Below are positions 1-64,000 of a DNA stretch of 64,000 nucleotides, piece by piece. The stretch's first letter is position 1. Each line of letters opens with the position of its first letter. Below the pieces are notes generated by a model. That model was not told the DNA's origin. It saw only the letters and a program-made list of their open reading frames with translations, and searched no databases. Position numbers and translations under genes: made by a program. Origin of the DNA: Beroe forskalii (Eukaryota; Ctenophora; Nuda; Beroida; Beroidae); NCBI GenBank assembly GCA_011033025.1, contig WFMF01000005.1, forward strand, positions 1,302,001 to 1,366,000. The letters run 5' to 3'.

Positions 1-2190
1 TAGGGACTATATAAACACGTTCCAACCGGTTTTGAGTCATTTTACGCAATTTTAAAATTTTCGATTTTGTGACGAAAAGGGCGTGGCCCGGCGTCCCCGA
101 AAGTCCAAAGTCGCCAAAAATTTGCACAAGTCATCTCCTCAATGCCCTCTACAACCCTGAACCGGTTTTGGAGTCATTTACCACCTTTAAACCCTTCAAA
201 ATCCCCGTTCTCATTTGGTTCTCATCATCCTTTCCATTTTGAAAATCTACTATGGAAAGGCCCCATTGTGGCCGTTCTGAGTGACCAATCGGGCCAAAAT
301 TGGTATGGACACTCCTAGGGACTATATAAACACGTTCCAACCGGTTTTGAGTCATTTTACGCAATTTTAAAATTTTCGATTTTGTGACGAAAGGGCGTGG
401 CCCGGCGTCCCCGAAAGTCCAAAGTCGCCAAAAATTTGCACAAGTCATCTCCTCAATGCCCTCTACAACCCTGAACCGGTTTTAAAGTCATTTACCACCT
501 TTAAACCCTTCAAAATCCCCGTTCTCATTTGGTTCTCATTTGGTTCTCATCCTTTCCATTTTGAAAATCTACTATGGAAAGGCCCCATTGTGGCCGTTCT
601 GAGTGACCAATCGGGCCAAAAATTGGTATGGACACTCCTAGGGACTATATAAACACGTTCCAACCGGTTTTGAGTCATTTTACGCAATTTTAAAATTTTC
701 GATTTTTGTGACGAAAAGGGCGTGGCCCGGCGTCCCCGAAAGTCCAAAGTCGCCAAAAATTTGCACAAGTCATCTCCTCAATGCCCTCTACAACCCTGAA
801 CCGGTTTTGGAGTCATTTACCACCTTTAAACCCTTCAAAATCCCCGTTCTCATTTGGTTCTCATTTGGTTCTCATTTGGTTCTCATCCTTTCCATTTTGA
901 AAATCTACTATGGAAAGGCCCCATTGTGGCCGTTCTGAGTGACCAATCGGGCCAAAAATTGGTATGGACACTCCTAGGGACTATATAAACACGTTCCAAC
1001 CGGTTTTGAGTCATTTTACGCAATTTTAAAATTTTCGATTTTTGTGACGAAAAGGGCGTGGCCCGGCGTCCCCGAAAGTCCAAAGTCGCCAAAAATTTGC
1101 ACAAGTCATCTCCTCAATGCCCTCTACAACCCTGAACCGGTTTTAAAGTCATTTAGCACCTTTAAACCCTTCAAAATCCCCGTTCTCATTTGGTTCTCAT
1201 TTGGTTCTCATCCTTTCCATTTTGAAAATCTACTATAGAAAGGGCCCCATTGTGGCCGTTCTGAGTGACCAATCGGGCCAAAAATTGGTATGGACACTCC
1301 TAGGGACTATATAAACACGTTCCAACCGGTTTTGAGTCATTTTACGCAATTTTAAAATTTTCGATTTTGTGACGAAAGGGCGTGGCCCGGCGTCCCCGAA
1401 AGTCCAAAGTCGCCAAAAATTTGCACAAGTCATCTCCTCAATGCCCTCTACAACCCTGAACCGGTTTTGGAGTCATTTACCACCTTTAAACCCTTCAAAA
1501 TCCCCGTTCTCATTTGGTTCTCATTTGGTTCTCATCCTTTCCATTTTGAAAATCTACTATGGAAAGGCCCCATTGTGGCCGTTCTGAGTGACCAATCGGG
1601 CCAAAAATTGGTATGGACACTCCTAGGGACTATATAAACACGTTCCAACCGGTTTTGAGTCATTTTACGCAATTTTAAAATTTTCGATTTTTGTGTCGAA
1701 AGGGCGTGGCCCGGCGTCCCCGAAAGTCCAAAGTCGCCAAAAATTTGCACAAGTCATCTCCTCAATGCCCTCTACAACCCTGAACCGGTTTTGGAGTCAT
1801 TTACCACCTTTAAACCCTTCAAAATCCCCGTTCTCATTTGGTTCTCATTTGGTTCTCATCCTTTCCATTTTGAAAATCTACTATGGAAAGGCCCCATTGT
1901 GGCCGTTCTGAGTGACCAATCGGGCCAAAAATTGGTATGGACACTCCTAGGGACTATATAAACACGTTCCAACCGGTTTTGAGTCATTTTACGCAATTTT
2001 AAAATTTTCGATTTTGTGACGAAAGGGCGTGGCCCGGCGTCCCCGAAAGTCCAAAGTCGCCAAAAATTTGCACAAGTCATCTCCTCAATGCCCTCTACAA
2101 CCCTGAACCGGTTTTAAAGTCATTTACCACCTTTTAACCCTTCAAAATCCCCGTTCTCATTTGGTTCTCATTTGGTTCTCATCCTTTCCA
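1..2190 (+). repeat. Satellite array, ~315-336 bp unit, seven copies
   Basis: Unit starts, taken at the motif TAGGGACTAT, fall near 1, 316, 639, 975, 1301, 1624 and 1948. Unit length varies mainly through an 11 bp sub-repeat (TTGGTTCTCAT) present one to three times per unit. Each unit holds two related halves: CCGGTTTTGAGTCATTT and CCGGTTTTGGAGTCATTT both occur once per unit. The array ends at about 2170-2211 in a tail of repeated CTTTCCA/CTTTCCAAAT words, and the same tail ends the forward array at 31125. Short open frames on both strands are by-products of the repeat. Confidence 0.95.
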
Positions 2191-2211
2191 CGACCTTTCC
2201 AAATCCTTTCC

Positions 2212-2828
2212 AAATACGAGGCGAAGCGAAGCTGAGCCGAGTGCTCTAAATCATATTTCTGCGGTGAGTCTGAGCCTCTAAAGTACTATAGTAGTCGAAC
2301 GGTGTACAAAAGACACACCCTGTACACAACAAGCACACATTACCTTATATGGTAATAATAGAAAATGCTTGTTAACACAAAACAAAAAAGCGCATAACTC
2401 AGCCGTTTTTGAGAAATTTTGATCAAACTTTCAGGATATTACGGGCAAGATATGACCAATACATTCCTGGAGTAGCTAACATTTCTGACCCTCAGAAATT
2501 GAGATATGACAGATAAACCGGTGTTTTGTTTTTAAAGTTACCGCTTAACAACTGGCTTTTCGGTCATAACTCCGCTTCTGGAGCTCAAAAATGAATCTAA
2601 ACTTCACTGAGATGTTGCTTTTATGAAGCTCTAAATATCCTGAAAGTTTCATCAAGTTTGCTCAAAAAACCTCGGAGATATGCACATTTTTGTATCGCAA
2701 AAGCAAGGTCGCGTAGATGTGTATTTAAATTGGTGTGTCATAACAAACACATGATATAAAGCGCGAGTAGAACACGACTCTACGCATATAGTACTACCCT
2801 TTAAATCGGTCAAAACTTGTCGTGAGAC
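2212..2828. other. Unassigned DNA between satellite and block A
   Basis: AT-rich sequence with no open frame, splice pattern or repeat that I recognise. Confidence 0.5.
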
Positions 2829-2970
2829 TACTATAACGATATGCAGTTGTCCTGATTACTTGAAAACAAGATTTCTACCGGAACAAAATGGTTCTGTTCA
2901 TATTTTAGTCCAACAGTCGTTTAAAATCAATAAAAGCAGCAATTGTGCTGCTATGGGAGCTATAACGTAC

Positions 2971-4470
2971 CATTAACTGTGTCACATAATGCAGCGATTC
3001 TCTCATAATCATTCAAATCAATCCCTGTGATTGCTCCATCTTCCGTTGTGGGCATCACGCTGCAAAGACCAGGTGGTTATGATGGTAGCGGAACTATTTT
3101 CAAGCCTCGCATATACGACTTGTAGAAATGACCCTAGAATAGCTGTTATCCTAATATGTCATTGTTCATGTAGAACCATTATTTGATATTTTTAGAGTTA
3201 TTTTGACTTTTCAGGCCACTAAAATATCGAAGAAAGCCAAAGTGACCCTAGAAAAGCATGAGCTAAAATATCATGGGCTACCTGCATCATTTCTCACTAA
3301 TCGGCACCTGCTGTTTTACGTACCACGGTATGTACCGACTAGTTGGGACTTGTACCACGGTATGTACCGACTAGTTGGGACTTGTACCACGGTATGTACC
3401 GACTAGTTGGGACATGTACCACGGTATGTACCGACTAGTTGGGACATGTACCACGGTATGTACCGACTAGTTGGGACATGTACCATGGTATGTACCGACT
3501 AGTTGGGACATGTACCATGGTATGTACCGACTAGTTGGGACATGTACCACGGTATGTACCGACTAGTTGGGACATGTACCACGGTATGTACCGACTAGTT
3601 GGGACATGTACCACGGTATGTACCAACTACGGTATGTACCGACTAGTTGGGACATGTACCATGGTATCTACCGACTAGTTGGGACATGTACCACGGTATG
3701 TACCGACTAGGTGGAATCTAAACATACTCTCATAGCCCTCATGTTCAAAGATTTTTTATAATCTTTGTCGATTTCATCAGATAAGATGAAATTTATTAAT
3801 TATAAATGGGGGTTTCATGGTAAATTTAGAGGATAAAATTCTTGGTCTAGTGACCAATAGGAAAATTTTTGTTCAAAAACGATTCGATTTTTGTCCATAG
3901 GCCCGGTTGAAAAAGGGCCGGTTAAAAAAAGGCCGGCTAAATAAAGGCCAATAAGGTAATCTGTTCATAGATGACGAAACTTGTGCCTGCGATTAACAAT
4001 ATTCGTTGTAGTGCCTATTTTACCTTGAGTCGATCAGCTTGACCATGTACCCTGGCTTAAGCTTGAGATAGGATACACCCACGGAAAAGTAAGTCCGTTG
4101 ACCACCAAACGTGTGATAGCTCCCAGCTTGACCTCCCTGAAAATTGATATAGTTTGGGCAGACTAGAAGAAACCAAAACTACGTGCTCAAAAATAAGACG
4201 AATTTAACAGTACATAGTGACCCATTCTCTTGAATTGCAGTTTGAACTGAATCAACGGATGTGTTTCTGTTTGGAAAGTGAAAAATGGAAATTTAACCAT
4301 GGAACCAACTTTGCCTGGGAAGAGGTTGCCATTTTGTATTGTCATCAGCACCAAGTAATCAAACCCGTCTCCCACCGTGCCCAATTTAAAGGAATCGTCA
4401 GGAGGGGGATTGTACGAAAAGGCTGTTGCTGGTCTCGGAACTAATTCGTAGCCAACATCACCGACTTCCC
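2971..4470 (-). CDS. Kringle-domain gene, upstream exons (copy in block A)
   Basis: Three antisense exons have matching phases: 4310-4470 (enters phase 1, leaves phase 0; contains GDVGYELVPRPATAFS; its donor is a weak GTTGGT), 4024-4136 (phase 0 to 2; contains GGQAGSYHTFGGQ) and 2971-3059 (phase 2 to 1; contains GIDLNDYERIAALCDTVN). The last exon leaves one base, G, which joins perfectly to the kringle exon that begins at 17562. I do not recognise the domain upstream of the kringle. The gene lies antisense inside a polycystin-like intron. Further 5' exons were not found. Confidence 0.65.
3310..3715. repeat. 32 bp minisatellite, about 12 copies
   Basis: Tandem copies of a unit containing CCACGGTATGTACCGACTAG followed by TTGGGACATGTA. 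About six copies occur in block A' (18700-18890). The motif is palindrome-rich. A diverged form lies in the core of the foldback at 31150-31445. Unlike five other arrays here, it does not touch an exon edge that I can see. Confidence 0.9.
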
Positions 4471-4529
4471 CTGGAATGTATTGATTACCAAAATTTATAT
4501 AGTTGTAAGTGACATGCCTGGACATACAT

Positions 4530-4629
4530 CAATGGAAGGATCTGTCGAAAGAACGCGCAGATTTCAACAAAATGAAAGGCAAATTGCGTGCACTGTAATA
4601 AATTGCGCGTTCTTTCGACGGATCCATTG
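4530..4629. repeat. Short foldback element
   Basis: Inverted arms GTCGAAAGAACGCGCA (from ~4544) and TGCGCGTTCTTTCGAC (from ~4604), with outer GGATC/GATCC pairing, enclose ~45 bp. This would form a stable hairpin and looks like a small MITE remnant. Confidence 0.6.
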
Positions 4630-6240
4630 GTCGATGCATGTGCACACACACACATACGCATTTGTCTATTTGTGTTGTGGGGGTGTGGGTAGTTGCACTG
4701 TTTGATGGAATTGCACCACAACACCTGATGTAAATAGTAAACAGAGGTGTTAAAATGTATTATTCCGAGGCCGATGTTGGTGTTTCATTCGACTTGAATC
4801 TTCAAGACTCTTTATTCCTTTTGATCCTAACAATATATTAAAATTCACTTTTAATTTCAAGACCTCATGAAACAAATTTTGGCTAGTTTCAAAAGATTTC
4901 AATGTTCTTTTTTCATGTTTAATTCAAGCTCAAGTCCGTATCCCCTATCAAATATCGTCCTAATAGTTGATAGATCGGATAAACCATAATAGCTACAGTT
5001 GTAAAATCTAATTCTTATTCTTACCGCTCGCTGAATCAGAAGTAAAAACTGTTAACAGCACGACGTAGCCAACTGCATTCATACCTAAAACTAATTGATA
5101 AATCAGTGAAGTTACTCGGAAATTGAAGGAGAAAAGGTTGCAAATGGCCCTTATAACATTGCAAAGAATTGGTGCACACTGCATCTATATTGAAACAGAT
5201 TCCTGGTCAAATTCTAACTAGTAACGGATAGAGATGATAAATCAGCGTTTGCATCGCTTTAGGTACCGTTTAAAAATCTAATCGATGTATTCTGTGAGAT
5301 AAGCAGATAGACATTCTCATTCAAATCACTCTAATTAAACTTTTCTCCTTGTCTCCTTTAGCGACCTCCATACTCTCAGTGTTATGATATTAGGGTTCGT
5401 GTCCCTAGTGCTATTTTCTCGGCGGAGAGAAACTGCGTGGCAATTGCACGACAGGTGTGGATCATGGAGCCTTCAGAGGTACCCAGGCATTGTGCTTAAC
5501 TGCTCAATGACAACCTGTCTCCTGGTTGGTAAAAGGGTCGCTATCCCCATGCTACACCTAACCTACTTAAAATTCGCTGTTAGTGAAAAGGCGGAGTTAA
5601 TGACTACAGAGCAAGTTGTATTATTAAGATCTTACACAATCCAGATCTTACACCATCCGGAACTGCCCTCATATAAAACTATGAAAGGATTTGGTTATGG
5701 TATACTATGTCACTTTAATGTGACACACGAGCTGATTGTTATGGTATGGTGATGAATTGATGAGGATAGATACACGGATTACATCAAGATACTTCATAGT
5801 ATGATGCCATGATTGTGCAACGAATGAAACTATTGAAAACTGCAAAATGATTCTATTTATTCCCTTCGTACTTGTGACTGGTTACTTAGGCTGCACCTCG
5901 CCTAAGTAAGCCTGGCTTACTGACATCAGCCAAGCAGTCTGAATGAGCGTCAATAGGTATTAGCATGTCATGAGTATGCAAAGGAACGATCCCCGTGTAA
6001 AATTTACCATAAAAGAACAAATCGTTAGGAACTATCCTCATAGAGCAGATCAGGGAACCATCCGAACTCAGTGAGAGACAATGTCAGGTCTGAAGCTCAG
6101 TGAATGCCCTGAATTTTTGCATTATTAGGCATGGGTAAACGGCCCACCGAGTTTTAAGCAGACTAAGCAGATGTGGATAGTGATTACGCAAAAAATGGAG
6201 CAAGAGAATTATTCATCCTAAACGATAGATGGGTTATGCT
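4630..6240. other. Intronic DNA of block A, no gene recognised
   Basis: A 122-codon open frame at 5384-5752 (+) has no family signature that I recognise and no convincing splice partners. Nothing else is supported. Confidence 0.45.
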
Positions 6241-6246
6241 GGTGTC

Positions 6247-6785
6247 TACAAACTAATACCACTCGTCAGTCACAGGACGGACGCTGGTTGGAGTGAGTCT
6301 ACAAACTAATACCACACTAATTCACAGGACGGACGCTGGTTGAGTCTACAAACTAATACCACACTAATTCACAGGACGGACGCTGGTTGGAGTGAGTCTA
6401 CAAACTAATACCACACTTAACAGGATTGACGCTGGTTGGAGGGAGTCTACAAACTAATACCACACTTCACAGGACGGACGGTGGTTGGAGTGAGTCTACA
6501 AACTAATACCACACTTCACAGGACGGACGCTGGTTGGAGTGAGTCTACAAACTAATACCACACTTCACAGGACGGACGCTGGTTGGAGTGAGTCTACAAA
6601 CTAATACCACACTTCACAGGACGGACGCTGGTTGGAGTGAGTCTACAAACTAATACCACACTTAACAGGACGGACGCTGGTTGGAGTGAGTCTACAAACT
6701 TATACCACACTAATTCACAGAACGGACGCTGGTTGGAGTGAGTCTAATACCACACCAATTCACAGGACGGACGCTGGTTGGAGTG
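6247..6785 (+). repeat. 49 bp minisatellite copying the GPS-exon acceptor
   Basis: About 12 copies of a 49 bp unit: CTACAAACTAATACCACACT, then TCACAG, then GACGGACGCTGGTTGGAGTG. The real GPS exon starts at 6766 with the same TCACAG|GACGGACGCTGGTTGGAGTGA. Each unit therefore repeats a 3' splice site plus the first ~21 exon bases. Using any upstream copy would add an in-frame TAA within the unit. A degraded version lies at 21150-21560. Confidence 0.9.
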
Positions 6786-6921
6786 ACGAGGGTTGCTCGA
6801 GCAGCGCAGAGAGCAGCCCCACTGAAGCAGTGTGCAAATGCTCCCACCTTACGCTCTTCGCTTCCAAACACTTCACTACCCCCAACAAACTAGACATTGG
6901 CTCTATCATCACCACCCGAAG
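6766..6921 (+). CDS. Polycystin-1-like exon: GPS cleavage motif
   Basis: Enters in phase 2 and leaves in phase 2. It encodes TDAGWSDEGCSSS, then VCKCSHLTLFASKHFTTPN: the Cys-rich GPS core, with a HLT-type cleavage tripeptide followed by the Phe-rich tethered strand usual in polycystins. The acceptor TTCACAG is the last of 12 tandem copies. Confidence 0.9.
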
Positions 6922-9900
6922 GTAGGCAGTTTGTATTCCTGAGTTATTGAACCCTTTTCAACAGCCAGTTGTTATTGAGTAATGATCTAATAAAGTAATA
7001 AGCTAATACATTCATAGAAAGCATAAAGTTGGTCGCCTAATAACTCGGCAAATTACTCCATCGGGCGTTCACGCCCCGTGCGATCTGCATATTTCCTATC
7101 ACAGTTTAGTCTCTTCTCCCTCCTTCTTCAATCCTTGTAGTATGAAACTGGTATGCAGTACTTTGATATGTTCGTACATTACCAATGATAATATATTCAT
7201 ACACCCTTAATCTTTATAGACTTTGGATTGACTCAGGGAGTCACCACTCACTACGCTCTCTTCTCCCAGGCTACAGGACGGTCACGTGATCCTGACCCTG
7301 ACCTGTGTCTTGCTATTCGTGTACCTGGTCGCTCTCACCATCTTCGTAAAGTTAGACATCCTCCGGGGCTCCAGCTCCAGTGTCATCTACCTCGAGGATA
7401 ACTATGCCAGGTTCGTGTTCAACGTCGATACTACAAGCAGGAACTAGCTGAATCAAGCCGAAACAACCAGAACGATGTTATGTCAAACATTTTCAATTTT
7501 GCTCAGCTGTTTCAGCTGTTTCAGCTGTTTCAGTTTGACAGGAAGTGAGATTTTATCGATTTATCTCTACCGTTAGTCTGTTTCAGGGACAGACAAGGAT
7601 ACCTTGTGAGGATTGTTACAGGATCCCAACCAAATGCTGGAACAACTGCAAGAGTAAGATATCTCGGAATGATCTTATCAATGTTGCTTATAAATCATAT
7701 TTCAGTGACTAGTATTTTGTCTGTCGATGAAAAGGGTGTGTGGCTGGACCAGTCGTGTGCATTAAAAGGGGCGTTCATAAGCTACCAGTTCCATGTGCAT
7801 TCTGTGTCCACACCCTTCACCCATCCTAAACTCGCATACAGCTGTACGGGAACACACCAAACCATCAGCTGATTAACCCCGTGCACGCAGGTAAACATCA
7901 AGCTGTACGGTAAGCAGCGAGAAAGTCCTGCTCGTCTGCTGTCCGCACAGCGGCCGCTCTTCGCCAACAAGTCCCGGGAGTCCTTCGTGCTCAAGTTCCC
8001 AACGAGTCTGGGCAAGATCCACCACATCCACATCTGGCACGACAACTCGGGGAAAGATCCGAGCTGGTTCCTGGAGAATGTCACCATCACCGACATCAAC
8101 TCCAATAGGACGAGGTGAAGAGGAGGAGGAGGGGGTTTAAAAGTGAGCTCGACAGCTTTTTTGGGTGTTTTTGAAGGAACAAATTGCTGCAATAACAATC
8201 TATGTTATGACCATTTGTTCCTCTCTAACCCTTTGTGCAGGTATTTCCCGTGTCACGAGTGGCTGGCTGTAGAGGAGGGAGATGGGAGTGTGGAGAAAAT
8301 GATACCCTGTTCTAAATCCCCTTACAAAACAAGGTTTTTGATACGTCTTTTTAAAATCCTCGCACTGAACGTAAAGGAAAGCCGTTTTTTATTATCGAGC
8401 TGGAAGTGATTTAACTTCTGATTTTATTTCTGAGACTGAGTAATTCCTGTCAGGTGGGATGCGTTTATCAGCAACGCCTCCTTCGCAGAACATCACCTTT
8501 GGGGCAGCCTCTTCAAGGACCACACCTACGCCAACTTCAGCAAGCCCCAGCGGCTCACTGTGGGATTTACATTCCTCTTCGTTTCCATGGCAACCAACGT
8601 TGCTTTCTGGCAACCTGCCCTCGATACGGTAACTTTTTGTTTATTCTGGGAGCATCTGTTTAGACTTTCACTGAGTTTACGACATTTGACTCTTTGAATA
8701 CCCTTGATGAACTGCTGAAACAGCTTCACATACCAATAATTGATAACATATCTCCTTTCAGACGTTCACGTTCACCATCTTCAACATCGGAAGTGAGGTG
8801 ATGTCGCAAGGTCTGGTGAGTAGTCTGCTCGTGTTGCCCTTCATCATCGGAGTTATCGTGCTCTTCAGACGCAGCCAGACTCGGATGCCCCTCCTTGTGT
8901 ACCCGGACTCTACCAAAGTCCTGTCTCAGACATCTGTCCAGGAGTCTCCCACAGGTAAATCAGGGGATTGATCAGGGGATCGAAGGAAGTGATTTGGAGG
9001 AAGTTGCATTGAAGATCATACGAAGAACCCAGCATGAGCATTGAGGAATGGAGGGCATTGATTTTGAAAGAAAATAAGACTCCGTGCTAATCTCACATCC
9101 CTCCCCACAGGTACCAACCAGGCAAGGGATACCGCTCCTGCCCCTCATCCCGTGAACCCCGAGAACCCAACCTCCCAGTTCCTCTGCGAGGGGGGCCTGG
9201 CTCTTCCCTGGTGGTGCTCCATCGTAGCCTGGGTTAGTAGCACAGGATGGACTTGTAAAAATTCAACTGCCCAGTGCCCATAAAATTGGGATAAAATGAG
9301 CTTCTGATAAACTTATTAGTAGTTCATCTAAGTGCATGATATTGTCAAATTCCATGAAAATCGGACTATGAGAAGTTTAGAAACCTATGCGTCTCAGGTC
9401 CTGTGCTTCCTGGCCATGATCTGCTCCGTGGTGCTGACCACGCTGTACGGTATCCAGTTCGGGAACAACAAGTCCCTGCAGTGGCTCGCTTCTCTGGGCG
9501 TGTCTCTCTTAGAGAGCCTCTTCATCTCACAACCCTTCATCGTGAGTGTATTATTTATATTTTATCCTGGATGTCGTGTAGTTGAAATTCTGCTTAGAAG
9601 TAAGACTATAAATTGAATATTGTTTCTAGCCTGGTGCTCATTATTTTGTGTTCTCCAGGTTCTAGGCTGTGGAATTTACGCGACTCTAACTTTCGGTAAA
9701 AGGAAGAAAGACAGGTCGCTATCCAAGAAAGACACCATGACCCTGAATTACATGTTGCCTAGAAACTTCACTACCAAGGCCTATGAAGGACTGGCCAGAC
9801 TCAAAGCTTTCAGGTACCAATAACTCAATATCTAGTGCTATTCATTCATTGAATATATCATATTGGTTGATCTAACTAGAAGTTGCAATCCGTACTACGA

Positions 9901-12900
9901 AGTACGGAGAGGCAATTAGAATACACCTCTGACCGCAGGATTCGGTCCAAGACTCGAAAAAACTGCCAACCCAAAAATACAGTTTGCTATTTCTATCCCA
10001 CCCCCCAGGTTTCGTTCTACCAAGCCACCGCCCCACAAGTCAACCATCCTATCACACCCCACCCCTCAGGTTTCGTTCTACCAAGCCACCACCCCACAAG
10101 TCTACCATCCTATCACACCCCACCCCCCAGGTTTCGTTCTACCAAGCCACCGCCCCAAAAGTCTATCACACCCCACCCCCCAGGTTTCGGTCTACCAAGC
10201 CACCACCCCACAAGTCTACCATCACACCCCACCCCCCAGGTTTCGTTCTACCAAGCCGCCACCCCACAAGTATACCATCCTATCACACCCCACCCCCCAG
10301 GTTTCGTTCTACCAAGCCACCACCCCACAAGTATACCATCCTATCACACCCCACCCCTCAGGTTTCGTTCTACCAAGCCACCACCCCACAAGTCTACCAT
10401 CCTATCCCATCCACCCCTCAGGTTTCGGTCTACCAAGCCACCACCCCACAAGTCAACCATCCTATCCCATCCACCCCTCAGGTTTCGGTCTACCAAGCCA
10501 CCACCCCACAAGTCTACTATCCCATCACACCCCACCCCTCAGGTTTCGGTCTACCAAGCCACCACCCCACAAGTCTACCATCCTATCACACCCCACCCCT
10601 CAGGTTTCGGTCTACCAAGCCACCGCCCCACAAGTCTACTATCCTATCCCACCCCACCCCTCAGGTTTCGGTCTACCAAGCCACCGCCCCACAAGTCTAC
10701 TATCCTATCACACCCTAAGATGAGAAGTACGTATGATACCGGGCCACAAGTACGTACTAGTACGGACCATTTGAAAAGTACGTACCCGTACCAGGCGTAC
10801 GATTGAACAATATTTCTTGAAAATCAAAATTTATTGTGGAGGTTCGATCATTATTGTTACACACATTTGTACTTGAATCATGCCCTAAAACGCTTCAGCA
10901 GAGTTCTAGAATTTGCCTCATATATTCTTTGTGCCACATGCTCCGTCTTTTCCCCCGTTTAGCAATATTATTCATGAATTTATCTATACGTACTTTTCTC
11001 CAGGATTTAAAAAGTACGTACTAGTACGGTTCATTTAAAAGTACGTACCGTACGTACTTCTCATCTTAGATCACACCCCACCCCCCAGGTTTCGTTCTAC
11101 CAAGCCACCGCCCCACAAGTCTACTATCCTATCACACCCCACCCCCCAGGTTTCGTTCTACCAAGCCACCACCCCACAAGTCTACTATCCTATCCCACCC
11201 CACCCCCAGGTTTCGTTCTACCAAGCCACCGCCCCACAAGTCTACCATCCTATCCCACCCCACCCCCCAGGTTTCGTTCTACCAAGCCACCGCCCCACAA
11301 GTCTACTATCCTATCACACTCCACCCCCCAGGTTTCGTTCTACCAAGCCACCGCCCCACAAGTCTACCATCCTATCACACTCCACCCCCCAGGTTTCGTT
11401 CTACCAAGCCACCACCCCACAAGTCTACCATCCTATCCCACCCCTCAGGTTTCGTTCTACCAAGCCGCCACCCCACAAGTCTACCATCCTATCACACCCC
11501 ACCCCCCAGGTTTCGTTCTACCAAGCCACCGCCCCACAAGTCTATTATCCCATCTCCATCACACACACACCCACCCCTCAGGTTTCGGTCCACCAAGCCA
11601 CCACCCCACAAGTCTACTATCCTATCCCACCCCACCCCCAGGTTTCGTTCTACCAAGCCACCACCCCACAAGTCTACTATCCTATCACACTCCACCCCCC
11701 AGGTTTCGTTCTACCACCCCACCACCCCACAAGTCAACCATCCTATCCCACCCCACCCCTCAGGTTTCGTTCTACCAAGCCACCACCCCACAAGTCTACC
11801 ATCCTATCCCACCCCCCAGGTTTCGGTCCACCAAGCCACCGCCCCACAAGTCTACTATCCTATCCCACCCCACCCCCCAGGTTTCGGTCTACCAAGCCAC
11901 CGCCCCACAAGTCTACTATCCTATCCCACCCCACCCCTCAGGTTTCGGTCTACTGCCACCGCCCCACAAGTCTACTATCCTATCCCACCCCACCCCTCAG
12001 GTTTCGTTCTACCAAGCCACCACCCCACAAGTCTACAATCCTACCCCACCCCCCAGGTTTCGTTCTACCAAGCCTCCACCCCACAAGTCTACCATCACAC
12101 CCCACCCCCCAGGTTTAGGTCTACCAAGCCACCACCCCACAAGTCTACAATCCTACCCCACCCCTCAGGTTTCGTTCTACCAAGCCACCGCCCCACAAGT
12201 CTACCATCACACCCCACCCCCCAGGTTTCGTTCTACCAAGCCTCCACCCCACAAGTCTACTATCCTATCACACCCCACCCCTCAGGTTTCTGTTCCTACC
12301 AAGCCACCACCCCACAAGTCTACCATCCTACCCCCACCCCCCCAGGTTTCTGTTCTACCAAGCCTCCACCCCACAAGTCTACCATCACACCCCACCCCCC
12401 AGGTTTAGGTCTACCAAGCCACCACCCCACAAGTCTACAATCCTACCCCACCCCTCAGGTTTCGTTCTACCAAGCCACCGCCCCACAAGTCTACCATCAC
12501 ACCCAACCCCCCAGGTTTAGGTCTACCAAGCCACCACCCCACAAGTCTACAATCCTACCCCACCCCTCAGGTTTCGTTCTACCAAGCCGCCACCCCACAA
12601 GTCTACCATCCTATCACACCCCACCCCCCAGGTTTCGGTCTACCAAGCCACAACCCCCCCCAAGTCTACCATCACTCCCCACCCCCCAGGTTTCGGTCTA
12701 CCAAGCCGCCACCCCACAAGTCTACAATCCTATCACACCCCACCCCTCAGGTTTCGTTCTACCAAGCCTCCACCCCACAAGTCTACTATCCTATATCTCT
12801 ATCACACCCCACCCCTCAGGTTTCGGTCTACCAAGCCACCACCCCACAAGTCTACCATCCTATATCTCCATCACATCCCACCCCCCAGGTTTCGTTCTAC

Positions 12901-14280
12901 CAAGCCTCCACCCCACAAGTCTACTATCCTATATCTCTATCACACCCCACCCCTCAGGTTTCGGTCCACCAAGCCACCACCCCACAAGTCTACTATCCTA
13001 TCACACCCCACCCCCCAGGTTTCGGTCTACCAAGCCGCCACCCCACAAGTCAACCATCACACTCCACCCCCAGGTTTCGTTCTACCAAGCCACCACCCCA
13101 CAAGTCTACCATCACACCCCACCCCTCAGGTTTCGGTCTACCAAGCCACCACCCCACAAGTCTACCATCCTATATCTCCATCACATCCCACCCCCCAGGT
13201 TTCGTTCTACCAAGCCTCCACCCCACAAGTCTACTATCCTATATCTCTATCACACCCCACCCCCCAGGTTTCGTTCTACCAAGCCACCACCCCACAAGTC
13301 TACTATCCTATCACACTCCACCCCCCAGGTTTCGGTCTACCAAGCCGCCACCCCATAAGTCTAACATCCTATCACACCCCACCCCCTCCCTCAGGTTTCG
13401 TTCTACCAAGCCACCGCCCCACAAGTCAACCATCCTATCACACCCCCTCCCTCAGGTTTCGGTCTACCAAGCCACCACCCCACAAGTATACCATCCTATC
13501 ACACCCCACCCCCCAGGTTTCGTTCTACCAAGCCACCGCCCCACAAGTCTACCATCACACCCCACCCCTCAGGTTTCGTTCTACCAAGCCCCTCCCCCCA
13601 ATTAGTCGACTATCACACCCCACCCCCCAGGTTTCGTTCTACCAAGCCCCTCCCCCCAATTAGTCGACTATCACACCCCACCCCCCAGGTTTCGTTCTAC
13701 CAAGCCGCCACCCCACAATTCACCATCTCTATCACACCCCATCCCACAGGTTTCGGTCTACCAAGCCACCACCCCAGAAGTCTACCATCTTATCACACCC
13801 CACCCCTCAGGTTTCGTTCTACCAAGCCACCACCCCACAATTCACCATCTCTATCACACCCCATCCCACAGGTTTCGTTCTACCAAGCCGCCGCCCCACA
13901 AGTCTTTAGTCTACTATCCTATCACACCCCACCCCCCAGGTTTCGTTCCACCAAGCCACCACCCCACAAGTCGACTATCCCATCTCCATCACACCCCACT
14001 CCTCAGGTTTCGGTCTACCAAGCCCCTCCCCCAAGTCGACTATCCCATCTCCATCTCTACCCATCCCCCAGGTTTCGTTCCACCAAGCCGCCACCCCACA
14101 AGTCTACCATCCTGGCTGCCCGGGAGGAATGCATGCGGAGGAAGGAGTTGTCGGAGCTAGTGAACTGCCTGCTGCTCCACGTGTACCTGTTGGTAGTAGT
14201 GCTGTTAGCTGCTAATAGCTCCCTCCCCGATAGTGGGCACTGGAACGTGTACGGTGTCACTACCGCTTTCAATGGCAGGT
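6766..14280 (+). CDS. Polycystin-1-like gene, GPS to mid-membrane region
   Basis: Eleven consecutive exons join in frame: 6766-6921, 7270-7410, 7587-7653, 7891-8114, 8241-8333, 8454-8628, 8762-8954, 9111-9232, 9398-9541, 9659-9813 and 14072-14280. In order they encode a GPS motif (VCKCSHLTLFAS), first membrane helix, PLAT domain, and further membrane helices with cytosolic loops ending in RREEC-like basic sequence and a helix (LLLHVYLLVVVLLAANSS). This is the polycystin-1/PKD1L order. Family members are large ciliary or membrane receptors that are cleaved at the GPS and partner TRPP channels. The TOP domain, channel-like last helices and C-tail are absent after 14280, and the upstream extracellular exons lie downstream at 15811. 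I cannot say which PKD1 paralogue this is. Confidence 0.88.
7270..7410 (+). CDS. Polycystin-1-like exon: first membrane helix
   Basis: Phase 2 to phase 2. A hydrophobic run VILTLTCVLLFVYLVALTIF is followed by a short basic and Ser-rich linker, which fits TM1 after the GPS. Confidence 0.85.
7587..8114 (+). CDS. Polycystin-1-like exons: PLAT domain
   Basis: Two exons, 7587-7653 and 7891-8114. They encode GYLVRIVTGSQPNAGTTAR, VNIKLYGK and later KIHHIHIWHDNSGKDPSWFL, with the typical PLAT beginning, the HIWHDN strand and the PSWFLENV end. PLAT domains bind lipid or protein at the membrane. The 8114 exon leaves phase 2. Confidence 0.9.
8241..8628 (+). CDS. Polycystin-1-like exons: post-PLAT loop and TM2
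   Basis: 8241-8333 encodes YFPCHEWLAVEEGDG, the polycystin post-PLAT strand. Its donor AAG|GTTTTT is weak but phase-correct. 8454-8628 encodes WDAFISNASFAEHHLWGSL and then a helix with LTVGFTFLFVSMATNVAFW. Confidence 0.82.
8762..8954 (+). CDS. Polycystin-1-like exon: TM3
   Basis: Encodes TFTIFNIGSEVMSQGLVSSL and the helix LLVLPFIIGVIVLFRRS. Enters phase 0 and leaves phase 1. Confidence 0.85.
9111..9813 (+). CDS. Polycystin-1-like exons: loop, TM4-TM5 and following loop
   Basis: Exons 9111-9232, 9398-9541 and 9659-9813 join in frame. They carry a Pro-rich loop, PWWCSIVAWVLCFLAMICSV, SLLESLFISQPFIVLGCGI and a basic loop ending KAFR. The last donor leaves phase 2. Confidence 0.85.
9999..14100 (+). 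repeat. ~58 bp minisatellite copying the TM-exon acceptor, ~65 copies
   Basis: Each unit reads CACCCCACCCCYCAG|GTTTCGTTCTACCAAGCC, then RCCRCCCCACAAGTCTACYATCCTATC. That is a polypyrimidine-rich acceptor plus the first ~40 bases of the exon that truly starts at 14072. Units vary from ~50 to 70 bp. An inverted-repeat transposon interrupts the array at 10715-11069. Long apparent proteins on both strands are repeat artefacts unless an upstream copy is spliced. Confidence 0.93.
10715..11069. mobile_element. MITE with 19 bp inverted ends and 8 bp target duplication
   Basis: The ends are CTAAGATGAGAAGTACGTA and its exact reverse complement. The repeat word ATCACACC flanks both sides (10707-10714 and 11070-11077). 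An 8 bp target duplication points to the hAT superfamily. The 355 bp body holds many GTACGTAC words and no open frame. Confidence 0.85.
14072..14280 (+). CDS. Polycystin-1-like exon whose 5' end seeded the 58 bp array
   Basis: Enters phase 2, matching the donor at 9813, and encodes RFRSTKPPPHKSTILAAREE, then a basic stretch and the helix LVNCLLLHVYLLVVVLLAAN, ending TTAFNG with a phase 2 donor. The first ~13 residues equal the repeated unit. Polycystins have a similar basic RxxREK-type stretch before this helix. Confidence 0.85.
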
Positions 14281-15384
14281 GAGTGTTTTTGTGTAGCTTG
14301 CTCACTCGTACCGCATCATTAAACAGGGTGGTTGATTCAAATAAACATTGAAATTAGGACCTCAACAAACAAACAAATGAGACATATCGAATAGAATCAG
14401 TTGTCATGACATTGAATACCTATATTAAAAACAACTTTGAGTGATTGTGAAAACTTTGAGTGATAATCAGCATCATGTATTCTTGTGAGCCTAGAACATC
14501 TAATGACACGGAGCCGACCAGGTGAGGCGTAGAAAGAGTTGAAATGCAACTCGGTGTCCCATTGTCTTTCTAGCTTAGTTGCAGTGAACGTACGGAACGT
14601 TCACTTTTTTTAGTTGGTCTAAAGAGCATCTTTAGGCCAACTGAATATAAAGTTATGCAGCTTACTAAGGTACCTACTTGCTCCCTTTATTTCGTACTGC
14701 ATCATAAAAAGATAAATATACATATACCCGCAGCCTCTAGGGCTGAATTTCATATCGCACGCGCGTGCGCGTGCGATATGAAAATATATCCCTCGAGGCG
14801 CTAGCCCGAGTGGGATATATATCGCAGCACGCAGGGCCTGAAGCCCTGCTATACGAAATTCAGCCCATGAGGCGAGGAGTATATGGTATATATCCACTCG
14901 CGTGAGCTTTTGGGAGAATGGCATATCTAAGATGAAAAAGTTGAATGTTCAAGTAACTCGAAGATTTGAACACACAGGAAGGTTTTGCAACAACAATATT
15001 GAGTTTTTCTCTAATTAACAAAATTTAATTTTTCACAAATGCAATACAAACACGATTAAGCACCGTAAGTATTTGATCGAAGGGGTTGGTAAAGCTTATG
15101 TAGAAGTTATGAGCCCGAGGTCTGAAGGGCCCGAGGGCGAAATTTTAAAGGCGAATCGAATCTAAGCATGGATCAATCTCAAAGGTCTTGCAATCGAAGG
15201 ATTATTGGCTAACAATGTGGTTAGATGCTGTTAATTAAACTTATAACATTAGCAATCTTGGAAAAACAAACAATAATTGGAAAAACAAACAAAGGGGAAA
15301 ATGGTAGCACCAAAATATATCTTATTCCCAAAGTCACATAATAATACATAAAATGATCACTCTCTCCCGGCATTATTGTTATGA
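14281..15384. other. Unassigned DNA with nested foldback at 14739-14866
   Basis: A near-perfect palindrome at 14748-14783 (arms CATATCGCACGCGC) sits inside outer arms GGGCTGAATTTC and GAAATTCAGCCC. The rest shows no gene. If the gene order is wrong here, the break lies in this stretch. Confidence 0.6.
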
Positions 15385-15722
15385 TGTTTCAAAGGAATGT
15401 GGTGTCAAGAAGGAATTTGGTGTCAAGAAGGAATGCAGTGTCAAGAAGGAATGTGGTGTCAAGAAGGAATGTGGTGTCAAGAAGGAATTTGGTGTCAAGA
15501 AGGAATTTGGTGTCGAGAAGTAATGTGGTGTCAAGAAGGAATGTGGTGTCAAGAAGGAATGTGGTGTCAAGAAGGAATGTGGTGTCAAGAAGGAATGTGG
15601 TGTAAAGGAATGTGGTGTCAAGAAGGAATATGGTGTCACGAAGCAATTTAGTGTCAAGAAGGAATGTGGTGTCAAGAAGGAATGTGGTTTCAAGAAGGAA
15701 TGTAGTGTCAAGAAGGAATGTG
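15385..15722. repeat. 18 bp minisatellite, about 18 copies
   Basis: Tandem copies of TGGTGTCAAGAAGGAATG with scattered substitutions and one shortened copy. Because 18 is a multiple of three, open frames appear on both strands; these are not evidence of a gene. It ends about 90 bases before the exon at 15811 and does not copy it. Confidence 0.92.
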
Positions 15723-15810
15723 TCGTCTACTTCTGTTATCTCGTTAATAATCTCATAATTTATCTCAAACGATTTCATGAATTGTCTCAACATATTACAA
15801 TCTGTTTCAG

Positions 15811-16431
15811 ATCACGTGTATGGATGTGATGACTAACGTCCCTCTCAACGTTATGATAGGAGTTGACACCATTCCGAGCGAACACGATAACTTGAGATAC
15901 GGTCTTGTAGAGCGGGACTCTACCACAGCCTTCCACTTTCCTGCGGAAGAATTAGCTAAATTTGGTGAGTTTCACGATAAAATTCTGCCTACAAAGTGTG
16001 CCTTCAACCTTACTATTACCTTATTAGTTTCTCCAACTTTTGCCAAGATATTTATTGTTGAAAGTGATGATCATGAAGATCTGTAATATCAGCGAATCAC
16101 GTTTTATGAAACTACACGTGGTATTTACTTGGCAGTTGGCACTGCTGCTATGTCAAACTGGTCAACATGCTCTCAAAGCTTTACTCATCTTATATCTTCA
16201 AGAGTTCAAGCTTCTTTGTGTACAATACTAGTGATGCCTTAACATGCACATACACGCACTACGTACACTGTGTGAGTACGCACATAACAAGCATGTGTTT
16301 TCAGAGGCAGGTAGTGAGGTTGTGGTGAGTGTAACGAATCACGAGAATCCGGAGTTACCGTACGACAAACAAACTCCGCCACCCGACCGAAAGTACAGTC
16401 TCCAGTACTGGTTCGAACGGTGCCTCTACAG
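15811..16431 (+). CDS. Polycystin-1-like exons upstream of the GPS (GAIN-type region)
   Basis: Exons 15811-15964 (phase 0 to 1) and 16305-16431 (phase 1 to 2) encode PLNVMIGVDTIPSEHDNLRY, FHFPAEELAKF, EVVVSVTNHENPELPYDK and SLQYWFERCLYR. The pattern of a short beta strand, an acidic P-x-x-x-D segment and a final aromatic-Cys-aromatic motif fits the polycystin region just before the GPS. The last donor leaves AG in phase 2 and would join exactly to the GPS exon at 6766 (CLYR-TDAGWSDEGC), yet it lies 9.5 kb downstream of it. Confidence 0.75.
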
Positions 16432-17109
16432 GTAAGAGATTAATATGGAACTGTCATCCTTTCTTCGTTATCCCTGAAACTCTAACACAGTTCTGAAATC
16501 ATTTATTGTTATGTATCATGCTTGTTAGATTGAGCGAACTGATGATTTCAAGTAAATTTGCCACTGGTCACAGCCTGAAAATGTGTCTACTGCGGGCGCG
16601 AAACAGTTTTTTATTATTTCAGCATTCGGAAAAGCACATTTTCCGCGGGTGCGCGCGCAGCACATTTCACCCCTGCCAGTTAAACGAACGGGCCCAGAAG
16701 ATTGTTATCGTTAGGTCTTACCTTAGCTGTAGGTCTTTGTAGGCCTTATTCCAGTGATCATCATTCTCTTCTTTTTAAATACATAATAACATACCAACTG
16801 AAGACTTAAATCTACATATAAATCTGCTAAATTAACAGGAATAATTATTTGAATTAATAACATCCCCTGGGATGGTATTAATCTATCTGATGTGTGGCAA
16901 ATAACTTGAGCGATACATCACTCATTATGAATTTCCAGCACCTAATTTAATAATTATCACCTAATAAATCTCTCTTTTACCTCGCGTTCAGCTCGTGATA
17001 GCGTAGAGAATTTCCGCCGTAATTTGCTTCATATCTCCTTACATTTTCATTCCCTATACTTACCTGCTTCATTAATTGTAATGTCGCTAAAGTTTACATT
17101 TTGTTTTAC
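16432..17109. other. Intronic DNA, nothing recognised
   Basis: AT-rich, with no supported exon, RNA gene or repeat. Confidence 0.4.
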
Positions 17110-18442
17110 CTGTTTCATCAGGACACTTCTTCACTCCGCAGTACTCCTTCGCCTGAACTTCTGTAGCACACCAGGGCTTTATGTCACCGTCCGGGTTACG
17201 ACAGTAGTTGTGATCACTGAAGTCGTTACGAACGTAAGCTAAGTTACACACTGCTTCAATTTTATCCTGTATTATTAACATAGTAGCAGGCCCGTTGGGC
17301 CTGTAAACACACAGATCACTCGGCGCTGCTATCGATAAATGGTTGCTTGATGCTGAACCGAAATTGGTTCTAGCTTCTGATCACTTTGCTGTAAATGCTC
17401 GTTAACCATTGCATGATTTCAGATCAGTGTTATAACTGAGAGTTTCTGGACCTTGCTCGTGTAATTCAAGTGCTCACCTTGCATCCCATGTGTTGCAGGT
17501 TCGCCCACTGATGGCCTCGTTTGTTTGACCACGGTAGCTCTCTCCGTTACCCTCGTAACAATCTGTAAAGAGAGGAGATGTTAATAAATAGACAATAAAT
17601 AAATTATTACAACTATCACTATTTACCATACGCGATTTCACGGCATCTGTATAATCAGGAAACCTGTACTATCGCTCAGCTTGATAACTGCCTGCACTGC
17701 GTCACATGACTTGAGTCACGTGTTAACTCGCGACCAGAGATGTGAATAGGATGAATAGGGGGCCTCTCAATTACTTTCTTATATTTTCCCAATATTTGGA
17801 ATTCTATTGATCATTTAACAGCTACTCTTCTCACTTACATGTATCTACTTTTCGGATATTTATCATCAGTCAGCTCTTCTCATAGTTTCAACTGTTTAAA
17901 GTACCTGGAACGACGACCACGAAAGAATATTCCGGTATACATCGTTCGCTGGTATCACTTGCAAAGCAGCACTTTATTCCATTCGATTTGCCCGGAACAA
18001 GACCTGAAATTTACTTTAGGTAAAGTCTAGTAAAATTATTGCATTCTTCTACTATCTCAATAGTACTCAATAAGTTTAGATGCTATGGTTTTCTTTTTCT
18101 GGGAACGGAAATATATGGAAAATGTCTTCATGACCCTAGATTGTTTCTGTATGCTTTCTTCCTTTCCCTGCCTATTTTGTTTAATATATTCGTACAAATG
18201 GCTCATTATAACGATATGCAGTTGTCCTGATTACCTGAAAACAAGATTTCTACCGGAATAAAATGGTTCTGTTCATATTTTAGTCCAACAGTCGTTTGAA
18301 ATCGAGAAAAGCAGCAATGGTGCTGCTATGGGAGCTATAAAGCTATAACGTACCATTAACTGTGTCACATAATGCAGCGGTTCTCTCATTATCATTCAAA
18401 TCAATCCCTGTGATTGCTCCATCTTCCGTTGTGGGCATCACG
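17110..18442 (-). CDS. Kringle-domain gene, kringle exons
   Basis: Three antisense exons join in frame: 18354-18442 (copy of 2971-3059), 17478-17562 and 17110-17300. The kringle reads CYEGNGESYRG, SGRTCNTW, HNYCRNPDGDIKPWC and EYCGVKKC, giving the six expected cysteines plus one extra (AVCN). Kringles are extracellular protein-binding modules. The last exon leaves phase 1 after KKCPDET, so the gene continues beyond 17110; the next exon was not found. The overall protein type is unknown. Confidence 0.8.
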
Positions 18443-21400
18443 CTGCAAAGTCCAGGTGATTATGATGGTAGCGGAACTATTGTAAAGCCTCACATATACA
18501 ACTGGTAGAAATGACCCTAGAATAGCTGTTCTCCTAATATGTCATTGTTCATGTAGAACCATTATTTAATATTTTTAGAGTTATTTTGACTTTTCAGGCC
18601 ACTAATATATCGAAGAAAGCCAAAGTGACCCTAAAAATGGGCTGAAATATCATGGGCTACCTTCATCATTTCTCACTAATCGGCACCTGCCGTTTTACAT
18701 ACCACGGTATGTACCGACTAGTTGGGAAATGTACCACGGTATGTACCGACTAGTTGGGACATGTACCATGGTATGTACCGACTAGTTGGGAAATGTACCA
18801 CGGTATGGACCGACTAGTTGGGACATGTACCATGGTATGTACCGACTTGTTGGGACATGTACCACGGTATGTACCGACTTGTTGGGATCTAAACATACTC
18901 TCATAGCCCTCATGTTCAAAGATTTTTTATTATCTTTGTAGATTTCATCAGATAAGATGAAATTTATTAATTATAAATGGGGTTTAATGGTAATTTTAGA
19001 GGATAAAATTCTTGGTCTAGTGACCAATAGGAAAATTTTTGTCCAAGGGGCCGGCTAAAACGGTTCAAAAACGATTCGATTTTTGTCCATAAGGCCCTTT
19101 TAAAAAGGGCCGGTTAAAAAAAGGCCGGCTAAATAAAGGCCAATAAGGTAATCTGTTCATAGATGACGAAACTTGTGCCTGCGATTAACAATATTCGTTG
19201 TAGTGCCCCTATTTCACCTTGAGTCGATCAGCTTGACCATGTACCCTGGCTTGTAAGCTTGAATGAGATACACCCACGGAAAAAATATGTCGGTTACCAC
19301 CATACGTGTGATAGCCCCCAGCTTACCCCCCAAAATTGATATAGTTTGGGCAGAAAGAAGAAACCAAAAACTCGTGTAAAAATAAGACAATTTAACAGTA
19401 CATATGACCCATTCTCTTGTTGCAGTTTAACTGAATCAACGATGTGTTTCTGTTTGGAAAGTAAACAAGGGAAAATTTAACATAAAAAACTTTGCCTGGG
19501 AAGAGGTTATTTTGTATTTCTCCAAAATTAAACCCCGCCCCCCCTCCCAAATTTTAAAAGGGGGAAAATTTAAAAAAATTGCGGGTCTCGGAACAAATTT
19601 TGAACATCCCGATTTCCCCCGGGAATGTATTGTTAAAATTATATTTTTTGTCTTACATCATCAATAAAAGAGATTGTCGGCGCCAATTTAACAAAATGAA
19701 AAAATTGCGTTCCGAATTTGGCCGTTCTGCGATCTTTGTCGTTTTGCGTCCACCACAATAGGGAAATTTTTGAAAAAAAGGTTGGGGGTGGGGGTTTTCC
19801 CTGTTGATAAATTGCCCACAAACCTATTTTAAATATACAGGGTGTTAAAATGTATTATTCCCGATGTTGGTGTTTCTTCGCGAATCTTAAGACTTTTTTT
19901 TTGACCCCTAACAATTTTAAAAAAATTTATTTTTTTAATTTTCAAACCTCATGAAACAAATTTTGGCTATTTAAAAAATTTAAATGTTCTTTTTTCTTTT
20001 AAAAATAAAAACCCAAGCCCTATCCCTCAAATTCGTCAAATAGTTGATGTCGGAAAAACCCCAAAAAACTACATTTAAAATTAATTCTTTTCTTACCCTC
20101 CTAATCAAATAAAAAATGTTAACACACGCAAAGCCAACTGCATTCACCTAAAATTAATTTATAAATCAGTGAATTCTCGGAAAATTGAAGGAGAAAAGGT
20201 TGCAAATGGCCCTTTTCTTCAAAGAAATTGGGGCCCCCATTATTGAAACAATTCTGGTAAATTTAACTGTAACGGATAAATGATAAAACCTTTCATCCCT
20301 TTGGACCTTTAAAATTTTAAAACGTGTTATTCTTTAGATAAAGATGAAAATTCTCATTCAAATCATCTAATTTAAACTTTTCTCCTTGTCTCCTTTAGGA
20401 CCTCCCTTTTTCAGTGTTTGAATTAGGGTTCATCCCCAGTGCTATTTTTTTCCGAGAGCTTGAATTCGACAGGTGTGGTCATGGGGCCTTCAGAGGGACC
20501 CGGCATTGTGCTTCTCTCAATGACCCTGTTCCCTGGGGTAAAAGGGTGTATCCCCATCCTAACCTCAAAATTCCTTTTTTATGAAAAGGGGGGTTAATGA
20601 CTAAACAAGTTGTATTATTAAATCTTAAAAATCCCGATCTTCCATCCGGGAAATGCCCTTATAAAACTATGAAAATTTGGTTATGGTATATATTCACTTT
20701 TAAAGTGAAAAGACTATTTTTTGTATTATAATTATAGGGTAGATACAGGGTTACATCAAATCTTCAAATTATGAAAAGTGCAACGAAAAAGAAACTATGA
20801 AAAGCAAAAAAGATTCTATTTTTCCTTCGTACTGGGGACTGGTTAAGGCTGCACCCCGCCCAAATACCTCTGACTCAGCCCAAAGTCTGAAAGGCGTTAA
20901 TGCATTTGTATGAAAAAACGATCCCCCGTGTAAAAATTTACCCTAAAAAAAAAAATCTTAGAACTTCCCATTGGAATCGGGAAAACATCGAACTCGTGAG
21001 AACAAAGTCAGGGCTGGCTCATGAATACCCCAATTTTTCATTTTAAAAAGGGGAAAAAGGCCCCCCGGTTTTTTAAACAGCTAAACAGATGTGGATGTGA
21101 TTACCAAAAAAAGGGCAAAGAATTTTTCTCCCAAACGTAATGGGTTTGCTGGTGTCTACAAACTAATACCACTCGTCAGTCCGGACGGCTGGTTGGATGA
21201 GTCTACAAACTAATACCACACTTAAAAATTTTCTGGGAAAAAAAAAGGGCGCTGGGTTTATCTCAAACAAACCCACTTCGGAGGACCTGGTTGGGGGTCC
21301 AAACTAATACCAACCCCAGGACGGACCCGGTTGGTTAGTCTACAAACTAATACCACACTTCACAGGGGACGTGGTTGGGTGGTCCCTCAAACTAATCCCC

Positions 21401-21560
21401 CATTTAAAGGGCGGACGCTGGTTGGGAAAAAAAAAAAAAAAAAAAATTTTTTTTTTTTTTTTTAAAATAAAATTTAAAAACCACACTTCCCCCCCAAGGG
21501 AACCGGGGAAGGCCCCCTTTGGATTTTTATTCTCAAACTAATACCACACTTCACAGGAGG
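18209..21560. repeat. Degraded duplicate block A'
   Basis: Colinear with 2829-6790. It is nearly identical up to about 19260, then accumulates one- to four-base losses and homopolymer runs, with long A and T tracts near 21430-21470 and C/G runs near 21565-21595. The antisense exons at ~19200-19600 are no longer readable. The end corresponds to the 49 bp array but no GPS exon follows. Confidence 0.85.
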
Positions 21561-22611
21561 ACGGGGGGGCCCCCCCCCCGGGGGGTTGGGGGGTTGAAAA
21601 AAATTTTTTTTTTGGCCCAAAATTTGCTAAACAACAGATACAGACAACATCTTACCCACTCAATGTCGGGGACTGAAAGCTCCCAGGAATGGAGAAAACG
21701 AGGGTTTGGGACTGAACCAGAATTAAATAGAAATTCTCCGGGAAAAGTTTTATTTCTTATTACAGTATCAAAGTGCTTCGATATTCGAGCTTTTGAGGCG
21801 TTATAAATTATAAAATGGATATTTCTGATCTGTTGAAAAGAGAAAGATGCAGTGCAATGCATATAAAATTGAAACAAAAGACAAGTGAGAGCTCGACTTT
21901 TCGACAGCTTTGCTGTTTAACTTTTTAGGTATATTTGAGGTTCAGAATGAATCAGTCCGTCGACATGAAGTGGGTGGCGAATATATTAGGACATACGACA
22001 ACACAGGTAATTCTTTAATACGGGGGCAATAAAGCGGTCAGCGACCAACTCAAAGGGGTACAGCTTGTCAAAAATAACGAGGATGATAGGAAATTATTAA
22101 CGGCAGAAGGGATTGTGATATGATAAATGAGACGGGAGTGAGGGGGGCCGGGGGAGGGAAGATTGAGGAGTGGGGTGGCAAGGGGATACTGTATTGCTGT
22201 CAACAGTATCACAGGGTGATCTCTTGTGATTGGTTGATATTAGTGTGAGTAGGGAGTTACGGTTGCTGGAGTTACAAGAGATTCCAGGAGATAAGGGTAC
22301 ACCACAGAATTACGGGTGGTATCACGGGAGGTAATGGCAGCGTTTGTAGGATCCAGGATGGTGCAGTAGAGGACGGGTGAGGTGGAGGACGGGTAGAGAG
22401 GCAGAACGAGTGGGACGGGAATTGGACGGGTAGGTGGAGGAGAGGGAAGGGACGGATAAGACGTCTTCTTACTCGCCGTCCTCTCGGCTGTTCAGACTCG
22501 CGTTTGTTTTGCTTTGCAAGTTGCTGAACACTGACTTAAACAGGCTGAAAAGATACGCGTTATCGTAGAGATCAAAGTGGAGAGGATCCATAATTTAAAC
22601 ATTGAACGTTA
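21561..22611. other. Sequence after block A', includes likely CNOT1 3' flank
   Basis: No exon recognised. G-rich stretches lie at 22130-22460. The part next to 22612 would be the 3' UTR of the antisense CNOT1 gene. I could not place a convincing poly(A) signal. Confidence 0.4.
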
Positions 22612-22834
22612 TTAACCCTTATGAACTATACGATTAGATGACAAGGGAAATTTGCCTACAGAACACGCCATGTCACCGAGTAAAGTTGGCCGGACTAACT
22701 TCTCAATTTCCGGGGCACAAGTCACGAAGTCGTGGTCCCAGAAGTGGTAATCGTGGTTCTTGATGAGCTCTATGAAGGTGATGAGCAGGCCCCAGGGGTG
22801 GGGTCGGTTCACACACAGCCTCTCAAGGAGGATC
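22612..22834 (-). CDS. CNOT1: CNOT1 last coding exon
   Basis: Starts after CTCCTTTCAG and completes an AGG codon with the preceding exon. It encodes [17 protein letters not shown] through APEIEKL and then an unusual tail, [19 protein letters not shown], before the stop. Family members usually continue with a Phe-Gln-Ser-type segment, so the tail is either divergent or read-through of an unseen donor. Confidence 0.92.
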
Positions 22835-25800
22835 CTGAAAGGAGAGGGGTTAATCAAAGCAGGAAAAGAGGTAATCACGGGGAGGAAAGGGGTATAATTA
22901 ATGGAGAAGAATGTTTTGTTCAGGACCGCTTGAGCCGGGATGTTAAATACGTGAAAAAATCGCCAAAAAGTACGACGTATTGGCCTTTGAAGAAAAATAG
23001 GCAGTATCCAAGAAGCCCGACCACCATCGCGGAATTCCGCGCGGAATTCCGTGGTAAAATTCCGCGCGGAATCGACAGCGGAATCAAGGGCGGCAAATTC
23101 TGCGCGGAATTTTACCACGGAATCGTGGTCGGAAGATTCTTGGAGCACTACCTAAAAGGCGGAACTAGTGCTAAAATCGCAAATAGAAATCTGAATCAAA
23201 CGTCAATGTGCTATCGACTACATAGGTGAATTTATCATTTTATCAATCATTTAAATTTAAATACGTGAATAAAGCTGAGTAAAGGCAACTTAATCAAAGA
23301 GAGTCAGAGCAAACAGAGGATCGCATATCAGCATCAAGGAAATGATGTCTACAGATAGGATGGGTGTTGACCCCTTTTGAGACCTGGTTACGTGACCCAT
23401 AAGCCTAGCATGCAAGGGTGGACAGATTGATACAGTCTGGTAGGGCTGATAGGGTGTCTGGTTCGCTCTATACATGCCACTGCCAGGTCACGTGAACAAG
23501 ACCAAGCGAGGGTTAACAGCCATCTCATCTGCAGATCTCACTTCCTTGATGCTGCTATGCTTGCCTTATACTGACATACTGGTGCCTTGACTCTTAGTTT
23601 GCCACAAGCTTTCTCTTGTCAGACGCCTTCGGCGGACGCGCGCGCTTCGCGCCTTCGCGCGCGCGCCCTCCAAAGGCGAAGGGGTCAGATAACGTCTGAC
23701 AAGCTTTCTCTGAACACGCCTGTAAGTGAATTCGCGAAGTGGAAAGGAATTGAGAACGGGAATGCGCGGTCGCGCGCGCTGCAAAATTACGGAATGCAAC
23801 TCGCGTGTGACAGTAAGGACTTCAGCAGAATTTCCAAGGTTGACTGAGGGTGCTATTTCTTATGTGAGCTGTTACAAGAGATTGAGTTGAAGTCAAATTT
23901 CAACAAGGCTACACACTAGAAGCCTTTAATCTTATGAAGGAAGATCTGAGAAGTAAAGTCACCGACAGTGACTGGTGAAGATTAAGAATTAAAGCAGCTG
24001 CAGAACCGTGTCATAAATTTTCTTTACTTTCGAGTATTGTACACTATACACCTTACTATACATCAAGTATCCAGCCATCCTTATTAGGGGCCTGTATAAC
24101 ACATCAGTCGATCGAATGGAATTGGTCGATCGATCGGGAGCGTGTTTTGACAGGCCCTGAATGACTAAGGTCTAAGACATGTTTGAGTAGGCTTCTATTG
24201 TAGCTACACATAAGCTATTAACTTACTAGGTCAAAAGATTTTCTGCAAAAACACATCATTCGATAGAATGAAGATGATCTTGATCGATCGAATTATCTGT
24301 TATACATGCCCCTAAGCTGATCCTAGTTTAGGCATTAGTTGCCCCGGATATAAAAGAATAGGAGATTATGAAAGAAAATTTATAGGCTATGTTATGATGC
24401 AGATGACACAGGCAGTTAAATGCGTAATGGCAATTGTTGTCCTATAACAATGTATGTGCAAGGGCAAGCATCTAGTCTACTGTTCATTAGGGCTAAAAAC
24501 CAGCCGGCAACTGGTTTCATAGGCCCCAAATAATCGCTACATAGCATCCAACTTTAAGACTATAGCAACATAATTCAAGGTCAAGGGCAAAACAAGCTGT
24601 AAGTAAATCTTTAATAGTATATTTCTGGGATGTAATAATTTACGAGCTGACCAACAAACAACTGTTCAAGTGTGAAAAACTGAAAAAATACTGAGAAGGT
24701 CCACTATGGCAGAGTCAGGACAAACAACGGATCAGGTAACAGCAAGAGAGAAATGGTGTCAACTGATGAGGTGGGTGCTGACCCTGGTGCGTTTGATCAC
24801 GTGACCTATCAGCTCTGCTGACAGATGCACGTCTCAAATGTGCCGCCCCTTGCATGCTATGACTGTAGGTCACGTGATCAGAGCACACCCAGGTCTAATC
24901 AGTAGAAATCATTTCTCTCAATCCATGAAAATCTGTTCGAAGGGTAAATTTGCAGGTAAATTCGCCTAACTAGAAATGAAAACAAGGAAAAAGGAAAAAG
25001 TCTTATCATCAGTATTTTCCACATATAAGAGTAAGGGAGGGTAGGTACTGCAGTTTATACCGACAAGTTACTTATAGTTAGGACAAGAACCGCCGTGAGT
25101 ACCGACTACTTGGGGTTGGAAGGGTTTAAAGGTGGTAAATGACCACAAAGCCGGTTCAAGGTTGTAGAATGCATTGATGAGATGACTTTGCACATTTTTG
25201 GCGACTTCTGACTTTCGGAGACGCCGGACCATACCAATTTTTGGCCCGATTGGTCACTCAGAACGGCCACAATGGGGCCTTTCCATAGTAGATTTTCAAA
25301 ATGGAAAGGATTAGAACCAAATGAGAACGGGGATTTTGAAGGGTTTAAAGGTGGTAAATGACTCCAAAACTGGTTCAGAGTTGTAGAGGGCATTGAGGAG
25401 ATGACTTGTGAAAATTTTTGGCGACTTTGGACTCTCCAGGACGCCGGGCCACGCCCTTTTCGTCACAAAAATCGAAATTTTTAAAATTGCCTAAAATGGC
25501 CCAAAACCGATTGGAACGTGTTTATACAGTCCCTAGGAATGTCCATACCAATTTTTGGTCCGATTGGTCACTCAGAACGGCCACAACGGGGCCTTTCCAT
25601 AGTAGATTTTCAAAATGGAAAGGATGAGAACCAAATGAGAACCAAATGAGAACGGGGATTTTGAAAGGTTTAAAGGTGGTAAATGACTCCAAAACCGGTT
25701 CAGGGGTGTAGAGGGCTTTGAGGAGATGACTTGTGCAAATTTTTGGCGACTTTGGACTTTCGGGGACGCCGGGCTACGCCCTTTTCGTCACAAAAATCGA

Positions 25801-28800
25801 AAATTTTAGAATTGCGTAAAATGACTCAAAACCGGTTGGAACGTGTTTATATAGTCCCTAGGAGTGTCCATACCAATTTTTGGCCCGATTGGTCACTCAG
25901 AACGGCCACAATGGGGCCTTTCCATAGTAGATTTTCAAAATGGAAAGGATGAGAACCAAATGAGAACCAAATGAGAACCAAATGAGAACCAAATGAGAAC
26001 GGGGATTTTGAAGGGTTTAAAGGTGGTAAATGACTCCAAAACCGGTTCAGGGTTGTAGAGGGCATTGAGGAGATGACTTGTGCAAATTTTTGGCGACTTT
26101 GGACTTTCGGGGACGCCAGGCCACGCCCTTTTCGTAACAAAAATCGAAAATTTTAAAATTGCGTAAAATGACTCAAAACCGGTTGAAACGTGTTTATATA
26201 GTCCCTATAGGAGTCCCTACTAGGAGTGTCCATACCAGTTTTTGGCCCGATTGGTCACTCAGAACGGCCACAATGGGGCCTTTCCATAGTAGATTTTCAA
26301 AATGGAAAGGATGAGAACCAAATGAGAACCAAATGAGAATTTTGAAGGGTTTAAAGGTGGTAAATGACTCCAAAACCGGTTCAGGGTTGTAGAGGGCATT
26401 TAGGAGATGACTTGTGCAAATTATTGGCGACATTGGACTTTCGGGGACGCCGGACCACGCCCTTTACGTCAAAAAATCGAAAATTTTAAAATTGCGTAAT
26501 ATGACTCGAAACCGGTTGGAACGTGTTTATATAGTCCCTAGGAGTGTCCATACCAATTTTTGGCCCGATTGGTCACTCAGAACGGCCACAATGGGGCCTT
26601 TCCATAGTAGATTTTCAAAATGGAAAGGATGAGAACCAAATGAGAACCAAATGAGAACGGGGATTTTGAAGGGTTGAAAAGGTGGTAAATGACTCCAAAA
26701 CCGGTTCAGGGTTGTAGAGGGCATTGAGGAGATGACTTGTGCAAATTTTTGGCGACTTTGGACTTTCGGGGACGCCGGCCACGCCCTTTTCGTCACAAAA
26801 ATCGAAAATTTTAAAATTGCGTAAAATGACTCAAAACCGGTTGGAACGTGTTTATATAGTCCCTAGGAGTGTCCATACCAGTTTTTTGTGACGAAAAGGG
26901 CGTGGCCCGGCGTCCCCGAAAGTCCAAAGTCGCCAAAAATTTGTACAAGACATCTCCGCAATGGCCTCTACAACCCTAAACCGGTTCTCGAGTCATTTAC
27001 CACCTTTAAACCCTTCAAAATCCCCGTTCTCATTTGGTTCTCATCCTTTCCACTTTGAAAATCTACCATGGAAAGGCCCCATTGTGGCCGTTCTGAGTGA
27101 CCAATCGGGCCAAAAATTGGTATGGACACTCCTAGGGACCATATAAACACGTTCCAACTGGTTTTGAGTCATTTTACGCAATTTTAAAATTTTCGATTTT
27201 TGTGACGAAAAGGGCGTGGCCCGGCGTCCGGTCCCCGAAAGTCCAAAGTCGCCAAATATTTGATAAGTCATCTCCTCAATGGCCTCTACAACCCTAAACC
27301 GGTTCTGGAGTCATTTACCACCTTTAAACCCTTCCAAATCCCCGTTCTCATTTGGTTCTCATCCTTTCCACTTTGAAAATCTACTATGGAAAGGCCCCAT
27401 TGTGGCCGTTCTGAGTGACCAATCGGGCCAAAAATTGGTATGGACACTCCTAGGGGCCATATAAACACGTTCCAACCGGTTTTGAGTCATTTTACGCAAT
27501 TTTAAAATTTTCGAAAATCCAAAAGTCGCCAAAAATTTGTACAAGTCATCTCCTCAATGCCCTCTACAACCCTGAACCGGTTCTGGAGTCATTTACCGCC
27601 TTTAAACCCTTCAAAATCCCCGTTCTCATTTGGTTCTCATCCTTTCCACTTTGAAAATCTACTATGGAAAGGCCCCATTGTGGCCGTTCTGAGTGACCAA
27701 TCGGGCCAAAAATTGGTATGGACACTCCTAGGGACCATATAAACACGTTCCAACCGGTTTTGAGTCATTTTACGCAATTTTAAAATTTTCGATTTTGTGA
27801 CGAAAGGGCGTGGCCCGGCGTCCCCGAAAGTCCAAAGTCGCCAAAAATTTGTACAAGTCATCTCCTCAATGCCCTCTACAACCCTGAACCGGTTCTGGAG
27901 TCATTTACCGCCTTTAAACCCTTCAAAATCCCCGTTCTCATTTGGTTCTCATCCTTTCCACTTTGAAATCTACTATGGAAAGGCCCCATTGTGGCCGTTC
28001 TGAGTGACCAATCGGGCCAAAAATTGGTATGGACACTCCTGGGGACCATATAAACACGTTCCAACCGGTTTTGAGTCATTTTACGCAATTTTAAAATTTT
28101 CGATTTTGTGACGAAAGGGCGTGGCCCGGCGTCCCCGAAAGTCCAAAGTCGCCAAAAATTTGTACAAGTCATCTTCTCAATGCCCTCTACAACCCTGAAC
28201 CGGTTCTGGAGTCTTTACCATTTTAAACCCTTCAAAATCCCCGTTCTCATTTGGTTCTCATCCTTTCCACTTTGAAAATCTACTATGGAAAGGCCCCATT
28301 GTGGCCGTTCTGAGTGACCAATCAGGCCAAAAATTGGTATGGACACTCCTAGGGACCATATAAACACGTTCCAACCGGTTTTGAGTCATTTTACGCAATT
28401 TTAAAATTTTCGATTTTTGTGACGAAAAGGGCGTGGCCCGGCGTCCCCGAAAGTCCAAAGTCGCCAAAAATTTGTACAAGTCATCTCCTCAATGCCCTCT
28501 ACAACCCTGAACCGGTTCTGGAGTCATTTACCACCTTTAAACCCTTCCAAATCCCCGTTCTCATTTGGTTCTCATCCTTTCCACTTTGAAAATCTACTAT
28601 GGAAAGGCCCCATTGTGGCCGTTCTGAGTGACCAATCGGGCCAAAAATTGATATGGACACTCCTAGGAACCATATAAACACGTTCCAACCGGTTTTGAGT
28701 CATTTTACGCAATTTTAAAATTTTCGATTTTTGTGACGAAAAGGGCGTGGCCCGGCGTCCCCGAAAGTCCAAAGTCGCCAAAAATTTGTACAAGTCATCT

Positions 28801-31800
28801 CCTCAATGCCCTCTACAACCCTGAACCGGTTCTGGAGTCATTTACCGCCTTTAAACCCTTCAAAATCCCCGTTCTCATTTGGTTCTCATCCTTTCCACTT
28901 TGAAAATCTACTATGGAAAGGCCCCATTGTGGCCGTTCTGAGTGACCAATCGGGCCAAAAATTGGTATGGACACTCCTAGGGACCATATAAACACGTTCC
29001 AACCGGTTTTGAGTCATTTTACGCAATTTTAAAATTTTCGATTTTGTGACGAAAAGGGCGTGGCCCGGCGTCCCCGAAAGTCCAAAGTCGCCAAAAATTT
29101 GTACAAGTCATCTTCTCAATGCCCTCTACAACCCTGAACCGGTTCTGGAGTCTTTTACCAACTTCAAACACTTCAAAATCCCCGTTCTCATTTGGTTCTC
29201 ATCCTTTCCACTTTGAAAATCTACTATGGAAAGGCCCCATTGTGGCCGTTCTGAGTGACCAATCGGGCCAAAAATTGGTATGGACACTCCTAGGGACCAT
29301 ATAAACACGTTCCAACCGGTTTTGAGTCATTTTACGCAATTTTAAAATTTTCGATTTTGTGACGAAAAGGGCGTGGCCCGGCGTCCCCGAAAGTCCAAAG
29401 TCGCCAAAAATTTGTACAAGTCATCTTCTCAATGCCTTCTACAACCCTGAACCGGTTCTGGAGTCTTTTACCAACTTTAAACCCTTCAAAATCCCCGTTC
29501 TCATTTGGTTCTCATCCTTTCCACTTTGAAAATCTACTATGGAAAGGCCCCATTGTGGCCGTTCTGAGTGACCAATCGGGCCAAAAATTGGTATGGACAC
29601 TCTAGGGACCCTATAAACACGTTCCAACCGGTTTTGAGTCATTTTACGCAATTTAAAATTTTCGATTTTGTGACGAAAAGGGCGTGGCCCGGCGTCCCCG
29701 AAAGTCCAAAGTCGCCAAAAATTTGTACAAGTCATCTCCTCAATGCCCTCTACAACCCTGAACCGGTTCTGGAGTCATTTACCGCCTTTAAACCCTTCAA
29801 AATCCCCGTTCTCATTTGGTTCTCATCCTTTCCACTTTGAAAATCTACTATGGAAAGGCCCCATTGTGGCCGTTCTGAGTGACCAATCGGGCCAAAAATT
29901 GGTATGGACACTCCTGGGGACCATATAAACACGTTCCAACCGGTTTTGAGTCATTTTACGCAATTTTAAAATTTTCGATTTTTGTGACGAAAAGGGCGTG
30001 GCCCGGCGTCCCCGAAAGTCCAAAGTCGCCAAAAATTTGTACAAGTCATCTTCTCAATGCCCTCTACAACCCTGAACCGGTTCTGGAGTCTTTTACCAAC
30101 TTTAAACCCTTCAAAATCCCCGTTCTCATTTGGTTCTCATCCTTTCCACTTTGAAAATCTACTATGGAAAGGCCCCATTGTGGCCGTTCTGAGTGACCAA
30201 TCGGGCCAAAAATTGGTATGGACACTCCTAGGGACCATATAAACACGTTCCAACCGGTTTTGAGTCATTTTACGCAATTTTAAAATTTTCGATTTTGTGA
30301 CGAAAAGGGCGTGGCCCGGCGTCCCCGAAAGTCCAAAGTCGCCAAAATTTGTACAAGTCATCTTCTCAATGCCCTCTACAACCCTGAACCGGTTCTGGAG
30401 TCTTTTACCAACTTCAAACACTTCAAAATCCCCGTTCTCATTTGGTTCTCATCCTTTCCACTTTGAAAATCTACTATGGAAAGGCCCCATTGTGGCCGTT
30501 CTGAGTGACCAATCGGGCCAAAAATTGGTATGGACACTCCTAGGGACCATATAAACACGTTCCAACCGGTTTTGAGTCATTTTACGCAATTTTAAAATTT
30601 TCGATTTTTGTGACGAAAAGGGCGTGGCCCGGCGTCCCCGAAAGTCCAAAGTCGCCAAAAATTTGTACAAGTCATCTTCTCAATGCCTTCTACAACCCTG
30701 AACCGGTTCTGGAGTCTTTTACCAACTTTAAACCCTTCAAAATCCCCGTTCTCATTTGGTTCTCATCCTTTCCACTTTGAAAATCTACTATGGAAAGGCC
30801 CCATTGTGGCCGTTCTGAGTGACCAATCGGGCCAAAAATTAGTATGGACACTCCTAGGGACCATATAAACACGTTCCAACCGGTTTTGAGTCATTTTACG
30901 CAATTTTAAAATTTTCGATTTTTGTGACGAAAAGGGCGTGGCCCGGCGTCCCCGAAAGTCCAATGTCGCCAAAAATTTGTACAAGTCATCTCCTCAATGC
31001 CCTCTACAACCCTGAACCGGTTCTGGAGTCATTTACCAACTTTAAACCCTTCAAAATCCCCGTTCTCATTTGGTTCTCATTTGGTTCTCATCCTTTCCAC
31101 GACCTTTCCAAATCCTTTCCAAATAGGCGAATTCACTTACTCGAACACGCGCGCTTGCGCGTGCAACATAGGTCCTACAACGTAGAAAAACCTCTCTATC
31201 ACATTCGCAAGAAATTTGGGAATGAACATACCGCGGTACGTACCGTGGTATGTGCCGACTGGCGACTAGTTAGGACATGTTCCGACTTCCTTGGTACATA
31301 CCCCGTAACACATTCTCTAGTCGGCACATACCGCGGTGCGTACCGCCTCTGCACGCGCATTTATTCCCGAATTTCTCGCGATAGAGAGGTTGTCCTACGT
31401 TGTAGGACTTATTTTGCACGCGCAAACGCGAGCGAACAAACAGGGACACATAGCATGTGATGAGATACGCCTGGCATGTATAGAGCGAACCAGACACCAA
31501 TCAGCCCTACCAGACTGTATCAATCTGTCCACCCTTGCATGCTAGGCATATGAGTCACGTGACCAGGTCTCAAAAGGGGTCAACACCCATCCTATCTGTA
31601 GACATCATTTCCTTGATGCTGCTATGCGATCCTTTTTTTGCTCTGACTCTCTTTGATTAAGTTGCCTTTACTCAGCTTTATTCACGTATTTAAATTTAAA
31701 TGATTGATAAATTCACCTATGTAGTCGATAGCACATTGACGTTTGATTCAGATTTCTATTTGCGATTTTAGCACTAGTTCCGCCTTTTAGGTAGTGCTCC

Positions 31801-34800
31801 AAGAATCTTCCGACCACGATTCCGTGGTAAAATTCCGCGCAGAATTTGCCGCCCTTGATACCGCTGTCGATTCCGCTGTCGATTCCGCGCGGAATTTTAC
31901 CACGGAATTCCGCGCGGAATTCCGCGATGGTGGTCGGGCTTCTTGGATACTGCCGAAAAATACGCTTATTTTTCTCACAATACGTGACTTGAGAATAACA
32001 ACACGGATTCTGAATAGGGGTTGTTAAATACGTGAAAAAGTACGCGCGCATGCGCTACCGAATATAGTAAAACGATTGTATCGCTAACATTTCGAGTGCG
32101 CGCGTGACCAATACATTCAGACAATGCCGTTTATTCGAAGTTTGAGCAAAATTTTAAAATTGTACTATTGTAGCTGAAAAAGTACGGCAGTTTCTGCCAA
32201 AAAATACGTATTGTACTTTTTGACGTATTTTTAAAAACTACGTATTTAACAACCTTGCGCTTGAGGAAGCTGATAAGTGATCATGCAACCCTTAACCCTG
32301 AGCTTGAAGTTAGACTCACGAGATGAGTACTGAGCAGAAGACCACAAACCTGGTGATTTGTTCTCTGAGCTTCTCACTGTTTCCCTCTGCAAACAAGTAG
32401 AGCAAGGTACATGAGAAGTAGTGGGTGTGGGTGTTGGGGTACCTCAGCTGGTTGCAGATAGCGTTCAGGAACAGGTAACGACCTGCGAGAGTGGAAGATG
32501 GCGCTTACAAAACAACAACCAATTCGTAGGTTTTGATTTTTGCCTCGACTATCATACTCCATGCATTGAAATCCGATGGAGTACTCGTTACATTTTATGA
32601 GAGGAAATTGCATTGCTCATCTGAAGATCCTGGATCTCACCTTCGTTGTCCAAGTCCACGGCAAGGTTCTGGAAGATATCCATGTGAGCTCCCTGAGCAA
32701 TGGTGGTCTGGGTGGGTGTGTGTCGGTTGGAATGCATCAAGTTGATGGCTTGCACTCCAACGTACAGCACCAGACTGTTCATGAGAGGAATGTTGTACCG
32801 ACTTCCTGTTTCCAGTTTGGGCATCTGCGGGAGGGTTTTGTGATGAAGACATACCAAACTGGTGTGAGACTGCATTATTTAAGATGAGATTAAGTAACAT
32901 GTTTTGAAGCATCACAACCCAATACAACCATACAAAGCCGTATGGTTTATCAACTATTCAACTACTGCCTGTTTTTTCAAAAATAATTCCGGCATTTCCG
33001 CCATGTCCTCCCACCACTCTAGACAGTTCCTCAGATGGAGCTTTGGTGCTGTGTAGACATGAGGAAAAACTGGTTCGGCTCTTGAGGTAGGAGTCAAGGT
33101 CCTTCTTGAAGGTGGCAGGGATAGCAGTGGTGTAGTCGTAACTCATGCGAGGGGATTCGGAGATCGACTCCAGCTGATCAACCTTTACAAGAGGCATGGG
33201 AGTGTGAGGGGGAGTGGTGGGTTGGAAGGGTTGAGGGGTCAACGCAATTCTGAGGGGTGTAAGGCAAGTACTGCAACAGAGTTTTTTTTCAAAATAATTC
33301 AGGTTACATGAATAAGTTTCGTTTCGTATCATACCTGTCCTCCCACCAAGGAGGTCTTACTACTTCTCTCTTTTTTCATGGATCTTTGAGGTTTCATCTC
33401 TCTTACTTCATTAAAATCGCCGTTTTAATCTATTACCAATTTTTAAAGGCCGTTTTGTTCAATTTTAAAAAAACATCACCCTTCCAGCTTCAAAAACTTT
33501 CTTTTGGTAAAAACTCATTCTTCCTCCTTTGTAGGCTAATTTGGTGTGGCACAGACGTGTAAATATTAGCTCAACACGTCTGGGCGTCGACAGCGTTTTA
33601 CCATCCGAAATGCCGACATTTTTATATATTTAGCACCGAATTATGTTCGTACCTCCATACCTTAGCCATTTTAATCCTATTCCACCAATTTTCTATTATT
33701 TCATCTTACTACTCGTTTTGTTCTCTTTTTTTTCATACCCAATCCATTTATCATTATTTCAACTTCCTTCCAAGTGACCGTTTTCCTTCCGCCCATCAAA
33801 ATTTTTAAAGGCCGCAATTTTGGGTTAAAAAAACTCACCCTCTCAAAAACTCGTTCTTTTCTATTCGTTCCTCCTTTGTAGGCGCAGCTTGAATTTGCGT
33901 GGCGCACAGACGTAAATAGTATTACTATATAATTCTGGGCGTCGACAGAATTGAGCCGCGCACGTTGATTACTATCCAAAATGCAACGACATTCTTTATA
34001 TAGGAGCGATTACACGTGTGCGGCATATTACTGACTAAGTTAATCATCCGTGTTCGTTTTCGTATCTCTCCATACCTTAGCCATTTTAATCCTATTCCAC
34101 CAATTTTCTATTATTTCTCATCTTACTACTCGTAACTAGCGTTTTGTTCTCTTTTTTTTCATATTCTAGCACCGATTATCTACCTCAATTCCATTTATCA
34201 TTATTTCATACTCTTCTTCCAGCTTCATACTAAAATCGACCGTTTTCCCCTTCCGCCCATCAAAATTTTAAAGGCCGCAATTTTGGTAAAAAAAACTCAC
34301 CCTCTCAAAAAACTCGCTCTTTTCTATTCGTTCCTCCTTTGTAGGCGCAGCTTGAATTTGCGTGGCACACAGACGTGTAAATATTAGCTCAACACGTCTG
34401 GGCGTCGACAGAATTGAGCCGCGCACGTTGATTACTATCCGAAATACAACGACATTCTTTATATAGGAGCAATTTGATTACACGTGTGCGGCATATTACT
34501 GACTAAGTTAATCATACGTGTTCGTTTTCGTATCTCTCCATACCTTAGCCATTTTAATCCTATTCCACCAATTTTCTATTATTTCTCATCTTACTACTCG
34601 TAACTAGCGTTTTGTTCTCTTTTTTCATATTTTAGCACCGATTATCTACCTCAATTCCATTTATCATTATTTCATACTCTTCTTCCAGCTTCATACTAAA
34701 ATCGACCGTTTTCCCCTTCCGCCCATCAAAATTTTAAAGGCCGCAATTTTGGTAAAAAAAACTCACCCTCTCAAAAACTCGTTCTTTTCTGTTCGTTCCT

Positions 34801-37800
34801 CCTTTGTAGGCGCAGCTTGAATTTGCGTGGCGCACAGACGTGTAAATATTAGCTCAACACGTCTGGGCGTCGACAGAATTGAGCCGCGCACGTTGATTAC
34901 TATCCGAAATGCAACGGCATTCTTTATATAGGAGCAATTTGATTACACGTGTGCGGCATATTACTGACTAAGTTAATCATACGTGTTCGTTTTCGTATCT
35001 CTCCATACCTTAGCCAATTTAATCCTATTCCACCAATTTTCTATTATTTCTCATCTTACTACTCGTAACTAGCGTTTTGTTCTCTTTTTTTCATATTTTA
35101 GCACCGATTATCTACCTCAATTCCATTTATCATTATTTCATACTCTTCTTCCAGCTTCATACTAAAATCGACCGTTTTCCCCTTCCGCCCATCAAAATTT
35201 TAAAGGCCGCAATTTTGGTAAAAAAAACTCACCCTCTCAAAAAACTCGTTCTTTTCTATTCGTTCCTCCTTTGTAGGCGCAGCTTGAATTTGCGTGGCGC
35301 ACAGACGTGTAAATATTAGCTCAACACGTCTGGGCGTCGACAGAATTGAGCCGCGCACGTTGATTACTATCCGAAATACAACGACATTCTTTATATAGGA
35401 GCAATTTGATTACACGTGTGCGGCATATTACTGACTAAGTTAATCATACGTGTTCGTTTTCGTATCTCTCCATACCTTAGCCATTTTAATCCTATTCCAC
35501 CAATTTTCTATTATTTCTCATCTTACTACTCGTAACTAGCGTTTTGTTCTCTTTTTTTTCATATTCTAGCACCGATTATCTACCTCAATTCCATTTATCA
35601 TTATTTCATACTCTTCTTCCAGCTTCATACTAAAATCGACCGTTTTCCCCTTCCGCCCATCAAAATTTTAAAGGCCGCAATTTTGGTAAAAAAAAAACTC
35701 ACCCTCTCAAAAAACTACCCCTTACCAACGGAATTCTTTATTAACCTTTTAATTTATTTTCTTGTGTTTAAATCAAACGCTGTTTTTGTTGCTTGTTTGA
35801 GACGAATTTTGCTTTGGTCACACCTATAGAAGATCAAAGACAAGCCTTGGAAACTAGCTGATGGGTTGGAATCCCGAAAGACCACTAAAGAAAAGCAATT
35901 AGGAAAAGGATGAGTGTTTTGAACGCATTTTTAACCTCTTATTTTCTTATTTTATTTTTTAATTTTATCATTTTTAATAACTACTTAGTACTCACTTACT
36001 GGGGAGGGCCGGGGGGTTGCCGTCCTTGCCAGGACGGAAGTAATCAATTTTCCCCTAGTACAGAATAATTACATTTGGGAAGGGTTAGCAGAGATTGAGA
36101 TTCATCGAGTATGTACCATGCGGCATACGCCATGCACGCTATACCCACATCCAGAAAATTTTGAATTTCCTCTGAGACCCATTTTTTATGATTTCTGTGA
36201 CCTGCTCGCTTCGCTCGCAAAAAAAAGACCACAAATAAATACAAGGAACGATAATGCGACAATATTTTTCATTTGTAATTCTAGTTTTTAGTCCTTACTG
36301 ATCTTCCTGAGCGCCGCAGGCGAAAATTTTTAAAGTTCCACATCGAAAACTATGTCAATTTAGTTGGATAATGAACCACAACAGCCCGCCGCAGGCGAAA
36401 ATTTTTGGTGTTTTGCATCCATATTTGCAGGAATCTGTATAATTTGATTACAACCGCCCGCCGCAGGCGAAAATTTTCAGGAATTTTTGCATTTGCATCG
36501 AATCTGCATCTAAAGTCAATTTGGTATCAATAATTTGCTTACAAAAGTCCGCCAAAGGCGAAAATTTTATATGTTTCACATCTGTGGCTTGATCTAAAAC
36601 CAATTCATTGACACAATTTGATCACAACAGCCTGCCGCAGGCGAAAATTTTTAGAGTTATTCGCATCTGAATCTGCATCTAAAGTCAATTTGGTATCAAT
36701 AATTTGCTTACAAAAGTCCGCCAAAGGCGAAAATTTTATATGTTTCACATCTGTGGCTGGATCTAAAACCAATTCATTGACACAATTTGATCACAACAGC
36801 CCGCCGCAGGCGAAAATTTTTGGTGTTTTGCATTCATATTTGCAGGAATCTGTATAATTTGACTACAACAGCCCGCCGCAGGCGAAAATTTTCAGGAATT
36901 TTTGCATCTGAATCTGCATCTTAAGTAAATTTGGTATCAATAATTTGCTTACATTGACACAATTTGATCACAACAGCCCGCCGCAGGCGAAAATTTTTGG
37001 TGTTTTGCATTCATATTTGCAGGAATCTGTATGATTTGACTACAACAGCCCGCCGCAGACGAAAATTTTCAGGAATTTTTGCATTTGAATCAGCATCTTT
37101 AGTCAATTTGGTATCAATAATTTGTTTACAAAAGTCCGCCAAAGGCGAAAATTTTATATGTTTCACATCTGTGGCTGGATCTAAAACCAATTCATTGACA
37201 CAATTTGATCACAACAGCCCGCTGCAGGCGAAAATTTTTATTTTTTTTTGCATCTGAAACTGCCTCTAATGTAAAGTCAATTTGGTATTGATAATTTGAT
37301 TTAACAACAGTCCGCCGCACACGAAGATTTTGATGTACTTCACAGTTCACACGTCCTGTGGCTGTTTCTTAGACCCGTTCTAGACAGGGAATTTTGAGGA
37401 GCTATTGCTCGAGCAATTGCTCGAGCAAGCCTGTCTAGAATGAGGTTTTTCGCTTGCCCGAGCTATTGCTCGAGCAATAGCTCGGGTAATAGTTGGAGGT
37501 ATTACCCGAGCAATTGCTCGAGCAATAGCTCGGGCAATCATTCCTGTCTAGAAAGCACTCTTACCCGGGCAATAGCTCTCACTGATACACGTGACCCTGT
37601 CACGTGGGTCGAGTCATGACACAGCGTGAAATAGGAAGCTGATTCATAGCTGATGGCAGTGACGCTATACCTGTTTTGTTATTGTAACATTATACCTTCC
37701 TTATGCACGTGATATTAGAGATGCGCTGACAGGAGCTATAGCTCGAGCAACCCTGTCTAGAAAGATTTTCGAATCCAATGATTGCTCGGGTAAGCGTGGA

Positions 37801-40800
37801 CTGTGGAGGGTCATCCTGTCTAGAAAGTAACGCTTGCCCGAACAATTGTTCGAGCAATAGCTCCTTGAAGCTCCTGTCTAGAACAGGTCTAAGACAAATT
37901 TATTCACGCAATTAGATCACAACAGCCCGCCGCAGGCAAAATTTTTTGCATCTTAATACGAAATCTGCCTTTAAATTCAATTTAGAATCACATCGTATTC
38001 CTTTTGCTCATGAATGAAACAAATTTGTGACACTTGACTTGAAAATATGAACATTTTCCTGATTCCTCTGCCGTCAGAATGTAAAATTAACATTTTCATA
38101 CAAAAAAATCCTCTCAAACCACCAAAAATTTCCTCTCAAAATCAATTTCCTCCGAGTCAGACTCACGGACTCGCGTGTTTCTGGATGTGGGACGCTATAA
38201 CTTAAATACCTTATTGTAGGAAATTAAGCACTCAAAAAATTAAGCCTACATGTCATTAAGCACCATGAAATTAGGCCCTTTTGAGAGGTCTGGTGCTTAA
38301 TTACATGTTGGCGTAATTAAATGTAGGCTTCATTTCATGAAGCTTAATGCAATGTTTTCATAATGTATTCAAATTACACGCAATTTTTTCTACATTTTCT
38401 ATGCGATGAATTACACCTGTAAGTTCTCTGTAGAACAGTTCTGGTCTCCGATCACACATGGAGGGCTGGAAATCAAGAGACAGGTCAAAGCTGAATGGTC
38501 ACTTGTAGAAAAGGCTACGTTTTTGGTGCTCCATGCTTACGTCAATGATAACTACAGCTTCGAAAGATCTGACACGGATGATTCGAAAGCTATACTGGAG
38601 TGGATCATTGATAGCATCAAGGACGGGGAGCAAGATGCAGATGACAATGAATTGGAGGATGCAGAACCAATTCTTTTGGATGCTGTAGATGATGAGATGG
38701 TGGCTGAAGACGAAAATATTTGATTTGTTCCATTATTATTTCGATTCTGTACTTTGATCATTGCTTTACATTATCACTGAAAATGTAGCAAAATATCGAA
38801 CATTTTATGCCATTTTGAATCCCAAAATTAATTGAAAATTGAGGTATTCAAAAATTAAGCCAGCACGTCATTAAGCACCATGAAATTAGGCCCTTTTAGA
38901 AGCATTGGTGCTTAATTTTCTGAGTGCTTAATTTCCTACAATAAGGTAATCTCCAACTACAGCGCTACATATTTTATGTTATTTTACCACTTTCAAAACT
39001 ACTGTTTACAATCAAATTTGCGGACGGTTTCAGATGACAAGTACAACGAATCAACTACTTCCTGCTTTCCTGTTAACATACCAGTTTTCTACTTCATTTA
39101 GAGTATCCACTTTATTGCCACTAGGTGCCGAAGTATCATTTGTTGACTAGTTTTGTCCATCTTCTTTAATAATAATCTATTAATTAGATTTTCATGACGG
39201 GAGCATAAATTCACACTAGTTCTTCTAACTTATTAGGAATAAGCTAATAGACGGAAAAGTATTCATTCCATCAGACAGTAAAATCGTTTATTCACTCATT
39301 TTTCTTGTCCGAACAACCAAAGCTATTCTAATGCGTAAGACTCAGGGTAGTTAATTTCTTTAAATCCAGTACAATCCTCCCGTAACGGGCGTATAAGCGC
39401 ATGTTTACTAGCTGTTGCTTTTTATAATCAGTCATAATTCTTTAGCCTCAAGTTTACTGCATCGACGCAACACTATTTCTCATGGCTCGCTTCGTTTAAA
39501 GTATCTTTTGCTTAAATCATCATCATTTTCTTATGGCAGTTATTATCTTTACCTTAAGAATACTCTTCACGATGGGCACATTGGTGCAGTACTTCTTTTC
39601 GGCAGGCTAATTTTAATTATCTCTTTAACATTCTTCCACTCTAATGATTATGGACGTACGGGTAGATTAGTAGGGAACTGGTAGGGTATTTTACCTCCAA
39701 TAGCTCTGTCATTCATAATACTGCTTATGATGGAGATATATGCAGGTGTAGCCTTTTGCCCGACTAGTTTTGCCAATTTATCTTTATCTTTAACTAGCAT
39801 TGCTTATTAATCTGTACCGATACTCCTCATGATGGGCGCAATGGCGCAGTATTTCATTGATTAACTATATTGGGCATTTAAAGCGTTTTTTTAGCATCTT
39901 CATGATAATGATATGCAGGGGTTGCATTGGCGTGATATTCTAAACATCGGCAAGCTTTACCTTCTTATCTTTTTCAATCGACTAGCTAAGTCAAATTGAG
40001 AAATTCAGAAGTTTATTCGGAAAACACTTAAGAATTATAATAACAACACGACAGAAAACTATACTGGTAGTCTCCCCATGGATGTGCCTGAACATGAATG
40101 ACGAATGGGCACCCATAGTAGCTTGAGAAAATATGCTACAGTCGGTCTTGGAATGAAACAAAAACAACGAAGGACCAGATTGATTCTCTTAGACATCACA
40201 GAAGCATTGACCTCAGTTGACAATTGAAGCTCGAAGAAGAGAAATCGCACTGATTGCTAAGACTACCAGTTTCAACGAGTATACCAAAAAGAAATTAAAG
40301 AAATACAGTGGAAAAAAACAAACACACAAATCAAAAACACAAACACAGCTTTGGTCATCTGCTACTGATTTGAGCTTTTGCATGCCGTTTTTCCTACTTT
40401 ATAAATACGTCAAGTACCTATTTCTTCTAGAATTCTCATAATACCCTAGATTTCTCATAAGTCCACGGCCCATCTTGAAATAGATAGAAGTAGTGGAGGT
40501 TTATTTAGATTATGTCTTGGACTTATGGCTTTTTTTATAATTAGTGCACTGTCGTGAAAAACCTCCTCATTATTAAATGTGGCCGTCCTTACTCTCAGCA
40601 AGATCACCACTATCACTTAATAAATGCCTTTTTATTTTGGTTTTTCTAGTATTGGTATGTTAACAGCTTCCTCTATGACCAGGAACCCTTTCTCTTGTTC
40701 CAGCTTCATCGTAATCAGAGACTGTCTGCCAGCTCTAGGGAGTGTGGCGACTCTTCAGGTAAGTGGTACTCCTTTCCGCATTGGATAACTCTCCTAAAAT

Positions 40801-41584
40801 TCAACACAATGGGCGCAAAGACGCAAGAAAAGGGAAGGGGAAAGGATGCAATTGGTGAAATTTCTGCTGACTGGAGAAATACATTTAGATGTAAAGGGCG
40901 CTAAGACGCTAACTGGATTGTTTTAAAACATACTTATTAACCAGCAAACTCACTTCAATAGATACCTAAGTTATAAAAAAGTTCAATTGAGGAAATAAAG
41001 GGGGAAATAAATTGGGAAACAAAAGGGGGTACATAGATTGTCCGACGTCATCTGACCCCCTCGCGGGGATCAGACAACATCTGGCAATACAAAGGAGAGT
41101 ATTCCATAACTAAGCCCATTGCCAAATTATCCCAATTTAAGAACGGGATTTACTCGGCGAGTCTTGGCTAGCTCAACCAAAAAAAAAAAAAAAAAAAAAA
41201 ATCTCTACTGATAATAGTTCATTCAAGCCACTCAATTCAATAGAATCCATCCAGATTCCCTATTTCGCTTACTCTCAAGCCATCTTTAGATAAGCCCACC
41301 TTTAGGTCCTTGCTGAAGGGATCAGGCAGACTCTTGGTGCTGGGGAAGGCACTGAGGATGATGTTCCTGAGCTGGAGACACCCCGGGGGGATGACGTCAC
41401 AGAAGGGGAAGTGGTAGTCGCACAGGAACTCAGGGAAGTCGTGGAGGAGAACGAGGAGGCACCTCAGAGTTCCCTTGTACAGGGTCTCGTTCTTGATGAT
41501 CAGCTCAGCGTTACGTAGGAAGGGGTAGAGGAACTTGAAGAGGTCAATGAGAAGTTGCTGGTAGAGGGGCCATCCCTGACCTGG
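22612..41584 (-). CDS. CNOT1: CNOT1, C-terminal five exons
   Basis: Scaffold subunit of the CCR4-NOT deadenylase, acting in cytoplasmic mRNA decay; the C-terminal NOT1 superfamily homology domain binds the NOT2/NOT3 module. Exons 41300-41584, 33015-33182, 32641-32824, 32350-32482 and 22612-22834 join with consistent phases to give ~330 residues. Diagnostic runs are [56 protein letters not shown], and [18 protein letters not shown] followed by APEIEKL. The ~2000 residues that should precede them are not in the window: laminin-like exons lie upstream instead. Two introns are 8.1 and 9.5 kb, filled with repeats. Confidence 0.95.
22995..23478 (+). repeat. Left arm of a ~490 bp inverted repeat pair
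   Basis: Closely matches the reverse complement of 31467-31960. Its first ~130 bases are themselves a foldback built of GCGGAATTCC and GGAATTTTACCACGG words. Confidence 0.85.
23479..25089. other. Intronic DNA with two small inverted-repeat elements
   Basis: A GC-rich hairpin at 23616-23702 is bounded by TGTCAGACG and CGTCTGACA, with the word CAAGCTTTCTCT on both sides. A ~226 bp element at 24087-24312 has ends close to GGGGCCTGTATAACA, TA on each side and internal TCGATCGA words. The segment 24700-24920 looks like a diverged relative of the outer part of the 490 bp inverted repeat. No gene seen. Confidence 0.5.
24087..24312. mobile_element. Probable MITE, TA target site
   Basis: The left end GGGGCCTGTATAACA and right end TGTTATACATGCCCC pair with one mismatch, and TA lies on both sides. 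No open frame. Confidence 0.55.
25100..26880 (-). repeat. Satellite array, reverse orientation
   Basis: Same ~320 bp satellite as at 1-2190, about five and a half units on the opposite strand. The first, leftmost units are the most diverged. It meets the forward array head-on at about 26881. Confidence 0.93.
26882..31125 (+). repeat. Satellite array, forward orientation
   Basis: About 13-14 units of mostly ~313 bp. They form a subfamily distinguished from the 1-2190 array by CCATATAAAC for CTATATAAAC, TTTGTACAAG for TTTGCACAAG and CCACTTTGAAAA for CCATTTTGAAAA. The right end is the same CTTTCCA-rich tail seen at 2211. Confidence 0.95.
31150..31445. repeat. Imperfect ~290 bp foldback
   Basis: Left arm words CGCGCTTGCGCGTGCA, TAGGTCCTACAACGTAG and ACCTCTCTATC pair in reverse order with GATAGAGAGGT, CTACGTTGTAGGACTTA and TGCACGCGCAAACGCG. 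The centre holds ACGTACCGTGGTATGTGCC and GACTAGTTAGGACATG, diverged forms of the 32 bp minisatellite unit at 3310-3715. Confidence 0.75.
31467..31960 (-). repeat. Right arm of the ~490 bp inverted repeat pair
   Basis: Reverse complement of 22995-23478. Together the arms enclose ~8 kb, including the two-orientation satellite, inside the last CNOT1 intron. Confidence 0.85.
32019..32254. mobile_element. Probable MITE
   Basis: The ends GGTTGTTAAATACGT and ACGTATTTAACAACC are exact inverted repeats ~236 bp apart. A similar left end (GTTAAATACGTGAAAAA) occurs near 22943. No clear target duplication. Confidence 0.6.
32350..32482 (-). CDS. CNOT1: CNOT1 exon
   Basis: Phase 1 to phase 2. Encodes [20 protein letters not shown] and [18 protein letters not shown]. 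Strongly conserved NOT1 region. Confidence 0.95.
32641..32824 (-). CDS. CNOT1: CNOT1 exon
   Basis: Phase 0 to phase 1. Encodes [20 protein letters not shown] and then [16 protein letters not shown]. Confidence 0.95.
33015..33182 (-). CDS. CNOT1: CNOT1 exon
   Basis: Starts at [13 protein letters not shown] after a TTGTAAAG acceptor and includes [12 protein letters not shown]. The end at 33015 is the only phase 0 donor that fits (GTG|GTGGGA) and is less certain than the start. Confidence 0.85.
33300..35715. repeat. ~465 bp tandem repeat, about five copies
   Basis: The anchor word GTAGGCGCAGCTTGAATTTG recurs at 33878, 34341, 34806 and 35273 (spacing 463-467); a shorter first unit has its anchor at 33531. 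Each unit contains the hairpin ACGTGTAAATATTAGC..AACACGT next to GGGCGTCGAC. No coding capacity. Confidence 0.92.
35716..36299. other. Unassigned AT-rich DNA
   Basis: A short GC-rich hairpin at ~36018-36037 (CCGTCCT..AGGACGG) is the only notable feature. Confidence 0.4.
36300..37945. repeat. ~70-95 bp tandem repeat with conserved GC core
   Basis: About 14 copies of the core CCCGCCGCAGGCGAAAATTTT, or variants, separated by less conserved AT-rich spacers built of phrases such as TTGATCACAACAG and GGTATCAATAATTTG. A transposon splits the last repeat at 37372-37889. Confidence 0.85.
37372..37889. mobile_element. Palindrome-rich DNA transposon inserted at TA
   Basis: The ends GACCCGTTCTAGACAGG and CCTGTCTAGAACAGGTC are inverted. 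The interior repeats GAGCTATTGCTCGAGCAAT palindromes and CCTGTCTAGAA words several times, so the element could fold extensively. It carries no open frame. The surrounding 80 bp repeat serves as an empty site and supports a TA duplication. Confidence 0.75.
38209..38946. mobile_element. Inverted-repeat transposon, 738 bp, TA target site
   Basis: The ends CCTTATTGTAGGAAATTAAG and the reverse complement near 38946 extend ~38 bp with one or two mismatches, with TA on both sides. Just inside both ends is a second repeat in direct orientation (CATTAAGCACCATGAAATTA). It contains one small open frame. Confidence 0.75.
38406..38723 (+). CDS. Small acidic open frame inside the transposon
   Basis: 105 codons from ATG. 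It starts with an aromatic and basic segment ([16 protein letters not shown]), then a helix-like WIIDSIKDG, and ends in a strongly acidic tail rich in D/E. I do not recognise it; it could be a shortened transposase end or an element-specific protein. No catalytic motif can be seen. Confidence 0.4.
   Translation: MNYTCKFSVEQFWSPITHGGLEIKRQVKAEWSLVEKATFLVLHAYVNDNYSFERSDTDDSKAILEWIIDSIKDGEQDADDNELEDAEPILLDAVDDEMVAEDENI
38949..41299. other. CNOT1 intron, no gene recognised
   Basis: AT-rich. Diverged words ATGGGCGCAATGGCGCAGTA recur near 39565, 39835 and, more weakly, 40810. A 22 bp A tract lies at ~41181. A hairpin TGACCCCCTCGCGGGGATCA is at ~41056. Confidence 0.45.
41300..41584 (-). CDS. CNOT1: CNOT1 exon, first one present
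   Basis: 95 codons, phase 0 at both ends. Encodes [56 protein letters not shown] and [10 protein letters not shown]. All strongly match NOT1. Confidence 0.96.
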
Positions 41585-42244
41585 CTGTGCCTGAGAGGGA
41601 GGGTATTACAACAGGAATTAGATGTAAAATACAAACAGTGAATTACTCCCCAAGGTCAATTGCAGTACAGAGCACTGAGCAGTTCGATGCTTTCAAGGCA
41701 TGCAACAAATTGCTCAAAGCAGGTAATCCTCGACTTAGAAAACTGTCTCTCATTGAAGTCACAATATGACGCCTGCTATAATACCTTGTTCTCTGTAGTT
41801 AGCAGTTTGTTGAGGAAGTGTCTTTGGGAAATGAGTAAATTTATTTTGCCGAAAGATGGAAAATAATTCCTGGATCCAAAAGCAAGTAGCAGCTGCTAAG
41901 GCATACCGGAATAAACCCCATTGGAATGACAAGCCTCTTCTTGTCTTCATACTATGAAAGGTGACTTAAGTATGATGGATTCAAACTTGGTGTTACAGCA
42001 AGGTACATGTAGTACGATGAGTGAAGTTTGGTTCAGAAAGGTACCTATTGGTCGATGAAGTAAAATGATGGTTCACAAAATACCTATAGTGGGGTGGGTT
42101 AAAGTGGTGGTTTGGAAACGCACCTATAGTGAGACTGAGATGAATATCATTCACAAAATTAACGAACGTGTCATCTGAACATTGGAAGATAAATCGAACC
42201 GAGGTCGTCCTCCTGTTCAAGGTAATTCAAGTAATGCAAGACCG
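41585..42244. other. Region upstream of first CNOT1 exon
   Basis: The previous CNOT1 exon should lie here or further right, but none of its conserved sequence is visible. Confidence 0.45.
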
Positions 42245-42850
42245 TCCGTTTTTATTTGTCAAAAACAGATAATTGTGACCTTATGCATGGGGCTAAAAGG
42301 GGTCTTTCCTCCATAACTCCAAAACGAAAGGGGTACGACTTTAAAACCATGCTTCAACCTCATAATGTGCTCATTCTGCATACCCTAGTGCACTTGTTAT
42401 GTTCTCTACGACCTTCAGTTTTCATTTAATAAAAAGGCCATTTTTGGTCATACGCATAGGGCTAAAAAGGGGTTTTTCGTCCATAACTCGAAAACGAAAG
42501 GGGGTAAGACTTTAAAACCATGCTCTACCCCCCATAATGTGCTCATTCTGCATACCCTAGTGAACTTGTTCAGTTCTCTACGACCTTCAGTTTTCATTTA
42601 ATAAAAAGGGGCATTTTTGGTCATATGCGTAGGGCTAAAAAGGGGTTTTTCGTCCATAACTCGAAAACGAAAGGGGGTACGACTCTAAAACCATGCTCTA
42701 CCCCCCATAATGTGCTCATTCTGCGTAGCCTAGTGTATTCGTTGAGTTCTCTACGACCTTCAGTTTTCATTTAATAAAAAGGGACATTTTTGGTCATACG
42801 TGTAGGGCTAAAAGGGGTTTTTCGTCCATAAAACTTTAAAACTATGCTCT
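42245..42850. repeat. ~172 bp tandem repeat, 3.5 copies
   Basis: The anchor CCATAACTC recurs at 42311, 42481 and 42654, and a shortened form at 42826. Units share GGGGTTTTTCGTCCATAACT and CTCTACGACCTTCAGTTTTC. No coding capacity. Confidence 0.9.
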
Positions 42851-43204
42851 GGTGAATCTATGACCCATAAGCGACCGAAAAACGTTCTCAGACCTACTAT
42901 ACTATTTACTTCACACTAGGTTACAGTTCGGGGCACATACGTCCCTTACTAAAAGAACACCACACAAACTGATATTAGTAAGGCCCCACGGTAATAAAAT
43001 GAATTGACATTACCTGAGATAGTATATTAGTAAATATGAAATAAAATTCACAATCTCCCCTCTTTTATGTATGAAATAAAATATGTGGCAATAGAACCCT
43101 TAATAAAAACTAACAAATATAAAAGGTTGGCTACAATCTATGTCAAATAGTAAGACCACCAAGTATATAATGACAGACTTCGACAGTTATATTTAAAAAT
43201 ATGG
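42851..43204. other. Nothing recognised
   Basis: AT-rich spacer without supported features. Confidence 0.35.
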
Positions 43205-43405
43205 CTAATGCTCAATCCACTTTTTCTGGTTGGCACTATTGAGGAATCTGTAAGCTACTACAGCCTCTGGCAAAACAATTTTGTGCTTTTCCAAATCTGC
43301 AAACATCTTCTCAAACTCAGCCATATAGCTCTGAAGATTCATTTTTTCAGGTCCAATGTACTTTTCAAATGTACAGTAAACCCTGTAGCAAGTTTGGGTT
43401 TCCAA
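43205..43405 (-). pseudogene. Retrotransposon gag fragment
   Basis: The 66 codons contain MNLQSYMAEFEKMFADLEKH and LPEAVVAYRFLNSAN. This matches the gag-like motif of LTR retrotransposons, a helix ending in Met-x-LP-x-x-V-x-A-x-x-LL followed by an asparagine-alanine turn. No protease, integrase or reverse transcriptase sequence, and no LTR, was seen nearby. Confidence 0.6.
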
Positions 43406-45189
43406 AAACCCCTCCTAGAAAAATCCTAGGCGGAGCTAGACCGAAAACCCCACCTAAGATTTTCTACAAAAATTAGAGCATCAATATGAAGTGTAAAATT
43501 CAGGATTAGACACTTGAATTTCACATTTACAAGACTTTAATGGACTAAAAGAATAACGCCGTTAATAACAGTTAAAGTATTGTTGATTTTCAAACCCGTA
43601 GAGGGCTTCGAATGTGTGCATTATTCAACTCCTTCTCTGAATTTGATATTGTAACCCACCCTGTTATTCCCTGTTATAGGCATTAAAATTTGTTTCTTAA
43701 TGCTTTCTATATAAGGAAGAAGAGTTTTTCACTAGAAGAGGAAAATTTAGTGTGTATCAACGTGTTTTTCGCAACAATTACCAAATAATATTTTCCTTTG
43801 TTGCTACGTAAAAGCAAAGAATTGCCCAAAAACTCCTTAGAAGCTATAAAAAAAAACAAGAATTGCGCCTGCCGGCACATTTCTTGTGCCCGTTGTTCCC
43901 GTATGCAGGCGCTTAATTTCCTGTTCCCTGGGCTGGTGATGAGTTGATGATAAACCACTATCATCAAGTGTCATATCGCAATACCAAAGTACCAACATCA
44001 TTCAATCAATTTTCTAATTTTCTAATTATTTCATTATTTCATTCATAAGTAAAGACTAAAACAATAATTGCGCTTGTTTTCTTTAACATCGGTGAGCGCT
44101 TAAATTTCATGAAACAATAAAGTTCATACGTGATCACAAATTGCATGTGCGTTTTATGGCGCGCGCAACACCTGCCATGTTCTGTTTACGCGCAACACCT
44201 GCCATGTTCTGTTTGCGCGTGTACCTTTTCATTCTTGGTTGTTTCCTTTTGAGTTTTGTGCGACATCTCGTGATCACATCAAGCGTTGCTCAATGCGCAT
44301 TATCAAGCGTTTCCATTGATGACAATAAATCAATAATTATATCATACGAAATTGCATTATTTTCTGTCCTTGCAAGTTTCTGCAGTTTGAGTTTATGTTG
44401 CTCAGCTATCACAGTTAGAGCTCACTTTAAGTTTAAAATAGAAAATTGATCGAGGATTTCTCATGGTGACTATTGGTATTCAACCAAATGCACTGCACTT
44501 CCTGGGCGTCAAAATTTGTGATTTTAAGATCAACTGTGCCAACAGGAAGATAAAGAGAAGGATTACTAGCCAAGATAGAGAATTCAGATATCGTAAATTC
44601 ATCAGGTTCCGGGACAAATTTTCATCTCTTACTTTCCTCAGCAAAATTGCTAAGATCAATCATCATTGATCGAACTCAAATTGCTCATTGTAAATTGTCT
44701 CCTGCTTAAAGAAAAATCTTAATTTGATTGAAACCTAATCAAAATTTGATGGGGATTTCCAAGAAAATCGATAGACATGTAACCTCTTGTCATTGACAAG
44801 TTTGATGAAATTGAAGAATGACGAAGTTTTTGAAAAATAATCAATTTCCAAGTTTCAACATTAGGATGGACAGAGCATTAAACCGGAATACCTGTAAGCT
44901 AGCGGCTGCAGTGCACACGGAACAGTATGCCACTACACCAAGCTATATTGGCGCGAGTGATATTATAAAGGAGCAGTTGAATGAATGAAAATTGAGCATA
45001 CGTACATACACACATACCAAATTTGGTCGCGCGCAGCACACCACCTATTTCAGATTTAACAGTACGCATAAAGGTAGTATACACACAACTCCCACAAAAC
45101 ACAATCTCTGCTAACCTTTTCTCAATGCCTTTTTGTAAAACAAAAACGCGATTGGAAACAGGAAAAAATTGCCTTCCATGGGATTACAC
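43406..45189. other. Intergenic or intronic DNA
   Basis: Contains a short tandem copy of CGCAACACCTGCCATGTTCT at ~44165 and ~44192. A 102-codon frame at 44141-44449 is uncharacterised and hydrophobic. The next laminin exon expected on the - strand was not found here. Confidence 0.4.
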
Positions 45190-47714
45190 GCCCCCCCCGC
45201 ACTGCCCCGTGGTTTTGTCACATACCTGCACTGCCCCGTGGTTTTGTCACATACCTGCACTGCCCCGTGGTTTTGTCACATACCTGCACTGCCCCGTGGT
45301 TTTGTCGCATACTTGCACTGCCCCGTGGTTTTGTCACATACCTGCACTGCCCCGTGGTTTTGTCACATACCTGCACTGCCCCGTGGTTTTGTCACATACC
45401 TGCACTGCCCCGTGGTTTTGTCACATACCCGCACTGCCCCGTGGTTTTGTCACATACCTGCACTGCCCCGTGGTTTTGTCACATACCTGCACTGCCCCGT
45501 GGTTTTGTCACATACCTGCACTGCCCCGTGGTTTTGTCGCATACCTGCACTGCCCCGTGGTTTTGTCACATACTTGCACTGCCCCGTGGTTTTGTCACAT
45601 ACCTGCACTGCCCCGTGGTTTTGTCACATACCTGCACTGCCCCGTGGTTTTGTCACATACCTGCACTGCCCCGTGGTTTTGTCACATACCTGCACTGCCC
45701 CGTGGTTTTGGCACATACCTGCACTGCCCCGTGGTTTTGTCACATACCTGCACTGCCCCGTGGTTTTGTCACATACCTGTCACATACCTGCACTGCCCCG
45801 TGGTTTTGTCACATACCTGCACTGCCCCGTGGTTTTGTCACATACCTGCACTGCCCCGTGGTTTTGTCACATACCTGCACTGCCCCGTGGTTTTGTCACA
45901 TACCTGCACTGCCCGTGGTTTTGTCACATACCTGCACTGCCCCGTGGTTTTGTCACATACCTGCACTGCCCCGTGGTTTTGTCACATACCTGCACTGCCC
46001 CGTGGTTTTGTCACATATCTGCACTGCCCCGTGGTTTTGTCGCATACCTGCACTGCCCCGTGGTTTTGTCACATACCTGCACTGCCCCGTGGTTTTGTCA
46101 CATACCTGCACTGCCCCGTGGTTTTGTCACATACCTGCACTGCCCCGTGGTTTTGTCACATACCTGCACTGCCCCGTGGTTTTGTCACATACCTGCACTG
46201 CCCGTGGTTTTGTCACATACCTGCACTGCCCCGTGGTTTTGTCACATACCTGCACTGCCCCGTGGTTTTGTCACATACCTGCACTGCCCCGTGGTTTTGT
46301 CACATACCTGCACTGCCCCGTGGTTTTGTCACATACCTGCACTGCCCCGTGGTTTTGTCACATACCTGCACTGCCCCGTGGTTTTGTCACATACCTGCAC
46401 TGCCCCGTGGTTTTGTCACATACCTGCACTGACCTGTGGTTTTGTCGCATACCTGCACTGACCTGTGGTTTTGTCGCATACCTGCACTGACCTGTGGTTT
46501 TGTCGCATACCTGCACTGCCCGTGGTTTTGTCACATACCTGCACTGCCCCGTGGTTTTGTCACATACCTGCACTGCCCCGTGGTTTTGTCACATACCTGC
46601 ACTGCCCCGTGGTTTTGTCACATACCTGCACTGCCCCGTGGTTTTGTCACATACCTGCACTGCCCCGTGGTTTTGTCACATACCTGCACTGCCCCGTGGT
46701 TTTGTCACATACCTGCACTGCCCCGCTGTTTTGTCGCATACCTGCACTGCCCCGTGGTTTTGTCACATACCTGCACTGCCCCGTGGTTTTGTCACATACC
46801 TGCACTGCCCCATGGTTTTGTCACATACCTGCACTGCCCCGTGGTTTTGTCACATACCTGCACTGCCCCGTGGTTTTGTCACATACCTGCACTGCCCCGT
46901 GGTTTTGTCACATACCTGCACTGCCCCGTGGTTTTGTCACATACCCGCACTGCCCCGTGGTTTTGTCGCATACCTGCACTGCCCCGTGGTTTTGTCACAT
47001 ACCTGCACTGCCCCGTGGTTTTGTCACATACCTGCACTGCCCCGTGGTTTTGTCACATACCTGCACTGCCCCGTGGTTTTGTCACATACCTGTCACATAC
47101 CTGCACTGCCCCGTGGTTTTTGTCACATACCTGCACTGCCCCGTGGTTTTGTCACATACCTGCACTGACCCGTGGTTTTGTCACATACCTGCACTGCCCC
47201 GTGGTTTTGTCACATACCTGCACTAACCGTGGTTTTGTCACATACCTGCACTGCCCCGTGGTTTTGTCACATACCTGCACTGCCCCGTGGTTTTGTCACA
47301 AACTTGCACTAACCGTGGTTTTGTCACATACCTGCACTGCCCCGTGGTTTTGTCACATACCTGCACTGCCCCGTGGTTTTGTCACAAACTTGCACTAACC
47401 GTGGTTTTGTCACATACCTGCACTGCCCCGTGGTCTTGTCACATACCTGCACTGCCCCGTGGTTTTGTCACATACCTGCACTGCCCCGTGGTTTTGTCAC
47501 ATACCTGCACTGCCCCGTGGTTTTGTCACATACCTGCACTGCCCCGTGGTTTTGTCACATACCTGTCACATACCTGCACTGCCCCGTGGTTTTGTCGCAA
47601 TCTGCACTGCCCCGTGGTTTTGTCACATACCTGCACTGCCGCGTGGTTTTGTCACATACCTGCACTGCCCCGTGGTTTTGTCACATACCTGCACTGCCCC
47701 GTGGTTTTGTCGCA
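45190..47714 (-). repeat. 29 bp minisatellite copying a laminin EGF exon donor, ~87 copies
   Basis: On the - strand each unit reads TGTGACAAAACCACGGGGCA then GTGCAG|GTA, the last 26 bases of the exon ending at 47689 plus the start of its GT donor. Copies are highly uniform. On the + strand the array is open in all frames for up to 469 codons, but this is an artefact. On the sense strand a TGA recurs every three units (87 bp). Confidence 0.95.
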
Positions 47715-48439
47715 GGAGATAGCAGTTGATCCCTGCAAGTCACACTCGCACGGAATGTCGCATGAGAAGGCTGTGTCATCGTCTCCATAGTAACCAGGGA
47801 CACACTCGTCACAGTCACGGCCCCTGCACATGAAACACGATCTAGATTTCTAGGCAAAAGCTCAAGGTAAGAGTTATAGGTAAAGCTCTAGGTAAGAGTT
47901 CTAGCTAGAAGCTCGAGTTGGAAGTTCTATGCAGGCGGCTGAGGAGAGAGTTTAGAGTTCTATTTCGATATAATAATGATGTACATTTGGATCAATTGAA
48001 GACATACCCGAAGCTTCCCACACACTGGCACTGCCCGGTGACCGTGTCACAGGAGTCACTGTAGGACTTGTCCTGGTCACAGGAACACTCTGAAAAGGGA
48101 TTTACCAGGGTAGCCTTTTCAATCACGATAACCAATCATAATAGTCAAATATTGTTTTTATCGGATCAATTTTTCACTGGATTGAAGTATTTCAGGATAA
48201 TTTAGATAACTGAACAGCTTCCAATCAGGAACAATTGTACAACCTACAATTTAGATGGTTGATAAATGGTTCGCATGCCACATGATGAAATACAAATTTA
48301 CCTGTACAGTTAGGGTAACCATGGTAACCGATGTTACACTCGTTACACGCACGTGCAGTGTAGCCCTCCCTGCACTGACACTGTCCCGTTACAATGTCGC
48401 AGGATTCGGAAAAGGACCCGCTCTCAGAACACCCACACT
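47689..48439 (-). CDS. Laminin EGF-like exons
   Basis: 48302-48439 encodes ECGCSESGSFSESCDIVTGQ and CNECNIGYHGYPNC. 48008-48089 encodes SYSDSCDTVTGQCQC. 47689-47823 encodes GRDCDECVPGYYGDDD and then CDLQGSTAISCDKTTGQC. Phases 1, 2 and 2 connect. The CDxVTGQC spacing is the laminin EGF signature. Confidence 0.92.
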
Positions 48440-51400
48440 CTGTGGCAAAATACTTCACTTATATGATGGATAAAAGTCAGTTCCGTCACTAATTCCAGAC
48501 AGAAAGATGTGTGATACAAAATAAAGGAGCATAAGATAAAACTGGACTATTGCTTTCTCCATGTGTAATGTGATGTGCCATGATACTATGATAGACAGTG
48601 ATTGATGGTGGACAGCCGACAGTAAACAGTTGCTATAGCCCGGGTCAGGAAGAAGACTGAGGGCACATCCAATTACTGACCATCACTGATAATCCAATCC
48701 TCTTGACCGCCGTAGACAATTGTCCACACTAAGACAACAACGATCACAACCGTGATTAAACCTGCAAGACAAATCCTAACAAGACAAATCGACCGTGAAG
48801 ATGCCATGATATCTGCAGACATCGTAACCCTGGCGTTCGACAGTATGATATCTGCAGACAGTATGATATCTGCAGACAGGGATGGGCGTGTGCTTTGTCA
48901 GAACTGCAGAACGATAGTGCAAATACCGATTACTGCAGGGAGGGAATAAGCTGAAAATCACTCCCTAGAACTCCTCAACTCGTGATGAAAAGATAATGAT
49001 AGTGTGTATTGTGTATCTGCGTTTGGACGGCTTTTATCAAAAGATCCTGACATGACAGACCATGAGCTCAGATGTTCTTCCAGTCACAGACTCATTTCTC
49101 TCAAAACTTGTCTGAGAATAGTCGTGGTGACCGCTAATGGATTAACAGGTCGTAGACAAGGCTTCCCATACCATAAGTGCCTATCATACTTTTTCACGAG
49201 CTGAAGTGTTAAGGTGGCATCTATACACTATCGGTAGGTACAGTCCTCTCAAATGGCTTTCAATTATCTATTCCACACATCCATTAATGTTCTAATGGGA
49301 GAATGGGGAGGGAGAGTCGACTGATGGTGTCCAAATGCCTTGTGGTCCCACTAAACTGGAATTTCGTTCATTTCTTAAACCACTGATGATACCAGTTAAT
49401 GCTCTTATTCCTCCACCCCTAGTAAGGGAAATATGTAAATATGACAGGTTAGTGACTTATCGAGCCTCAATGTTCTAATAGTTGAGGGCATAACCATCAT
49501 TAAACATGATCAACCTTCTTTCCTAAGATAAGAGTTAACGTAACACCATAATATTCGGGGTGCTTGGATTGCAAATTAGTGAATGTTTTCCCGGCGCCTG
49601 CTTCCCATGCAGCAATTTAGCCATTTCTTTTGCGGAAAAGACAGCAATCTGGGATCATGTTAAATAAGGACTCATTAACTAACTCCTCGTTTCTATCTAT
49701 TTCACAGCTCTGCGAAGTTACAATGATCTAATGAAGTAGTAATTGAAGCAGTAACAGTAAGAGTCCTGGCTAAGTGGCTAGATAAGGTGAGCATCCCAAC
49801 GACCCAACAAAAGAAATGGAGCTAGCAGGGGACCCACAGCCTAAGACTCGACAATGAACTAAAGAAAATGTCATGACTATATTCAAGTCTGCTCTGAAGA
49901 TCCTGAAGTCCGTTAATAACAAGCCTTTTTACCATCACATATGAATTTGCATTTTGTGGCATGGCGCCCTCTCGCTGAGGAATTTCTGTAACCACACTGT
50001 GGTGTTAGCATTCCTTCATCTTCCATTAATCCTTTCAGTTCAACGAGAGCGAGGTTGTCAAACTGTGAAAGTCCCTCCATTCAGACTTCGTAACTAACTT
50101 CCTTTCTCCGTTATAGTGACATAAACATTATCGTGCCCTAAGTAGCTGGTAATCATCGGTCAACCGTCAAACATCATTGATCCCTTCATTTTTTTCTTTA
50201 ACAGTTGCGTGCACAGAATTCGTGAATCGTGATGAATCTCTAAGATAATCTAAAATATAATTCTTGAAAATATTGAAACACAATTTCTTAGCTCGAAGGA
50301 TGCAACCACTTTGGGTATTGTGCCATGTTTTGGTGACGGGGAGTGCAATAGTACCGTTCGTAGACTCGAAGGGTAAGCAGATCATACGATACACTTCTTT
50401 ATTGATAGGAAAATTAAACGCGATTGTCAAAGCTATCTTTCATCGTCGACTCTGGAGCATTTCGAGTTCTGAATGAAATAATGACCAGTGCACTGTATAG
50501 TTTCGTTGGTATCTTCAATCCTCAACAGGTCATCAACCCATCAATAGGAATAATTAATTAATAGATCCCACCTTTTATTCAAAATAATAATCAATTAATT
50601 TGTTAACTTAACGAGTTTATGTATCTTTCGCAGACAACACAAGGATCAGGAGAGAATCAAAAGAAATCATCGTATTCCTTGAGAGTTACTTTGAGGGCAC
50701 TCCTATGGCGCTTCACGCGGATATTAATAACTTGCAGACATACCTTCCAGCATACAATGACGGGATCAGCAGCGTCAAGGCCACTGAAGGAGACTGGGCG
50801 TTGTACCAGAATCCGGAAAGGGGAGGACTTAAGATGGTGGTGTGCGAGGGTCAGGAGTTCGGTCAGGTGTACGATAACGACAGGTACTCCTCCATCTTCT
50901 TCCTACACTCCCACAGAGGGGAGTGCCACCCTGGAACTCTGGAGTTGGTGGAGGTGGACAAGCAGGGTGGGAGTGTGGCGACGTCATACTCTCAAGCAGT
51001 CCCGTTCATAGAAAACAAAGTTACCAAAGTCACAGCCAGGAAGGGAAATTGGATTATCTTCGTTTTCCATCTCTTTTATCATGGAGAATGTTTGGTGGTG
51101 CTGGAGGGGACAACTGTAGATGAACTGGTGCTATCCTACTTTGACACAAATACTATATTATCCGCAAGACCTTTCAGAAAGGGATATGATCGTGAATGGG
51201 TTCCTCAGTGTATGAGTAAGTATGAAGCTTCAATGACACATTCAAGTAGGTAGGTACATAGTTATCATATGAAACATGAGTCATGGCCACACCAATGAAA
51301 TATAATTATACAGTAGAAAAGTGCATACTTCATGAGTTCATGATTTGATTGTTCTATTGATAACCTAATATAAATCATATGTAATTTTCAATTATTGTTC

Positions 51401-54400
51401 TCGATCGATGATCAGCGATTAGTGAAATGAAAAGTGTAATTTTTGTACTGAACTTTGGTAACGCAGATACTACGAGTTTCAGATATTTGGACATTTAAAG
51501 ATAGGAATGACCCTTTTCACTTACCCTTAGCTCCATCGTTGAAAATGGTACTCATGGAGAAGACTATCTGCTTACAGTACTCTTTCATCTTTGGCTCAGG
51601 GCTGGGATTTACAATATTAGTGCCAGATTTGTTTTACCAAAACTACAGTAAACTTGATTATGGAGGGGAGGGGATGTTACATCGCCAGAAATAATCATTC
51701 TATTATTTAATATCTACGTAATAATTATGTGAACGATCTCATATTCAATGAAATGATAACACATTATTAATTTATCTGGCTTCCTTGGACAACAGATGAC
51801 TTACTTGAGGTAGAGGTAGTGATAAGCGCAGTATTGAGTGAAGAGAGGACCGTGATCCAGAGGCAGAGGATACAGCATGTCAGGAGTGAAGTCCTTCAGA
51901 GGCACCAGAGCAAGGTAATCCTAAGGAAGAGGGAATCAGAGCAAGGTAATCCTAAGGAAGAGGGAATCAGAGCAAGGTAATCCTAAGGAAGAGGCACCAG
52001 AGCAAGGTAATCCTAAGGAAGAGGAAATCAGATCAAGAGAATCCAAAGGAAGAGGGAGTCAGCTGAATAATTCTTAGGAAGAGGGAATCAGAGCAAGGTA
52101 ATCCTAAGGAAGAGGGAATCAGAGCAAGGTAATCCTAAGGAAGAGGGAATCAGAGCAAGGTAATCCTAAGGAAGAGGGAATCAGAGCAAGGTAATCCTAA
52201 GGAAGAGGGAATCAGAGCAAGGTAATCCTAAGGAAGAGGGAGTCAGAGCAAGGTTATCCTAAAGATCAGGAAATCAGGGTAAGTGGGTTTATGGCCTTAG
52301 TCCTTACATATTGCATTGCTTCCTTTGCATGATTCGTAAACCCACACTACAACATTACAATATCTTTTATGAGATAGTGATGCAGTGAAGCTGTGAACTC
52401 ACCACATAGACACTGTCAGGTTGCGTAATGCTGACACTGACAATGATGACTCTGTTCCCTCCCGTGACAGGGAGAGGGGTCCAGTGCCCAGTCCAGGAGG
52501 GGTTGTGAGACACCACCCCACTCTTCCACTCTACCTGGCAGGGTGCCAGCCACTCGGCACCCACTCGCACTCGGGCAGAAGGAGAATAGCAGGTCCGCTG
52601 GGAGAGGGAGGAGGTATTATCAGAGTGATGTGACTACACAAGAACGGAGGTGCGTTCTATTGTAAGCAGTTACAAACATGTTCCCATGCTATTGTGTTCA
52701 CAATTCCCTCAAAAACTTCTTATTACTTCTTTACCACTGCTATAGTTTACATTATGATGCTCCTACCTTGACTGCCATTTTCGTCCTGGACACTGACTCT
52801 GCCCTTTGTCATGTCGTCCGTGTACTTGTAGTAGTGGACTATGATGACGTAGTCCTCCGCTACGACGGACGGGATGATGTTCTCTATTAGCACCACGGAC
52901 AGGGATGGCTGAAAAGGGGTGGAACTTTGAATGATACGCCTTTCTGTCGAATTTGCAGTCGATGTTTCAGTGTTACACTCTCGTAGGACTTTGTTTGGTT
53001 GAGATTGATCATTTTCCAAACTATAGAACTGATAGGATTTCGATAATAAAAGTATGTATTTTTCATTTTCCTGACCTCGTTTTCGTCAAGAAGCAGCACT
53101 CCAGTACCGTGGTAGAAGGTGTCAGGAAGGTCCTTTTTAACTGCGTCTATAGAACTCTCACTCTCATAGAAAACATAGCCTGGGGAATCATGTCTGTCCC
53201 AAGAGTTAGGGGTGGAAGTTTATCTGGGAAATGCTAGAATTCTAGATGATTAGACGAAATTTTCATTATCATCATTTTAGAAAATGATGCGCATTATTAA
53301 TTTTTTCACTATTCGCTTACACCCCTACCAGTGAGGTCAATGAAGTCTGATTGGAGGCATTCGTTGTCAGGTCCTTCGATGCAGTAGAACTGTGCTTGTA
53401 TCAGATCCAGATTCCAATCAGACTCTTTGACCAACGTAACAGAGTCCACAAAGAGTCACATGATGAGATGATTTAAAATATTTGAGCTTATGTCCTTGTA
53501 TTGTGTCATATCATTTCCAAACAGTCAAACCGAGATACTTTAAGCTGTAGCTTTTTTAAAGTCTGACACCGGACACGTATTAACCTTCCTAAAAATCAAA
53601 GAGTACTGAATCCACAAGATAAAAATTGCTGCAACTCACCACAAGACCATGTGGTCCCCCTCAATTGACAGAGTAACAGACACCGACTTGCTCTGAGGAA
53701 TAAAGCGCTTGGGTTTTCTGCCGGAGGTTGTGACTACAGCTCTGCACCCTTCCTCCCAGGGACACGGAATGAATTCCACCTTGCCATTCTGCCGGCCCTG
53801 AACCCATCCTGTCGTGGGGTAGTAGCAGTGATGCCCGGGAAAAGGGATGATATTTTAGCAAGATTACACCATTGAATTGAGCTTTTGGAGGGATTAAAAA
53901 ACACGGTGGATATTGTTCTCCAGATGCTTATCTTCAGAGAACAACTGCTGAAGACTCACATAACATTAGCAGAAACTGTGTCCCCGAAATTAGAGTAGTG
54001 GTAGGGTTTGTAGTATTGGATTATCACGTGATAGGCTGTTCCTCTCTGTACCCCTGCCTCGATGCGTAGCTGAGAAGTTCATTGTTGGTTATTTGATTCA
54101 GTTCAGAGATGATTAAGTTCGATTTTCACAAGAAAGCAAGAAGGAATTATATAACAACAAAAAATTTGTCCAGTAATTAGCAGCATCCATCTGCCTTACA
54201 CCTATCCTAATCGCAACATGTTCATATCATTAAATGGTTAACTTATCCTTATACTAATTCTACAAGGTATCCAGGTAGCTTGTTGGTAGCCCCCACAAGG
54301 TTCTGTGCCCCGAACAGGTTGACTCCAGCTAGTTTGGTGTAGGCAGGCTGTGAGACAGGAGACAGCCACGACTCCGCCTCCTCGACCAGGTGATCACGTG

Positions 54401-57400
54401 ACTCTACTGGGTACCTGTACTTGTTACACCTGGGAGAGGTGGTGAAGTACTGGGTACCTGTACTTGTTACACCTGGGAGGGGAGAGGGGGGTATAGGGGA
54501 GGAAGCGAGAAGTTAGGGATGGTGCAGAAAAGGAGTAAATGGGGAACTGTAAAAAGGATTAACTATGGGAAAGAAATGCGAACTAAGACTGTCATTGAGG
54601 TTCACAGGTGTTGGCTGCTGCTAAGTAAGTAAGTAAGAAAGTAAGAAGGCGTTTAAAAGAAGGAGCTTGAGTAGAGGAAGGATTCCGCCACAATGAAGAC
54701 ACTCACAACTCAGTGAAGGGTCCAGGATTACATCTCGGGGACACGTCAGATTTGAGGGAAGATGTGAAGTAGTATTCCTTGGGGAGGGCGACAATGTCGA
54801 ACTGAGGGGAAAGTCATGAGGGGATAATTTAAAATAGAATGTTTACTATGTTTTAATTAATTGAAGAAAAATTCATAATATCAACTGCAACTATTTGTTT
54901 GGAATGTTGGCCGCCACTGGGCTAAATGCACTAAATTCTTGATTAAACCTAGAACACTTCGTGTAAGACTCACTATCTTTGTGTAATAAGAAGAGGATTG
55001 TATTTTGATGACTTGGGTCCCTGGCTGTTCCACAACAACACCTTTCACACCAAGCGTCCCTGAAAGACTCTGTCTCAGACTGAATAATTAGGAAAATCCA
55101 TACGATGCAAATACTCCGATTTTGAGACTATAATATAGAAACATAGTGCCAATTGAAAATAGCTGTCAATAAAATTAGAGCCCAATTTTCACAGCCCTTT
55201 TGTCTGCACCATTCATGTAACTGTAGTTAAATTACCTTTTCAAACGCCAACGTGTCTGGAAGTTAGCCCTATCCGGGATGCAATTTAAACAAGATCAGTA
55301 GAAATCAGACAGCTGATTATTATTTGGGTCATGTACGATGAATAGGCGGTAGAGAGTGACGTCATTATTTGGGCTTTGAGTGTCTAATTAATCGCATGGA
55401 ACTGTGTACTGTTGGAGCAGGACCTGTTGATTAGGTTGATAGAAGCAATTCCAAGCACATGGTGTAGTATTTCCACCCAGCTATGATTGCTATATCTACA
55501 TTAGTTATACTCGATCGATTCATCATTGCTTTGTACATGGTTTGTACATTTCTTATCGGCTTTATCTAGTGATACACGCTGAATACTCGTCAGTGTGATG
55601 TTTGTATTTACTGAATTGCTTTCTCCTTTTCTCGTACTTCCGTTGTATTGTGATGTTACAGTTAGCGGACTATTTTGAAATATTGTTTAGTAATTTTATT
55701 CTACATTTTCACGTTTACTCTCTACGAAATAGTCGTACATGTGTATTCTTACTGATGAAATAGAAAAAAACTGCCAAGGAGTAAAATTTATCTTTTTTTA
55801 TGATATGAAAGACTCTAGTTTATCGACTAATAAACTGATTTAGTTTTTGTTGAAAATGTGAACGAGTTTTCCTCTGATCGATAAAATATGAATAAACCAG
55901 TCTTGATTTCGACGTGACGTTCGTAATTAACCCAGCTCTCTAAAACATTTTGATCTCTGCCGCACAGAGATTTGGTACTTTGGTAATCTGGTTTATTAAA
56001 AGGATACACATGAGACCCCACCCTGCCTCAATTCACGACTGCACGAGTAAACCTAACACCAAGCACGACTATAATCACGACTCCTGATTGGTTGCATTCA
56101 TCCAAGTGTGAATAGCGTCACTCCTACAGCAAGATAGTGGCGACCTTACTTACACCTTGGACCTAATGCTCTTAAGTTTAGAAGTTTATAGGTAGTTCTT
56201 ATCCTCTTACTGGGGTGATCAGAGGTGTTCAGAAAGGCTTGTTAACCATTATCAGACTCCCGGGAGTGCTGTTTAATTCTTGTGCTGATGACCGTCTCCA
56301 TTGCTAACTGCTGAGCTGTTTCCTATTCCGCCTCTTCCCCTTGCACCGTCTTTGTTAATAGCCACGTGTCACGAGAGACTCCCCTCACACACAGTGTCCT
56401 TTTCAAACACAGTGTTCTTACCATCCAGGTGCCAAGCATGTTTAATAAACCCATGTTTGAGAATGAGGCTTCAGGGCCCCCTCTAGTCATGCTCCCAATT
56501 ACTACAGTGCATGTCAGGCACCCAATTAACAGGCCCTGATTGGGCACCCACTAACATCCAGATAGGGTCCATTTATCCCAAGTTCCCTGATGGATTACAT
56601 GTTTATGTTGATCAACGTCATGCACAGAGTCCAGCACAGTGTGATGAGATTGGTTCCAGATTACTTGACAAGTTTACACTGCTTTCGTTGATTGATGTTG
56701 AGCTTTATTTTGATCTAGTTGCTGATTCGTTTTACGCCTTTACAGAAATTATTTTCGTTTCGCATTGTTCATAAATATTTTGATTGCTTACTGTATATGA
56801 ATAGTTTGATGCTAACACTACCATTGGGATCAATACAAATTATTGAGCATTCATTGACATAAGTTTTGATCGCTGATGGTAAACTCGATACTTGACTGCT
56901 TGATCACAGTTCCCACACTACCACATTGATCCGTAACTAGTGACCATTGATCTCTGAAACCTGATGACTTGATCCCACGCTCATTCAGACAGGAAGGTTC
57001 GAATGTTGGTGTGAATTGTGCAGATCATGGATAGAAAGTGCCCTTGTCAACACAGCATCAGAATGAAGTGTGTGAATAGCAAGCACATACCCCCACCCAC
57101 CACTGCCAGTACAGGAGGAGGAGGAGTTGGAGTTGGAGGAGGAGGAGGAGGGGGATTGTGGGATTCAGTGCTCACACCACCTCTCTCCGCAGCCTCATCA
57201 CAGGTGATGTCACGACTCAGTTCTTCAGTTAGACACTCAGGGGTTCGAAGCTTTATCAATATTTGCAGAAGTCTGTAGAAGTGTAGAAGATTTAACTCCA
57301 ATTAGGTGATTAAGTACTTATTATCCCTTTCAATGCTTCATGCCTATCCTAATTCAGGGCAGTAGCAGTTGTGCTAAGTTTGTAGAGAAACACTCTTACC

Positions 57401-60400
57401 CTTGCAACGACGGATGCAGTAAACTTGTCTCCACCCCAGAGGTAAGACACTTCAGGAAGGCAAACAATCTACCAATTTTCTAAGCTTCTACTCTTCATGT
57501 GTATAGTAGTACGCAATGCATACTCTAATCTCTGATAATCATCAGTTTACAGCGAATTGTTATGATTAACTTCAGGAGGACAGGTTTATATGGGACAGGA
57601 CACCCTACGGCAAAGTACCATGTTACGAGACACGTTGTCATATCGAAGAGCGGTATCACCATGGCAACCACCACCCTGCAGAGAACAAGTGTCACCCTGG
57701 TGACACCAGCTATCACCCTGGTGACACCAGCTATCACCATGGCAACAGACCGAATCATGTCGGTGATAGGTCCGGTCCCAGAGCTCTAGCTCAGTACTGC
57801 CCCCAATGTGATTGTGACCCTTACAACACCTACAATAACAGCCAGTACACTTGCAGATCCCAGGTATGGTGGCTTTATTATTATTATTATATAAGGTTTA
57901 ATTCATTAATTCTGTTTTCATTCACTGTCTAAAAGTTGGGAAAGTTAGTTTAAAATCACCAAAAGTAGCCCGAGAATTGGCGATTATTTCGCGACCAAAT
58001 TATTTCTGTGAATCTCTACCACAAACGTCCAATGTTAAACTCAGTGTCTCCCTACTAGGTAGGATGCTGCAGCAGACCCACCCCTCCCTCCTGTGACCAT
58101 TGCCCCACGAGTGGAAACCGCCCCTCCCTGCCCTCCTGCGACTGTGTCTACGCCAGGCTCAAGAAACAGACGTGTAAAATGACAGTTTATCGGACTCACT
58201 CGCCCCTCATGGCTACCAACCCTGTCGCTGGGCTCCCACTCAATGAGGTGTCTTTTAACTTTAAAAACACAATTGCTCTTAACTTCGGCTGATACAGACT
58301 ATTCATTAACTATGAGCCAAACGCTTAGATGGCCCAACTCACAAGATTGAGTTGGTCGTTTAATATAGGGCTTACCAAGTGCGGAATGCTCCAGTTGATA
58401 ATATACTGAACCCATTCCATTATCCAGGGTGACATGCGGACTGTGGTTCCCCTGACGTTCAACACTGAGGTCACGTCAACAGCTCAGCTGCGATTCCCGG
58501 TAAGCACTGCACGATATCCATGATCAGCTGATGTTTCCAAGTTTTCAAAGCTTTGATCTACGCCTAAACTTTATCTGCCCTCAAATTCACACTGGCAATG
58601 ATTCGCCTATCCTGATAGTAAGACTTAATGATGTCTTCAGCAGATAAACTTCACGGCGGGCAGAGCCAGGGCGTTTTCCTGTGAAGCTGTTCTCTCTTCC
58701 TCCTCCTCAACCACACAGGATAACTTGAAGTAGGTAAATTAATAGCACATTGCTCAAAGCTAGAAGTTTATGATACGAACTTATGCAAGCTATTCATCAT
58801 TATTAACTATGGTCCTAGGAATATGCAATCAATTGCAGCAGACTGTGAATCATTTCAAGCTCTATCAACCATCTATTGTCTTGGAATTGTGATTGCTTAT
58901 AATAAATATAATAATTATTATTTTCCCCTACTCCCAGGAGTCCTGAGTCCGCAGAACTTCCAGAAACTAAGAACGCCATCACCTCACCCACCATGCCCCC
59001 TCACCTTCAGTCAGACGCTGTGTCCAGCACTACTTCTATAGGTGAGGCAACATTCGATTTGAAAATTATGGTAGGTGCTGGAAGGGTGCCGTTCTTTTCA
59101 CTCTCCAATCTAATAAGCATGGTACAATGGCCTATAGGGTGGGGAAGATGGGCGAAAGCTAAGAGATGGGCAGGGGGGAAATGGTAACAAATTGTTTTAG
59201 AGGATATCACAATAGGGTATAGAATCATCAAGCCATCTAACAAATCCCATTTCCCCTACAGCAGATGATAGCACCGAGTGCAGCCCAGCAATGAGCAACA
59301 CAGTGAACAGAGCCACCTCCCCCTTCATCGTCAAGATGGCTAGTCAAGTCCAGCAGATACCCAACGACCCAGCAGTCAAGTCGCTGGTCAAGAGCATAGT
59401 CAAGTTCAACGACGTGGAGTACCAGGTTCCAACCAAGGTAGGATCAGATCAGCAGATAGTGGAAGCACTCAATCAATTTACCATCAAAATTAAGTTAGAT
59501 TTGTCAGAAGGATCTTCTCATAATAATAAGAGAAATTAGGAGTGCACAGCATTTTTTGTCTTACAAGACAACCGATTTGTACTCATCATGACCTCTTGAC
59601 AGTTTAATGAGCCTATCAAGAAGAATTTCTTTGTATCCTGACTCCTGCCATACCTTCTGGTCATAATAGGTTATCTATCATTTTATCAAAGCAAAATAAT
59701 ATCGCATTGTCCCAGCAATCATCATTGTCCTTACGATTCATTTACAGTACCTTCATCAATTCCCAATTTTTTGCTGATTTGAATGTTGAGTGCAGCTACT
59801 TGGTCGTGATGCAGCATCAAGTACGTTAACATACCTTGTGATTGTTTAATACAGTAGAACCATAAAAATACTTCGGCATTTTGTTGGTGTGGCTGATAGG
59901 TTTTAGCTTTTAGCTATAAGATCGAGCATAATAAACACGTACACTGCGTATAAGCCTAAACATGGTTATAAGGGCCTAATGACGTCACCAACCCCTCCCT
60001 CAGATAATACGACGGAGTAAGTCTCAGGAGATGACGCTGGATCAGAAGGAAAACATCTACTGGGAGGCAGAGGAGACCCCTCTCAAGCCTCCCCAACAAA
60101 ACGGGTAGGGTTTGTTTGGTATTTATGATACTTAAAAACTCGATGGCTGACAAGATTTGTGTGCATTGTAGATTTAAACAGTTCAATACGACAGTTAATA
60201 AATACGAAAATTTACGACATAGGACAATTATTGATCAGAGGATTATTATCATTCTAACTATGATCATGTCGATAGTTTGTTTAATTTTTGATTTGCTGCG
60301 TTATGAAAAACTGGTGTGATGCCAAAACTCTGAAATCCCACAGTTTCTTCTGCACACCACGCCGCAAAGAGAAGAGGAACGTTTCCGCTGACAGCGTGGG

Positions 60401-63400
60401 GTCCATAGCACCCCTCCTGAAAGCAAAGAAAAGCGGGGGATTCTTCAAGATAAGCAGCAAGTCTTCCACCAAGCTGAGCAACAAACACTCGTCCTGTCTC
60501 AATGGGAAGGTCTTCAAAGGGATGATGTTGTCTCGGAAGACAGCAGACAGTATTCAGACAGCAGGAGGAGGGGGAGGAGGAGGAGGAGGAGGAGGGGCGG
60601 GGTCTCTAGGGGTGTCTAGAGTTAGGATCTTCAACGCCAACAGCGACCACTTCGAAGCAGCCTCAGGGAGACACGCAGTCCAAGTCCCATCAACAAGTGT
60701 CACAACAAGTGTGACTGAGGTAGTGCTTTTTGTTCTGTTGTGAAAACTCTACAGTTAGAGAAAAGATACCCAATTTGCATGTGGTTATGGAGGAGAAATA
60801 AGATTAGCGAATTTGAATTTGAATACCTCCTCAATGTACTACTGTAACGAGCTTATGTGCATACCATATTATGACCAGGTTACCACGGTTTGTACGGAGA
60901 AAGAAAAGCCGTCTGGGAAGTCCAAACAGTCAGCACTGGGGAGATTCTTCAAAAGCCGCAAATCGGAGGGCGGTGTCAGGTGGAAGGTAATCAAACAACA
61001 TTATACCAATCAAGGTTGTTTAATTCAACGATTTATCTGATTTGAATAAATCCTCCCAAAGTCTCTCATGTTGGAGATAACAAATAATTTGAGGAAAGTG
61101 AATTCACACATTTGCTCATCTGGCATAAATTTGCATGTTTGGTTTTATTTAACCCCTCGACACACATGTTTGTTGTCTCCCTTTTTTCCGTTCTACCCGT
61201 GACAAATCTCTCATTATTTTCAGGTTAACCCTGAATACTACGCGATTAGGGAAGGTGAGCCTCAGGCGAGGGGTTATGTGCTACCAGACGACACATTCGA
61301 GTCTGTGGAGCTGTAACACTGGCGAAACATGGAAAACCAAATTCTACAACATCTAATGAAGACAGCACCAAAGAAGCAGGAACTGAGATCTAAAGATCAG
61401 GAAGTTGGATGAAAATAATTGACGCTGAAAATTTGAATTTTGTTAATAAGAACAGCTGTAGATAGCTACAGAAGTAGCAGAGAAGAATAAAACTTCGTTT
61501 GTTTTGATGGTTGATTAATGTGACAATCTAACGCGGAATTGCACATGATAAGATGATAATGGGCCCTATGAGCTCGCCAAAAGCCAAAAGGCAGAGAGAT
61601 GATTCAATGTATTTCGCTAACGATGATACTACGTCAAACTATTTTTGTCATAATGACGAACACTTCATTATAATTGTGCATTGGACATTTATACGTTTAC
61701 ATTCTTAATTGGATCTCAATCATACATTTCAATGCCATTTTGATATCGACTCAGAAAGATGCTTTCATCTGAGATACGGGAGATTTATTGCTACAGTTTA
61801 CCTTCAGAAAGACTACCGATAAGATGGGGAGTAAAACAAGCTAAATCTCTATCCCTTTGCTGCAATTACTCCATTTATCACTATATTGTTTCATTCTTGA
61901 ACTATTTTTACGAATTATGTTTTCCAGGAATAAAAATGAATGTGACGATTTATTTTATCTGTAATGATGATTTGAAACCGTTTCGAATTAATAAGAATAA
62001 AAAAGAGGCTATAACTGCGTTTCTTTTTATACCTATCTACGTTTTTTCAAAAGATTCCCAAATTTAAGGTCACTTTTTGTGTAATGAACCATCTAACCAT
62101 GACAGCACATTTTTTGTGTCATGAATTAAGTCATGAACACTGAACACAGTGGAACTGTAGTGATCCGAGTTCGGTAGTTTATATCGTAAGTTCGCAGTGC
62201 CAGCACTGCATACAACCATCAAACCATGACAGTACATTTCACTATTGTCAAAACAAAATATTTTCTGTTCGCTATGCAGCAGAGTACCTGCCAGCATGAT
62301 GAGACAGTTTGCACAGGGAGGGAGGATTGCTGGTATCATCTCCTCAGATAGGAAGACATGGACAGGTGTCTCTGTTGCACTTGTGTAGTTCAGGACCAGG
62401 AAATAGGTTCCTGCCTTGGAAAACTCAATATCTGTCATGTACGTTACTTTTACAGCCTGAAACATTAAAAATACTTAGCGACATAGCCAATTTTATTTCA
62501 TATACCTAGCTGTGAACCAAATACTTACTTTTCCTTAAAAAAGTATTGCACCAATGAGGCTCAAGAATTACTCACTACACTATCAAGTAAGCAAGTAAAT
62601 TATATTATCTACCTGTAAGTAGAAGTTTCAAATTTATATTTTGTACATAGTCATTTATAATTCATACCAACTTATATAGGTGGCTTAAGCAATTAGTATG
62701 TGTCTCATGCTAGAGGATACAAGATTGAAACTAAGTAACTAACCTGACGCTTTGATGGTGTATGTTTAGATATCGGTTGGGTCTCAAATACAGACCTGAA
62801 AGAATACAAACCCCTTATTTCACGTTTACGTTTATAGAAGGCTGATAATAGATATCATTTTAGGTTAAGGATCAGTTTGACAGGCCCACCAATGATTTGA
62901 TTTGAATTTTCAAGATAATGATTCATAAATTTCAGTCTGAAAAATTCACTATTCATCGGTATTTACCTCGGTTTTCGTTTACTAAGGGTTCTTTTTCGTG
63001 AACGAGTAGCACCTTCCTCAACTGCACATGTATGTATGAAAATTCGATAAACCACAAATCACAACATGAGTTAATGAAGGCAAACGTGGAATAAAATCAA
63101 ATAGAAATTAATTCACAATATCATTTACCTTGCCAAACCATCATCATCATAGTTGTGAATACCAAAATATATTGCAAAGATGCATTTCATCATGACATTA
63201 AAAAGACTCACAAAAGTCATCAAAAGATACTGGAATAGGATATTCATTAAACAGAAGTTCAAATCTAGGGGGTATGTCAGACATATCACTTGGTTCAATC
63301 ACACCACTGATTTTGGCAGCTTCTTCAATCTAGGAAAAAGGAGTGAATGTCATGAATAACATTGATAAGATTAGAATATAGACTCAAATTTCATCAAGAA

Positions 63401-63734
63401 ACATCAAGCTAAAGCCTAAATTTCAATGGAAGCATTCGAATAGCAGACTCAATTGTACCTTCACAGTCATAACTTGTGGGGTGATATAAGGATAATGTGT
63501 AGAGATTGTTAGAATGGTCCATGGTACAACCCAAAAAGTAGATCATACTTACATTGAGGCCACTGATAGAATCCTTAAGCACAAGGTTAGACTTGATGTG
63601 GTATATTGCTGGGATATAAGACCCTGTTGATGGTCTATCACAATCCTTCCCAGTTATCCCAGGTTTACAATTACATTGACCAGTTTGTTTGTCACATTCT
63701 TTAGACAGGGATCCTCCAAGATCACAAGAACATC
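47689..63734 (-). CDS. Laminin-alpha-like gene, EGF and L4 region
   Basis: Basement-membrane glycoprotein subunit, secreted. Exons in transcript order: 63553-63734 (EGF-like, then L4 start), 63212-63329, 62967-63021, 62744-62795, 62288-62456, 54974-55059, 54707-54801, 54264-54429, 53960-54069, ~53640-53809, 53329-~53425, 53076-53179, 52767-52908, 52413-52597, 51805-51920, then 48302-48439, 48008-48089 and 47689-47823 (EGF-like). Phases match across the first eight exons, including over the 7.2 kb intron. Motifs include FSKAGTYFLVLNYTSATETP, SITQPDSVYV-DYLALVPL and CDKTTGQC. The N-terminal LN domain and the C-terminal coiled coil and LG domains are absent. Domain IV flanked by EGF repeats suggests an alpha chain; the subtype is unknown. 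Confidence 0.85.
48440..50299. other. Laminin intron, partly unassigned
   Basis: A short direct repeat of GTATGATATCTGCAGACA occurs near 48842-48880. At least one laminin exon should lie between 51805 and 48439 because the phases (2 and 1) do not match, but I could not identify it. Confidence 0.4.
50300..51498 (+). CDS. Secreted beta/gamma-crystallin-like protein
   Basis: Three exons, 50300-50372, 50634-51215 and 51467-51498, join in phase 1 to give 228 residues ending in a stop. The first exon encodes a signal peptide (MQPLWVLCHVLVTGSAIVP). The body shows crystallin Greek-key signatures: IIVFLESYFEGTPMAL, NDGISSVKATEGDWALY, and a second half with KVTARKGNWIIFVF and YHGECLVVLEG. The N/D-x-I-S-S segment is the usual Ca-binding motif. 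Members outside the lens are often secreted structural or defence-related proteins; function here is unknown. The gene lies wholly inside a laminin intron on the opposite strand. Confidence 0.82.
51805..51920 (-). CDS. Laminin L4 exon DYLALVPL
   Basis: Phase 0 to 2. Encodes DYLALVPLKDFTPDMLYPLP and then YCAYHYLYL. The D-Y-x-x-L-V-P motif is typical of laminin domain IV. Its acceptor CTTCCTTAG|GATTACC is the seed of the 31 bp array. Confidence 0.9.
51906..52265 (-). repeat. 31 bp minisatellite copying a laminin acceptor, ~12 copies
   Basis: On the - strand each unit is CCCTCTTCCTTAG|GATTACC then TTGCTCTGATT: a pyrimidine tract, a YAG and the first ~15 exon bases. The copy nearest the exon is the functional one. 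Units two or three positions away are the most diverged. Confidence 0.92.
52413..52597 (-). CDS. Laminin L4 exon with apparent frame break
   Basis: The incoming phase 1 gives LLFSFCPSASGCRVAGTL, a good domain IV match (CPSASGCR), but that frame later hits a stop. The end of the exon reads well only in another frame (GNRVIIVSVSITQPDSVYV), which joins DYLALVP in the next exon. Either an indel or a small unrecognised intron lies near 52480-52540. Confidence 0.7.
52767..53179 (-). CDS. Laminin L4 exons
   Basis: 53076-53179 encodes YVFYESESSIDAVKKDLPD and FYHGTGVLLLDENE. 52767-52908 encodes PSLSVVLIENIIPSVVAEDY and VIIVHYYKYTDDMTKGRVSV. Phases 1-0-1 connect. Confidence 0.85.
53329..54069 (-). CDS. 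Laminin L4 exons, two junctions unresolved
   Basis: 53960-54069 encodes LRIEAGVQRGTAYHVIIQYY. ~53640-53809 encodes GKVEFIPCPWEEGCRAVVTT. 53329-~53425 encodes SDWNLDLIQAQFYCIEGPDN. The CPxxxGCRAVV motif is typical of the domain. The acceptors I can see for the second and third exons do not match the incoming phases, so small indels or missed exons are likely. Confidence 0.7.
54264..55059 (-). CDS. Laminin L4 exons
   Basis: 54974-55059 (TLGVKGVVVEQPGTQVIKIQ), 54707-54801 (FDIVALPKEYYFTSSLKSDV) and 54264-54429 (CNKYRYPVESRDHLVEEAES). Phases 1-0-2-0 connect, and the first joins 62288-62456 across 7.2 kb. Confidence 0.85.
54406..54480 (-). repeat. 43 bp duplication of a laminin acceptor, two copies
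   Basis: The unit beginning ACTGGGTACCTGTACTTGTT (+ strand) starts at 54406 and again at 54449. On the - strand both copies carry CTCCCAG|GTGTAACAAG. Only the copy at 54429 leads into the open exon; the upstream copy runs into TAA. Confidence 0.9.
55060..57023. other. Shared intron/upstream region, nothing recognised
   Basis: Within the laminin intron and upstream of the 12-exon + strand gene. No promoter element or first exon could be assigned with confidence. Confidence 0.4.
57024..61316 (+). CDS. Unrecognised 12-exon gene, at least 619 residues
   Basis: Exons 57024-57203, 57358-57441, 57576-57863, 58059-58247, 58428-58499, 58641-58729, 58938-59041, 59262-59437, 60004-60104, 60344-60719, 60879-60986 and 61224-61316 join with every phase matching (1860 nt including the stop). 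The N-terminal half is Cys- and His-rich (KCPCQHSIRMKC, YCPQCDCDPY, VGCCSRPTPPSCDHC), with a duplicated HPGDTSY. The C-terminal half is basic and Ser-rich, with CTPRRKEKR, a run of ~11 glycines and two similar GGFFKISSK / GRFFKSRKS motifs. It ends DDTFESVEL. No membrane helix or known domain seen. The first exon may be internal. The gene lies in a laminin intron on the opposite strand. Confidence 0.8.
61486..61491 (+). terminator. Poly(A) signal AATAAA
   Basis: Lies 170 bases after the stop codon of the 12-exon gene, with T/GT-rich sequence following. Fits its 3' end. Confidence 0.6.
61492..62287. other. Laminin intron, nothing recognised
   Basis: AT-rich; a 102-codon frame at 61759-62067 has no recognisable feature. 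Confidence 0.4.
62288..63734 (-). CDS. Laminin exons: EGF-like and start of L4
   Basis: 63553-63734 encodes CSCDLGGSLSKECDKQTGQC and GKDCDRPSTGSYIPAIYHIK, an EGF followed by the CDRP..Y start of domain IV. 63212-63329 encodes RFELLFNEYPIPVSFDD. 62967-63021 is a short basic exon (RSRKRTLSKRKP). 62744-62795 and 62288-62456 carry SVFETQPISK and FSKAGTYFLVLNYTSATETP. All five phases connect. Confidence 0.88.
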
Positions 63735-64000
63735 CTACAAAGAAAAAAATGATATATAGATGTATGGATAGTGTAAGGTGTTTAATTTTTACAGGCTTTG
63801 CTTGGGATTTTAATGAGTTAAGGATAGGTTCAAGATGGATCTTGACAACTGGTGACCATAATTTGATTTTGACAATTCATAACAGAGAATGATTAGGAAG
63901 TGCATGTATGATATGTCACTTGTTTGTCACTTTTATTTTATCAACTTACTTTGGCATCCAAATACATTGATTGAGGAGAGATTAAAGAATTGAGGGTAGC
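63735..64000. other. Intron at window edge
   Basis: Upstream laminin exons should lie beyond 64000. Confidence 0.5.

Follow-up and report, generated by a model that had tools for sequence, protein, structure and literature searches.

In amphioxus, 'mirage' minisatellites have been described in Adh3, the globin genes BflGb6 and BflGb9, TnC and PGBD5 (PMC3087553, PMC3902484), with PGBD5 and TnC added to the list by PMC3902484. According to these two papers, regular splicing is undisturbed at the mirages they describe. In human segmental duplications, variable minisatellite-type repeats are reported at exon-intron boundaries, where, as supported by RNA, they alter transcripts and can give rise to new introns (PMC2812944). 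A related proposal is the Rogers model, cited in PMC3087553, in which introns are gained through tandem duplication of AG/GT proto-splice sites. Our literature search, which covered few subscription journals and is weak evidence of absence, returned no ctenophore report and no genome-wide test of mirages. In the literature found, such arrays have so far been described from single amphioxus genes and human segmental duplications; here they recur within a quarter megabase of a ctenophore genome.

The arrays described here resemble the mirages of the amphioxus papers in that the tandem unit spans the exon-intron boundary together with the splice site, both sides of the junction are involved and array length is unstable. 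They differ in coming from another, distant phylum (Ctenophora), in being known from DNA alone, in reaching up to ~87 copies as compared with 3–6 in the reported amphioxus globin case, and in recurring within one 264 kb stretch, where they were tested against random placements. Since the units differ at each locus, 'mirage' names a pattern and not a lineage. The same DNA-only basis distinguishes the ctenophore arrays from the human boundary minisatellites of PMC2812944, which are alike in location and for which the transcript change and the novel introns are reported. With the Rogers model, as cited, they share the copying of splice-site sequence beside an exon, but what is observed here is the lengthening of existing introns.

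The window, that is, the whole stretch of DNA analysed, comprised 64,000 nt (contig WFMF01000005.1:1,302,001-1,366,000), and the adjoining 200 kb upstream of it (pieces L009-L028) extended the analysis to 264 kb. Genome-wide searches covered the 216 Mb assembly with its 1134 contigs. COX1 on contig C1134, translated with code 4, matches Beroe forskalii COX1 at all 507 aa, which makes that ctenophore the most likely source. For the nuclear protein ARPC1, the closest named relatives among the best 120 matches listed are ~50% identical. Tandem repeats were called by TRF, and arrays with a period of 25–100 were used for the main counts. Exons were defined by homology and a home-made gene finder, and the junctions are predicted ones. 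When the gene finder was run on raw sequence, it called splice sites along whole arrays and trained itself on them; this run was dropped, and for that reason each array was collapsed to one copy before gene finding, with splice matrices trained only on junctions outside arrays. The positions of the features are listed in Table 1.

Table 1. Junction arrays, attached exons and related features in the window (plain numbers) and in the upstream pieces (numbers preceded by a piece name).
Feature	Position	Strand	Basis or remark
Case 1 acceptor array, 49-bp unit, 11 copies	6244..6786	+	TRF; copy alignment; GPS match at array edge
Exon attached to array 1, GPS motif	6766..6921	+	gene finder; GPS E 1.5e-8; acceptor score 6.2; coding score 11.6
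Exon with donor repeated nine times on C447	8762..8954	+	comparison of two gene copies
Case 2 acceptor array, 61-bp unit, ~68 copies	9997..14113	+	TRF; copy alignment; second gene copy
Exon attached to array 2, polycystin-1-like	14072..14278	+	acceptor score 8.0; coding score 21.3; polycystin-1 alignment; second copy
Duplicated polycystin-like segment	15397-17282, 17604-18134; L028:3756-5637, 6353-6885		
Case 3 donor array, 29-bp unit, ~87 copies (TRF), 86 aligned	45199..47714	-	TRF; copy alignment; unit only here
Exon attached to array 3, laminin-EGF	47689..47823	-	gene finder; laminin-EGF stretch; donor score 7.0
Case 4 array, 31-bp unit, 12 copies, junction unproven	51906..52277	+	TRF
Case 5 duplicated acceptor, 43-bp spacing, two copies	54406..54480	-	sequence; two-copy scan
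Exon attached to case 5	54264..54429	-	gene finder; acceptor score 8.5; coding score 16.3
Upstream donor array	L009:8977		ion-channel exon
Upstream acceptor array	L012:7862		clear by eye
Upstream donor array	L017:7136		LTV1
Upstream acceptor array	L018:8815		exon without Pfam match over cut-off
Upstream donor array	L027:7360		PKD domain in preceding exons
Upstream donor array	L028:3099		exon without Pfam match over cut-off

An earlier note on this DNA had placed five such arrays in two genes of the window, each with a unit made of an exon edge and its own splice site, and had counted them as five of seven minisatellites. The arrays do lie at those places: TRF confirms four, and the fifth is a real two-copy repeat missing from the TRF list. 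The make-up of the unit holds for cases 1, 2, 3 and 5, by homology or coding score, but is unproven for case 4, and the cases belong to four transcription units, not two genes. The proportion depends on the list used; with a period of 25–100, the window contains nine arrays, four of which hold a predicted junction against ~1.0 expected, one of the four being a minus-strand call at case 4.

Cases 1 and 2 are located in a polycystin-1-like plus-strand gene with GPS and PLAT domains. The case 1 unit consists of ~28 bp of intron end with its AG and 21 bp of exon start, and the GPS match begins at profile position 11 of 45, at the array edge. Likewise, the best laminin-EGF stretch of case 3 covers the profile only as far as position 21 of 49 and ends at the donor, on the array edge. 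In both cases the domain match breaks at the array edge even though the queries ran past it, which places the junctions there. For case 2, human polycystin-1 aligns (E 0.0055) with the residues PPPHKSTILAAREEC on the exon side, and in a second gene copy the array is likewise followed by this exon. An open frame of 307 aa through array 2 (window 9883-10806) results from the make-up of the unit and is not to be read as a gene.

The second polycystin-1-like gene copy is carried by contig C447, and the nine exons compared are 93–100% identical between the two copies. Array 2 has 17 copies on C447 versus 68 in the window, and the donor of exon 8762-8954 is present in nine copies on C447 (2923-3206, reversed contig end) versus one in the window (8948). 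The nine-to-one difference at this donor indicates that the arrays are unstable, and both comparisons are between the window gene and a C447 copy that is either an allele or a paralogue. Relative to the window, the C447 copy (C447:823001-835265; L029, L030) also has two intron insertions of ~0.9 and 1.4 kb. Separately, a polycystin-like segment that includes two exons and an 18-bp minisatellite is present twice, ~22 kb apart, at 93–94% identity.

Case 3 belongs to a minus-strand gene with laminin-EGF exons, for which the next exon was looked for beyond the array and not found. A 469-aa open frame runs through this array (window 45023-46432); it too stems from the make-up of the unit and should not be taken for a gene. 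The gene finder joined to the laminin-EGF gene a minus-strand open frame at window 41240-41605, which is no part of it and which we take to be part of CNOT1. Case 4 lies downstream of a beta/gamma-crystallin-like exon on the plus strand. Its coding score is weak (6.5), a strong donor stands at 52279, at the end of the array, the exon frame runs into a stop within the third unit, and no exon was seen farther downstream. Across this array, the gene finder chose an exon on the minus strand instead, opposite to the strand of the earlier note. At case 5, a 24-base piece of the unit gives two exact matches at the locus, and the gene finder predicted an additional tiny exon at the decoy copy; the gene, on the minus strand, gave no Pfam match in the two pieces scanned.

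Upstream of the window, eight arrays hold a predicted junction, of which six are clear by eye (Table 1). LTV1 homology was found on either side of the L017 array (Pfam LTV E 6.4e-49; human LTV1 E 4.8e-44). For the ion-channel exon in L009, the domain match backs the exon and not its end, the query having been cut at the junction. The L027 and L028 donors share the strand of the polycystin-1-like exons in the window and are situated upstream of them. The remaining two arrays, both in L025:4225-4755, look spurious and were left out of the by-eye list but kept in every count. Outside the TRF arrays, a scan returned 17 two-copy duplications; a junction lies in 7 of them versus 1.35 expected, and these 7 include case 5 and three from a single repeat-rich part of L017. 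The scan added an acceptor repeat near L021:9530-9660, at an exon that presumably encodes a myosin head. In total, 11 clear cases were found in the 264 kb (four in the window and seven in L009-L028), and in all 11 the unit spans an exon-intron boundary including the splice site. Both sides of the junction are represented, with donor arrays at case 3, L009, L017, L027, L028 and the C447 copy, and acceptor arrays at cases 1, 2 and 5, L012, L018 and L021.

The units are mutually unrelated, and each array sets a row of decoy sites beside the true one, both as had been claimed. Copies with an intact AG or GT core number 11/11 in case 1, 65/68 in case 2, 83/86 in case 3, 10/12 in case 4 and 13/13 in the LTV1 array. 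The copies are, however, similar along the whole unit, so that intact splice cores need no selection. Where cases were inspected by eye, the additional copies stood on the side of the intron. A dispersed element as the source of the units was not supported: in the genome-wide search, the five units used as queries (cases 1, 3 and 5, LTV1 and L028) were present at their own locus only. For case 2, the unit was additionally present in the second copy of the gene. In the LTV1 array, copies are less identical to the exon-attached one the farther they lie from it (rho -0.64, P 0.03); cases 1-4 and array 2 of C447 showed no such gradient. The exon share of the unit, with boundaries set by hand, averaged 0.64 over 10 units and is not clearly off uniform (P 0.067). 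Nine of 10 units are not multiples of three, or 9/12 when the later 66- and 57-bp cases are included, which is about chance and gives no sign of frame-keeping. Two other repeat families were observed in the same DNA. A 32-bp minisatellite at two places (window 3320-3714 and 18700-18887) looks dispersed, unlike the junction arrays, and satellite arrays of 314–325 bp with an inner 11-bp repeat occur in both orientations at window 1-2190, 25229-26886 and 27236-31091 and also fill L011:2080-10000 and L012:1-792.

The earlier note had named position, not sequence, as the common factor, and had asked for arrays to be compared with splice sites against random positions. We ran this comparison on the 264 kb with predicted junctions, taking as expectation random placements within 1.5 kb of each array. 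In the upstream 200 kb, outside the window, 8/33 arrays with a period of 25–100 hold a predicted junction versus 2.6 expected (P 0.0016), which bears out the claim; for the window count given above, P was 0.008. Across six parameter settings, one of which repeats the base setting, the upstream count was 8 or 9/33 (P 0.0011-0.0022), and under one of the six the window gave 3/9 (P 0.056). Cut-offs of 0, 5, 8 and 12 were also applied to the exon coding score, with array bases excluded from it. Upstream, the counts were 7/33 (P 0.004), 7/33 (P 0.0025) and 5/33 (P 0.022) at the first three cut-offs, and significance was lost at 12 (3/33 vs 1.25, P 0.12). In the window they were 4, 4, 3 and 1 of 9, respectively (P 0.003, 0.003, 0.006 and 0.25). 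The splice score alone, without exons, gave KS P values of 0.026 upstream and 0.0008 in the window. Shorter periods yielded no junction matches, neither for periods of 15–24 (0/58, 1.1 expected) nor for periods of 10–14 (0/55, 0.6 expected).

For both stretches together, arrays with a period of 25–100 lie on junctions in 12/42 cases versus 3.7 expected, inside exons in 1 versus 4.4, and elsewhere in 29 versus 33.9; the single array counted as exonic is part of a donor cluster (L027:7300-7650). Within genes, with introns of up to 3 kb and no exonic placements, the count was 11/24 versus 4.9 (P 0.004). The GC content is 0.526 in exons, 0.377 in other sequence, 0.511 in junction arrays and 0.491 in other arrays with at least 4 copies. 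GC matching alone raised the expectation to 5.2 (P 0.003), and GC matching with exonic placements excluded raised it to 8.0 (12/42, P 0.07). Most of the excess can thus be attributed to GC-rich birth and loss inside exons, and a junction-seeking process is not required. By stretch, this last null gave 8/33 versus 6.1 upstream (P 0.23) and 4/9 versus 1.9 in the window (P 0.10), and for arrays with at least 4 copies 8/14 versus 3.8 (P 0.012). What is left after the corrections leaves room for an exon-edge process or a better survival of junction arrays.

We consider it probable that the arrays are minisatellites of the amphioxus 'mirage' kind, born in GC-rich sequence and surviving when they span an exon edge. 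The observed basis is a roughly threefold excess of arrays with a period of 25–100 at predicted junctions over random placements nearby, and their scarcity within predicted exons. Tandem duplication would favour short GC-rich stretches, which here would be largely exonic, and unstable arrays inside exons would be removed, since they would disturb the protein. Arrays spanning a junction could be tolerated if splicing joins the copy next to the exon body, which would be the 3'-most copy for acceptors and the 5'-most for donors, and the rest leaves with the intron. The decoys would then need no function. Of the two causes first put forward for the arrays, selective tolerance thus covers most of the excess when combined with GC-rich birth, while a process acting at exon edges is not needed. 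Such a process, in which tandem duplications start at exon edges, e.g., through breaks or pausing associated with splicing or with the GC step between exon and intron, seems unlikely to us. It would account for the excess that arrays with at least 4 copies keep after both corrections and for that among two-copy duplications (7/17, with the concentration in L017), but the excess over all copy numbers is reduced to P 0.07, and to P 0.23 upstream, the units have no common sequence, and the exon share of the unit does not clearly depart from uniform. It is equally doubtful that an exon-edge mutational process keeps making junction-spanning duplications genome-wide and, through the ready-made splice sites these provide, lastingly supplies alternative sites and new introns.

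That a few arrays near exons were picked afterwards, with misplaced exon edges, so that chance and choice explain the pattern, is quite improbable. The loss of significance at a coding score of at least 12 in both stretches, the two spurious-looking L025 arrays and the strand conflict at case 4 are in line with it; against it, the upstream stretch was not involved in the original finding and gave consistently low P values over the parameter settings and at coding cut-offs 0, 5 and 8, and the GPS, laminin-EGF, polycystin and LTV1 cases are backed by homology. We regard it as very unlikely that the decoys are functional and set alternative splicing or slow the splicing of these exons. Most copies do have intact splice cores, but this is expected from copies that are alike throughout, the share of units that are not multiples of three is near chance, one junction differs between the two gene copies, with nine array copies versus one, and the amphioxus papers report undisturbed splicing (PMC3087553, PMC3902484).

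If the same density held throughout the genome, there would be thousands of junction arrays, a figure that is an extrapolation and not a measurement. The junction arrays of the ctenophore may show how genes put up with repeat growth. The repeated cases, together with a pair of gene copies differing in one array, open three questions to testing: how genes are shielded by splicing against the growth of repeats, whether intron gain draws on the decoys, and whether exon edges are preferred starting points of tandem duplication.
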